Below are positions 1-64,000 of a DNA stretch of 64,000 nucleotides, in pieces. The DNA lies in NCBI GenBank assembly GCA_903813345.2, contig CAIIXF020000011.1, forward strand, positions 5,604,571 to 5,668,570. The letters are read 5' to 3'. Source of the stretch: Owenia fusiformis (Eukaryota > Annelida > Polychaeta > Sabellida > Oweniidae). Numbering within the stretch: the stretch's first letter is position 1; each line of letters starts with the position of its first letter. A program made the position numbers and the translations under genes. The notes beneath the pieces are model-generated. The model saw nothing but the letters and a program-made list of their open reading frames with translations. It was not told where the DNA came from and ran no database searches.

Positions 1-310
1 AATTGGCACCCGTGTTGCTGATGATAGGCCCTGAAAAATATATATTCATGATAAGCCCTGACAAAACATCAACATTTATTGTAGCCCTGAAAAAACAAAC
101 ATCAGTATTCAAGGAAGATATACATATAGACCCTGAAAAATGCCAATATTCATGATTAGCCCTTACAAAACACCAACATTTATTGTAGGCCCTGAAAAAA
201 CCTCAGTTTTCATGGAAGATATCTATGTACATATAGGCCTTGTAAAATACTAATATTTATGATCCGCCTTGAAAAAATATGATGAAAGCAAAAGGCCCTG
301 AATTATACCA
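1..310. repeat. Degenerate tandem repeat in a GFUS intron
   Basis: Short motifs such as GCCCTGAAAAA, CCAATATTCATGAT and ACAAAACACCAACATTTATTGTAG recur in the same order, forming a degenerate repeat with a higher-order period of roughly 120 bp. It lies 3' of the last visible GFUS exon (minus-strand sense), so it is intronic if the gene continues off the left edge. No coding potential seen. Confidence 0.6.
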
Positions 311-423
311 ATATTTGGGCCTATCAGAACACTAACAGATGATAAGTGTGCTATTCCACCAAAGCTTGCTGTGCGCATAAAAGTGCCTGCCATTAGCAAT
401 ATACCAAAAGAAAAAACTCATCA

Positions 424-2907
<2,484 letters not shown>

Positions 2908-2936
2908 TTACAATTCTTCTGGCAATATATGATTAA

Positions 2937-4264
2937 GGTGCCATGGAAGTTAACAGGAAATGACGAAACAGGAAGTGACAAAATTTTTTTCATTTTTAGA
3001 CATTTTTTGCAACAAAGATAACAGAGTTCTGGTTTGACCTCCAGTCAATTTAACTATTTCCACATATAACTTACATGACCAGGATCACAATGTGCATGGT
3101 CAGAATGACCCTAAAGATGATGAAATTTACTCACTTCGAGAGCCATGTTAGATTTTGAAACTTATGGCTCTCAAACGGAGAAGTGAACAGCTGATCAATA
3201 GTGACCTTTGAAATTGAATTAAGTCGATCCGCGGCTTACTTTTGGTCTCTAACTGTGTCTTACATCAGTATCATCAATCCGTGTAAGTATTGGAGCGCTG
3301 GAGTACTTCTTTTTCGATCAAGACTTGTAAATTGTTCATCGAGTTAAAGTTTTACAGACCTATTTCCAATATGGCGGTTTGCTAGGTGCGAGATACGCAA
3401 CGAACGAAATGAATTTTGAGAATTAGTTAGGTTCGGACAACCTCCGGAGATTTACGAAAATGTCCGAGCAGAAACCGCCATATTGGAATTTGGCAGTAAA
3501 ACGATTCACTCGACTAACAATTACAAGTCTTGATGGAAAAAGAAGTACTCCAGCGCTCCAATACTTACACGGATTGATGATACTGATGCAAGACACAGTT
3601 AGAGACCAAAAGTAAGCCGCGGATCGACTTAATTCGATTTCAAAGGTCACGATCATTGAGCTGTCCAAATGCTCCGTGGGAAAGCTATTATATCAAAATC
3701 CAAATAGCTTTCGCAGGAAGTAAGATGAAATAACCTTATTAGCCATTTGAAAGTGTGACTGAAAAAAAGCTAAAAGTAGGAGCTAGGGAAGGTCATCACT
3801 GAACAGAATCTTTTGAATTTTTTAGAAAATGCGTCCAATATAATGCTCTAACTGAAAATTGTCTTAAACAAAAATGGTGGTCATAAAAAGGAAAATAGAT
3901 CGCTTTTCAAATCAGCTTTTTCATTTTTTTTTCTTTTTCTATGAATGATATCAACTTTTCAAAGATTGTATCATTTAGAGCAATATATTGGGCACATTTT
4001 CTGAAAAATTCAAAAGATTCTGTTCTACCTACCTCCTACTTTTAGCTTTTTTCAGTCACATTTTCATAGGGCTGAAAAGGTTATTTCATCATGTTTAGGG
4101 TCATTCTGACCATGAACATTATGATCCTGGACCTGTAAATGGTATTTGGAACTAGTTGAATTGACTGGAAGTCAAAACAGAACTCTGTTATAGACTTTGT
4201 TCAAAAAATGAAAAAAATTTTGTCACTTCCTGTTTCGTCATTTCCTGTTAACTTCCATAGCACC
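2937..4264. mobile_element. Foldback DNA transposon flanked by TTAA, with nested hairpins
   Basis: Terminal inverted repeats start GGTGCCATGGAAGTTAACAG on the left and match the complement of the right end, with TTAA immediately outside both ends (2933-2936 and 4265-4268). The outer arms (about 2937-3115 and 4085-4264) enclose two further palindromes: about 3180-3410 against 3435-3665, and about 3715-3880 against 3930-4085. A TTAA target duplication is typical of piggyBac and Kolobok superfamilies. No transposase ORF is present, so it is nonautonomous. It lies just upstream of GFUS coding exon 1. Confidence 0.85.
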
Positions 4265-4269
4265 TTAAG

Positions 4270-4392
4270 GGGTCACCCAATTGGTCCGAATCCCAATAGT
4301 GTGAATCCCATAGGTACAAATCCCAATGGTCCGTATCACGTTCTTCCGAATCCCAATGGTCCGAATCCAATTCATCCAAATATTGCCAAGTA
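4270..4392. repeat. Short relative of the AATCCCAATSGTCCG minisatellite
   Basis: Five or six loose repeats of AATCCCAATGGTCCG-like sequence. The wording closely resembles the 44-bp minisatellite downstream of the somatomedin-B genes (25527, 32108, 46338), suggesting a shared source element. Confidence 0.6.
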
Positions 4393-4494
4393 AATGTAAC
4401 AGATCGAATACGGATCATATTAATCACTGCCCCAAGATGAGAATATTCACCGATTGATGCCAGGTGTTGATTTCAGGTTGGTTGTGAAAAAGAA

Positions 4495-4935
4495 TCTACT
4501 CTGCGTGCAGAGTCTAGTTAAACTACACTCTGCCTAGTAGAGATCATATAACAGTTTAGTAGCCCGCCCCAACGACAGGTATACCGGTAACAGTTTGGGT
4601 AATAAATCACTTTTGACCTCTGCGCCGACCTTTCTTCCACCAATCAGCAAGCTTGAAGAAACATACGCCAAATGCGTTCTAATTAAATATGCGCATGTCA
4701 TTGGTCAATTCCGGGTTCAACGATGACGTCAGAAGGAATGACCATATATATAACGTCGGTCAAATTTGGCCGACGAACACTGATTGGCGCGGTGAGTTCA
4801 CAGACTTATTTTAGTTTGATAGAGTGAAGACGACGCTCTCTTTTAAGAAGTGAAGTCAAACGAATGCAAAGGGTAATTAAAAGAACCCTGAAATAAGCCT
4901 AAATAAAAGGCTTATTTCAAGTTTTTTTCACCAAT
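4495..4935. repeat. Dispersed repeat with promoter-like motifs
   Basis: Homologous by eye to 63420-63745, and in part (reverse complement) to about 60625-60710. All share TCTGCGTGCAGAGTCTA-like starts, CTACCCTCTGCCTAG, CCAATCAGC and CTCTCTTTTAAGAAGTGAAG. This copy also holds a perfect CRE-like TGACGTCA, several CCAAT/ATTGG boxes and a TATATATA box. Downstream is a GAAATAAGCC...GGCTTATTTC hairpin containing AATAAA. It could be a solo LTR-like or a promoter-bearing nonautonomous element; the ends and class are not resolved. Confidence 0.6.
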
Positions 4936-5097
4936 AGATGTCAGTGTCTGTTGTTTGTGTACTCCAACAACATTAGACCTACCCTGGGTCTCGTTTCTTA
5001 TCTGACATGTCTTATGGCCCCGGCCATGAAAATTCCTAATACATAGCCGTTGAGTTCACGACGTTGAACTGGTGTTTGTATTCGACTTATTTAGGCG

Positions 5098-5721
5098 CCC
5101 GGGGGGTTCACTATATATAAACCTTGACGGGGATCCTCGGCGCATGTGGGGTACCTTTTTCAACGTTTGGTATGGCAATGGACCCATATTTTAGGATTTG
5201 GTATGGGAATGCCCGGAAATTTCTGACTTCTGAGGTATGGCAATGGTCGGACTTTTGCTCTTCTGGTATGAGAATGGTCGTTGTAGATACGTTACCTAAC
5301 ATTCGTGGTATGGCATTGGTCCAGTAGTTGCAAATTTGAAGTTGTTTTGGATCGTTTCCCCAAGTATCTTCTTTTCCAGGGCCTTCTTCAACTTTTGAAT
5401 TTTAGACCTTTTTCCCGGGAAATGAGGACCAATCATAGGCTTTGATGAAGTCTCGCGAGATTTATTTGTGATTTCAAAACATATTTGGACATTTGGTATG
5501 GCATTGGTCCTACATTTTGACATTTGGTATGGCATTGGTCCCATAATTGGACATTTGGTATGGCATTGGTCCTATATTTGGACATTTGGTATGGCCTTTG
5601 GGCGTTATTTTGGTTGGTATGGGAACATATTGAAATTTGACAGATTGGTATGGGAACATATTGATATTTGAGGCTTCAGCCTAGGACCCCCGTCGAGTTT
5701 ATATACAGTGAACCCCCCGGG
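5098..5721. mobile_element. Nonautonomous TIR transposon with an 8-bp TSD
   Basis: Ends are inverted repeats of about 38 bp starting CCCGGGGGGTTCACT, and the element is flanked by identical TTTAGGCG octamers at 5090-5097 and 5722-5729. An 8-bp TSD fits hAT, P or Merlin superfamilies. The interior carries several copies of a motif like TTTGGTATGGCATTGGTCC (about 5490-5620). No transposase is encoded. Confidence 0.88.
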
Positions 5722-5729
5722 TTTAGGCG

Positions 5730-6349
5730 AAGGCATTCAATTGGGTTCCTACTGCCCTGGAACGTTTTACAATTGAAGACGCCACTTTATATTGTTAGTC
5801 ACAAGTGAATAATAAATCATATCAAAGTTAGGTTGTTAAATGTTAAGTCTTACCGATATTTGTTTTGTTTTGTTGACACTGACCAAGCCTTTCTACTTTC
5901 GACGTGGACTAGATTTTGGGCGTGTCATGAGAGATCTTTAAAACACATTCCAATCTAATCATATCAATTTTCTCACAAATATAGTTTTTCACAGATCTAA
6001 AACAAAAACGGCGTCAAATAAGCTTATATTGTTTCCAAAAATAGTAATATAGTCCTATAATGCAAGTTGCCTCAATGCCTCAATGGTAATATAGCAAGCG
6101 ATTATTTGGAATGTGTAATTTCATTTAGAAATCTCAAAAAAATATTTCGGAGCAAGTTTTTCTACTTTCGTACTTTAATAACGGACATAATCAACTATGC
6201 ATGTTATGGACTCGTGATGAAGCAAAAGTAACCAAGTTGAAGCTATGATTGTGTTCAATATCACCCTGATCCGACAGTAAGTGCATTTTGATTTGGGAGC
6301 CACCATGGGCTTTCAGTTTCAAGATCTCTCTGCTCTTGAAAGCCCTTGG
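5730..6349. other. Intergenic, no feature recognised
   Basis: AT-rich sequence between the 8-bp-TSD element and the next inverted repeat. No coding similarity or repeat structure was evident. Confidence 0.5.
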
Positions 6350-6600
6350 AGCCACTAACGTCGACACCATTTTGGGGTAACTTCAACGTATTGGGTAACT
6401 TCGACACCTTGTTGTTTATTTGCTCTAATTTCCGATCTATCGGGAAGCCATGTTTTTCTCGCATGGATCAAGATCAAGATTTAATTTTTTCAGAAATCAA
6501 ACATGGCGGAAAACGGAAATTCTACTTCTAATAAGTAAGTGTCGAAGTTACCCCGTCATTTATGTCGACATTACCCCAAACGTCGACATTACACCTACAT
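6350..6600. repeat. Inverted-repeat block around a possible mini-exon
   Basis: GTCGACACCATTTTGGGGTA and GGGTAACTTCGACAC at 6356-6410 are matched in inverse orientation by GTGTCGAAGTTACCCC and GTCGACATTACCCC at 6540-6592. Between the arms, TTTTTTCAG is followed by an ATG (about 6504) and a GTAAGTG donor, so this could be a short first exon, but its position inside a foldback argues for a repeat. Confidence 0.5.
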
Positions 6601-7566
6601 GAATTCATATTTTTCCGTCTCAAATGATAATGATAAATGAATCGATATGAATACTTTTCCTTACTTCGGTCCAAAGCCTTCTCTATATTCCGGCTTTGAG
6701 GAGGAAGATTGAGCTGCCTTAGTATTATAAATATTGTAAATCATTGTGTCACACGCACAGTAAATATGGCATAATAATATGAAATATACCTTTATGTATA
6801 GATTTGAAGAACATCAGCTCACATCCCCGTCTGAATCTATTGTTATATTTGATTTCTTTAAGCGAGAATAATTTCAAATATTGAATTCACGTCCAGACCG
6901 GAAGCCATTTTTAGCTACAGCGAGAAAATTCCACCATGTGTCAAACTCCGAAATGAAATTTTGAAATATCTAAATCCAGACAAGCAACGCTTCATCTTAA
7001 ATATGATTAATATTCTTAGAAATATTTATAAAATTTATTAAAAATGAATTCTAGGTGCGTGTAGGTGAGTGTAGCACAGTACATACGAAATCAATGAAGT
7101 TACGTCTAGCTGTAAGCTAGAGACTCGAGTAAACTTTTCCAACCTACCGACTAACTGCACATCAAGTCAGTTCAAATTCAATATCAGTATGCATGTGTGT
7201 CACAGCCATCACCATCATCTCAGTATTTCTTCCCCATCATCTCATTCTCTGATACCCGTCATACCAGCCGTTTTTTTCCATTTCCTGTTATCTGTCAATT
7301 CAGTTTCGTACATGTCAACTCACTTTTTTCATTTTTGTACATGTCATCTCAATTATCCAATCAAATATAAAAGCCATCAGTTCATTTGCCACAAAATATT
7401 TACATCATATTGTGTTTTACATCATCCATTACTTGAATGGTATCACCAATATTCATTTTTTATGAAGCTGAAACGGACAAGTTGGAAGTTCTCCCATGTA
7501 CTCTGTAGTATAATGGGGGATGATTAAGACCCCAAAAAGTTATACATTCAGAGTAGGATGAATATA
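6601..7566. other. TIGAR upstream region, no firm feature
   Basis: AT-rich. Around 7190-7400 are degenerate repeats of CATCTCA/TTCATTTTTGTACATGTC type, which generate a spurious 112-aa ORF. A first TIGAR exon encoding the residues before His-Gly-Glu-Thr should lie here or further left, but I could not identify one. Confidence 0.5.
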
Positions 7567-7742
7567 GATTAAAACCTGTCAAAGTGGAACACCTTTGTAA
7601 CTCTTAAATGTGTTCCACTCAGGAGATGTCCACTTATAGAGGTTTATTTAACATGAAGTCAGTTGGTCTTGGGATTCAGAAAAGTGTTCCTCTGACAGAG
7701 GTGTTCCACTTCTAGAGGTGTTCCACTTTACAGGTTTCACTG
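7567..7742. mobile_element. Short TA-flanked MITE of the GTGGAACACCT family
   Basis: The left end carries AAACCTGTCAAAGTGGAACACCT and the right end GGAACACC...CCACTTTACAGGTTTCACTG, an imperfect inverted repeat flanked by TA (mariner-like target). The same family, greatly expanded, lies at 13792-14937. It sits 33 bp upstream of a TIGAR exon. Confidence 0.7.
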
Positions 7743-7775
7743 TATCGTTAATCACTGCATTGCATTTATTTTTAG

Positions 7776-10700
7776 TGGTGAAACAGAGGCCAATAAACAA
7801 AGTATAGTACAAGGACAGTCAGATAGCACACTAACAGAGGAAGGCTGTAGACAAGCAAAACTTGTAGGGGAAAGACTCCAAAATGAACAATTCACACATA
7901 CCTATTCCAGTGACCTTGGACGCTGCTTAAATGTAAGTCCAACTGTATAGCTCAGTGGTAGCGCAAGTACCTCTTACGCGGTAGGTCCCAGAATTCGATA
8001 TCCGGTTCAGGCAACCCTACATGTAATTTGCTTCTTTGCGTGAAGTACTTGAGGATGTTATTACAAATCCACTGACAAACCTTGGTTTAATGACAAAATT
8101 AAAACCCTGATAAATAAAAGAAATAAGCTACATTATAAATTTAGAAAAACTCATAACTTGACCTTCCTTCAAAAATACAATGAACAATGCACAATAGTTG
8201 ACAATGCCATAGAGGAAGCTAAGCAAATCCATGATTCAAATTTGCGCCACAAGCTCAATTCGTATAAACATGGAAGCATGTCTTATTGGTCCATCATATC
8301 AAAACTTTTGGGAAGATCTAAAAATTCAAAAATACCGTTTTTGTTTGACCACAATGGAAATTGTATTTCCAGAGGCAATGAGAAGGCAAATTTATTTTTG
8401 GAACACTTTATAAAGAACTTTCATTTAGATGGAGAAGTTGGAAATATTTCTTTGAATCTCAGAACTCCAAATCAAATTGACATACTTTCAACCCATGAAT
8501 CCGAGATTTTTGAAATACTACTTTCATTAAACATAAATAAAGCAACCGGCCCTGACATGATAAGTAATAGAATGTTAAAAATGGCAGCACCAGCCCTCTC
8601 TCCCATTTTATCTAAACTGTTCAACAAAATGTTTATTCTTCAAGCCTTTCCTCAAAAATGGAAAATTGGGCATATTTTACCTGTTCATAAAAAGGGTGAT
8701 AAATCAAATATTCAAAATTTCCGTCCAATCACGCTCCTTTGTTGTATTTCAAAAATAGCTGAACGTATCATTTTCAAACGATTATTTGACCATCTACTAT
8801 CAAATGACCTATTTTACAATCTTCAAAGTGGGTTTCTACCAGGGCACAGCACTCAGGCTCAATTATTAAGCATTATTGATTTTATAACAAATGAAATAGA
8901 GTCTGGGGGAAATGTAAGGGGGGTTTATTTAGACATTTCAGCTGCGTTTGACACCTTACCTCATTCTTTGCTACTAAAAAAACTTGAATCCTATGGAATT
9001 GGCCCAAGTATTCTATCACTTTTAGCATCATATCTCTTTAAAAGACAAGCAAAAGTTATCCTTGATGGTCAAGAGTCTGTTTTGAGCAATGAGGATTATA
9101 TAAATGCTGGCGTCCCACAAGGCTCTATTCTTGGACCACTACTCTTCCTGATTTATATAAATGATCTCCCTGAAACCTTATCAAGCAAATGCTATATTTA
9201 TGCAGATGACACATCTCTATACCAACCATATTCCAAATCAAATTTCATTGAAAGTAACACAATTTTACAATCTGATCTTAATTCAATTTTCCAATGGTCC
9301 AAGACATGGAAAATGAACTTCAAGGCCTCTAAAAGCAAAGACATAATTTTCTCAAACCCAAGGAAATGTGAATATAACGTTCCTGACCTCAAAATTGGTA
9401 ATGATGTTCTACCTCGAGTTGATCATCATAAACATTTAGGCCTCATACTAGACAAACACCTAACTTTTGACCAACACATCACAGAGCTCACCAAGAGGAT
9501 TGATAAACTATTAAACCCACTTAAATCTCTAAGCAACAAATTAAATGGAAAACACCTGGAATTAATCTTCAAATCTTTCATACTTCCAATTTTCGACTAT
9601 TGCGATATTCTTTATGGTTGTGCAAATATAAGTAAATTAAAATCCATTGATCAATTATACTACAAAGCAGCCTGCATTTGCTCAGGTGTACTACATGGAA
9701 CATCTTCAACAAAAGTCCTTAACTGCTTAAATTGGCCAAAGCTATCTGATAGAAGACAAATGCATAGACTTTTCCTAATGTACCGAGCTTACAACAATAA
9801 ACTTCCATCCTACGTTTTGAGTATTTTTAATCAATATCGTAGAAATCTTCCATCAATAACACGAAGAAGCCGTGACTACCAAATTCCAATCAAAACCTCA
9901 ACATTTTCAAATAGATCATGCATATTTAAATCCATCATTGACTGGGAGTCTCTCCCACCCGAAACTAAAGAATCACCAAATCTTAATATTTTTAAATCGA
10001 ATGTAAAGAAAAAATTAATGACTACTTATATCATTAATTCCTCAGAGATCTCCTTGACAAGGAGCCAAGAAATTTCTCTGAACAAGATGCGCTGTGATCT
10101 GATCTTCCAGTCCCATTTTTACGCCCACAATTTTACTAATGTACCATCCCCTACATGCAAATGTGGGTATAGCAATGAAACATCCATTCATGTCATGTTC
10201 TCTTGTAACCTTAGATCACAATATCTAAAAGATTTAGAGGATGCACTTACTCTTCTAAATTTTAATTACCCAGCATTTAAAAACCAGCAAGACAAATTAT
10301 CATTGTTTTTGTATGGAGACAGAAGTCTGCCAAAAGAAGTTAATATTGAAATTTTAAGGCTCACCTCAGCTTTTATTCAAAGGTGTGCAAGCGTGTAAGT
10401 ATTTCTTCCACCACCAACTGTATAATTTTGTACACAATAATTCTTTTGTTTATTGCAAATCCATTGTCATACTTTCTTTTTAAATCTTGTTATTATTCCA
10501 TTGTGGCTTATAATGCTCCATTGCAAAGCCGCAACATGTGTATGTAATAATTCTATTTTACTATGAAATAAATCACATATAAAAAAAAAAAAAAAAAAAA
10601 ATTACAATACAATACAATACAATACAATACAATACAATACAATGTTAATCCTGCTGGAAGGGAATGTTGCTAAGGTATATTAATCCTAGAGTTTCTTGAA

Positions 10701-12390
10701 TTTTAACAAAAAAGTCGCCAAAAAGGCCTAATATGCCTTCTTTTGTCACCATCAATTGAACCATGAATTGAAAAAGTGTATTCTATCTTCACCTCATCCT
10801 GACTTTATTTGCAGACAACTGAGTTGATACTTTCGTGTAACAAGATATGCCAGCAGCAAATCACAACTTCAAAGCTTCTCAGGGAAAGAGTGAGTTTGCA
10901 TATTTATTTATTTGTTTAAATTCTTAATTTTTGGGATTGAAAGACCAATTTTTTGTCCAGTGTAGTTTTGCATCGTGGAACAGCTTTCAGACTTTTAAGA
11001 ATCTCTTCTCTTCAAGGAAACATTTGACTCTTGTATCTGGAAACTTCTTGAAAAAAGTACCATTTAATCTTGAAAAAGTACCATTTAATCTTGAAAAAAG
11101 TACCATTTAAAAAGTATTTCTCTTGTAAATATTCTTCAGTTTGAAATTGTTTTGTTTTGATTGGCGATTGAGAAATGTTTAAGATGTCTCTCAGATTGTT
11201 GATCACTATTTATAATTATAATGATCACCTATTATTCAAAGAATCATAATGTTGTGACTTTGAATCTTAATACAATAATATTAATGAAAAATATGTGTTA
11301 ACATTTTTTTTCAGAATTTTGGTATCTTCCAAGGTCGCCCCAGCTCCGAAATGAAAGATGCTGCTAAAAAAGCCAATAAAAGTTTTGCAGATTATGTCCC
11401 TCCGGGTGCTGAAACCAAACAACAGGTTAACATAACTTTTAAATTACCATTTCGGTTGCATGTTACCATTAAAGTAATTAATGCCTTGGTCACATTTGCT
11501 CCGATTTTCACTATGTCGCCCGGCCGATTGAGTATTTTGTTCAAAATTGAATAAAATATTGAACAAAACACTTAATCGGGCGGGCGCCGGCCAATGGATC
11601 GGAGCAAATGTGACTCAGGCATAAGAGAAGTAGCTTACATATTAGTCATAAAACATATAATGTATAATACAAATGATTATCATTTTATGGAACCAAATTC
11701 TCTTTGCTACCATCAAAGGTCAGTGTTACCATCTAAGATAAATGTTACTTTCAAACCTTCAAACTGTTACCATAAAAGGTAAATGATAGACTCAAAAGTC
11801 TAATTTACCTTCAAAGGTTAATGTTTCCGTCAGATATATACACACTGTCATTTGTCAACTATTCGTACAGAAACTGAAAGAAATTATGAAGTTGAAATTG
11901 TTTTCAGATGCAACAGCGAACAAGAGTATTTTTTGAAGATCTCTGTCAAACTATGCGAAACACTTACAAAGATAGCTCAACTGACCGATGTAGCGATCTT
12001 GGCATTTCCCCGATTCATGGAACCCCAAGGTCAAGAACATTAAGCACAGGGTCAGGTCGAATAACAAGTTCAGACGATGAGGAATTAACGCCATCTTTAT
12101 CAGCGGATGTTTTAATTGTAACCCATGGAGGCTTCCTTAAAGCGATAATCAAAACTTTCATAGATGACTATAACTGCGTAATGACAATTGGGAAAGGACT
12201 AGCGTTACGGATTTCGCCAAATTGTGGATTGTCCAAATTTAAAGTTTATTTAGAAGAGGATCGTAAACCTCATATTGTCTGTTTGGCGCTCCATGAGGCG
12301 GATCATCTCCAAACAGATTCTGTTTCCCAGTGTCAGCATGCTGAAAATGTATGTAGGGTAGCACAATTTGGAGTTGGAGAGTTTGTCTGA
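7776..12390 (+). CDS. TIGAR: TIGAR-like fructose-2,6-bisphosphatase (first coding exon not found)
   Basis: Exons 7776-7932, 10815-10889, 11315-11425 and 11908-12390 (TGA stop) splice in frame and give 274 aa, near the family's length of about 270. The family is a histidine-phosphatase-fold enzyme removing the 2-phosphate of fructose-2,6-bisphosphate, lowering glycolysis and favouring the pentose pathway. The first exon seen begins with one base completing a codon, then GETEANKQSIVQGQSD and FTHTYSSDLGRC; a preceding exon ending in CA would supply Arg-His of the RHGE motif. Exon 2 ends KLLRER, exon 3 reads NFGIFQGRPSSEMKD, and exon 4 has SADVLIVTHGGFLKA with the second catalytic His, then a stretch matching the C-terminal fold. 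Odd: the common EG of the RER-x-x-G-x-x-EG motif is QG here; the Glu in RPSSEM, which aligns with human Glu102, is kept. The 2.9-kb first intron holds a LINE in the same orientation. Confidence 0.9.
7938..8045 (+). repeat. tRNA-like sequence, possible SINE head
   Basis: TATAGCTCAGTGGTAGCGC resembles a tRNA D-arm/A box, and about 40 bases on GAATTCGATATCC resembles a degenerate T-arm/B box. There is no clean acceptor stem, and the anticodon stem-loop is irregular. It is probably a tRNA-derived SINE relic rather than a functional tRNA. It lies just inside the TIGAR intron, before the LINE. Confidence 0.4.
8053..10645 (+). mobile_element. 5'-truncated non-LTR retrotransposon (Jockey/CR1-like) in a TIGAR intron
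   Basis: The reading frame is already open at 8053 with STDKPWFNDKIK, typical of the linker after a LINE endonuclease, so the 5' end including the endonuclease is missing. After the RT ORF come an A-run (about 10580-10602) and an AATAC microsatellite (about 10603-10643), a common LINE tail. It is oriented with TIGAR and lies wholly inside its intron. No reliable TSD was found. Confidence 0.88.
8158..10398 (+). CDS. LINE reverse transcriptase, 746 aa, no endonuclease
   Basis: Reverse transcriptase of a non-LTR element, acting by target-primed reverse transcription. Motifs in order: QNFRPITLLCCISKIAERII, LQSGFLPGHSTQAQLL, VYLDISAAFDTLPHSLL (motif A), AGVPQGSILGPLLFLIYIND (motif B), CYIYADDTSLY (catalytic YADD at residues about 348-351), then a thumb region starting HLGLILDKHL. 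The C-terminal part has a CKCGYSN...HVMFSC zinc-knuckle-like motif. The frame is uninterrupted from 8053 to the TAA, implying recent insertion, but the copy lacks its N-terminal endonuclease and a natural start, so it cannot be autonomous. Clade assignment to the Jockey/CR1 group is from motif style only. Confidence 0.9.
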   Translation: MTFLQKYNEQCTIVDNAIEEAKQIHDSNLRHKLNSYKHGSMSYWSIISKLLGRSKNSKIPFLFDHNGNCISRGNEKANLFLEHFIKNFHLDGEVGNISLNLRTPNQIDILSTHESEIFEILLSLNINKATGPDMISNRMLKMAAPALSPILSKLFNKMFILQAFPQKWKIGHILPVHKKGDKSNIQNFRPITLLCCISKIAERIIFKRLFDHLLSNDLFYNLQSGFLPGHSTQAQLLSIIDFITNEIESGGNVRGVYLDISAAFDTLPHSLLLKKLESYGIGPSILSLLASYLFKRQAKVILDGQESVLSNEDYINAGVPQGSILGPLLFLIYINDLPETLSSKCYIYADDTSLYQPYSKSNFIESNTILQSDLNSIFQWSKTWKMNFKASKSKDIIFSNPRKCEYNVPDLKIGNDVLPRVDHHKHLGLILDKHLTFDQHITELTKRIDKLLNPLKSLSNKLNGKHLELIFKSFILPIFDYCDILYGCANISKLKSIDQLYYKAACICSGVLHGTSSTKVLNCLNWPKLSDRRQMHRLFLMYRAYNNKLPSYVLSIFNQYRRNLPSITRRSRDYQIPIKTSTFSNRSCIFKSIIDWESLPPETKESPNLNIFKSNVKKKLMTTYIINSSEISLTRSQEISLNKMRCDLIFQSHFYAHNFTNVPSPTCKCGYSNETSIHVMFSCNLRSQYLKDLEDALTLLNFNYPAFKNQQDKLSLFLYGDRSLPKEVNIEILRLTSAFIQRCASV
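11050..11112. repeat. Three short tandem repeats in a TIGAR intron
   Basis: The motif AAAAAGTACCATTTAATCTTG occurs three times in a row, the last copy being partial. Confidence 0.8.
11482..11621. mobile_element. Short hairpin MITE flanked by TAA (PIF/Harbinger-like)
   Basis: A nearly complete 140-bp palindrome: TGCCTTGGTCACATTTGCTC at the left pairs with GAGCAAATGTGACTCAGGCA at the right, flanked by TAA at 11479-11481 and 11622-11624. A 3-bp TAA/TTA target fits PIF/Harbinger. It lies in the TIGAR intron between exons 11315-11425 and 11908-12390. Confidence 0.75.
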
Positions 12391-12718
12391 TGGGCATATA
12401 TCCTGCCAGATTCTACCACCTTATCTTAGAGCCATTCATTGGAGCCTCCTAAAGTAGGAGGAAAACCGAGCTTCTTGATCTCGGGTGCTTAATTTCTCAG
12501 TTTTTTTTACCCTTTTCAAAAGTTCAATTTTACCTTTGAAAAGAAAGTGACATCTTCACTCTTTGAATGAGAGAGATAGTTCTCTGATCTTGCCTTACCC
12601 AACCAGATTATGTTGCTCAACATTTAGCTGCCCATTCAGAATTTGCATTTAGAGTTGTATGCCTTTTAAACCTGTAGACGGCATTTATTTTATATCCAAA
12701 CTCAGCTCATGAAAGGTA
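12391..12718 (+). other. Probable TIGAR 3'UTR
   Basis: Follows the TIGAR stop directly. No AATAAA was seen within this stretch; the nearest clear candidate is at 13348-13353, so the 3'UTR may extend through the minisatellite that follows. Confidence 0.4.
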
Positions 12719-12945
12719 AGCACAGCTACTATCAGGCCAATTAAACTACTTTCAGGCCAATTATAGCTACTTTCAGGCCAATTAAGCTACTTTCAGGCCA
12801 ATTTAGCTACTTTCAGGCCAATTAAGCTACTTTCAGGCCAATTAAACTACTATCAGGCCAATTAAGCTACTTTCAGGCCAATTATAGCTACTTTCAGGCC
12901 AATTAAGCTACTTTCAGGCCAATTATAGCTACTTTCAGGGTAGTC
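12719..12945. repeat. 20-22-bp minisatellite
   Basis: About eleven head-to-tail copies of AGCTACTTTCAGGCCAATTA with one-base changes and occasional TA insertion. It lies downstream of TIGAR, possibly in its 3'UTR. Confidence 0.9.
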
Positions 12946-13791
12946 AAGATCTGCTCCACATCAAAATTGTCTGTTCTTCTTAGAGAGGGTTGTAATTTCA
13001 AGTTTTTTGGCATTAGGGTATGAAGTCTCAAACATTAAGTGAATTAGGAGCAACTGAATTGTTAACAAAGTAGGCACAAAATATTCCGGAGCCGTATTCA
13101 GATGTTTTGATTTTTGTATCGCCACTCTCAGACTCTAAGTGGTGACATTTTGTTTTTCTTCAAAGAGAAAATAATGTTACTAGGATAATATAGATTTAAT
13201 ACACTGTTTGAAACATGAATATGAGGAAGTGTTAACTTTTCAGAATTAATATGCATTGAATTGCGTTTAAATTAATAATAAATTCTATTGGAATTTAATG
13301 TTTAAAGATGTAAAATCAAATGCAAAAATTAAGAAAATGTAACATGAAATAAAATTAACCGATGCATTTGATATACAGATATATCCCTCAGGATATACCC
13401 TATATCCAAAACCTCCAAGTACATAACCCTTATATATGTATCCCTTATGTACAAGTATATGTTTTTTATGATTAATCTTGATTTATTTCATATTAATATC
13501 AAGTTTAAAACAAATTAATGTTATTTGTCAAGACATGCTAAAAAGCATTGCAGTGATCCCCCCAGGATTTATTCACAATAGAAAAAATATTACCTGCAAC
13601 ATTTCTAGATATGCCAACGTTTTGCAAGGTACAAACATATTTTTAACAAGTTTTCAGATTTTGAACATGCTTCAGCCCAATTTTAATGCTGGGGAGATCG
13701 TTAACATTTTATGAATGAAATATACATATAGGTAGATGTTTGTAATATTTCTAAGGCAGACATTCTAGTGAAATGAGATACTATACTAGTA
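12946..13791. other. Intergenic, AT-rich, no gene seen
   Basis: Contains an AATAAA at 13348-13353 and a short stretch of ATATCC repeats around 13378-13450. No coding similarity. Confidence 0.5.
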
Positions 13792-14937
13792 CAGTGAAAT
13801 CTGTAAAGTGGAATACCTCTAGAAGTTGAACGCCTGTGTTAGTCTTTTAGTGGAACACGTTAAAGTCTCAAGACCAACTAACTTAATGTTAAATTAACCT
13901 CTATAAGTGGAACACCTCCCAAGTGGAAATTAACCTCTATAAGTGGAACACCTCTCAAGTAGAAATTAACCTCTATAAGTGGAACAACTCCCAAGTAGAA
14001 ATTAACCTCTATAAGTGGAACACCTCTCAAGTAGAAATTAACCTCTATAAGTGGAACACCTCCCAAGTGGAAATTAACCTCTATAAGTGGAACAACTCCC
14101 AAGTAGAAATTAACCTCTATAAGTGGAACACCTCCCAAGTGGAAATTAACCTCTATAAGTGGAACACCTCCCAAGTAGAAATTAACCTCTATAAGTGGAA
14201 CAACTCCAAAGTGGAAATTAACCTCTATAAGTGGAACACCTCTCAAGTAGAAATTAACCTCTATAAGTGGAACACCTCTCAAGTAGAAATTAACCTCTAT
14301 AAGTGGAACACCTCCCAACTGGAAATTAACCTCTATAAGTGGAACACCTCCCAAGTAGAAATTAACCTCTATAAGTGGAACAACTCCCAAGTAGAAATTA
14401 ACCTCTATAAGTGGAACACCTCTCAAGTAGAAATTAACCTCTATAAGTGGAACACCTCTCAAGTAGAAATTAACCTCTATAAGTGGAACAACTCCCAAGT
14501 GGAAATTAACCTCTATAAGTGGAACACCTCCCAAGTGGAAATTAACCTCTATAAGTGGAACACCTCCCAAGTAGAAATTAACCTCTATAAGTGGAACAAC
14601 TCCCAAGTAGAAATTAACCTCTATAAGTGGAACACCTCCCAACTGGAAATTAACCTCTATAAGTGGAAAACCTCCCAACTGGAAATTAACCTCTATAAGT
14701 GGAACACCTCCCAAGTAGAAATTAACCTCTATAAGTGGAACAACTCCCAAGTGGAAATTAACCTCTATAAGTGGAACAACTCCCAAGTGGAAATTAACCT
14801 CTATAAGTGGAACACCTCCCAAGTAGAAATTAACCTCTATAAGTGGAACAACTCCAAAGTGGAAATTAGTGGAACACCTCCCAAGTGGTACACTTTTTAG
14901 ATGTGCCAACAGTGTTCCACTTTGACAGGTTTTATTG
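13792..14937. mobile_element. TA-flanked MITE expanded by an internal minisatellite
   Basis: Left terminus CAGTGAAATCTGTAAAGTGGAA pairs with right terminus TTCCACTTTGACAGGTTTTATTG; TA lies immediately outside both ends (13790-13791 and 14938-14939), a mariner-like target. The same ends occur in the 0.18-kb copy at 7567-7742, so the extra kilobase here is the minisatellite inside it. Confidence 0.85.
13890..14875. repeat. 36-bp minisatellite, about 27 copies
   Basis: The unit reads GAAATTAACCTCTATAAGTGG followed by AACACCTCYCAAGTA, 36 bp long. Because 36 is a multiple of three and the unit has no stop in one frame on each strand, it makes overlapping 325-aa and 343-aa ORFs on opposite strands; these are artefacts. 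Variants alternate between AACACCTC and AACAACTC, and between AAGTAGAA and AAGTGGAA. Confidence 0.95.
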
Positions 14938-15428
14938 TACTAAGATTTATAGCACTAAGAGTATAGGGCTGGCCCAATTAAATGTATTAGCAATAATAAA
15001 GGAAACATGTTTGTAATATCATATACATGTATTATATCTGGGTTTGGGAATTATTTAATTTGGCATTACAGTAAAACCTAATGTTCGATTAACACTGATG
15101 TTCAGTTTACATATACAGTTTATAGTTTACATATACAGTTTATAGTTTACATATTGTAAAAGACTTTGAACAACTTTACAGATTTTGCTGTACAATAGAA
15201 CCTGTATCTGAACACCTGGCTAATATGAACACCTTCCAATTTGAACACTTTTTTTCGGTCCCATTTTTTCCTCCCATTGACTCCCATGTTAAAAAAATCT
15301 GAACACCTCCTAATTTGAGCAGTGAACAACCAGATTTGAAAAAGTGACCTGTCTAATCTGAACATTTTTATCAGAAATCAAATGTCTGGACATTTCAGTT
15401 AAAGCCACATATTGAGTGAATGTAATAG
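14938..15428. repeat. MITE-like remnants with GAACACCT motifs
   Basis: About 15190-15375 carries AGAACCTGTATCTGAACACC at the left and CCTGTCTAATCTGAACA at the right as an imperfect inverted repeat. A short TATACAGTTTATAGTTTACA duplication lies at 15110-15150. No gene recognised. Confidence 0.45.
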
Positions 15429-15561
15429 TTTTTTTTTTTTTTTTTTTTTTTTTTTATTTCCTACTTTGTTATATTCAAACATTGTTTATAATGATTACAA
15501 AACATGTAATGCATAAAATATGAACAAAAAGAGACGTAATGATACATACATACAAAGTCAA

Positions 15562-16653
15562 TTACATTTCTAATACAAATTTGGTTATCCATTTTGATAG
15601 TATTACATCTTTTGTCATATTAAAAATTTGAGAATAATAAAACGCATTTGTGATAAATGCATTTGTTACATCAACAATTTTCCAGTTTTCTTTTTCTTCC
15701 GAATATTTACACCAGTTATTGTATATAGTCAATCCTGCTATTGTTAAAATTATGTTTCTATATTTAGTTATAGTGTTTCCGAATGGATAACCAATTACAA
15801 TATGTTTATATTGAATATCACATTTTAACACTCTTCCAATTTTATTCCACAAAGGTATAACCTTACGGCATTCAAATATCATGTGCTTCATGTTGTGCAA
15901 TTTATTACATATTAAACAATTCTTCGAGACTTTGTTATTCCATTTTGATACGAGAGATCCACATGCCAATAAGTTGTTTAAAAGTTTAAAATTAAACTCT
16001 GAAAAATATGTATAGGTCATATTTATTAATTTTTGATCATATATATTTTTCCAAAGATGTTGTTCTATAATATTAAAACAAGCATTCCAGTGAGTTTCTT
16101 GAACATTTCTTTCAAATTTTAGATTTCGCAGGATGTTGTAGAAAAATTTTGCTTTTTTACTGTCTAAATCAACAAAATGGTTTTCTATTAAAAATTTAGT
16201 TCTATCCCTTATATTGATAAAAGGTAAAATATTTTTATCAATATTTGAACAAACACTCATGATGGTTCTTTTGATAATATATAACTCTATCATCCAGTTC
16301 TTTTTTCTTTGCAATGCTTGAATAAAAGTTTGGCTACTTTTAAAAGAGCCATTTGGATTAAAGAAATCTCCTACGTAAACAAAACCAGACTGAATCCAGT
16401 TTTTATAAAATAAAACACTTCTTCCATTTAAAAATCGTTTGTTCAACCATAACACTTCCCTGAATATATCGTCATTTTTCATTTTGTCATTTCTTACATA
16501 AGTTTTACATGTGTTAAATGAGCAAAGTATTTCCTTATAAAAAGGAGTAAATATGTTCAGATCATTTATTGATTGTTTATCAAAATTACAGTTCAAAAGT
16601 GTTTCTACTTTAAGACCAGTTTTTTTATTAAGTGTGATGGAAATAATCTCCAT
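15562..16653 (-). pseudogene. LINE ORF2 C-terminal part (frameshifted)
   Basis: 363-aa open stretch continuing the RT ORF after a frameshift near 16605-16653. It includes NCLICNKLHNMKHMIFEC, a Cys/His zinc-knuckle-like motif typical of L1/Tx1 ORF2 C-termini. The overlap with the upstream stretch (16605-18284) in another frame shows a small indel rather than two genes. Confidence 0.8.
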
Positions 16654-18284
16654 GATGTTTTGCTTGTTAATAATCTACTTATCCACCCAGACTGCAGGCT
16701 TTGTATTTTAAGTTTAACATCTACAACATTTAACCCCCCGTCTTCTATTGCTCCAATTACTGACTTTCTTTTTACCTTATCCTTACCATTCCAAAGAAAA
16801 TCAAAAAACATTTTTTCTATTTGTTTTATAATTGACTCGTCAATTTCCATGACTGTAAAATTGTATACAAGCTTTGATATTGCAAGAGAATTTATGATTT
16901 GAGATTTTCCAAAATATGTTAATTGTCTTGTTTTCCAGGTTTGTAATAATTTTTTAAGATCTCTTAGTTTTGATTCCCAGCTTACAGATTGACACTTTTG
17001 TTTATCCCTAATATATATTCCAAGGCATTTAATGGGTTTACTACTAAATAGTATTTCTTCAATGTGATCATCTTTGGAATTTTTATAAGAACCTAATTTT
17101 AATCCTTCAGTTTTATTGATGTTTAATTTAAGACCACTTACTCTTGAGAATTTTTCTATTTTCTGTAATGCAAACTTTAGGGAGTCATTATTTGATAAAA
17201 TTAAAGTTGTATCATCTGCATGTTGTACAATTTTGATATTTTTATTCTCTATTTCTATACCATTTATTCTTTCATCATTTTTAATTGAGACTGCCATTAC
17301 TTCTGTACAGAGAATAAATAGTAACGCAGATATTGGACATCCCTGCCGTATTCCCCTATACATGTGAAAGCTTTCAGAAAACCATCCATTATTTTTTATT
17401 TTTATGACAGGGTCATTATACAAAATTTTTATCCATCTTTTGAAATTGTTTCCAAAGTTAAATTTTTCTAGTGTTTTGAACATGAAATTCCAATTGATAG
17501 AATCAAAAGCCTTTTTGAAATCCAAGCACACTAATAAGCCTGGTATATCTTCAATTTCACTATATTCTATAATGTCAAGAAGTAGTCTAGCATTATATCC
17601 TATGAATCGCCCAGGAATATAAGCGGACTGGTCAATATTTACTAATTTTTTAATCACTTTTTGCAATCTTCTTGCCAAGACAAAAGCTAATATTTTGTAA
17701 TCATAATTAGATAAACTGATTGGTCTATAATTTTTCAAAAAGCATTTGTCATCTTTTTTGTACAATAGTGTCAATACAGATAATCTCATAGATTCAGTCA
17801 TCTCTCCCTTTTCAAAAATCTCTTGCAAAACTAAAAAATAAATTTCTTTTAGCTCATCCCAAAAACATTGGTAAAATTCTGGAATAAGGCCATCTATCCC
17901 TGGACTTTTGTTCTTTTTCAAATTTTTAACTGCAAAATCAATTTCTGATTGTAAAAGTTCATTTTCACAGACATTTTTCTCTGTTTCTGTTAGAATGTGA
18001 TCCAGATTTATATTTTGTAAGAAAGCATCTATATCTTGCTTTGGTATGTTATCCGATGAGTATAGTTTCTGGTAGAAAGATTTTGCTTGATGTAAGATAT
18101 CGTCAGTTTTAAAAAAAGTCCCATTTTCAGTACAAATCTTATTAATAATATTTGAGGTTTGTCTTTTTTTCTCGAGAGTCAAAAAGTACTTTGAACTTTT
18201 TTCACCGTATTCAACCCATTTTGCCCTTGACCGAATTTGATATCCCTTTGCCTTTTTTTCATATATGATCCAATTTTGATTCAA
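16605..18284 (-). pseudogene. LINE ORF2 reverse transcriptase part (truncated)
   Basis: 559-aa open stretch with SRAKWVEYGEKSSKYFLTLE, KKNKSPGIDGLIPEFYQ, KNYRPISLSNYDYKI, QSAYIPGRFIGYNARLL, CLDFKKAFDSINW (motif A), RGIRQGCPISALLFILCTE (motif B) and QHADDTTLIL (catalytic box, His replacing the usual Tyr/Phe). Motif style is that of L1/Tx1 ORF2. It lacks the N-terminal endonuclease; upstream coding sequence (to about 18560) lies in a different frame. Confidence 0.85.
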
Positions 18285-18629
18285 AAGTTGCTTTTTTATT
18301 TCTTAATGTATTTGAAATTTCGATGTTATTACACCTTTCAATAAAAGTGTTTATGTTGTCAATTTGTTCTTGCAAAAGTTTGCACTCATTTTTTTTGACT
18401 CAATTTTTTCAAATTTTCTCTTCACATTTTGAATACATTCAATTATTTTGTGTTTGTACTCATTATCATTCAAAAGACTGCCATTGAGCTTCCAATATCC
18501 CTTTCCCTTAACATTTTTACTGACGTGAATGTTATAGTTGGTATTTATCTTTACACATACAATATAATCAAAGAACCAATATTGTCCTAATTAACTTATT
18601 TAGTCGCAGTGACATCCCTAATTTGTGGA

Positions 18630-18880
18630 AAACAAAAGGATGTTTTGGAAAGGTTTGAATACAGGAGTTAATTGGTTTATCCTATTAAAAAAGAACTGAA
18701 TGTTTTATGGTTGGATTAAGAGAAAGGTGTGAATCAAGAAGATAATTGATTTATCATTATTAGAAATTACCTGGATGTTTTTGATTTGGATTAGAGAAAG
18801 GTGAGAATCTGGGAGATAATTGGTTTATCCTTATTGTGAATTAACTGGATGTTTTTGATTTGGATTATGAACAGGTCTTA
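18630..18880. repeat. About 80-bp tandem repeat, 3 copies
   Basis: The motif GGATGTTTTTGATTTGGATTA followed by GAGAAAGGTG and GATAATTGGTTTATCC recurs about three times with substitutions. Confidence 0.7.
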
Positions 18881-20652
18881 ACTGTTTTATATCCCATGGG
18901 TCTGTTATGATAGCTAAGATTCAATAAGCAAATGTTTTATAATCACAAAGACAACACAGACGACATTTGCAGACAAGATTATATCACGAGAAAGAGAAAA
19001 AATTCAACTTCGTAATATCCTGTCAGTAAAATGTTTCCTGAAAAGGCATACATCTGACATCCTGAATGCCCTTGATATTTTGAAGGATTATACATCATTC
19101 ATCTCGAATGAACACTCATGAAAAATTATTTTTACTTGAAGAGGCTATCTACTCAAATATTGCTAATGCTAAAAGAGCTAAGAAAGAAATAACAATGAAG
19201 TACTTTTTCAAGCAAAAGTAAAGCAGTGCTATGAAACCATAATATGGAATAAGCCATTTGATAAGCATAAGATTTCGTACGAGACTATCATATACTTTTA
19301 CAGTGTATTACAAAGTTTTTACCAAAATATAAGAGTTATTTTCCTAAAATGATGAAATTGTTCAAAATATAAATAAAACATATAGCATAAAGGCCTATTG
19401 TAGAATTAACTCATCAACAACATGTATCGTTTTCTGACTTAGTATTAAGTGTTCAATATAGTGGCCTGAACAATGAAACCCCCCCCCCCCCCCCAACCAA
19501 CAATATCTTCGAAATTTGAACACCTGCCAATTTGAACGCTTTTGGCTGGTCCCATGGGTGTTCGGATTAGACAGGTTTTACTGTATTTACCTTGGCAGAT
19601 TGCCATTTTTAGAAAATCAATGAAAGCCAATAATAAAAGTGTTATTTCAATAGTTTAAATATAATTTTGAGTGAAATATTTTTTCAACCACACTAATGTT
19701 TCAGATGGCCACTGACTGAGACTCAGAATTAAAATATTTTCAACAAAAATTCTTTTCACAACTAGAAGTACATGTATTTCATGGACACTTAACTAAATTG
19801 ATTCTGGATTCTGTAATATTTTTGTTTTTGCAAACTTGAATTTTGGTTGTTGTACGTATGAAAGTTTTCCAAATTGAAGGGGTTGCATATGTGTTTACAT
19901 ATTTCAAAATAGTAATAATCAAAATATAAATAAAACGCAAAAATCGTAATCGTAATCTCTCAGCAATTTTTGCCAGCAGGGTGCTTCATCATAATTTTAT
20001 TCAATCCTTAATGTAACCAACTTTTGGGATTTACCTCCAAGTTTCTCCATTTTTGCAGTGTGCAAACATGTTTTCAATGAGGTGGCGTGTAGAAGACTAG
20101 TCTCGGTTTGGAGAAAGAAGTTCATCGGACAATTTTTATATTTTTACAAATTGTAGATTTGAATGTCCTGATTTGAATATTGATAATTTAATTTTGGTGT
20201 TATCTTTACATATTTCATTAAAACATTATAAGCCCAGTAGACTTGTTTTCCAAACCACGACTTGTCCTTTCAGAATTTCAGCACGTATAACCTGGTAACT
20301 TAGCTGCCATATCATAGTATATGAAAAAGAACTATTGAACATTTTGTGAGGAACCTTGATGAGTTGTATCTCCACTAGAGACCCATGACCCGATCCTATA
20401 TGCCTGGCCGAAGGAAGCCCGACCCCAGGCACGCCCAACCCCCCCCCCCCCAGCTTTAGACTACCATATACTGATCATGAATCAATTAATAAAGTGAAGA
20501 ATATTTTTAAGAAACACAATTGTTTGCAATATTATCTATTTTGTAGATTTATCCATGAATTCTAACAAAATGTCTCAAATCTTTTTTTACTTGAAGATTA
20601 AAAAAACAACTTTTGGTAACATTTTATGGGAAGTTCTCAAATAAGATTTTTA
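18881..20652. other. Intergenic, no gene seen
   Basis: AT-rich with C-runs near 19480-19493 and 20440-20450. A MITE-like remnant (TTTGAACACCTGCCAATTTGA, ending GACAGGTTTTACTGTA) lies at about 19500-19587. No other structure recognised. Confidence 0.5.
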
Positions 20653-21491
20653 TCGCACTTTGAAAAAGTGCTATATTGTCGTCGTCTTGTGCTGTTGGGC
20701 GGGCGTGCGGGCGTTTGGGCGTGCGGGCGGGCGGGACATAAACCAAATCTTGTCATCAAATTTCCAGGATAACTGCTTACCTGTTCAACTTGAAATTTTT
20801 ACAGATGCAAGAGCAGACTAGTACCAAGATCTGATTAGGTTAAGGGCATGCTGGGTAAACTATGTGGCGGCCATTTTGAATTTTTCAACAAATCTTGTCA
20901 TCAAAATTCCAGGAAAACCACTTATCCGTTCAACTTGAATTTTTTACAGATGCAAGAGCAGACTATTGCCAAGATCTGGTTAGGTTTTGGGTATGCTGGC
21001 TGAATTACATGGTGGCCATTTTGAATTTTTCAATTTGGCGGCCATTTTAAATTTTTCAACTTGCTCCAAATTGACCAAATTTTTTTTTTAAAAACATCTA
21101 CAAGTTCTCAGAAGTTGAAATCTGACCTTAGATTTCAGATTTGACCTTTCGTTGACCCTCGGTGGCCTTGAAAAGGTCAAAAATTTGATTTTCTAAATTG
21201 ATATTTTGGATTTAAATTTAGGTCAGCTAATTACAAAAGACCTACTGAGGTCTGAAAAAGTGAAATTTTCAAGGTCGAAGGTCATCAAATTAGGTCACAA
21301 ACAATGTTATCTAAATTTTCCCAAAGTTCAAGACTACAAATAAATTCTTGTCATCAAAATTGCAGGAAAACCGCTAACCTTGTCAACTTGAAATGTTTAC
21401 AGATGCAAGAGCAGACTAGTGCCAAGGTCTGATTAGGTTTTGGCCATGCTGGGTAAATTGCATGGTGGCCAGTTTGCTCTTCAAAGTGCGA
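20653..21491. mobile_element. TA-flanked nonautonomous element with internal triplicate
   Basis: Ends TCGCACTTTGAA and TTCAAAGTGCGA are a 12-bp inverted repeat flanked by TA. Inside, a block containing AGATGCAAGAGCAGACTA and CAAGATCTGATTAGG occurs three times (about 20740-20890, 20890-21060, 21340-21480), with GGTGGCCATTTTGAATTTTTC between. No transposase ORF. Confidence 0.65.
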
Positions 21492-21597
21492 TATTAATCA
21501 CTGTGTGTCTTGTTCAATTTATTATAATATGGCAATTGTTTATAAAAGCTATATCTTGCCCTTTATTATTATATTTATATACGATCGTATAGCGTTA

Positions 21598-22393
21598 TTA
21601 GAGAATTTTCGTTATAAGTTTTTTAAAAACTTATACGTATACTTATACTTATAAACCCAATAAACAAGGTGTTTCATAATTTTTAATTCGTCGGGAAATA
21701 TCTCCTAGGACGGTAATAAAAAGGGCCAATGGCATACCATCCGTACCCCCTTGATGTAAAGCATGTTTAGTTGTGTCATATGTGTTTTCTAGAATCAAAT
21801 AGGCTGATATAGCACACGGGTTTTACAGATTTATCTACTCTCAAATATATTTTTTGTAGATGATCGTTTTGAATCACCTTGTAGAAATAACGAAGGGAGA
21901 ATTAGATCAGCTAATGAATGAGTCGAGCTGTTTGATTGGATACTATGCATATTCAGCCGATTAATTTTAATAAGCCATTCTGGTCAGTAGGTCCACACAT
22001 ATACTATGCGGAGATCCAACTTTGAAGTTTATAATCTGCGTATAAAGGCCCTTTTATACGTAAAAACTTAAAAATTGACCTTATAATTTCATGAGAACTT
22101 TGAAATGATCGACTCGTTCGTGTAGTGATTCACTTTAAAGGGTCTTGTTTATCGTACACTACAAGGACCTGTCAACTAGCGTTTAGTTTATCGTGTCCAT
22201 AATTGACACTAGCAAAGGACATTGTATTCGCAGTCCCTAGTTGATGATGGAGCTTGACTATATCGGGAATAGTTATGCCCCACTTGGTACAGTTTATGAA
22301 AATCAATTTGAATTGATTTTAGTTCGACAAGACCCTTTAAACTATAAGTATACGTATAAGTTTTTGAAACAACTTATAACGAAAATTCTCTAA
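21598..22393. mobile_element. PIF/Harbinger-like MITE with perfect 21-bp TIRs
   Basis: TTAGAGAATTTTCGTTATAA(G) at the left is exactly complementary to the right end (22373-22393). TTA lies outside both ends (21595-21597 and 22394-22396), the 3-bp target of PIF/Harbinger. The flanks join to a sequence like that upstream of the fourth somatomedin-B gene (near 59727), approximately an empty site. Confidence 0.85.
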
Positions 22394-22771
22394 TTATTCT
22401 ATCTTCACTTACAATCGCACTTGACTAAGGAACAGATCGATATCGTTTTCAGCTTAGCTTCGCCATTGTAAATTTGATGCTGTATATTTTCATTGTCGTG
22501 CTGATTCTCGTAAGAAATATACGCAATTGCACGTGTTTCTTGAATTAGTCTCTTATATCCTTCATGGGAATAATATTTCTATTGATAATTACTATAAGTG
22601 ATATTTGCAATAATTATAAAAATGATAGTGTGTAATCATAATTAATTCAATTAATATATAATCGTGTAGCGTTATTTTTCCAGTCTTGTATTACAGCCCC
22701 AAAAGAAGAAAGTACACGTCGAGATCTGAGAAACATATAATAGTGTTTTCAGTTCAGCTTTGGCACGTAAA
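22394..22771 (+). promoter_or_regulatory. 5' flank of somatomedin-B gene copy 1
   Basis: Conserved with the other copies over at least the last 150 bp (GCGTTATTTTTCCAGTCTTGTATT to the ATG). TTTTCAG followed by TTCAGCTTTGGCACGTAAA immediately before the ATG could be a 5'UTR splice acceptor. No certain TATA box assigned. Confidence 0.5.
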
Positions 22772-24580
22772 ATGAAGTGTTATATTTATTACATCTTTTT
22801 GGTTATTTTCGCAAGGCATACATTCGAAACCGGAGATATGTACTATACTGGTCCTTTTAAAGGCATACGAAAGCTTAATGGAGACGAAAACGTACGCGAA
22901 ATCAGAGATACATCTCCACAACAGAATGCCAGTATCAAAACTGAAAATGAAATGGAGAAAAAAACATGTGATCAGAAAATGCGCACGTGTAAGGACAGAT
23001 GCGGTGTGCCGAAATATACGAGCAGTCTCAGTGAGTTTTACTGCCAATGTGACGACAAATGTGCCCACTACCAAGACTGTTGTGCTGATTTTGAGAGCGA
23101 GTGCAGCATCATCTACAACAACACAAAATATGGTGAATTGACGAGTGGGGAAAGATCTAAATATGGTTGTATCAAAATAAGCCAAACGGAGATGTTGTAC
23201 ATGGACCAAACTTGCGCAAGCGAGCATTTTGGGACTGATTTAGAAGAAAAATGTAGGAACAGAAATACCCTCCTCAGTTTATTACCAGCATCTGACGTCG
23301 AAACAGGTAGTTTATGTATATTGACGTAATTTAATTCTAAGTTAAATCATGTAATTTATATATAAATATGTCGACTTTTCCTATAGATTGTACATGCGTG
23401 AAGTTATTACAAAATTGGTTTTGACGCTTATCTGAAAAATAACAGTAAACAAATTAATATCTCCTGGAAATCATTTTTACAGTGCTTCTAAATTAATTGA
23501 GTCCCTTTTGGTGGTATCTGATGGAGGGACGTTTATGAGAAAATTGTAGGCCAAAGCTCACCTACTTCAAATTTTGTTCCAGGTATACAGTATAGCAACA
23601 TATTTTGCGCAAGATGTAACAATGTCAAGTCTCCTGTATTGTGGCAGACAAAATACAGGTGTGATCGAGACGTATTGGATAAGTCGGATTTTCAGAACCC
23701 TGGACCAAATACCTTAACGAGAGTTATGAATTCCCCTTTTTGTTCTGTTGAGTATATCGCTCCTTCAAATGATAATCTACAACCGAGGCCATGCATACCA
23801 ACTATCCATACATGTCCGGATGGAACAGATCGTTTGCTGGCCTATCGGTGTGCGAACTCTAACTTAGACCCTTATTCTACATACAAACAAAAATACCATG
23901 CCTATCATAACTGGTATTGCCTCATATGTACAGAAACTGAACGTCCATTGCCTTCGTGTACCGTACGATTGAGTCATCTAAGGAGCCCAAACTTACCCTT
24001 GTTTTCGTTTAAATTAATGGTGGATGTGACATCTGAGAATGGAATAAGACTGAGGTCTCAAGCTGATCATGGTATCGATGGATTAGATGTTGAGGTAGGG
24101 TGTAACTCGGACAATATTTGCAAGGCTTTAACTTGCCCAAAAGCGTATGTACGAGATGGGAATGAATGCAAATTGGTGAGCACCATTGTTCCAGTACAAA
24201 TCACCTGCTATTTCTACATTGACCCGGAAGATCATGTATTTCATGCCATCAAGACTTACATCAAACAAATTTTTGATTTAGTTGGTCTCATTTTAATCCG
24301 CCATGTTCGTGTTTATGATCAATTCATATTTAATACATCTTTCCCTAAAAACTACACTTCGCCTCAGATTTACAAGGAGATGGTATCAGACTCCGAACGC
24401 ATGAAAGAAAAAGTTGGAATTGCTCTAACACAGCTTAAGGACATCAATGTCACGTATGATATGTCGTTTATAAAACATAGGGTCGGTCATGTCATGGAAA
24501 AGGTGACAAATAGTGGATCTCAAACCGGTTCCGGAATGGCATGGATGTTCTACATATTTTTGTTCATGAAAATATGTTAA
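22772..24580 (+). CDS. Somatomedin-B/CAxCN ectodomain protein, copy 1
   Basis: Two exons, 22772-23306 and 23583-24580, with a 276-bp GT-AG phase-1 intron; 510 aa. Residues 1-20 form a signal peptide. A somatomedin-B domain spans about 66-111 (Cys 66, 73, 77, 91, 93, 97, 103, 104, 111, with the diagnostic CQCDDKC and DCC pair). The intron falls just before YSNIFCARCNN (182-192), a motif I associate with ectodomains of lophotrochozoan secretin/adhesion-type receptors. More cysteines follow, including CKALTCPKAYVRDGNEC. No seven-helix region is present: the protein ends in SGSQTGSG plus a hydrophobic run (MAWMFYIFLFM) and KIC, resembling a GPI-attachment signal. N-glycosylation sequons include QNAS, YNNT, FNTS, KNYT and INVT. 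The ATG was chosen because it directly begins the signal peptide. Function unknown; likely extracellular, surface-tethered or secreted. Confidence 0.9.
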
Positions 24581-24637
24581 GAGAACAAATGCACGTGAAC
24601 TCACATTGGCAATTTTGTTCATAAAACTGAAATTGTA

Positions 24638-24643
24638 AATAAA
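24638..24643 (+). terminator. Poly(A) signal AATAAA of copy 1
   Basis: AATAAA 58 bases after the TAA stop, so the transcript very likely ends here and no 7TM exon follows. Conserved in copy 2 (31367-31372). Confidence 0.75.
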
Positions 24644-25022
24644 ATAGAATTGTCAGAGATGTTGTAATCAATTTCATGTCTCAAATAGACAACACAGTTT
24701 AAGTTGAATAGAAAATCGGAACGAAAACTTACAACGTATAAATCGCATAGCTACATGTAGTTATCTCGCTTAGCAAGGGGCTGCTCGCAATGATGTTCAT
24801 TTTTTAATGAATCCACTCAGTAAAATTACGATTCCTCTGCACCATGAAATCATTCGAGTACCTATGTGTTCCTGAGACATTCGACATCCGGGAATGTTAA
24901 CGTTCACCCAAATTTCCTTGTTATATTGACGAAACTTATGACTTAGATCGAGAAGACAATATTTGAGAGACACAAAGAATTACAAGCGAAAATCCTTTAC
25001 AAAAGTGTTCCAGGGACTCTTA

Positions 25023-25437
25023 CAGGGCTGTCAACTTGGGACCATCTAACATGCGTGACTTCCAAATGTTGAACACCTTCCTTCAAACTTTGGACAGCTT
25101 CAGTGAAATTGGTATTTTGGACACCTAAATTTTTTCCAGGGGGGGGGGGGGTAGGTGTAAATTTTTTCGAAACAAATGCGTGATATATACACATATTTTG
25201 TACAGAATGCGTGACATAAACGGCAATCGCGTGCAAAAACCGAACGGAATGCGTTCGCTTTTTTTCGCCGTTTGGTATTTTACCGTGTCGCGATTTCACG
25301 AAAAACAATTTTTTAAAATTTCAGCAAAATGCGTGATTTGCGTGATATTTGATCATACACGCTAAATTGATGCGTGATTTCTATTTTTCAGCAAATGCGT
25401 GACAATCACGCCTAATGCGTGAGGGTTGACAGGGCAG
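25023..25437. mobile_element. Nonautonomous TIR element with 6-bp TSD (unit 1)
   Basis: CAGGGCTGTCAAC at the left and GTTGACAGGGCAG at the right are imperfect TIRs flanked by CTCTTA on both sides (25017-25022 and 25438-25443). The interior contains many TGCGTGA motifs. Unit 3 has the corresponding empty site at about 46250. The same insertion is in unit 2 at 31619-32030. Confidence 0.82.
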
Positions 25438-25526
25438 CTCTTATCTACTTGGCTAAGGTTTTATTTGAAGATACAGTGCCTTATTAAGCAGGTAAATGTG
25501 GTGTATACAGAACACCGAAGAAGGAC

Positions 25527-26555
25527 ACACCATTGGTCCGAATGCCAATTGCCCAAATTCAATGGTAAGAATCCCATTGGCGGTAATCCCAATCGTCCGA
25601 ATTTAATGGTAAGAATCCTATTGGTGCAAATCCCAATCGTCCGAATTTAATGGTAAGAATCCTATTGGTTCAAATCCCAATCGTCCAAATAAAATGGTAA
25701 GAATCCTATTGGTGCGAATCCCAATCGTCCAAATTCAATGGTAAGAATCCTATTGGTGGAATCCCAATCGTCCAAATTCCATGGTAAGAATCCTATTGGT
25801 GCGAATCCCAATCGTCCGAATTTAATGGTAAGAATCCTATTGGTGCAAATCCCAATCGTCCAATTTCAATGGTAAGAATCCTATTGGTGCGAATCCCAAT
25901 CGTCCTAATTCAATGGTAAGAATCCTATTGGTGCAAATCCCAATCGTCCAATTTCAATGGTAAGAATCCTATTGGTGCGAATCCCAATCGTCCTAATTCA
26001 ATGGTAAGAATCCTATTGGTGCGAATCCCAATCGTCCGAATTTAATGGTAAGAATCCTATTGGTGCGAATCCCAATCGTCCGAATTTAATGGTAAGAATC
26101 CTATTGGTGCAAATCCCAATCGTCCAATTTCAATGGTAAGAATCCTATTGGTGCGAATCCCAATCGTCCTAATTCAATGGTAAGAATCCCATTGGTGGAA
26201 TCCCAATCGTCCAAATTCCATGGTAAGAATCCTATTGGTGCGAATCCCAATCGTCCTAATTCAATGGTAAGAATCCTATTGGTGCGAATCCCAATCGTCC
26301 TAATTCAATGGTAAGAATCCCATTGGTGGGAATACCAATCGTCCGAATTTAATGGTAAGAATGCTACTGGTGCGAATCCCAAATCGTCCTAATTCAATGG
26401 TAAGAATCCTATTGGTGCGAATCCCAATCGTCCAAATTCAATGGTAAGAATCCTATTGGTGCGAATCCCAATCGTCCTAATTCAATGGTAAGAATCCCAT
26501 TGGTACGAATCCAAATGTTCCGAAACCCGCATGTCTGAATCCCGTTCGTCCGAAA
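25527..26555. repeat. 44-bp minisatellite downstream of copy 1
   Basis: More than 20 copies of a 44-bp unit built from AATCCTATTGGTGCGAATCC, CAATCGTCC, AAATTCAATGGTAAG. Each unit carries GGTAAG, and the CCTATTGG/CCAATCG parts are near-complementary, so units can form short hairpins. Also present after copies 2 and 3. Confidence 0.95.
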
Positions 26556-27036
26556 CCTAATGATTGTCGATATGTTATTTTATTTTAATGTTTAAACAAA
26601 CGTCTGAGACGCTAAAGTTGTTCCGATTTGATGGAAAAACTTTCTTAAGTCCATTTACACCCCCCTTAAATGATTGATGAGTGCCTGCCGGGTGTGAGGT
26701 CGGGCTCGGCCGAGTGAGCACCTCTTGCTGTATACGCCCCATCCACTGTGATATACACAGTGGAACACCCGTGACAGAACACCTTCCCCAGGGTTGGTGC
26801 CTGGTAGTTAAATTAAGCTTTTAGGTGTACTAATAGTTAGAGCTACTGCATGTCTGTTGACATACATCATATCATTATATTAATTTTGATCAGAAGGCAA
26901 AAGGCTGAAACAGAAGCATCGTCATAAGATCTGTGTTACTAGCTGCTATATTAAACATTCTTAGGGTGACCAATTATCCAAAATGGTATTTAAATATGAT
27001 TTTGATTATTAAATGATAATTTTTAGAAGGATTTCA

Positions 27037-27548
27037 TGTTTTATCCCCATTTCGTCCCTTCCCACTTCGCCCCTTCCCATTTTGCCCCTCATTTATTCCC
27101 ATTTTGCCCCTTTCCCAATTCGCCCTTTTCCCATCTCGCCCCTTCCCATTTTGCCCCTTTGGCATTTCACCCCTTTCCCGTGTTGCCTCCTTCCCATATC
27201 GCCCCTTTCCCTTATCGCCCCTTCCCATTTCGCCCCTTCCCATGTCGCCCCTTCCCATTTCGCCCATTCCCATTTTAGATCAATAACAGGTTTTGTTCAA
27301 ATATTATTCAATTATTTAGGGGCAAAATGGGAAGGGGCGAAATGGGAATAAATGAGGGGCGAAATGGGAAAGAGGACAATTGGGAAGGGGCGAAGGGGGA
27401 ATGATAGGAGGCTGTGATATCTCACGAAATGGGAAGGGGGCTGAATGGGACAGGGGCGAAATGGAATGGGGGCAAAATGGGTAAGGGGCAATTTGGGAAA
27501 GGGGCGAAATGGGAAGGGAGAAAAGTGGAAAGGGGCGAAATGGGAAGA
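27037..27548. repeat. Palindromic pyrimidine/purine minisatellite
   Basis: The left half repeats CCCATTTYGCCCCTT about 14 times; the right half repeats its complement, GAAGGGGCGAAATGGG. The two halves flank a 60-bp spacer, so the array is a large inverted repeat that could form a hairpin. It generates several spurious Ser/Pro/Phe ORFs. Confidence 0.92.
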
Positions 27549-27554
27549 CACCGG

Positions 27555-27900
27555 ATTTCATCTGTATTTAATCAGTATTGGAGCTGTACTAGAGCGGTAT
27601 TAAATATCCCTGTCCAATACCGATGCATCGGTATTTGATCGGTATTTGATCGGTACTTGATCGGTATTGGAGTTTCACTGAAGCCATATTAAATAGCATA
27701 GTCCTATACCGGTGCATCGTTATTAGAGCTATATAAGATCGGTACTAGGTCGGTATTTGGTCGGTATTTGGTTAAAGCTGATTGGCTGACAGGACTTCTA
27801 AATTAGCTTATATGCATGATAAATTTTAGCAGGATTTCATCGGTATTAGTTCGGTATTAGACAACTACATAAGGTCGGTATAAGGTCGGCATTTAATATG
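27555..27900. repeat. CGGTATT-rich degenerate repeat
   Basis: GATCGGTATTTGATCGGTA and GCGGTATTAAAT motifs recur at irregular intervals. Similar sequence occurs at 41232-41570 and, more divergent, at 34690-34920. Confidence 0.65.
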
Positions 27901-28956
27901 CAACGTCCATTGGATTTTTTCACTTGGGTCCGATTAAAGTCTGGAAAATCATTCGTGGCCCTCAGAGGGTAATTTGGAACTGCTATCTAGATTACAGGGT
28001 ATGGTTTTATTTAAAATGATTTCAAAGGAAAATATTTTGTGATTATTAGACTAATTTGTATGCTCTTTGTTATTGATAGGTTTTCGTATTATTGAAAGAA
28101 AATATAAATAACCTAGAATATTGTAAACTGATCCTGATTATGAAGCAAATATTGTATTATATTTATTATACATTGTAGGTCATATTTCTAGCCTATTCAA
28201 AATTCTTTAACGCTAAAACGGTGAAAAAGATATTGCAAAAGGAAAACTGCAACTTTATAAATGTTCCACTCCCCCCCCCCTATCTTAACCCTGCCACCCC
28301 TACCCTCTTTGCCACAAGATTACAGTCAAGACAAACGATATGATTTCATCTCTCTTGGGTTTGATAAGAGTACTAGATATTTTTAAAATAAATACCAGAC
28401 GCTTGTATGAACTCATTTTTGTGGGACATTTTGTGAACCACTGAAACGTGTCCCGTTTTGCTCCTAAGTCTTCCTAATTTTACATGTTTTGCAACGTAAG
28501 TTTTTAGATATAAATAGCCGATCTGAGTTTGCCATACAAGAAAGTAAAGTGACCATCTCTGAATATTTAACGGCACAGATTCTTTGAATGAATGCCCATT
28601 TTAATATTTCATAACTATATGATGTTCTACATTTTCAGTCTTTAGAATCTCATTTGAAATACATAGAAATGGTAATTATTGTCAATATTTTTTATGATTT
28701 ATATGAAATAAATTTGAGATCTTGCTTCTAAGTTTAACTAAATGGCTCTATCAAATGTGAGGGGATGACTTAAACCTTATTATACGAGGCCTGTTATTGA
28801 AATGTAATTCGGGAGGGGTGTTTTGAAGTTGCGACTTGTCCAATAAACCGTTCACTGGGTTTTGCGAAACACCTTGTCAGTGAAAGGGTAGATAGAAGCG
28901 AGCTGTGGCCAATGGATAAATAGAGAGAGAGGAAATAAATAAAATAAAAACCTATA

Positions 28957-29285
28957 CCTATAGAGGAAGGGATAGAAGTAAAAGAATTATATAATTGAGA
29001 AATGGTATAATTAGAGACGCAGGTAATAATTATAAATAACATAGCACTTTATTGTAATTAATTATATACGATCGTTTACCTATAGAGGAAGGGATAGAAG
29101 TAAAAGAATTATATAATTGAGAAATGGTATAATTAGAGACGCAGGTAATAATTATAAATAACAAGCACTTTATTGTAATTAATTATATACGATCGTTTAC
29201 CTATAGAGGGAGGGATAGAAGTCAAAGAATTATATAATTGAGAAATGGTATAATTAGTGACGCAGGTAATAATTATAAATATATC
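28957..29285. repeat. About 121-bp tandem repeat, 2.7 copies (unit 2)
   Basis: The unit begins CCTATAGAGGAAGGGATAGAA and contains GACGCAGGTAATAATTATAAA and ATATACGATCG. Starts at 28957, 29079 and 29200. Unit 3 has fewer copies (43677-43880). Confidence 0.92.
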
Positions 29286-29497
29286 CTTCGTAAGAATAAT
29301 GTTTTACTGATAAGTGATTATTGATATAAGTGATGCTTGCAGTAATTATAAAAATGATAGTATGTTATCATAATCAATTCAATTATTTAATCGCGTAGCG
29401 TTATTTTTCCAGTCTTGTATTGCAACGCCAAGAGAAGAAATTACACGTGGAGATCTAAGAAACATATAGTGTTTTCAGTTCAGCTTTGGCACGTAAA

Positions 29498-31306
29498 ATG
29501 AAGTGTTGCCTGTATTACATCATTTTTGTTATATTCACAAGGCATACATTCGAAACCGGAGAAATGAACTATACTGGTCCTTTTAAAGGCATACGGAAAC
29601 TTAATGGAGGCGAAAACGTACGCGAAATCAGAGATACATCTCCACAACAGAATATCAGTATCAAAACTGAAAATGAAATGGAGAAAAAAACATGTGATCA
29701 GAAAATGCGCACGTGTAAGGACAGATGCGGTGTGCCGAAATATACGAGCAGTCTCAGTGAGTTTTACTGCCAATGTGACGACAAATGTGCCCACTACCAA
29801 GATTGTTGTGCTGATTTTGAGAGCGAGTGCAGCATCAACTACAACAACACCAAATATGGTGAATTGACGAGTGGGGAAAGATCTAAATATGGTTGTATCA
29901 AAATAAGCCAAACAGAGATATTGTACATGGACCAAACGTGTGCAAGCGAGCATTTTGGGACTGATTTAGAAGAAAAATGTAGGAACAGAAATACCCTCCT
30001 CAGTTTATTACCAGCATCTGACGTCGAAACAGGTAGTTTATGTATATTGACGTAATTTAATTCTAAGTTAAATCATGTAATTTATATATAAATATGTCGA
30101 CTTTTCCTATAGATTGTACATGCGTGAAGTTATTACAAAATTGGTTTTGACGCTTATCTGAAAAATAACAGTAAACAAATTAATATCTCCTGGAAATCAT
30201 TTTTACAGTGCTTCTAAATTAATTGAGTCCCTTTTGGTGATATTTGATGGAGGGACGTTTATGAGAAAATTGTAGGCCCAAGCTCACCTCCTTCAAATTT
30301 TGTTCCAGGTATACAGTAAAGCAACATATTTTGCGCAAGATGTAACAATGTCAAGTCTCCTGTATTGTGGCAGACAAAATACAGGTGTGATCGAGACGTA
30401 TTGGATAAGTCGGATTTTCAGAACCCTGGACTAAATACCTTAACGAGAGTTATGAATTCCCCTTTTTGTTCTGTTGAGTATATCGCTCCTTCAAATGATA
30501 ATCTACAACCGAGGCCATGCATCCCAACTATCCATACATGTCCGGATGGAACAGATCGTTTGCTGGCCTATCGGTGTGCGAACTCTAACTTAGACCCTTA
30601 TTCTACATACAAACAAAAATACCATGCCTATCATAACTGGTATTGCCTCATATGTACAGAAACTGAACGTCCATTGCCTTCGTGTACCGTACGATTGAGT
30701 CATCTAAGGAGCCCAAACTTACCCTTGTTTTCGTTTAAATTAATGGTGGATGTGACATCTGAGAATGGAATAAGACTGAGGTCTCAAGCTGATCATGGCA
30801 TCGATGGATTAGATGTTGAGGTAGGGTGTAACTCGGACAATATTTGCAAGGCTTTAACTTGCCCAAAAGCGTATGTACGAGATGGGAATGAATGCAAATT
30901 GGTGAGCACCATTGTTCCAGTACAAATCATCTGCTATTTCTACATTGACCCGGAAGATCATGTATTTCATGCCATCAAGACTTACATCAAACAAATTTTT
31001 GATCTAGTTGGTCTCATTTTAATCCGCCATGTTCGTGTTTATGATCAATTCATATTTAATACATCTTTCCCTAAAAACTCCACTTCGCCTCAGATTTACA
31101 AGGAGATGGTATCAGACTCCGAACGCATGAAAGAAGAAGTTGGAATCGCTTTAACACAGCTTAAGGACATCAATGTCACGTATGATATGTCGTTTATAAA
31201 ACATAGGGTCGGTCATGTCATGGAAAAGGTGACAAATAGTGGATCTCAAACCGGTTCCGGAATGGAATGGATGTTTTACATATTTTTGTTGATGAAAATA
31301 TGTTAA
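29498..31306 (+). CDS. Somatomedin-B/CAxCN ectodomain protein, copy 2
   Basis: Exons 29498-30032 and 30309-31306, same intron position, phase and length (276 bp) as copy 1; 510 aa. All somatomedin-B cysteines, the CARCNN motif and the hydrophobic C-terminal tail are kept. In exon 1 it shares variants with copy 3 (GEMNYTG, LNGGEN, QNIS); in exon 2 and the intron it is almost identical to copy 1. Differences from copy 1 in exon 2 are few (for example KNST for KNYT, MEWMFYIFLLM for MAWMFYIFLFM). Intact and presumably functional; role unknown. Confidence 0.9.
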
Positions 31307-31366
31307 GAGAACAAATGCACGTGGACTCACATTCATGGCAATTTTGTTCATAAAACTGAAATTGTA

Positions 31367-31372
31367 AATAAA
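31367..31372 (+). terminator. Poly(A) signal AATAAA of copy 2
   Basis: AATAAA 61 bases after the stop, at the same place as in copy 1. Confidence 0.75.
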
Positions 31373-31618
31373 AAAGAATTGTCAGAGATGTTGTAATCAA
31401 TTTCATGTCTCAAATAGACAACACAGTTTAAGTTGAATAGAAAATCGGAACGAAAACTTACAACGTATAAATCGCATAGCTACATGTAGCTATCTCGTTC
31501 ACCCAAATTTCCTTCGTTATATTGACGAAACTTATGACTTAGATCGAGAAGACAATATTTGAGAGACACAAAGAATTGCAATTGAAAATTCTTTACAAAA
31601 GTGTTCCAGGGACTCTTA

Positions 31619-32030
31619 CAGGGCTGTCAACTTGGGACCATCTAACATGTGTGACTTCCAAATGTTGAACACCTTCCTTCAAACTTTGGACAGCTTCAGT
31701 GAAATTGGTATTTTGGACACCTAAATTTTTTCCAGGGGGGGGGGGTAGGTGTAAATTTTTTCGAAACGAATGCGTGAAATATACACATATTTTGCACAAA
31801 ATGCGTGACATAAACAGCAATCGCGTGCAAAAACCGAACGGAATGCGTTCGCTTTTTTTCGCCGTTCGGTATATTACCGTGTCGCGATTTCACCAAAAAT
31901 TTTTTTTAAAATTTCAGCAAAATGCGTGATGTGCGTGATATTTGATCATACACGCTAAATTGATGCGTGATTTCTATTTTTCAGCAAATGCGTGACAATC
32001 ACGCCTAATGCGTGAGGGTTGACAGGGCAG
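31619..32030. mobile_element. Nonautonomous TIR element with 6-bp TSD (unit 2)
   Basis: Orthologous to the insertion at 25023-25437: same TIRs and the same CTCTTA flanks (31613-31618 and 32031-32036). It was therefore present before units 1 and 2 separated. Confidence 0.82.
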
Positions 32031-32107
32031 CTCTTATCTACTTGGCTAAGGTTTTATTTGAAGATACAGTGCCTTATTAAGCAGGTAAAGGTGTATACAG
32101 AACACCG

Positions 32108-33060
32108 AAGAAGGACACATGCACCATTGGTCCGAATGCCAATTGCCCGAATTCAATGGTAAGAATCCCATTGGCGGGAATCCCAATCGTCCGAATTTAA
32201 TGGTAAGAATCCTATTGGTGCAAATCCCAATCGTCCGAATTTAATGGTAAGAATCCTATTGGTGCAAATCCCAATCGTCCAAATTAAATGGTAAGAATCC
32301 TATTGGTGCGAATCCCAATCGTCCAAATTCAATGGTAAGAATCCCATTGGCGGGAATCCCAATCGTCCGAATTTAATGGTAAGAATCCTATTGGTGCAAA
32401 TCCCAATCGTCCGAATTTAATGGTAAGAATCCTATTGGTGCAAATCCCAATCGTCCAAATTAAATGGTAAGAATCCTATTGGTGCGAATCCCAATCATCC
32501 AAATTCAATGGTAAGAATCCCATTGGCGGGAATCCCAATCGTCCGAATTTAATGGTAAGAATCCTATTGGTGCAAATCCCAATCGTCCGAATTTAATGGT
32601 AAGAATCCTATTGGTGCGAATCCCAATCGTCCAAATTCAATGGTAAGAATCCCATTGGCGGGAATCCCAATCGTCCGAATTTAATGGTAAGAATCATATT
32701 GGTGCGAATCCGAATCGTCCTAATTCAATGGTAAGAATCCTATTGGTGCGAATCCCAATCGTCCAAATTCCATGGTAAGAATCCTATTGGTGCGAATCCC
32801 AATCGTCCTAATTCAATGGTAAGAATCCCATTGGTGGGAATACCAATCGTCCGAATTTAATGGTAAGAATGCTACAGGTGCGAATCCCAATCGTCCTAAT
32901 TCAATGGTAAGAATCCTATTGGTGCGAATCCCAATCGTCCAAATTCAATGGTAAGAATCCTATTGGTGCGAATCCCAATCGTCCTAATTCAATGGTAAGA
33001 ATCCCATTGGTACGAATCCAAATGTTCCGAAACCCGAAACCTGCATGTCTGAATCCCGTT
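32108..33060. repeat. 44-bp minisatellite downstream of copy 2
   Basis: About 20 copies of the same unit as at 25527. A higher-order repeat of about 175 bp (four units beginning with an AATCCCATTGGCGGG variant) is visible at 32160-32690. The array ends in CCGAAACC and GAATCCCGTTCGTCCG as after copy 1. Confidence 0.95.
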
Positions 33061-34625
33061 CGTCCGAAAGCTAATGATTGTCGATATGTTATTTTATCGT
33101 CTTCGTCTCTTTCCGATACAAAATTTCTCGAACAGAATATATCCTGTATTGCACTTCAAATCATTCAATAACTTACTTATATTATTGAATTATATATATT
33201 GACGTATTTTGTAGATTTATCCATAAATTCTAACAAAATGTCTCAAATCTTTTGTTCACTTGAAGATATAATACCATTTATATAATATATTATAATTCAA
33301 ATACGATTTTTCAATTTTTTCTAATATAGCAATCGTTTATAATTTTTAAAGCTATATGTATCTTGCAAAAGTGTTACCAATTCTAACATTCTGTGACCTT
33401 TTAAATGTTTCATAATTAAGGATATTATTGTACTCATTTTAGGCTATTATATTCAAATGAATTGAAATAAACATAAACATGCGATACGATTATCTAGTTG
33501 TAAATTAATTATTAATTGAGGAAGAAAGAGAATAGATTAGGATAACCAAAACAACAGAATTGTCAGCTGTCACTCTCATATTATTAATGAGCCCCATAAC
33601 CTAGTTTATTTTTGGAGGCTTTGTTTAAAAAACCTCCTACCTCATACCCACCTACCAACGTACATGGGACATGATACAGTCTTTGAAGGGTTCAATTTTA
33701 AAGATCTTAGTTTATATTATTAAATCTTAGTTTATGATGAATTATAGATGCATTTGTAACGACCCTGGATAGCAAGTTGGTACTACATCCCAGCTGGGTT
33801 CGATTCCCACTCGGGGCATCGGATTTAGCACACTTTCTTTCAATTGTTTTTATCTGGCTTGTTGGACTTATGCTCGCGGTCGTTAGTTATTTATTCCCCT
33901 GGAGCGCACTCGGGTCATTACACATTAAAATGCATCCATATGCCTTTATTTATGGATCTGTCATCTGTCTAGTCATAAAATGAAGCCGGAATTTTAGGTA
34001 AATGTTAATAATTTGAGCTATTTTGAGATTTAATAATCTTTAAAATTGAACCCTTCAATGATTGTATCCTGTTCCACGTAGGTGGGTAGGTGGGTATGAG
34101 GCAGACTGTATGAGGTAAGTTTTTTTTTATACAAAGTTATTTTTGAATAGACGCTGTCATTTACGGATGCCCATACGTCTCAGGAAAGCACTACTTGAAT
34201 GGACATCATGGTGCATAGAAATCATACTTTTACTGTGTGGCTAAACAAAAAACAAGGTTATGGCCAGGGCCACTTAGTAATACCTTTCAGGACGATACGC
34301 TCCCTTTGGCACCATTCTTTTATTTATATACATCAATAAATTGACGATATCTCCAATTCTGTCCATTATTTTTACACAAAATTAGACAATAAAGTTGTTA
34401 AAATATGATAATTCGTATGAACAATTTATTTCAGAGATAAAAAATTTAAAGTATAGGTCCCAGAGTATAGGCAATTTGCAGTTTTTCCCTAAAAACGCTC
34501 TTCGTCACCAGGCCAACATTTTCCTCTTATATGCATGACTTATGTATGCACACCGCGAAGGGGTTTAACGTCTATGAACGGCCGTTAAGCTACTTTTGAA
34601 ATGACTGTGATCCTTCCCCAAGTAA
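33061..34625. repeat. Segmental duplication: tail of unit 2
   Basis: Matches 53046-54890 (tail of unit 3) apart from the insertion at 53357-53734. It includes the tRNA-like stretch. A CCTACCTCATACCCACCTACC motif (33640) and its complement GTAGGTGGGTAGGTGGGTAT (34080) face each other. No protein-coding gene seen. Confidence 0.88.
33760..33819 (+). repeat. tRNA-like sequence with intact B box (unit 2)
   Basis: GGATAGCAAGTTGGTACTAC resembles a D-arm, followed by GGGTTCGATTCCC, a perfect B box/T arm, and ACTCGGGGC. No matching 5' acceptor strand, so a tRNA-derived SINE or tRNA pseudogene is likelier than a functional tRNA. The copy at 54078-54137 keeps the B box. Confidence 0.45.
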
Positions 34626-35085
34626 AAAAATTCTAATTTAGACTTACTTTAGACCTAGTACCGCTCCTTTGCCGCTCATATCCTTCTAAATTACTTGGCG
34701 GAATTGGAACAGTATTAAAATCTGTTAATACCGACTAGCGGGTACTAGAGTTATATTGCATCGGTGTTAAATCTGTTAATACCGACTAGTCGGTACTAGA
34801 GTTATATTACAACGGTGTTAACTTATATTTAATCTTGTTGATACAGACTGAGCGGTATAAGAGCGGTATTACGTTATAAAAAATTAGGACATTTATACTA
34901 GATCGGTGTTAAATTTCCCGCTCTTTTTAAACCAAAAGAAAATGGCTGACAAAGAATGTTCAACTGTAAGAGATTTGGGTAATTTCATGATTTTATAACA
35001 ATAGTATGAAAATGACCAATCAAATATAGATTCAGAAGTTACTGACATACTTGAACATTCTGCATGTCTATTTTGTGAGGGGTAA
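34626..35085. other. Region between unit 2 and the two-ORF LINE
   Basis: About 34690-34920 has three degenerate repeats around GTTAATACCGACTAGTCGGTA and GTACTAGAGTTATATT, akin to the CGGTATT repeats of the unit heads. The exact 5' end of the LINE was not found; no TSD identified. Confidence 0.5.
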
Positions 35086-36003
35086 AATGTAAGTATTGCT
35101 GTGTTATTCCAATTTAGATGGGCAAATCTTCTTTTCTTTGTGAATTTATTATCAACTCTGGCAGCTGCCATTCGGGAAGGTATCGTCCAAGGGGCTCACC
35201 CCCCTCGGTCGACATCTCCCCGAGAGGCACCCACAGCTGAGCAGGCCGAGGGTGGGGGGCTTAATTTTCAGGGAAACACAGCTGATGTCATTAGTATCAC
35301 GCATGATGGATACAATCCAGGTATGCAGGCCCAGGCCATTGCTCCTCCATCGTCCTCTACTTGCTCCATAGAGATCGTAATGAATATGTTCCAGAAACTT
35401 CAACAAGGCCAAGAGACAGTTCTTACTTCAGTCGCCCAAATTCGATCTGATATGGCCAAACAAGAGGCCCGTATTATAGATAAGATTGAGGAAAAGATTG
35501 GAAAATCTGAAACACAGCTGAGATCTGAGATCTCTTCGGCCCAAGAAACTCTGCAAAAACAAATCACAAATCTCGAGGTTGGCTCGACTAAATCGCAGGA
35601 GGTAATACAATTTGTGATAAAAAACTTACAAGCATCAGCTGATCATTCAGACACTGTCCTCATAAATAATCTTATTGAAACTGGACTTAATATTAAGGAT
35701 GTAAAAGTAACTGGCACTGAACGTAAGCCAACTCGTCCTGGGTCTAAGTATCCGGGGCTTGTTATCGCATCTGTTAAGTCAAACCAAGCCAAACAAGCAA
35801 TCATGTCAAAGAAGCGGGAGCTAAAAAACAGTGTTAACTACAAGAATATATATTTAGAGGACTTTCTCACACCGGAAATGTCAAATGTCAATCGTAATCT
35901 CCAAACAGTGCTCAGAGCAGTAGGAAAAGAGAAAAATTTTATAATCCGAAATGGGCGTTTTTATAACAGGACGGCAACTGGGGACCGTACCCACACCACA
36001 TAG
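35086..36003 (+). CDS. LINE ORF1 protein (coiled coil plus RRM-like region)
   Basis: Open frame of about 300 aa ending with TAG at 36001-36003. No in-frame ATG occurs near its 5' end (first about 35322), so the N-terminus is unsure or the copy is 5' truncated. A heptad-rich coiled coil (EKIGKSETQLRSEISSAQET and around) is followed by a region reading KYPGLVIASVKSNQAKQAIM and KNIYLEDFLTPEM, which resembles the RNA-binding and C-terminal domains of LINE ORF1 proteins. It likely binds element RNA as a multimer. The next ORF is in the same frame, separated only by the TAG. Confidence 0.8.
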   Translation, partial: NVSIAVLFQFRWANLLFFVNLLSTLAAAIREGIVQGAHPPRSTSPREAPTAEQAEGGGLNFQGNTADVISITHDGYNPGMQAQAIAPPSSSTCSIEIVMNMFQKLQQGQETVLTSVAQIRSDMAKQEARIIDKIEEKIGKSETQLRSEISSAQETLQKQITNLEVGSTKSQEVIQFVIKNLQASADHSDTVLINNLIETGLNIKDVKVTGTERKPTRPGSKYPGLVIASVKSNQAKQAIMSKKRELKNSVNYKNIYLEDFLTPEMSNVNRNLQTVLRAVGKEKNFIIRNGRFYNRTATGDRTHTT

Positions 36004-39000
36004 GGGGACGGCCGACATCGGCTCTCCGTGGGCACCTGGAATGTAAATGGATTCTCAATTACCCAAAATGAAAACTCCGCTTTCAGGAAGACTATTATAA
36101 AGAATATGAACTTTGATATTTTATGCCTAAATGAAACATTCCTCCGAGATGAGCAGTTTCTTAATATTGATGGATACACTTGGATCGGCCATAATCGCAG
36201 CGCCATTCATAGAAATGCACGCCGGGGATCAGGAGGTGTTGGAGTCCTGATAAAATCAGATCTACTAACAGACTTTAAATATGAAGTTCTTGATAGATCA
36301 ATGCCAGATACTATGTGGATAAAACTAAAATCAATCCACTCCAACTTCAGTGTGGTGATATGCGCCTGTTATCTTCCCCCTATATCTAGATGTACAAGAA
36401 ACAGTGATCCAGAAACTTTCTTTAACAACTTACTTCAAGGAGTCTATGAGTTTCAAAATGAGGGTACTCTATGCATCATGGGAGATTTTAATGCACGCAT
36501 TGGTGACAATAGTGACTATGTTGAAGGTGTTGACACTATCCCCCAACGCTCAACTGTTGATTTTACTTTAAACTCATTTGGGGAACACTTTTTAAACTTC
36601 CTTGTTGATTCTAGTATTTGTACATTGAATGGCAGACAAGGAATGAATGACTTCACTTGCATATCTCATAAAGGACGTTCCATAGTTGACTACATATGTA
36701 CCCCACATGAGCAATTAAATGGTTTTGAAAATTTCTCGATTTGGAGGCCAACAGATCTAATATCAAAGTTTAATCTACCCGCCCCAGCTGCACTACCAGA
36801 CCATTGTATCCTGAGCTGTGATTTAATTCTTCCTTTGGACTTTGAATGGTATTCACCAAATGAAGAACAATGCCCAACTGAAGAAAACTTAAAACACAAA
36901 AAATATAGGATAAACAAGGTGCCCGATAACTTTATGTTAGATAATAACCTAATAACACAAATTAATAAAACTTTAGATCGTATCTCAAGAACAACTAATA
37001 CCACTGAGCGTATCAATTGTATGTACAATGAGTTTGTCTCAGCTATTGACAATGAAATGAGCAAAGTGTTCCAACCAGTCACAGTGAAGACCACTGCTAA
37101 AAAACCCAAGTCATTCAGAAAGCCATACTGGTGTGATGAACTACAAACACAATGGAATAAAGTGTCTGCATCTGAATCTGCCTGGTTGAAATGTAAATCC
37201 ACCCAAAAACGTAACTTGAAAGAACTTTACAAGATAGAACGACGAACCTTTGACAGAATCCATCGCAGAATAAAGCGACAATTCCAGAAACAAGAACAAC
37301 AACATCTATTGGATATATACAATGAACCAAATTCTAGGAACTTTTGGGATAAAATTGGAAAAATTGGCATCGCCTCAGACCGAAAACAGGAAGTTCCTTG
37401 GGAAATTTTAAAACCAGACACAACTGTATCAACAGACAAACAAGAAGTCTTAAATTATTGGGCCAACTCATACAATGAATTATATTCAGAAAAAGAGGAC
37501 AATGTCAACTTTGATGAGAATCACTTGAAACAAGTCAAGGAAGAACTCTCCCATATTGAAAATGATAATGTTGACCCACTAAGTGCACCACTTAATGAGG
37601 ACATAACCCTACAGGAAGTCATCAATGCAGTTCATCGAGCCAAAATTCGCAAAGCCGTGGGCATTGACTCAATCCCAGCAGAAGTATTGAAAAACCCAAC
37701 TTGTATAAATATGTTGTATAAAATTATCATAGAATGCTTTGATAGTGGAATTGTCCCCCAAAAGTGGATGCAGACCATAATTAATCCAATTTTCAAGGAT
37801 GGCGACAACCGTGACCCACTTAACTACAGAGCAATCAGCCTAATCTCAGTGCCATGTAAAATATACTGTGATATTCTTAACAAGCGCCTTACAAAGTTCC
37901 TTGAGAGCAACAACTTATTGGTTGATGAGCAAAATGGATTTCGTGAAAAGCGCAGCTGTTTAGATCATGCCCACAGCCTCCACTCAATAGTTAATAATCG
38001 TAAGTTGGCTAAACTCGAGACATTTGTATGTTATATCGACGCAACGAAAGCTTTTAGTGGTCTAAACCGTGATTGTATGTGGCTAAAATTAAACCGCATT
38101 GGAGTCAAGGGCAAAATATTCAATGCAATTAAATCATTATATCAGGATGTATCTGGAGCCATTCGTGTCAATGGATATTTAACACCCTGGTTTACCATCA
38201 GCAAGGGTTCGAAGGAAGGCTGTCTGTTATCTCCGACAATATTTGCGATCTATGTGAATGACCTAGCCGCAGAAGTAAAACAATTGAACTGTGGGATAAA
38301 TATAGACAACACAAATGTCTCAATACTTTTATATGCTGACGATATAGCCCTCATAGCCAGCTCTGCAGAAGACCTTCAGAGAATGATTGACACTGTAAAT
38401 ACATGGTGCAGGAAGTGGAGAATGAAAATCAACCAGAGAAAGTCCAAAATTGTACATTATCGCCCACCTTCAAAACCCCGTAGTAATCATCAATTCAACT
38501 GTGGCAACATGGAATTATCATATGCCAGCACCTATAAATACCTTGGTATATGGTTAGATGAACATATCAATTACAATAAAACTGCAAAAGAAATAGCCAA
38601 GTCAGCAAATCGTGCCCTTGGAGTTATAATCTCTAAGTATAAACAGTTAGGTGGCATGGATCTCTCAGTGTATAACAAATTGTATGACACCATGGTTCAG
38701 CCTATTATTAACTATGGATGCTCAATTGTTGGGCTGTCAGAACATAGCTGTATTAACAAAGTGCAAAATAGAGCTGGAAAATTTTTCCTGGGTGTTGGAG
38801 CAAAGACCAGCAATGAAGCAGTAAGAGGGGATTTAGGCTGGACACAAGCAAAGGATAAACAGAAAATTGAATGTGTACGCCACCTTATTAGACTCAGAAA
38901 CATGAACCCCAACAGATTGAACCATAAGATCTACAAATGGTCTCTAAAAAGACGCTCAAGCTGGGATTCCAGAACACAGCACATAATACAACTAGCAGGC

Positions 39001-39546
39001 CTTGAACAACATTTAGGGACACAAACCCCATGTAAACCCTTCATGGAAAAAATTAGTGATTATTTTCAACAAACTGATCCGTTTCTTACAAATATTTGGA
39101 ATGATCAACATAACCTAGTCAATGGTAATAAACTGAGGACATATAGACAGTTCAAGTACGGAGTAGTAACTGAACATTATAATAACATTTACATGCCAAG
39201 ACATCATAGGAAAATTCTAGCTAGCTTTAGAACTGGGTCCCTTCAACTTAATGTTGAGACACAAAGGTATAATAACACACCTTTATTGGAAAGGAAGTGT
39301 AAACTGTGTGACTCAAATGAAGTTGAAGATGAATTACATTTTCTTGTTAAATGTTCACATTATTCAGAATTAAGAGACATGTTGTATCAGGAAGCCAAAG
39401 TTAAAGTACCTTATTTAAATACTTCAAGTGCCAATCCAACCTTAATTATGATCACATTACTACATGCAAAGAACATTCAAAGCTGCCTTGCTGCTACTCT
39501 TTACAAAATGTTCTCAAAACGTTTATTTAACCTGGAACGTTTGTGA
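36004..39546 (+). CDS. LINE ORF2: APE endonuclease-reverse transcriptase
   Basis: Uninterrupted frame of about 1,180 codons. The endonuclease domain has GTWNVNGF, DILCLNETFL (catalytic Glu), CIMGDFNARIGD, and LPDHCILSCDL (catalytic Asp-His). The reverse transcriptase has NYRAISLISVPCKIY, EQNGFREKRSCLDH, VCYIDATKAFSGLNRD (motif A), SKEGCLLSPTIFAIYVNDL (motif B), and LLYADDIALIA (YADD at residues about 769-772 counted from 36028). The C-terminus has CKLCDSNEVEDELHFLVKC, a CCHC-type knuckle. Oddities: motif A reads AFS instead of AFD, and motif B reads KEGC instead of the usual QGC, so activity is uncertain. No ATG stands at the start; the frame follows the ORF1 TAG directly. Confidence 0.9.
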   Translation, partial: GDGRHRLSVGTWNVNGFSITQNENSAFRKTIIKNMNFDILCLNETFLRDEQFLNIDGYTWIGHNRSAIHRNARRGSGGVGVLIKSDLLTDFKYEVLDRSMPDTMWIKLKSIHSNFSVVICACYLPPISRCTRNSDPETFFNNLLQGVYEFQNEGTLCIMGDFNARIGDNSDYVEGVDTIPQRSTVDFTLNSFGEHFLNFLVDSSICTLNGRQGMNDFTCISHKGRSIVDYICTPHEQLNGFENFSIWRPTDLISKFNLPAPAALPDHCILSCDLILPLDFEWYSPNEEQCPTEENLKHKKYRINKVPDNFMLDNNLITQINKTLDRISRTTNTTERINCMYNEFVSAIDNEMSKVFQPVTVKTTAKKPKSFRKPYWCDELQTQWNKVSASESAWLKCKSTQKRNLKELYKIERRTFDRIHRRIKRQFQKQEQQHLLDIYNEPNSRNFWDKIGKIGIASDRKQEVPWEILKPDTTVSTDKQEVLNYWANSYNELYSEKEDNVNFDENHLKQVKEELSHIENDNVDPLSAPLNEDITLQEVINAVHRAKIRKAVGIDSIPAEVLKNPTCINMLYKIIIECFDSGIVPQKWMQTIINPIFKDGDNRDPLNYRAISLISVPCKIYCDILNKRLTKFLESNNLLVDEQNGFREKRSCLDHAHSLHSIVNNRKLAKLETFVCYIDATKAFSGLNRDCMWLKLNRIGVKGKIFNAIKSLYQDVSGAIRVNGYLTPWFTISKGSKEGCLLSPTIFAIYVNDLAAEVKQLNCGINIDNTNVSILLYADDIALIASSAEDLQRMIDTVNTWCRKWRMKINQRKSKIVHYRPPSKPRSNHQFNCGNMELSYASTYKYLGIWLDEHINYNKTAKEIAKSANRALGVIISKYKQLGGMDLSVYNKLYDTMVQPIINYGCSIVGLSEHSCINKVQNRAGKFFLGVGAKTSNEAVRGDLGWTQAKDKQKIECVRHLIRLRNMNPNRLNHKIYKWSLKRRSSWDSRTQHIIQLAGLEQHLGTQTPCKPFMEKISDYFQQTDPFLTNIWNDQHNLVNGNKLRTYRQFKYGVVTEHYNNIYMPRHHRKILASFRTGSLQLNVETQRYNNTPLLERKCKLCDSNEVEDELHFLVKCSHYSELRDMLYQEAKVKVPYLNTSSANPTLIMITLLHAKNIQSCLAATLYKMFSKRLFNLERL

Positions 39547-39880
39547 TATTAAATATGTGCAATATTATCAACCAGTCATAATTACTGTATTCTCATTTAT
39601 TGCATTTTGAAATCACATGTTTATATTGTATGTTATTTAACTCTAGTCATTTTGTCTGTGAATTGTTCACACTCTGCAAACTTACTCTACATCCTCTGTG
39701 ATATTATTCGACATACCGATGTTATATTTTTCTATTGACTATCTTTGTATATTTATATGGTGTCTCGTAAGCCGATGTCGGCTGTTGGGTTTTTTAATAC
39801 ATGTATTTTACTTGTAATATTTTAGTAAACCTGTGACACAGAAATAAACTATTATTAAACTAAACTAATTTATCAAGGCC

Positions 39881-40492
39881 AAATTTTAATTCTATTCATT
39901 ATACATACAGTCCAAGTGGTTAAGCATAAATGTGTTGTGAATGACCAATTGTACCATGCAGTAAAAATATAAGGTATTTTATAAAGGTTATGAAGATAAT
40001 ATAAATACTGCTGGAGGCCTAGAGGGTCCTTCAATAACTGTGAGCCTTCTTGCCTTCAGGACAATTCTGAATGGGTAAAATTACCAGTGATGTAACATAA
40101 TAATTGCTTATATATCATCTTACATACCCAGGGCCAACCAAAAATGAAGAATTTGCGTGATATTTCCAAAAATTGTGGTACTTTTACGGGAGATTTTTTT
40201 AAAGTAAATTTTGAAACAACTGGAGTTTTTATGGTGAAATAAAACGGTACTTTTTTTTAAAAAAGCGGATTATCTCCATTTTTTTAAATAAAAGCAATAG
40301 TTTTTGCGGTAAATTCTGCAAAAAGTGTTAGTTTTGCGGAAGATTTTTGACAAAATCTGTAGTTTTTGCGAGAGAATTTTGAAAAAACTTTGGACTTTGC
40401 ATGTGAATTGATTAATACATGTAATAGGCCAGAACCGGATTTGGTCTTGAGCACTTCAGTACTACATCACAAAATAACAAACAGTCGTTTGG
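39881..40492. other. Between LINE and unit 3, no gene
   Basis: AT-rich; 40150-40390 holds degenerate repeats of TAGTTTTTGCGGNAGATTTT type. Nothing else recognised. Confidence 0.5.
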
Positions 40493-40713
40493 AGCTTTTA
40501 GGTGTACTTATAGTTAGAGCTACTGCATGTCTGTTGACATACATCATATCATTATATTAATTTTGATCAGAAGGCAAAAGGCTGAAACAGAAGCATCGTC
40601 ATAAGATCTGTGTTACTAGCTGCTATATTAAACATTCTTAGGGTGACCAATTATCCAAAATGGTATTTAAATATGATATTGATTATTAAATGATAATTTT
40701 TAGAAGGATTTCA

Positions 40714-41225
40714 TGTTTTATTCCCACTTCGTCCCTTCCCACTTCGCCCCTTCCCATTTTGCCCCTCATTTATTCCCATTTTGCCCCTTTCCCAATTCGC
40801 CCTTTTCCCATCTCGCCCCTTCCCATTTTGCCCCTTTGCCATTTCACCCCTTTCCCGTGTTGCCTCCTTCCCATATCGCCCCTTTCCCTTATCGCCCCTT
40901 CCCATTTCGCCCCTTCCCATGTCGCCCCTTCCCATTTCGCCCATTCCCATTTTAGATCAATAACAGGTTTTGTTCAAATATTATTCAATTATTCAGGGGC
41001 AAAATGGGAAGGGCGAAATGGGAATAAATGAGGGGCGAAATGGGAAAGAGGACAATTGGGAAGGGGCGAAGGGGGAATGATAGGAGGCTGTGATATCTCA
41101 CGAAATGGGAAGGGGGTTGAATGGGACAGGGGCGAAATGGAAGAGAGGCAAAATGGGTAAGGGGCAATTCGGGAAAGGGGCGAAATGGGAAGGGAGAAAA
41201 GTGGGAAGGGGCGAAATGGGAAGAC
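40714..41225. repeat. Palindromic pyrimidine/purine minisatellite (unit 3)
   Basis: Same structure as 27037-27548: CCCATTTCGCCCCTT repeats followed by the complementary GAAGGGGCGAAATGGG repeats, with scattered single-base differences. Confidence 0.92.
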
Positions 41226-42347
41226 ACAGGATTTCATCTGTATTTAATCAGTATTGGAGCTGTACTAGAGCGGTATTAAATATCCCTGTCCAATACCGAT
41301 GCATCGGTATTTGATCGGTACTTGATCGGTATTGGAGTTTCACTAAAGCCATATTAAATAGCATAGTCCTATACCGGTGCATCGTTATTAGAGCTATATA
41401 AGATCGGTACTAGGTCGGTATTTGGTCGGTATTTGGTTAAAGCTGATTGGCTGACAGGACTTCTAAATTAGCTCATTTGCATGATAAATTTTAGCAGGAT
41501 TTCATCGGTATTAGTTCGGTATTAGACAACTACATTAGGTCGGTATAAGGTCGGCATTTAATGTGCAACGTCCATTGGATTTTTTCACTTGGGTCCGCAT
41601 TAAAGTCTGAAAAATCATTTGTGGCCCCCAGAGGGTAATTTGGAACTGCTATCTAGATTACAGGGTATGGTTTTATTTAAAATGATTTCAAAGGAAAATA
41701 TTTTGTGATTATTAGACTAATTTTTATGCTCTTTGTTATTGATAGGTTTTCGTATTATTGAAAGAAAATATAAATTACCTAGAATATCGTAAACTGATCC
41801 TGATTATGAAGCAAATATTGTATTATATTTATTATACATTGTAGGTCATATTTCTAGCCTATTCAAAATTCTTCAACGCTAAAACGGTGCAAAAGATATT
41901 GCAAAAGGAAAACTGCAACTTTATAAATGTTCCACCCCCCCCCCCCCTATCTTAACCCTGCCACCCCTACCCTCTTTGCCACAAGATTACAGTCAAGCCA
42001 AACGATATGATTTCATCTCTCTTGGGTTTGATAAGAGTACTAGATATTTTTAAAATAAATACCAGACGCTTGTATGAACTCATTTTTGTGGGACATTTTG
42101 TGAACCACTGAAACGTGTCCCGTTTTGCTCCTAAGTCTTCCTAATTTCACATGTTTTGCAACGTAAGTTTTTAGATATAAATAGCCGATCTGAGTTTGCC
42201 ATACAAGAAAGTAAAGTGACCATCTCTGAATATTTAACAGCACAGATTATTTATTTATTTATTTTATTAAAGTGTCACTTGTATCATATCATACAACCAG
42301 CCCTATCTGGGCTTATGAGACACATTTGAACATTTTAAAATAACTAG

Positions 42348-42668
42348 TTATTGTTTAAAAATAAAGTCTTTCCTGATCTGCATTATGTCAATTAAATACT
42401 GACCAAACATCTTAGTGTATCTTTTACTTTTAAAAATGTCACTTAAAGTCAGACTCTCTATTTCCAATTTTTCAAAGAACTCATTTCTTTTTTTCCTATA
42501 TGCACTACAATCAAAAATAAAATGCTTTTCATCTTCGATTTCACCCGACTTACAAATGTTACAAAAACGCTCATTTACATTGGTATTTACAAATCTGCCA
42601 GTTTCAATATGCAAAGGTAGAATTCCATGCCGAAATTGTGAAATCAGTGATCTAGTGCCTCTTGGCAA
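42348..42668 (-). pseudogene. LINE ORF2 C-terminal zinc-knuckle fragment
   Basis: 106-aa stretch with RFCNICKSGEIEDEKHFIFD followed by Cys, resembling the CCHC region of the ORF2 at 36004-39546. It is separated from the preceding thumb fragment by a frameshift or stop between 42668 and 42762. Confidence 0.8.
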
Positions 42669-42761
42669 GTCACATAAAATGAATTGATCTGGTTTAAAGT
42701 CTGTTTTAAAAGTAACATATGTACGTAATTTACGTTGTTCAAGAATTTCCTGATGCCATTT

Positions 42762-43226
42762 TTATTTTTGTTTCTTCATTAGTCTGGTTCGTGCCACACG
42801 TAAGTCAATATATGTTTGATCACGGTAGTGCTCTTCAAAATTTAAATCAATGCACAGTTTTTTAAAGTCGCTGCACCAACTTGCTTTCCCATTTTGATAA
42901 TCTTCCATGAACACTCTTTTAGTGATACGATTATTATTCATGAATGTTATTCTGTTCCAAAGACGTATAATATCTAATTTTCTAGTGTCTAATGGTGTCA
43001 TCCATGTCAAATCACCGTACATTGCTGGGATAGATGCAAATCTATGCACACCTAGAAATGCCCTCATTGCCCTGTGTTGGATATTGTCAGTACATTGATA
43101 AGTTTTGTTTCCCCAAACGCCGGACCCATAATTCAAAATTGGGAGTATACATGTGTTATAAAGTCTTGTGTATGCTGTATAGAAAAGTCCATTGTGTTTC
43201 CTAAATTTTGTGATGAGGCCCCCCAA
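42762..43226 (-). pseudogene. LINE ORF2 thumb-region fragment
   Basis: 154-aa stretch with RLYNTCILPILNYGSGVWG and HRAMRAFLGVHRFASIPAM, matching the post-RT region of Jockey/CR1-type LINEs and similar in layout to the ORF2 at 36004-39546 (VQPIINYGCSIVG). The 5' end is truncated by incomplete reverse transcription. Confidence 0.82.
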
Positions 43227-43676
43227 AGCTCGGCCTGCTGCTGCGCTTAGATTTTCGGCAGTTGTAGGGAAGTTAAGTGTTTCATCTAATATACATCCAG
43301 ATTATTTGAATGAATGCCCATTTTAATATTTCATAACTATATGATGTTCTACATTTTCAGTCTTTAGAATCTCATTTGAAATACATAGAAATGGTAATTA
43401 TTGTCAATATTTTTTATGATTTATATGAAATAAATTTGAGATCTTGCTTCTAAGTTTAACTAAATGGCTCTAAAATGTGAGGGGATGACTTAAACCTTAT
43501 TATACGAGGCCTGTTATTGAAATGTAATTCGGGAGGGGTGTTTTGAAGTTGCGACTTGTCCAATAAACCGTTCACTGGGTTTTGCGAAACACCTTGTCAG
43601 TGAAAGGGTAGATAGAAGCGAGCTGTGGCCAATGGATAAATAGAGAGAGAGGAAATAAATAAAAGAAAAACCTATA

Positions 43677-43880
43677 CCTATAGAGGAAGGGATAGAAGTA
43701 AAAGAATTATATAATTGAGAAATGGTATAATTAGAGACGCAGGTAATAATTATAAATAACATAGCACTTTATTGTAATTAATTATATACGATCGTTTACC
43801 TATAGAGGGAGGGATAGAAGTCAAAGAATTATATAATTGAGAAATGGTATAATTAGTGACGCAGGTAATAATTATAAATA
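43677..43880. repeat. About 121-bp tandem repeat, 1.7 copies (unit 3)
   Basis: Same unit as 28957-29285; starts at 43677 and 43799. One full copy fewer than unit 2. Confidence 0.9.
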
Positions 43881-44073
43881 TATCCTTCGTAAGAATAATG
43901 TTTTACTGATAAGTGATTATTGATATAAGTGATGCTTGCAGTAATTATAAAAATGATATTATTTAATCGCGTAGCGTTATTTTTCCAGTCTTGTATTACA
44001 ACGCCAAGAGAAGAAATTACACGTGGAGATCTAAGAAACATATAGTGTTTTCAGTTCAGCTTTGGCACGTAAA

Positions 44074-45875
44074 ATGAAGTGTTACATTTATTACATCATT
44101 TTGGTTATATTCGCAAGGCATACATTCGAAACCGGAGAAATGAACTATACTGGTCCTTTTAAAGGCATACGGAAACTTAATGGAGGCGAAAACGAACGCG
44201 AAAACAGAGATACATCTCCACAACAGAATATCAGTATCAAAACTGAAAATGAAATGGAGAAAAAAACATGTGATCAGAAAATGCGCACGTGTAAGGACAG
44301 ATGCGGTGTGCCGAAAAATACGAGCAGTCTCAGTGATTTTTACTGCCAATGTGACGACAAATGTGCCCACTACCAAGACTGTTGTGCTGATTTTGAGAGC
44401 GAGTGCAGCATCAACTACAACAACACAAAATATGGTGAATTGACGAGTGGGGAAAGATCTAAATATGGTTGTATCAAAATAAGCCAAACAGAGATGTTGT
44501 ACATGGACCAAACGTGTGCAAGCGAGCATTTTGGGACTGATTTAGAAGAAAAATGTAGGAACAGAAATACCCTCCTCAGTTTATTACCAGCATCTGACGT
44601 CGAAACAGGTAGTTTATGTATATTGACGTTATTTAATACTAAGTTAAATCATGTAATTTATATATGAATATATCAACTTTTCTTATAGATTGTACATGCG
44701 TGAAGTTATTACAAAATTGGTTTTGACGCTTATCTGAAAATAACATTAAACAAATTAATATCTCCTGGAAATCATTTTTACAGTGCTTCTAAATTAATTG
44801 AGTCCCTTTTGGTGGTATCTGATGGAGGGACGTTTATGAGAAAATTGTAGGCCAAAGCTCACCTACTTCAAATTTTGTTCCAGGTATACAGTATAGCAAC
44901 ATATTTTGCGCAAGATGTAACAATGTCAAGTCTCCTGTATTGTGGCAGACAAAATACAGGTGTAATCGAAACGTATTGGATAAGTCGGATTTTCAGAACC
45001 CTGGACCAAATACCTTAACGAGAGTTATGAATTCCCCTTTTTGTTCTGTTGAGTATATCGCTCCTTCAAATGATAAACTACAACCGAGGCCATGCATACC
45101 AACTATCCATACATGTCCGGATGGAACAGATCGTTTGTTGGCCTATCGGTGTGCGAACTCTAACTTAGACCCTTATTCTACATACAAACAAAAATACCAT
45201 GCCTATCATAACTGGTATTGCCTCATATGTACAGAAACTGAACGTCCATTGCCTTCGTGTACCGTACGATTGAGTCATCTAAGGAGCCCAAACTTACCCT
45301 TGTTTTCGTTTAAAATAATGGTGGATGTGACATCTGAGAATGGAATAAGACTGAGGTCTCAAGCTGGTCATGGCATCAATGGATTGGATGTTGAGGTAGG
45401 ATGTAACTCGGACAATATTTGCAAGGCTTTAACTTGCCCAAAAGCGTATGTACGAGATGGGAATGAATGCAAATTGGTTAGCACCATTGTTCCAGTACAA
45501 ATCAACTGCTATTTCTTCATTGAACCGGAAGAGCATGTATTTCATGTCATCAAGACTTATATCAAACAAATTTTTGATCTAGTTGGTTTGATTTTATTCC
45601 TACAACATCGCGATTATGATGAATTCACGTTCAATACATCTTTCCCCGAGAACTACACATCGCCTCAAATTTACAAGAAAATGGCATCAGACTCTGAACG
45701 CATGAAAGAAAAAGCTGGAATTGCACAGCTTAAGGACATCAATATCACGTATGATGTGTCGTTTATAAAACATAAGATCAGTCATGCCACGGAAAAGGTG
45801 ACAAATAGTGGATTTCAAACCGGTTCCGGAATGACATGGATGTTTTACATAGTTTTGTTCATGAAAATATGTTAA
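44074..45875 (+). CDS. Somatomedin-B/CAxCN ectodomain protein, copy 3
   Basis: Exons 44074-44608 and 44884-45875, phase-1 GT-AG intron of 275 bp; 508 aa. Signal peptide, nine-cysteine somatomedin-B region and CARCNN motif intact. Exon 1 shares variants with copy 2 (GEMNYTG, LNGGEN, QNIS); exon 2 toward the C-terminus shares variants with copy 4 (NCYF, FPENYTSPQIYKKMASDS, INITYDVSF). Unique: NERENRD, CGVPKNTSS, LFLQHRDYDEF, and a two-residue deletion after KAGIA. The 3'UTR lost the block that carries AATAAA in copies 1 and 2, so its poly(A) site must differ. Intact ORF; function unknown. Confidence 0.9.
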
Positions 45876-46337
45876 AAGAACATGTTGTAATCAATTTCAT
45901 GTCTCAAATGGACAATACAGTTTAAGTTGAATAGAAAATTGGAACGAAACCTTACAGCGTATAAATCGCATAGCTACAGATGTACGTGTAGCTTTCTCGC
46001 TTAGCAGGGGGCTGCTCGTAATGATGTTCATTGTTTAATGAATCCACTCAGTAAAATTACGATTCCTCTGCACCATTAAATCATTCGAGTACCTATGTGT
46101 TCCTGAGACATTTAAACATCCGGGAATGTTAACGTTCACCCAAATTTCCTTCGTTACCTTGACGAAATTTATGACTTAAATCGAGAACACAATAATTTAG
46201 AGACACAATGAATTGCAAGTGAAAGCTTTTTACAAAATTGTTCCAGGGACTCTAAACTACTTGGCTAAGGTTTTATTTGAAGATACAATGCCTTATTAAG
46301 CAGGTAAAGGTGGTATACAGAACACTGAAGGAGGACA
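45876..46337. other. 3' flank of copy 3
   Basis: Homologous to the flank of copy 1, but lacking about 60 bp of 3'UTR with the AATAAA, and lacking the CTCTTA-flanked element: the empty site reads GGGACTCTAAACTACTTGG near 46246-46264. Confidence 0.75.
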
Positions 46338-46551
46338 CACCATTGGTCCGAATGCCAATTGCCCGAATTCAATGGTAATAATCGTATTGGTGCAAATCCC
46401 AATCGTCCAAATTCAATGGTAAGAATCCTATTGGTGCGAATCCCAATCGTCCAAATTCAATGGTAAGAATCCCATTGGTGGAATTCCAATCGTCCAAATT
46501 TAATGGTAAGAATCCTATTGGTGCAAATCCCAATCGTCGAAATTCAATGGT
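46338..46551. repeat. 44-bp minisatellite downstream of copy 3, left part
   Basis: Four or five units of the 25527-type minisatellite, cut at AATTCAATGGT by the 6.4-kb element that follows. The array resumes at 52986 with ATGGTAAGAATCC. Confidence 0.93.
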
Positions 46552-47084
46552 CACTGGGGGGTATCGTGATGCAACAACACTGTGTTGTTGCATCAAGATG
46601 GCCAGACTTCCGGTGATAGATTTTCGTACGATGTTTTGTTTTCTCAATTTACACCCATTTCTAGGGCGAGTTGCTCGATAATCATACAGATGCAGTTAGC
46701 GCATGATCTATATTTTAAAAAACTGTCATTGGTATACATGTAGCATCATCAAGAAGCGATAAATTCGTGGTTTTAATTCCTCACTATTGATGCAACAACA
46801 CCACTCTGTTTCTTATCGATGATGCAACAACACCAATGTGCTGATGTAAAAACGCCAATATAATGTATCATTGAACAACAAGAGAAACTGTTTTATGTTC
46901 TGTTTACAGGTGTAGGTCGGGACATGAATAAAACGCGTGAGTCAGTGGTCCATGAACGAAACGTATTTTGTTTGGTTTCTTTGTCTATATCAAAATTAAA
47001 AGGATATACAAGGCAAACTAAACTAGATTTGTAAATTGAACAAAGTTCAATTTAAGACTCCAGATTGTTTGATTTGACCTAGAT

Positions 47085-47180
47085 AGCTGAGTAAGTAGCC
47101 CAGTAAGAAGCTGTGTAGAAAGCTGAGTAAGTAGCTAAATAGGTAGCTGAGTAAGTAGCTAAGTAGATAGCTGGGTAGTT
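47085..47180. repeat. GTAGCTGAGTAA short tandem repeat
   Basis: About eight copies of a 12-bp-like motif AGCTGAGTAAGT with variants, inside the 6.4-kb element. Confidence 0.85.
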
Positions 47181-47255
47181 ATGAAGGAATTTTTGAAAGT
47201 ATATTTCATCGATCTGCATTCTGGATACTGGCATAGAATCTTAACTGAAATTCGA

Positions 47256-48470
47256 ATTTCAATTTCGATTTTAGATTCAGATTCCTGAGAAAATTCTACC
47301 CTTAATTCATAACTCATATGTTAAATTTGAATTTTTTTTTATTTTGACCTACTTTTCGGACACCATATCTCAGAAGTGGGCCAAAATACTTTCTGACGGC
47401 AAAAGGCTAACACTATTAGCACACTCTTTGCTACCTGTATACAAAATTTTGAAGCAAATCTTTAAAGTGTAATGTCAGAATCGCAAAAATAAAGAAAAAC
47501 TATAAATTTGACCTAGATTTTTACCTAGGCATTTTGGTGTCCAAATTTTGAAGCTCTGTAGCTTTTGAGGTCCCCTTCTTTTATAAGCATTCATTATGTT
47601 GAGCTGTACTCAGTCTATATCTGGTATTTTACACTTCGAAAAAGTCTTTTTTCCCATTGACTTAACATAGGCACCAAATTTAGCGATTTTTGAGCTTTCA
47701 AAACGCCATAACTTCCGAACCGGATTTCAATTTCGATTTTAGATTCAGATTCCTGAGAAAATTCTACCCTTAATTCATAACTCATATGTTAAATTTGAAT
47801 TTTTTTTTTTTTGACCTACTTTTCGGACACCATATCTCAAAAGTGGGTCAAAATACTTTCTGACGGCAAAAGGCTAACACTATTAGCACACTCTTTGCTA
47901 CCTGTATACAAAATTTTGAAGTAAATTATTAAAGTGTAGTGTCAGAATCGTAAAAATAAGGAAAAACTATGAATTTGACCTAGATTTTTACCTAGGCATT
48001 TTGGTGTCCAAATTTTGAAGCTCTGTAGCTTTTGAGGTCCCCTTCTTTTATAAGCATTCATTATGTTGAGCTGTACTCAGTCTATATCTGGTATTTTACA
48101 CTTCGAAAAAGTCTTTTTTCCCATTGACTTAACATAGGCACCAAATTTAGCGATTTTTGAGCTTTCAAAACGCCATAACTTCCGAACCGTATTCGGATTG
48201 AAATTTGGTTTGCAGATTCGGATTCCTGGGAAAATTCTACCCTTAATTCATAGCTTATATGTTAAATTTGGAGAACTTTTTATTTTGACCTACTTTTCGG
48301 ACACCATATCTCAAAAGTGGGTCAAAATACTTTCTGACGGCAAAAGGCTAACACTATTAGCACACTCTTTGCTATCTGTATACAAAATTTTAAAGCAAAT
48401 TATTAAGGTGTAGTGTCAGAATCGTAAAAATAAGGAAAACTATGAATTTGACCTAGATTTTGACCTTTGA
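47256..48470. repeat. About 468-bp tandem repeat, 2.6 copies
   Basis: Blocks starting TTTCAATTTCGATTTTAGAT at about 47257 and 47725, and a divergent one at about 48190, share CCTACTTTTCGGACACCATA, TCTGACGGCAAAAGGCTAAC and CACACTCTTTGCTA. Inside the 6.4-kb element. Confidence 0.9.
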
Positions 48471-49374
48471 CCTAGATAAAAATTTGACCTAATTTCCCAG
48501 AAACTAGGTCTCATCTCCTTACTGACCCTTTAAGTAGATTTGAGTAAGTTCTTCTAGTTGCTGAGAAAACGTGACAATAACTAGATTGGAGAAATTGAAC
48601 AAGTTCAATTCAAGACTCCAGATTTAGATTGTTTATCTCAAAACCATTTTGAGATCTGATATTAATGAAAGGGTTGAGATTGTTACAATTTGGTGGCAGC
48701 GGTGGGATTTTTTTGAGATTTCAAAAGCCCATAACTTGTAAACCGGAAGTCGAATCTCAATTTTGTTTTCAGATTCGGAATCCTGAGAAAATTTTCTATT
48801 AAAACCTTAATTTGAACTTTGATATTAATGAGAAATAAAAAAACATCGGTCCGATTGACATGACATGGGGATATCATCAAATCATTATTTCAAAATGTCT
48901 TAACTCCTGAACCTGGAGTCGGATCACAATTTCGTTTTCAGATTCAGAATTTTAAGACAATTGCCTATTAAATTAATACCAATTCTAATGGATTTGGAAC
49001 ATTTAAAAAATTCAACTTTTTTTTAAAGTCAAATTTCTCAAAATTCTTAAAAGTTACAATAAAAAAAATTAGTTCACTTAAAAGCGCTCCTTCTTAGCTA
49101 CACAATGAAAAAAAATTGAGAAAAAATAATTAACTATAACGCAGATAATTGACAATTTGTAGATTTGACCTAGATTTTGACCTTCGACCTAGATAAAAAT
49201 TTGACCTAATTTCCCAGAAACTAGGTCACATAGCCTAACTGACCATGTAATTAGATTTACTCTAAGTCTTCTAGTTACTGAGAAAACGTGCTAATAAGAA
49301 TAACTAGACATTTAAAATCGCCACGGGGCGATTTCGTAGAATGCTGTTCCTCGCCGCAGCAGCAAATTCGGTGC
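48471..49374. other. Interior of the 6.4-kb element
   Basis: Loose repeats of TGACCTAGATTTTGACCTT and AAATTTGACCTAATTTCCCA at 48447-48500 and 49160-49220. A hairpin AATCGCCACGGGGCGATTT lies at about 49316. No coding content. Confidence 0.6.
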
Positions 49375-50010
49375 ACAATTGACCTTTTTCAAGGTCACGC
49401 AGAGGTCGAATTCCAAAACCGAAAGCATATTTAGAATCAGGGACATCCATACTTCATACTTGCAAAGAATAGGAATGAAAATCACCCAAATTATAAACCC
49501 TAGAGATATGTTAAATGGGAAGAGTAAGGCATGCAAAAAATAACTACAGTGGCTCCTTGAACAGGTAAAACAAGAAATAAGTTTTACGTCATTTTACGGT
49601 GAAGGTCAAAGGTCAAGGTCAAAATGTTGACCTAATTTACTCTAGTTTAGTACAGTGTAATACAATGGTACCAATTTCGAATCAATTTGAGCAATTTTAG
49701 CAATTTAACCTTTTTGACCTTTTCAAGGTCACCCGGAGGTCAAATTCCAAAACCACAAGCATATTTAGAATCAGGGACATCCATACTTCATACTTGCAAA
49801 GAATTGGAATGAAAATCCTAGTTTTCAACTTTGAGGTCATTTGAAGGTCAATGTCAAAGGTCAAGGTCAAAATGGTGACCTAATTTACTCTATCCGAGTA
49901 CAGTGTAATACAATGGTACCAATTTGGAATCAATTTGAGCGATTTTGATTTTTGAACTTGTTGACCTTTTCAAGGTCACTCAGAGGTCGGATTCCAAATC
50001 CGAAAGCATA
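49375..50010. repeat. About 300-bp tandem repeat with AAGGTCA motifs, 2.5 copies
   Basis: GAGGTCGAATTCCAAAACCG, AGCATATTTAGAATCAGGG and CATCCATACTTCATACTTGC recur at about 49400, 49735 and 49985. Half sites AGGTCA/TGACCT are very frequent (for example AAGGTCAAAGGTCAAGGTCA). Confidence 0.85.
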
Positions 50011-50384
50011 TTTGGAATCAGGGGCTTCTATTCTTTATATCTGCTCAGAATTGGGATCGGATACACAGTTTTCAAATTTTGCCCCACTGGGGTGCCCCAT
50101 TTTTCAAATTTGGGGCACCCAATTTTAAAACCCGGAATATATGTGAAATGGCAATTGTGAGGGATGGCATATGCAAATTTTGGGTAAAAAATAAAAATGG
50201 TTACTCCTTGTACGTGCAAAAATGCGATTTGACCTTGGCTAATTAGGGAGGGGCTAATTAAAAAAATGAAGGCATTTCCCTGTAGCCCAGGAACATGTCA
50301 AGGTTGATGGTATATGCTAATTAGCTGACATGTCGGTGTGTGCGGAGAAATCTTGCGTGGAATAATAAGAAAAAGGCGAAAACT

Positions 50385-50475
50385 ATAGAATGCCGTTTCT
50401 TCGAAACACGGCATTCTAATAAGAATAATAAGAATACAGGCAAAAGCAATAGACTCCAGATTTTCAATCTGGAGT
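50385..50475. repeat. Two short perfect hairpins
   Basis: TAGAATGCCGTTTCTTCG pairs with CGAAACACGGCATTCTA at 50388-50419, and AGACTCCAGATTTTCAATCT pairs with itself through GGAGTCT at 50450-50475. Both are followed by AATAAGAATAA or AATAAAG. Confidence 0.75.
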
Positions 50476-51006
50476 CTAATAAAGTACTGAATACCCGGAG
50501 GCAATCTCATTGATATTGTATCTGAAAAATAAAGATTATACATTTTCTAAATTAAATGCCCTTGATTTACCTATGGAAATTGTTTACAAATAACTAATAT
50601 AATTTTGGAAAGACATCAGATTCATTTTGTGTTGTTAGTACCTCAATTGAAATACTCAATTCTGATTGGTTGATTAGCGGTCAAAATTATGTACTGTTGA
50701 CCGTTTCTAGGTGCTGTTGACCGCTACTTCTGAAAAAAAGTTTCATGACGTCACAAAAAACATGGAAGACGGACATTTTGTAAACGTTGATGAAAATGAC
50801 TTTACTAGGCGACAAGTATAGTAAAAATACAAATAGAAACTTAAAATTAACATTAATTCACTAACGAGTACGCCGTGATGTGCCAAATACAGAGTTAAGC
50901 TACTAACACTGTCTCCAGATTTTCTAAAAAATATTGCTAACGTGGTTCGGAGAAAAGGTTGTGAAATGAAGCCATGCCTATTGATGATTGTCGTCTATAT
51001 GTGTAT

Positions 51007-51730
51007 TATTAGTTTACTCGGACTAACAAAACAATTGTAGACCTCCATTAGATCAACCGTCAAAATCATATACCTCGACTGTAAACTTCGGTCTCTGTCA
51101 ACAGTAGTTTTTCGGTTTACAGTCTCGGTATAAAATTTTGCCGGTTGACCTCTGGGGAGGTCAACAATTGTAAACTGTTGACCACTACTAGGTACTGTTG
51201 ACCGCTATTTTTGAAATATTGTTTTTTAATGTTGAAATTGTTTTAATTTTGAAAAAAACAAGTTGTTTAAAAAATTACAAGTACTCGACGGTTTGGGGAT
51301 TTTTTGCTAAAATATGATACCTTTACTTATCAAATATGTTCACGTGATATTCCGATTATACTCGTATATTCGTCCAATTATTATATTATTTGGACTAACA
51401 GAACAATTGTAAACCTCTCTTTTCGGTCAACTGGCAAAAGTGTCTTCAACCTCTGGTCTTGATCAACAGTACTTTCAAGGTTTACAGTATCGGTATACAA
51501 TTTTGCCAGTTGACCTTAAGAGAGATCTACAGTTGTATATTATATCCTTCAAATTATTATATTCTTCGGACTAACAAACAATTGTTAACCTCTCTATTCG
51601 GTCAACTGGCCAAAGTGTATACCTCAACAGTAAAACTGTTGACCTCGACTTCAGAACTTTCAAGGATTACAGTATCGGTTTACAATTTTGCCACTTGACC
51701 TCAAGAGAGGTCTACAATTGTATATTGTAT
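51007..51730. repeat. Three tandem hairpin modules
   Basis: Each module begins ACAATTGTAAACCTCTCT...GGTCAACTGG and ends CCAGTTGACCTCAAGAGAGG...CTACAATTGT, so each folds on itself. Modules lie at about 51020-51180, 51390-51545 and 51575-51725. All are inside the 6.4-kb element. Confidence 0.8.
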
Positions 51731-52289
51731 ATCCTTTGTTATCCCACCCAAAGTATGATGTCATATATATATCAAGTTGAAGAGTTGTATACGCTGCTCA
51801 GGAGTTTACGCTATCCAGGAGTTGCTAGTGTTGGTTTAATGATATTGCAGTTATACAATGCTATTATACATAGGTTATTTACTGAGAGGGATTCAATATT
51901 GGTTTTATTCCGAGAGACAATATGATATTTCCCGAGGGCCCGGGATATCTGGGATAACTGTACCCCTATCAATTTATCTTTTTGGGCCCTTAATCTTATC
52001 ACTTTTGTTTACCTTTTTACTCAGTCGGAGAGAAGGAATCCTAAGAGAGCAATAATTCTACATGTGCGTCGTGCAAGATTTCCATTAAACGTGTAACTAA
52101 ACAGCCTCTCTAATAAAGTCAATTAGACGTTTTTACACGTTGGCTCTCCAAATTGGAGGAAATAAAGAATCATATCATATTATATCATAGATGAAGCAAT
52201 CATCCAATCAACATAAGCTCACGAATGTCACAATTAAACTGTTTTAGTTATAATTTGATAAACAGTGGTAACGTACATCTACTAGTTTA

Positions 52290-52703
52290 TCATTGTTCCA
52301 CAGATGGATGACAGATAATTTCCAATAGCTCGTCATGTTTACCGAGGACGAAAGATGCTTGTCCACCATTTTGAATGATACTAACTGGAGTCAGGGTCAT
52401 CAAGCTATGGAACAATGGTTTATGAAAATAGATTGGGTTACTAAAGCTTGCCATGTTAAAGGCGATTGAACTATGTGTTTGAACAACGTCCAGTACATTA
52501 TAATATTTAAAAGTATAAATTTTTGAAAATACATAGAAAGGATCTTCGCCCGCAGGACGTGTATTTTGAATGCCTTGAGAAGAACGCAAATATGGGTAAT
52601 GGGTAACGGTGTTGCAATAGTAGCATTTAAAAATCTGTTCCTCTCGAGATTTATGGTCTTCTGAAATTATACTATTAATTGGTGTTGCTGCATCATTGCT
52701 CAA
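52290..52703 (-). CDS. Unrecognised 137-aa ORF at the right TIR of the 6.4-kb element
   Basis: Starts inside the right inverted repeat (minus strand) and runs inward, the position expected of an element-borne gene. It has a CYYC pair near residue 27, a YPYLRSSQGIQNTRPAGEDP stretch and no obvious transmembrane segment or known catalytic motif. Composition is less repetitive than its surroundings. It may be an exon of a lost transposase or a captured host exon, or a chance ORF; I do not recognise it. Confidence 0.35.
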   Translation of the reverse strand: MSNDAATPINSIISEDHKSREEQIFKCYYCNTVTHYPYLRSSQGIQNTRPAGEDPFYVFSKIYTFKYYNVLDVVQTHSSIAFNMASFSNPIYFHKPLFHSLMTLTPVSIIQNGGQASFVLGKHDELLEIICHPSVEQ

Positions 52704-52985
52704 ATCTAGAGGAGTGTTGTTGCATCTTCGGTTTGGTGTTGTAGCATCAATAGTGAGGAACTAAAACCGTGAACTTATTGCTTCTTGGTGATGGTACATG
52801 TATACTAATGACAGTTTCTTTAAACATAGATCGTGCGCTAACTGCACGTGTATGGTTATAGAGCAACTCGTCCTAGAAATGGGTTTAAATTGGGGAAACA
52901 AAATATCGTACGAAAATCGATCACCGGAAGTCTGGCCATCTTGATGCAACAACACGGTGTTGTTGCATCACGATACTCCCCAGTG

Positions 52986-53045
52986 ATGGTAAGAATCCTT
53001 TCCCGAAACCCACATGTCTGAATCCCGTTCGTCCGAAACCTTATG
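52986..53045. repeat. 44-bp minisatellite, right remnant (unit 3)
   Basis: Resumes at the TSD with ATGGTAAGAATCC, then the array's usual terminal variant GAATCCCGTTCGTCCGAAACC. Confidence 0.9.
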
Positions 53046-53356
53046 ATTGTCGATATGTTATTTTATCGACTCTTGTTTCAATACAAAATTTCTCGAACAG
53101 AATATATCCTGTATTGCACTTCAAATCATTTAATAACTTACTTATAGTATTGTATAATATATATTGACGTATTTTGTAGATTTATCCGTTTATTCTAACA
53201 AAATGTCTCAAATCTTTTGTTTACTTGAAGATATAATACCAAAAAAAAGTGAAATGTTTTTGATATGGGGATCGATTATAATTTAAAGCTATATGTATTT
53301 TGCAAAAAAGTGTTAACAATTCTAACATTCTGTGACCTTTTAAATGTTTCATAACT

Positions 53357-53734
53357 GAGGTTATAACATACCTATGATGATGTATAGTGCAAAGTGTACA
53401 CAAGACAGCGGGCCAATACAAGTTTTGAAAACCCCGCACCCGCTAACTTTCTGATTGGTCAAGGCGCTGACGTCATAACCAATCAATCGAAGATAAAACT
53501 GCGCGAGCAATTTTTCTAAACTCATTTCAATCATTTTCAAACCATTTGTTTGTCAATTCTATAAGAAAACGGTACTCTCTGACCAGTCTACATCATCATA
53601 GGTATGTTATAAATCGTTTATGTCACTATCGTGACACATATGCCCTCGGTTCTCAGAGATCAATGTCCCTCCCAAGGTCGGGCCATATATCACTGAGACC
53701 TCGGGCATATATGCCACGATAGTGACATAACCTC
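53357..53734. mobile_element. Insertion in the unit-3 tail with inverted repeats
   Basis: Absent from unit 2 near 33414. Ends GAGGTTATAAC and GACATAACCTC are inverted. Internally, CCTATGATGATG pairs with CATCATCATAGG, and TTATGTCACTATCGTG (53617) pairs with CACGATAGTGACATAA (53715). Nonautonomous; TSD unclear. Confidence 0.7.
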
Positions 53735-54077
53735 TAAATATTATTGTAGTCATTTTAGGCTATTTATATTGAAATGAATTGAAATAAACATAAACATGCG
53801 ATACGATTTTCTGTTGTAAATTAATTATTAATTGAGGAAGAAAGAGAATAGATTAGGATGTCCAAAACAACAGAATTGTCAGCTGTCACTCTAATAGTAT
53901 TAATGTGCCCCATAACCTGGTTTATTTTTTGAAGCTTTGTATAAAAAACCTCCTACCTCATACCCACCTACCCACGTACATGGGACATGATACAGTCTTT
54001 GAAGGGTTCAATTTTAAAGATCTTACAGGTAGTTTATTAAATCTTAGTTTATGATTAATTATAAATGCATTTGTAAC

Positions 54078-54137
54078 AACCCTTGATAGAAAATTGCTAC
54101 TACATCCCAGCTGGGTTCGATTCCCACTCGGGGCATC
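54078..54137 (+). repeat. tRNA-like sequence with intact B box (unit 3)
   Basis: Paralogue of 33760-33819. GGGTTCGATTCCC and ACTCGGGGC are kept, while the D-arm-like part has changed (TTGATAGAAAATTGCTA), so there is no selection for a tRNA fold. Confidence 0.45.
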
Positions 54138-54892
54138 GAATTTAGCACACTTTCTTTCAATTTTTTTATCTGGCTTATTCTCCTGGAGCGCACTCGGGTC
54201 ATTACACATTAAAATGCATCTACATGCCTTTATTTATGGATCTGTCTAGTCACAAAATGAAGCCGGAATTGTAGAAAAATGTTAATAATTTGAGCTATTT
54301 TGAGGTTTAATAATCTTTAAAATTGAACCCTTCAATAACTGTATTATGTTCCACGTAGGTGGGTAGGTGGGTATGAGGTTGGAGGTTTTTTATACAAAGC
54401 TATTTTTGGATAGACGCTGGAATTTACGGATGCCGATACGTCTCAGGAACATACTACTCCAATAATCTTGCAAGGACATCATGGTGCATAGAAATAATAC
54501 TTTTACTGTGAGACTCAACAAAAAAACAAGGTTATGGCCAGGGCCAATTAGTAATACCTTTCAGGACAATACGCTCCATTTGGCTCCATTCTTTTATTTA
54601 TATAGATCAATAATTCGACGATATCTCCGATTCAGTCCATTATTTTCACACAAAATTTTGACAATAAAGTTGTTAAAATGGGATAATTCTTATGAAAAAT
54701 TTATTTCAGATATAAAAAGTTTAAAGTATAGGTGCCAGAGTATAGGCAATCTGCAGTTTTCCCCTAAAAACGCCCTTCGTCACCAGGCCAACATTTTCCT
54801 CTTATATGCATGACTTATGTATTCACGCCGCGAAGGGGTTTAACGTCTATGAACGGCTGTAAAAGCTACTTTTGAAATGACTGCGATCATTC

Positions 54893-56719
54893 CTCATTAA
54901 AATCTGGAAAATCATCTGTGGCTCTTAGAGGGTAATTTGGAACTGCTCTCTAGGTTACAGGGTATTGTTTTATGTAAAATGATTTCAAAGGAAAATATTT
55001 TGTGATTATTAGACTAATTTGTATGCTCTTTGTTACTTAAAGGTTTTTGTATTATTGAAAGGAAATATCAATTACCTAGAATATTGTAAACTGATCCTTT
55101 TTGCAATTATTTCAAAAGGGTGCTGTTTTCGTAAAATTGATAATTGCCACAGTTTTGCAATTGTAAATTGTAATATTTACCTTTTCTCTGGTCTCATGTA
55201 AGTCGTGAAAATTATGAAGCAAATATTGTAAATTATATTTACTATACAGGGTGTCCCGAAAGTATGGCCCCTCCTAGGCAGACATATACCAGTGTCGTCA
55301 TAGTATGTATCATATATCGTTTTAACGCTTATCCAAAGTTACATTGATTCACCAAGTATCATGGTTTAACTCTCAAATGTGAAAAAATTACAGGCATTTC
55401 AAAATTTAGTGTTTGGTCAAAATTAAGTTCAATTTTACACCACATCACTAGTCAATGTGTCCTTCCGGGCCATTCTTAATTATCGGGTCGGATAGATATT
55501 GAGTTGGAAAAAGAGAGCGGTGAGTGTAGAAACTCTAAGGAAACTCTTCTAAAGTGCCTTATTAGGTTTAAGAGGGTTACAAAATTCCATATCCCTATTT
55601 GAAGGGCTTTTAAGGTCATATCTGAAAATAATTGCTGCTGTTAACATTGCCAAAAGGGGGCTCATTGACTAGTAATGTGGTGTAAAATTGAACTTATTTT
55701 GACAAAACACTAACTTTTAAAATGACTGTAACTTTTTCCCATTTGGGAGTTTAACCATGATACTTGGCAAATCAATGTAACTTTGGATAAGCTTTAAAAT
55801 GATATATGACACATACTCTGAGAACACCGGAATATGTCTACCTAAGGGGGGCCATACTTACGGGACACCCTGTACATTGTTGGTCATATTTCTGGCCTAT
55901 TCAAACTTCTCTTACGCTAAAACTGTGCAAAAGATATTGCAAAAGGAAAACTGGAACTTTATAAATGTTTCACCCAACCCCCTATCTTAACCTGGCCACC
56001 CCTACCCTCTTTTGCCACAAGATTACAGTCAATACAAACTCCCTTGGGTTTGATAAGAGTAGTAATATTTTTAAAATAAATACCCGAAGTTTGAGTATGA
56101 ACTCATTTTTGTGGGACCTTTTGTGAACCACTGTTCAAAGTGTCCCGTTTTGCCCATAAGTCTTCCTAATTTCACAAGTTTTGCAACGTAACTTTTTAGA
56201 TGTAAATAGCCGGCCGAGTTTGACATAAAAGAAAGTAAAGTGACCACCTCGGAATATTTAACGGCACAGATTCTTTGAATGAATGCTCGTTTTATTATTT
56301 CATAACTATATAATGTTCTACAATTTCAGTCTTTAGAATCTTCTTTGAAATACATAGATATGGTAATTATTGTCAATATTTTTTATGATTCATATGAAAT
56401 GAATTTGAGATCTTGATTCTAAGTTTAACTAAATGGCTCTATCAAATGTGAGGGGGTGACGTAAACCTTATTATACGAGGCCTGTTATTGAAATGTAACT
56501 CGGGAGGGGTGTTTTGAAGTTACGACTTGTCCAATAAACCGTTCACAGGATTTTGCGAAACACCTTGTCAGTGAAAGGGTAAATAGAAGCGAACTGTGGC
56601 CCATGGATAAATGGAGAGGGGGGGGATAGAAGTATAAAGAAAAGGAAAACTGAGAAATTGAATAATTAGTGACATGGGTAATAATTATAAATAACATGGC
56701 ACTTTATTGTAATTAATTA
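54893..56719. repeat. Segmental duplication: upstream part of unit 4
   Basis: Matches 27935-29060 of unit 2, with an extra 0.11 kb at about 55097-55209 and the element at 55247-55872 inserted. No gene. Confidence 0.88.
55247..55872. mobile_element. TA-flanked foldback MITE with CAGGGTGTCCCG ends
   Basis: CAGGGTGTCCCGAAAGTATG pairs with the right end complement. TA lies at both flanks (55245-55246 and 55873-55874), and the empty site TTATACATTGTAGGTC is readable in unit 2 (about 28167) and unit 3 (about 41832). The arms are about 280 bp, making the element a near-palindrome. Mariner-type TA target; no transposase. Confidence 0.93.
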
Positions 56720-59592
56720 CCCTCTGTATCAAAAGTATTTTCCTATTGAGAAAACCATTAGATAACTTTTGTATAAGGCAAACAAACTTAATGAAACTTT
56801 CCATGCATAATTTGAGGCATTTTTTATTATTTGAGGCATATAATACACCCTCTGTGAAAATTTAGAGACAATTGATTGATTTGTACTCAAAATATTACAT
56901 ACAGAACATAGCATATACCAAAAACACCAATGTGACTTTTTCCAAGTTTTTGACGTCAAACTTACCTAAGATTGCCAAACTGACCAAAATTAGGTTGCTC
57001 TGTAAAAGTATGCAGACAAAAGTCTTTATATATAAAATGCTAATTATGAGCAGAATGTGTTATTAAATATACAAAAAATGTACTCGGAATGTCCTCATAC
57101 ATTTTACTAACAGCCATGGACCATGTTGTACTCCACTTAACCCTTTCCCGACCAAAATTATTTGAGGAATTCAGAAATATGTTGTTACAATAAGCACTGC
57201 TATCCTTAATATATCAATGTTCGGTGCATTATGATTCAGAATTATTGCAATAAAATGGAAATATGATAGATTCTTTTGAATTAAATACCAAAAGTACATC
57301 AAGAATATTTAGAAGATAAAGCCCTGAAAAAATCATATTGACACATTAGTCACAAAATTATACTTATTGATGTCATTGGGCAGGAAAGGGGTAAATATTA
57401 AAGATCTAATAGCAAAGGTTTTGCAAAAATAAATCAATGCAGTGTAAAACAAATGTATGTATAATGAAGAAATAAATATTTAATGAAAAAAATAGATATG
57501 TGTTTGTAATATTGGTATTAACTTAAGATTAAAAAGTGTCACTATCTCTTTCATTTTTCAACAAATATAGGCTCACGTGACATATGACGCGGGGCAGTCA
57601 ATTTTGATCTATCGTTGACCATATCAGTATCAAACTGCCGATATTTCAACCTCGTCTTGCGAGGCCATTTTTATTTGAAACATCTTAAATTTGGTGTCAA
57701 AATAAAGCTGGTCACGCCCACTTTCAGAGTTATCAATGAATCATTTACTACGACTACTATATTCATTTAGGAGGCGTGTAAAGTTAACCAATCAGAAAGA
57801 CAATTGCTCCATATATGACAGTTCATTAACATATTCAGTGTTTACTATTGTTTTTCGCGTCATGACAACACGAGTAGTAACCAATCAAAATGCCGTATTT
57901 TATCACGTGAGTTCAGAGTGACATGCACGACATGTAAGTTTAGTCTGAGCTCAAGGAGGATTGGCTCCCAGGATCGAAACTCGATATTTTCCAACAATGA
58001 AAACGTCGAAATGTCGTTATTTTCTGAAATTAAAACCGACTATAAATTCAAAATAAACAGTTCAAAAGATTCGAACCAATATCTCGATCATTTCTTGTGA
58101 GTTTTGGAATTTTTCGTTTGGAAATAAGACCAAAATTCACGATTTAAATGTTGAAGTGAACAAAATGGCGGCTGTTTGAATTCGAATTTTGTATTACGAC
58201 ATACCCATATATGGGACAGAATATCGGTGGTGCACTCTGGGAGCCAATCCTCCTTGGTCTGAGCTGATCGCGATGTTGAATAATTTCTTCTCGGAATTTG
58301 TCCAGAGAAATCAGCGATTCTTAAGGTAGGATCTCCCATTTCTTCCTGTACAAGTTTTAACTTATCTCTATCGAATCCTAAAGTTTTGGATGAAGATATG
58401 AAGCATACGTTTAAAAACGAAGCGATTAATTTGACGATCTGATTTTGCAATTTGCAATGGCCAATTTACTGCAAGTCTGCGTGTATTTGACAAGAGATAG
58501 CGCCAAGTCTTGTATCCGAATGCTTGTTAAGCCACTCAAAAACAAGATCCATATTTTCTAAATTTGATAACTTTGCAGAGAGCCCGTTTTCATAACCTGT
58601 TTTCCGCGTCTAAATTCAAACTGAGTAGGATTATAAGATCGCTGGGATTCTCAGTCAATGGCAACGGGTCTTCATTCCAGAACGCACATTTTTTTAGTTG
58701 ATTCTCCGTCATAGTACTTGTCTAAAGTCCATATCTGCTCTTTTACTGGCATACTTGGACATATTTCCCCTCCTTAAATTGTCCTCCTTAAATAACACCC
58801 TCTCGCCGATTTATATATAGCCATTTCCCAGAACCCGGGAGTCAGAATCGCTGATGTTTGCCATATTGGACATGTTGAAATATGTACTGTAATATCTGTA
58901 ATACTAGGCATTGCCTGCTACGCGTAAGGGTCACGTGACTAGCTCGATACAGGAAAAATGGGGAATTTCGAAACAACAATTTTTGGGCACTTTTATTGCA
59001 AATTTCAGGTATTTATAAGTGTTTGTGGTATAAAATATAATCCACAGACATAAATGAACATCCAAACTACATATTTTATTACGTTTCGGAGCCTTTTTTG
59101 CTTTTAAAATGACATCTTTAAGGAAATATGGCATAACAATGAACAGTTAGGCAATACTGTTCTAAGACCCAAGTGTAAGGACTTTTGCATTGTTATTATA
59201 TAGCTTTCAGTGACACCTTTATTTTATGAAATATACAACTCTCATGAACAGGATCATTTGTAAAGTCTATAACATATTCTGATTGCTCATTATTAGCATA
59301 TTATATATAATTACCTTTGTCCACTTAGTTTTGCAGAGCAGCCTGACTTTGATCAGTTTGGCAATCTTAGGTAAGTTTGACGTCACAGGAAAAAGTCACA
59401 TCGGCGTTTTTGGTATATGCTATGTTCTGTATGTAATATTTTGAGTAAAGATTAACCAATCGTCTTCAAAATTTCGGATAATGTGTATCATATGCCTCAA
59501 ACTTTGTGTGGAAAGTTTCATTAAGTTTACTGGTCATTTACTAAAGTTCTTTGAAGTTTTCTTTAATAGGAAAATACTTTTTATACAGAGGG
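56720..59592. mobile_element. 2.9-kb long-TIR element with TA target
   Basis: Ends CCCTCTGTATCAAAAGTA and its complement; the arms pair for about 280 bp (56720-57000 and 59330-59592), including GTAATATTTTGAGTAAA-type and TTGACGTCA-type segments. TA flanks both ends, and removing it gives AATTAATTATATACGATCG, exactly the sequence found in units 2 (about 29056) and 3 (about 43776). The interior of 2.3 kb has no long ORF. Confidence 0.93.
57940..58260. repeat. Inverted repeat inside the 2.9-kb element
   Basis: CAAGGAGGATTGGCTCCC at about 57950 pairs with GGGAGCCAATCCTCCTTGG at about 58240. GTCTGAGCT also appears directly at both sites. No coding function recognised in 57000-59330 apart from this. 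Confidence 0.6.
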
Positions 59593-59937
59593 TATATACG
59601 ATCGTATACCGTATAGGGGAGGGATAGAAGTAAAATAATTATATAATTGATAACTGGTATAATTAGTGACGCAGGTAATAATTATAAATAACATGACACT
59701 TTATTACAATTTATAAACGATCGTGTAGCGTTAATTATTCTATCTTCTCTTACAATCGCTCTTGATTTAGGAACAGATCGATATCGTTTTCAGTTAGCTT
59801 CGCCATTGTAAAACTGAAGCATATTTCCATTGTCGTGCTAATTCTCATAAGAAATATACGCACGTGCCTTATTGTTTCTTGAATTAGTCTGAAACTTATT
59901 ATTAAGGTGATCTTTCCTTATGTTTTATTTCTATAGA
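59593..59937. other. Unit-4 upstream flank with one 121-bp repeat
   Basis: 59600-59720 is a single degenerate copy of the 121-bp tandem unit (GGGAGGGATAGAAGTAAAATA, GACGCAGGTAATAATTATAA). The following part, GAACAGATCGATATCGTTTTC and on, matches the flank of copy 1 (22430-22560) rather than copies 2 and 3. Confidence 0.75.
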
Positions 59938-60993
59938 CTCACGCCCGGTGATCGTAAAAAATGATGGAGGGGGGGATTAGGCGATTTCGGCAAGAAACTC
60001 AACAAATTTGGAAGATTTATTTTTTCAAGAGAAAATTTTCAACTGAATTGCCAAATGAATAGGCGCAGTGCATGGCAAAATATGTTAGGTCATCTGGTAT
60101 TTTTTGAACTGAAACCCTAAGATATAAAATCTATTAAAAATGTTTTTGCAATGAATCGGGCAACAATGGTTTACACGACCTGTAATAAATAGGTATAAGG
60201 GACGTTATTATCACAATACTAATGTCAATGCTCACTTTTTAAAGTTGGTGTCCATGCGTTATATAAAAAATAATCGAAACATACTAATTTGGGATGGAGG
60301 GGGGGTCGGATTGAGGGGGGATCACGTGTATATAAGACATGCTACTTGAATTTATAATTATGACTCCAAATTTTCCCATTTTTCATTCTCCAGAGATATA
60401 ATATCCAGTTTCTTACTTGGGTACTGAGTTTAGTGTTTTCAAATACACGAGTTCTTGTGAATTTTTTCCATCGTAAAGATATATAAATCCCCCCCCTCCA
60501 TCCAATCCCCCTCCATCCCAAATTAATTTATTTCGATTATTTTTTGTATAACGCATGGAAACAAACTTTAAAAAGTGAGCAATGTCATAAGTATTGTGAT
60601 AATAACGTCCCTCATACCTCTTTATTTACCCTTTGCATTCGTTTGACTTCATTTCTTAAAAGAGAGCTTCGTCTTCAGTTAAACTAGACTCTGCACGCAG
60701 GGTACTCTTTATAACAGGTCGTGTAGACCATTGTTGCCCGATTTATTGCAAAAACATTGACTTTTGCACGTTTGTGATGATGCGCCTTTTTTATTAGATC
60801 TCATATCTTAGAAGGGTATCAGTTCAAAAGAAACTAGATGTCCTGACATATTTTGCCATGCACTGCGCTTATTCATTTGGCAATTCAGTTGTAAATTTTC
60901 TCTTGAAAAAATAAATCCTCCAAATTTGTTGAGTTTTCTTGCAGAAATCACCTAATCCCCCCTCCATCATTTTTTACGATCACCGGGCGTGAG
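59938..60993. mobile_element. 1.06-kb palindromic foldback element
   Basis: CTCACGCCCGGTGATCGTAA pairs with TTACGATCACCGGGCGTGAG at the right end, and complementarity continues almost to the centre (about 60400), so the element is one long imperfect palindrome. The right arm carries an extra insert (60625-60710). TSD not evident; no ORF. Confidence 0.88.
60625..60710 (-). repeat. Fragment of the promoter-like dispersed repeat
   Basis: TTTGCATTCGTTTGACTTCA through AGACTCTGCACGCAGGGTA is the reverse complement of the two ends of the repeat at 4495-4935, with its middle missing. It interrupts the symmetry of the foldback. Confidence 0.7.
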
Positions 60994-61216
60994 ACTTCCT
61001 ATTACATATATTTCGTGAGAATAATATTTTTATTGATAATTGCTTTAAGTGATGCTTGCAGTAATTATATAAATGATAGTATGTTATCATAATTAATTCA
61101 ATTATATAATCGTGTAGCGTTATTTTTCCAGTCTTGTATTACAGCCCCAAGAGAAGAAATTACACGTCGGGATCTGAGAAACATATGGTGTTTTCAGTTC
61201 AACTTTGGCACGTAAA

Positions 61217-63071
61217 ATGAAGTGTTACATTTATTACATCAGTTTGGTCATTTTCGCAAGGCATACATTCGAAACCGGAGATATGTACTATACTGGTCCT
61301 TTTAAAGGCATACGGAAGCTTAATGGAGACGAAAACGTACGCGAAATCAGAGATCATACATCTCGACAACAAAATGCCAGTATCAAAACTGAAAATGAAA
61401 TGGAGAAACAAACGTGTGATCAGAAAATGCGCACGTGTAAGGACAGATGCGGTGTGCCGAAATATACGAGCAGTCTCAGTGAGTTCTACTGCCAATGTGA
61501 CGACAAATGTGCCCACTACCAAGATTGTTGTGCTGATTTTGAGAGCGAGTGTAGCATCAACTACAACAACACCAAATATGGTGAATTGACGAGTGGGGAA
61601 AGATCTAAATATGGTTGTATCAAAATAAGCCAAACAGAAATGGTATATATGGACCAAATGTGTGCAAGTGAGCATTTTGGGACTGATTTAGAAGAAAAGT
61701 GTAGGAACAGAAATACCCTGCTCAGTCTATTACCAGCATCTGACGTCGAAACAGGTATTTTATGTATATTGACGCAACTTAATACTGTTAAATCATGTAA
61801 TTAAAACCTATACTCGTAAATTGTGAAACTTTTCATAACAATCAAAAATCGACTTTTCGTATAGATAACATATACGTGAAGGCATTACAAAATAATTGGT
61901 TTTGACGCTTATCTGAAAATTAACATTAACAAATTAATATCTCCTGAAAATCATTTTACAGTGCTTCTAAAATAACTGAGTCCCTTTTGGGGATATTTGA
62001 TGGAGGGACGTATATGAAAAAATTGTAAGCCATTGCTCACCTATTTCAAATTTTGTTCCAGGTATACAGTATAGCAACATATTTTGCGCAAGATGTAACA
62101 ATGTCAAGTCCCCTGTATTGTGGCAGACAAAGTACAGGTGTGATCGAGACGTATTGGATAAGTCGGATTTTCAGAACCCTGGACCAAATACCTTATCGAG
62201 AGTTATGAATTCCCCTTTTTGTTCTGTTGAGTATATCGCTCCTTCAAATGATAATCTACAACCGAGGCCATGCATACCAACTATCCATACATGTCCGGAT
62301 GGAACAGATCGTTTGCTGGCCTATCGGTGTGCGAACTCTAACTTAGACCCTTATTCTACTTACAAACAACAATACCATGCCTATCATAACTGGTATTGCT
62401 TCATATGTACAGAACCTGAACGTCCATTGCATTCGTGTACCGTACGATTGAGTCAGATAAGTCAACGAAGCAGCCCCGACTTGTCCTTGTTTTCGTTTAA
62501 AATAATGGTGGATGTGACATCTGATAATGAAATAAGACTGAGGTCTCAAGCTGGTCATGGCATCGTTGGATTGGATGTTGAGGTAGGGTGTAACTCGGAC
62601 AATCTTTGCAAGGCTTTAACTTGCCCAAAAGCGTATATACGAGCTGGGGGTAAATGCAAATTGGTAAGCACCATTGTTCCAGTACAAATCAACTGCTATC
62701 TCTCCATTGAACTAGAAGAGTATACATTTCATGTCATCAAAACTTACATCAAACAAATTTTTGATCCAGTTGGTTTGATTTTAATCCGAAATGGTCCTGA
62801 TTATGATCAATTCACGTTCAATGCATCTTTCCCTGAGAACTACACATCGCCTCAGATTTACAAGAAAATGGCATCAGACTCTGAACGCATGAAAGAAAAA
62901 GCTGGAATTGCTTTCACACAGCTTATGAAGGACATAAATATCACGTATGATGTGTCGTTTATAAAACATAAGGTCAGTCATGTAACGGAAAAGGTGCCAA
63001 ATAGTGGATCTCAAACCGGTTCCGGAATGGCATGGATGTTTTACATATTTTTGTTCATGAAAATATGTTAA
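61217..63071 (+). CDS. Somatomedin-B/CAxCN ectodomain protein, copy 4
   Basis: Exons 61217-61754 and 62062-63071, phase-1 GT-AG intron of 307 bp; 515 aa, the longest copy. One extra codon in exon 1 (RDHTSRQQ) and extra residues in exon 2 (LSQISQRSSPDLS for LSHLRSPNLP; TQLMKDIN). Signal peptide, somatomedin-B cysteines, CARCNN and hydrophobic tail (MAWMFYIFLFM) are all kept. Exon 1 resembles copy 1 (GDMYYTG, LNGDEN, QNAS); the C-terminal half resembles copy 3. It is the most divergent member, with changes concentrated at about residues 400-450. ATTAAA variants about 60 bases after the stop replace AATAAA. Intact ORF; function unknown. Confidence 0.9.
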
Positions 63072-63419
63072 GAGAACGAAAGCACGTGGACTCACATTGG
63101 CAGTTTTGTTCATTAAAACTAAAATTGTAATTAAAAAAGAATTGTCAGAGATGTTGTAATCAATTTCGTGTCTCAAATAGACAAAGCAGTTTAAGTTGCA
63201 TAGAAAGTCGGAACAAAAACTTACAATGTCATTCCCAAAATTCATTTCGTTCGTTGTGTACCTTCACTACCTCTCTGACGTTGTTAAAATAGTTCTGAAA
63301 TTCCCGGGGCACGATCTGAGAAAGCTTCAGAAATTAGTACGATCTGTAATACTTTAATCAACAACACCAAAACTTTGATATAACATAAATTATAACGTTT
63401 ACAAATGATTTTACCACTA
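63072..63419. other. 3' flank of copy 4
   Basis: Similar to the other copies for about 160 bp (to about 63230), then unique. There is no 44-bp minisatellite here, unlike units 1-3, so the array appears to end. Confidence 0.65.
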
Positions 63420-63745
63420 CCCTGCGCGCAGTCTACTCATAAACTACCCTCTGCCTAGACTATATTACAGTCTAGCAGCCCCGCCTCAAAGATTGGTGCC
63501 TGTGACAGCCCAGGTAATAAATCATTCCAAAATTACCACGCCGACCCTTCCTCAACCAATCAGCGAAGTGGAATGGACGCATACTAAATACGATGCCATA
63601 GGAAATGACCATATAGAAAGTCGTCCGTATTTCGACGACAAATTCTGATTGGCTCGGTGAGATCAGAGATTTATTGTAAACTGAAAGAGTGAAGACGAAG
63701 CTCTCTTTTAAGAAGTGAAGTAGAACAAATGCAAAGGATATTTTA
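63420..63745. repeat. Second copy of the promoter-like dispersed repeat
   Basis: Aligns with 4495-4880: CCCTGCGCGCAGTCTAC start, CTACCCTCTGCCTAGAC, CAACCAATCAGCGAAG, TGATTGGCTCGGTGAG and CTCTCTTTTAAGAAGTGAAG. The CRE and TATATATA seen in the other copy are absent or altered. Confidence 0.65.
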
Positions 63746-64000
63746 CCATCGAAATTGGTAATCAATGCTGTATTTGATGTGTTTTATGTAAAAATCTCCG
63801 CGGAGCAACACATTGTAAAATGTCAAGATCGATAATCACTGGGTTCAATATTACTACACGTTTTCAAGATGGCGGTGTCAAAATTTTCTGAAAAGGCTTC
63901 AAATAATATTGTGTTAATTTCTGGCGAGTTCACCAACTTGTTAACTATTAACAATTGATAGAGAAATATGTAAGAAATTCAATTTTATACGAATATGGGG
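63746..64000. other. Right edge, nothing recognised
   Basis: AT-rich sequence with no ORF of note and no repeat match to the rest of the window. Confidence 0.5.

Follow-up and report, generated by a model that had tools for sequence, protein, structure and literature searches.

How many working genes does the tandem cluster of somatomedin-B (SMB) genes of Owenia fusiformis contain, and how did its copies arise? In the window, the whole 64,000-nucleotide stretch of DNA that was analysed, four copies of one gene are found (Table 1). The preliminary description had four same-strand genes of identical exon structure, and this is confirmed: all four copies have two exons, and between them they span 22772-63071. 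The array is a young, recombining tandem family, ordinary in kind, with three open copies and one interrupted. It is compact and readable: within 40 kb one can distinguish duplication, exchange between copies, the insertion of mobile elements and the first stages of decay.

We consider it likely that this is a young tandem array of one SMB gene family in which duplication of a unit was followed by remodelling through exchange, leaving copies 1, 3 and 4 functional-looking and copy 2 a pseudogene. The unit would comprise the gene and its downstream repeats, and its repeated duplication would have given the copies. Later, unequal crossing-over or gene conversion may have remodelled them, and mobile elements would have inserted between them. 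An open copy is predicted to encode a product of about 510 aa, in which a signal peptide is followed by a single SMB domain and an extensive cysteine-rich extracellular region, and the C-terminus is a short hydrophobic tail.

Table 1 Features of the SMB gene array, in window coordinates.
Feature	Position	Strand	Details
Copy 1	22772-24580	+	Exon 1 22772-23306, intron 23307-23582, exon 2 23583-24580; 510 aa, open
Copy 2	29498-31306	+	Exon 1 29498-30032, intron 30033-30308, exon 2 30309-31306; premature TAA; predicted product 181 aa
Copy 3	44074-45875	+	Exon 1 44074-44608, intron 44609-44883, exon 2 44884-45875; 508 aa, open
Copy 4	61217-63071	+	Exon 1 61217-61754, intron 61755-62061, exon 2 62062-63071; 515 aa, open
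Block common to copies	22554-24768; also 29280-31497, 43879-45882, 61003-63229	+	From self-comparison; begins ~218 bp upstream of the ATG
SMB domain of copy 1	22985-23107	+	Residues 72-112; eight cysteines, invariant in copies 2-4
In-frame TAA of copy 2	30317-30319	+	CAG TAA AGC; copies 1, 3 and 4 read CAG TAT AGC
121-bp repeats	28955-29281 (copy 2), 43673-43880 (copy 3), ~59593-59727 (copy 4)		Upstream of the named copies; related copy at ~56619-56719
44-bp minisatellite	25532-26516, 32126-33031, 46342-46551		Downstream of copies 1, 2 and 3
Inverted minisatellite	27046-27547 (unit 1), 40721-41222 (unit 2)		Found in units 1 and 2
Tail	33422-34620 (unit 2), 53738-54896 (unit 3)		87.5% identical; found in units 2 and 3
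Junction of unit 3 tail and block leading to copy 4	54891-54896		From self-comparison
LINE-type element	35086-39546	+	In the spacer of copies 2 and 3; a 305-aa open frame and a second of 1180 aa, the latter with endonuclease and reverse transcriptase
MITE-like element	59935-60996		Before copy 4; inverted ends, arms 81-89% matched

Each copy carries a phase-1 GT-AG intron with the same splice motifs (donor ...GAAACAG^GT, acceptor ...GTTCCAG^), of 276, 276, 275 and 307 bp in copies 1 to 4, respectively. From this conservation and from the motifs themselves we infer the two-exon gene model and its splice sites. The four copies are 89.0-96.4% identical over ~2 kb, and an open frame of 331 codons would be expected by chance with a probability of ~3e-11 at this base composition. 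As the window ends only 929 bp past copy 4, four copies is a lower bound and the 3' end of the array lies outside the window. Polyadenylation signals follow copy 1 (AATAAA at 24638), copy 2 (AATAAA at 31367) and copy 4 (ATTAAA at 63112 and 63130). In copy 3 the ~70 bp directly after the stop codon, equivalent to 24588-24658 of copy 1, are gone and AATAAA with them, such that the first listed signal is an ATTAAA at 46075.

Self-comparison of the window shows the units to be collinear but ragged. The repeats that the units had been said to share are real and do recur between units, but none was seen in all four. The 121-bp repeat has no match upstream of copy 1, the inverted minisatellite and the tail were each found in two units, and the 44-bp minisatellite follows the first three copies, with only the last 929 bp of the window available downstream of copy 4. 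The boundary between units 3 and 4, previously placed at about 54893, was recovered: the tail match stops at 54896, and the next common block begins at 54891 (compared with 41594) or 54896 (compared with 27933). Mobile elements lie in the spacers. The stretch 22391-22551, before copy 1, matches 59732-59890, and the MITE-like element, inserted before copy 4, splits this match from the gene block of that copy.

The copies are also mosaics of one another. From 22554 onwards, with gapped columns excluded, 51 informative sites divide the copies two against two. Nineteen of these group copies 2 and 3 against 1 and 4, all at or before 22929, while 28 group copies 1 and 2 against 3 and 4, all at or after 23336; the other 4 group copies 1 and 3 against 2 and 4. 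Read in order, the sites form 5 runs, whereas none of 100,000 shuffles gave 5 runs or fewer (lowest shuffle, 16). Segment by segment, copies 2 and 3 are only 0.5% apart upstream yet 10.4% apart across the last 450 bp of exon 2; for copies 1 and 2 the corresponding figures are 11.8% and 2.0%. The order of the sites means that, most likely, the array copies have exchanged sequence.

This order also bears on the assembly. If two haplotypes had been laid in tandem, or long repeats wrongly joined, the true copy number would be smaller; the 97.5-98.8% match between the stretches before copies 2 and 3, and the difference of only 0.7-2.0% between copies 1 and 2 in the two parts of exon 2, would fit such an error. 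However, the mosaic is unlike simple allele pairs and argues against two haplotypes simply placed one after the other, although one of the pairs may yet be allelic. Furthermore, in the intron copy 4 stands 12.5-12.9% apart from the other copies, and the spacers between copies 2 and 3 and between copies 3 and 4 each have their own insertions. An assembly artefact is thus an unlikely source of the array.

The proposal that all four copies are intact does not hold. With the splice sites predicted for the four genes, copy 2 meets an in-frame TAA at the third full codon of its exon 2, beyond which the frame runs uninterrupted for 328 codons. So clean a frame implies that the stop is recent, or is an allele, or is a sequencing error. 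The derived changes in exon 2 lean towards real decay: of those in copy 2, 6 are nonsynonymous (counting the stop) and 2 synonymous, whereas the respective numbers for copy 1 are 0 and 4, a contrast that is not significant (p 0.06; 1 further change unpolarised). Nor is constraint apparent in the SMB half of copy 2, as its exon 1 has 6 nonsynonymous and 0 synonymous derived changes compared with 3 and 4 in copy 1, with 9 ambiguous and the polarity clouded by the mosaic. No alternative acceptor that would skip the stop was seen by eye past it in the phase of the donor.

Copy 2 is most likely a recent pseudogene, and the coding sequences of copies 1, 3 and 4 seem functional. As its stop codon comes directly after the splice and within the final coding exon, the transcript of copy 2 could avoid decay. 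A living copy 2 would then give a shortened, soluble, SMB-only protein of 181 aa beside anchored full-length forms, acting as a decoy or competitor created by one mutation within a recombining array, which we regard as highly improbable. As the broken copy illustrates, tallying long open frames gives too high a figure for intact genes.

Whole-gene dN/dS, calculated without codons that had a gap or a stop in one or other row of a pair, was 0.29 (copies 1-2), 0.41 (1-3), 0.34 (1-4), 0.57 (2-3), 0.49 (2-4) and 0.43 (3-4), with Fisher p values from rounded counts of 1.3e-6 to 0.045, the pair 2-3 being marginal at 0.045. Measured against copy 4, the SMB-containing part is the most constrained (0.05-0.07) and the first part of exon 2 stands at 0.81-0.88. 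By segment, 23 of 24 pairs were below 1, the highest of these at 0.88; the single exception, copies 2-3 before the SMB domain, reached 3.17 but has just 0.5 silent changes behind it and is given no weight. Across the whole gene the range of 0.29-0.57 gives no sign of diversifying selection, in contrast to the values above 1 in the variable region looked for in a diversifying immune array. Indels are multiples of three in 4/4 coding cases versus 1/6 intronic ones (p 0.048). Together, the dN/dS values and the in-frame coding indels support coding constraint on the array genes.

The same data weigh against the idea that all copies are dying or silent duplicates kept alike by gene conversion and not by selection. 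In favour of that idea, copy 2 is broken, the proximal polyadenylation signal of copy 3 has gone, the copies have evidently exchanged sequence, and copies 1-3 show no less similarity in the intron than in the exons: for the intron and exon 1, respectively, divergence is 1.4% and 4.1% between copies 1 and 2, and 2.5% and 3.4% between copies 1 and 3. We ascribe this missing exon/intron contrast to exchange between the copies, which fits a homogenised middle of the gene. Where copies 1 and 4 are compared, by contrast, the exons differ less (99 of 1533 sites) than the intron (34 of 272; p 0.00095). Given this, and dN/dS below 1 in every whole-gene pair with coding indels in frame, we judge a wholly dying array improbable, and the reading of an array with three functional-looking genes is retained. 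In the preliminary description the array was a recent expansion of a surface or secreted protein; the SMB domain, the six whole-gene dN/dS values and the repeated units agree with this, and the signal peptide was recognised by eye.

SMB domains have eight conserved cysteines. Scans of copies 1 and 4 matched PF01033 (E 3e-7; 30.9 and 31.1 bits versus a cut-off of 23.1), and a PDB search with copy 4 returned the SMB domain of vitronectin at E 0.003 and, more weakly, ENPP1 at E 0.5. The proteins of copies 1, 3 and 4 have a hydrophobic N-terminus that, by eye, is signal-peptide-like. Exon 2 encodes a cysteine-rich region of 330 aa with no convincing match to any curated family: in Pfam it gave weak matches only (NBD94 in 2/4 members, best E 0.029; DUF1660 in 1/4, E 0.2), and in the PDB no match up to E 10. 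At the C-terminus, ...GSG is followed by a short run of 14 hydrophobic-biased residues (mean hydropathy 1.5-1.8) with a lysine near the end. A GPI anchor signal is a plausible reading of this tail; otherwise the protein would be secreted. AlphaFold models built from the four near-identical rows had mean pLDDT of 44.1 and 31.3 and were unusable. From these domains, we infer that the proteins probably act in binding outside the cell, by means of their SMB and cysteine-rich parts. Rfam gave no match in the window at gathering score, and although 3 and 21 stretches of viral and prokaryotic contig collections, respectively, fitted a pattern, none encodes a relative. Among openly licensed papers, the titles and abstract starts of the matches listed hold no description of this array, and no paper was found joining somatomedin B and molluscs with either adhesion GPCRs or tandem duplication.

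A further alternative is that each copy represents just the ectodomain portion of an SMB-bearing adhesion-like GPCR gene, its seven-helix exons being either located farther downstream or lost. The cysteine motifs of exon 2 presumably resemble the ectodomains of molluscan SMB-bearing adhesion-like receptors, which counts in favour of such a gene. The NvX receptors belong to a sea anemone. SMB is known in adhesion-like GPCR families: the portions consulted of the respective sources place an SMB domain in the N-terminal region of the adhesion-like GPCRs PARF1, of planarians, and NvX (PMC3261222), and report an expansion of SMB-bearing adhesion-like GPCRs in amphioxus (PMC2246102). Unlike these receptors, the array is without a seven-helix region or GPS motif in the parts scanned. 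The exon 2 frame stops at the same place in 4/4 copies, with AATAAA ~60 bp further on in copies 1 and 2, and Pfam gave no 7tm or GPS family for copies 1 and 4 or the exon 2 region. Downstream, in 24581-29300, 31307-35000, 45876-48500 and 63072-64000, 27 plus-strand open frames of at least 50 aa include two with one membrane-like segment and none with more. On the stretches and frames scanned, truncated or extended receptor genes are very unlikely, and the reading as a family of surface or secreted SMB proteins is preferred.

The array proteins resemble vitronectin and ENPP1 (PF01033) in having one eight-cysteine SMB domain above the Pfam cut-off, but differ by the 330-aa exon 2 region, for which the best Pfam match stands at E 0.029 and the PDB gave none up to E 10. 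Insect members of the class C scavenger receptors have an SMB domain, as stated in the part of PMC5222524 drawn on here; the array, however, lacks a CCP or MAM match, SMB being the sole family above cut-off in copies 1 and 4 and the exon 2 region.

In organisation alone, the array recalls two other systems. The sea-urchin Sp185/333 genes, as described in the sections of PMC5103432 used here, are clustered, similar two-exon genes in repeat-edged segmental duplications with a mosaic second exon; the array shares the two-exon, clustered, similar and mosaic character. The repeats there are GA/GAT, whereas those of the array are minisatellites, and in the same sections pseudogenes are described as almost absent from those clusters, compared with 1/4 copies broken here. 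By analogy with arrays such as Sp185/333, an immune function of the array genes is possible. The second system is mussel myticin-C, an antimicrobial peptide whose genes lie in tandem and whose recombinant sequences are attributed, in the excerpt of PMC3164099 relied on here, to recombination or gene conversion; tandem, recombinant genes are what it has in common with the array.

The match between the sequences that precede copies 2 and 3 of the tandem somatomedin-B genes is broken by a stretch at about 42252–43298, which holds two open frames of 137 and 179 aa (42348–43301, minus strand). They may represent the terminal portion of a retroelement's coding frame, but one of the two was scanned against Pfam and gave no match above the cut-off. 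Elsewhere in the window, three reverse-transcriptase elements were identified.

Reverse-transcriptase elements in the window
Element	Position	Strand	Remarks
1	8053–10398	+	
2	15562–18302	−	
3	35086–39546	+	two long open frames; between copies 2 and 3

An element with inverted ends, MITE-like in character, lies before copy 4 (59935–60996). On the 3′ side of copy 3, a 467-bp tandem unit is present in 2.6 copies (47252–48466).

Upstream of the array, an open frame at 11896–12390 (plus strand) matches PDB entry 3dcy (E = 1.3e-11), which is labelled ‘regulator protein’ in the PDB and which we take to be TIGAR; this frame probably belongs to a nearby gene of the histidine-phosphatase type. A 36-bp unit is present in 27 copies at 13891–14868, where both strands are open, the frames across these 36-bp repeats reaching 335 and 353 aa. 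Palindrome-like inverted matches (72–85% identity) were also observed at around 2933–4268.
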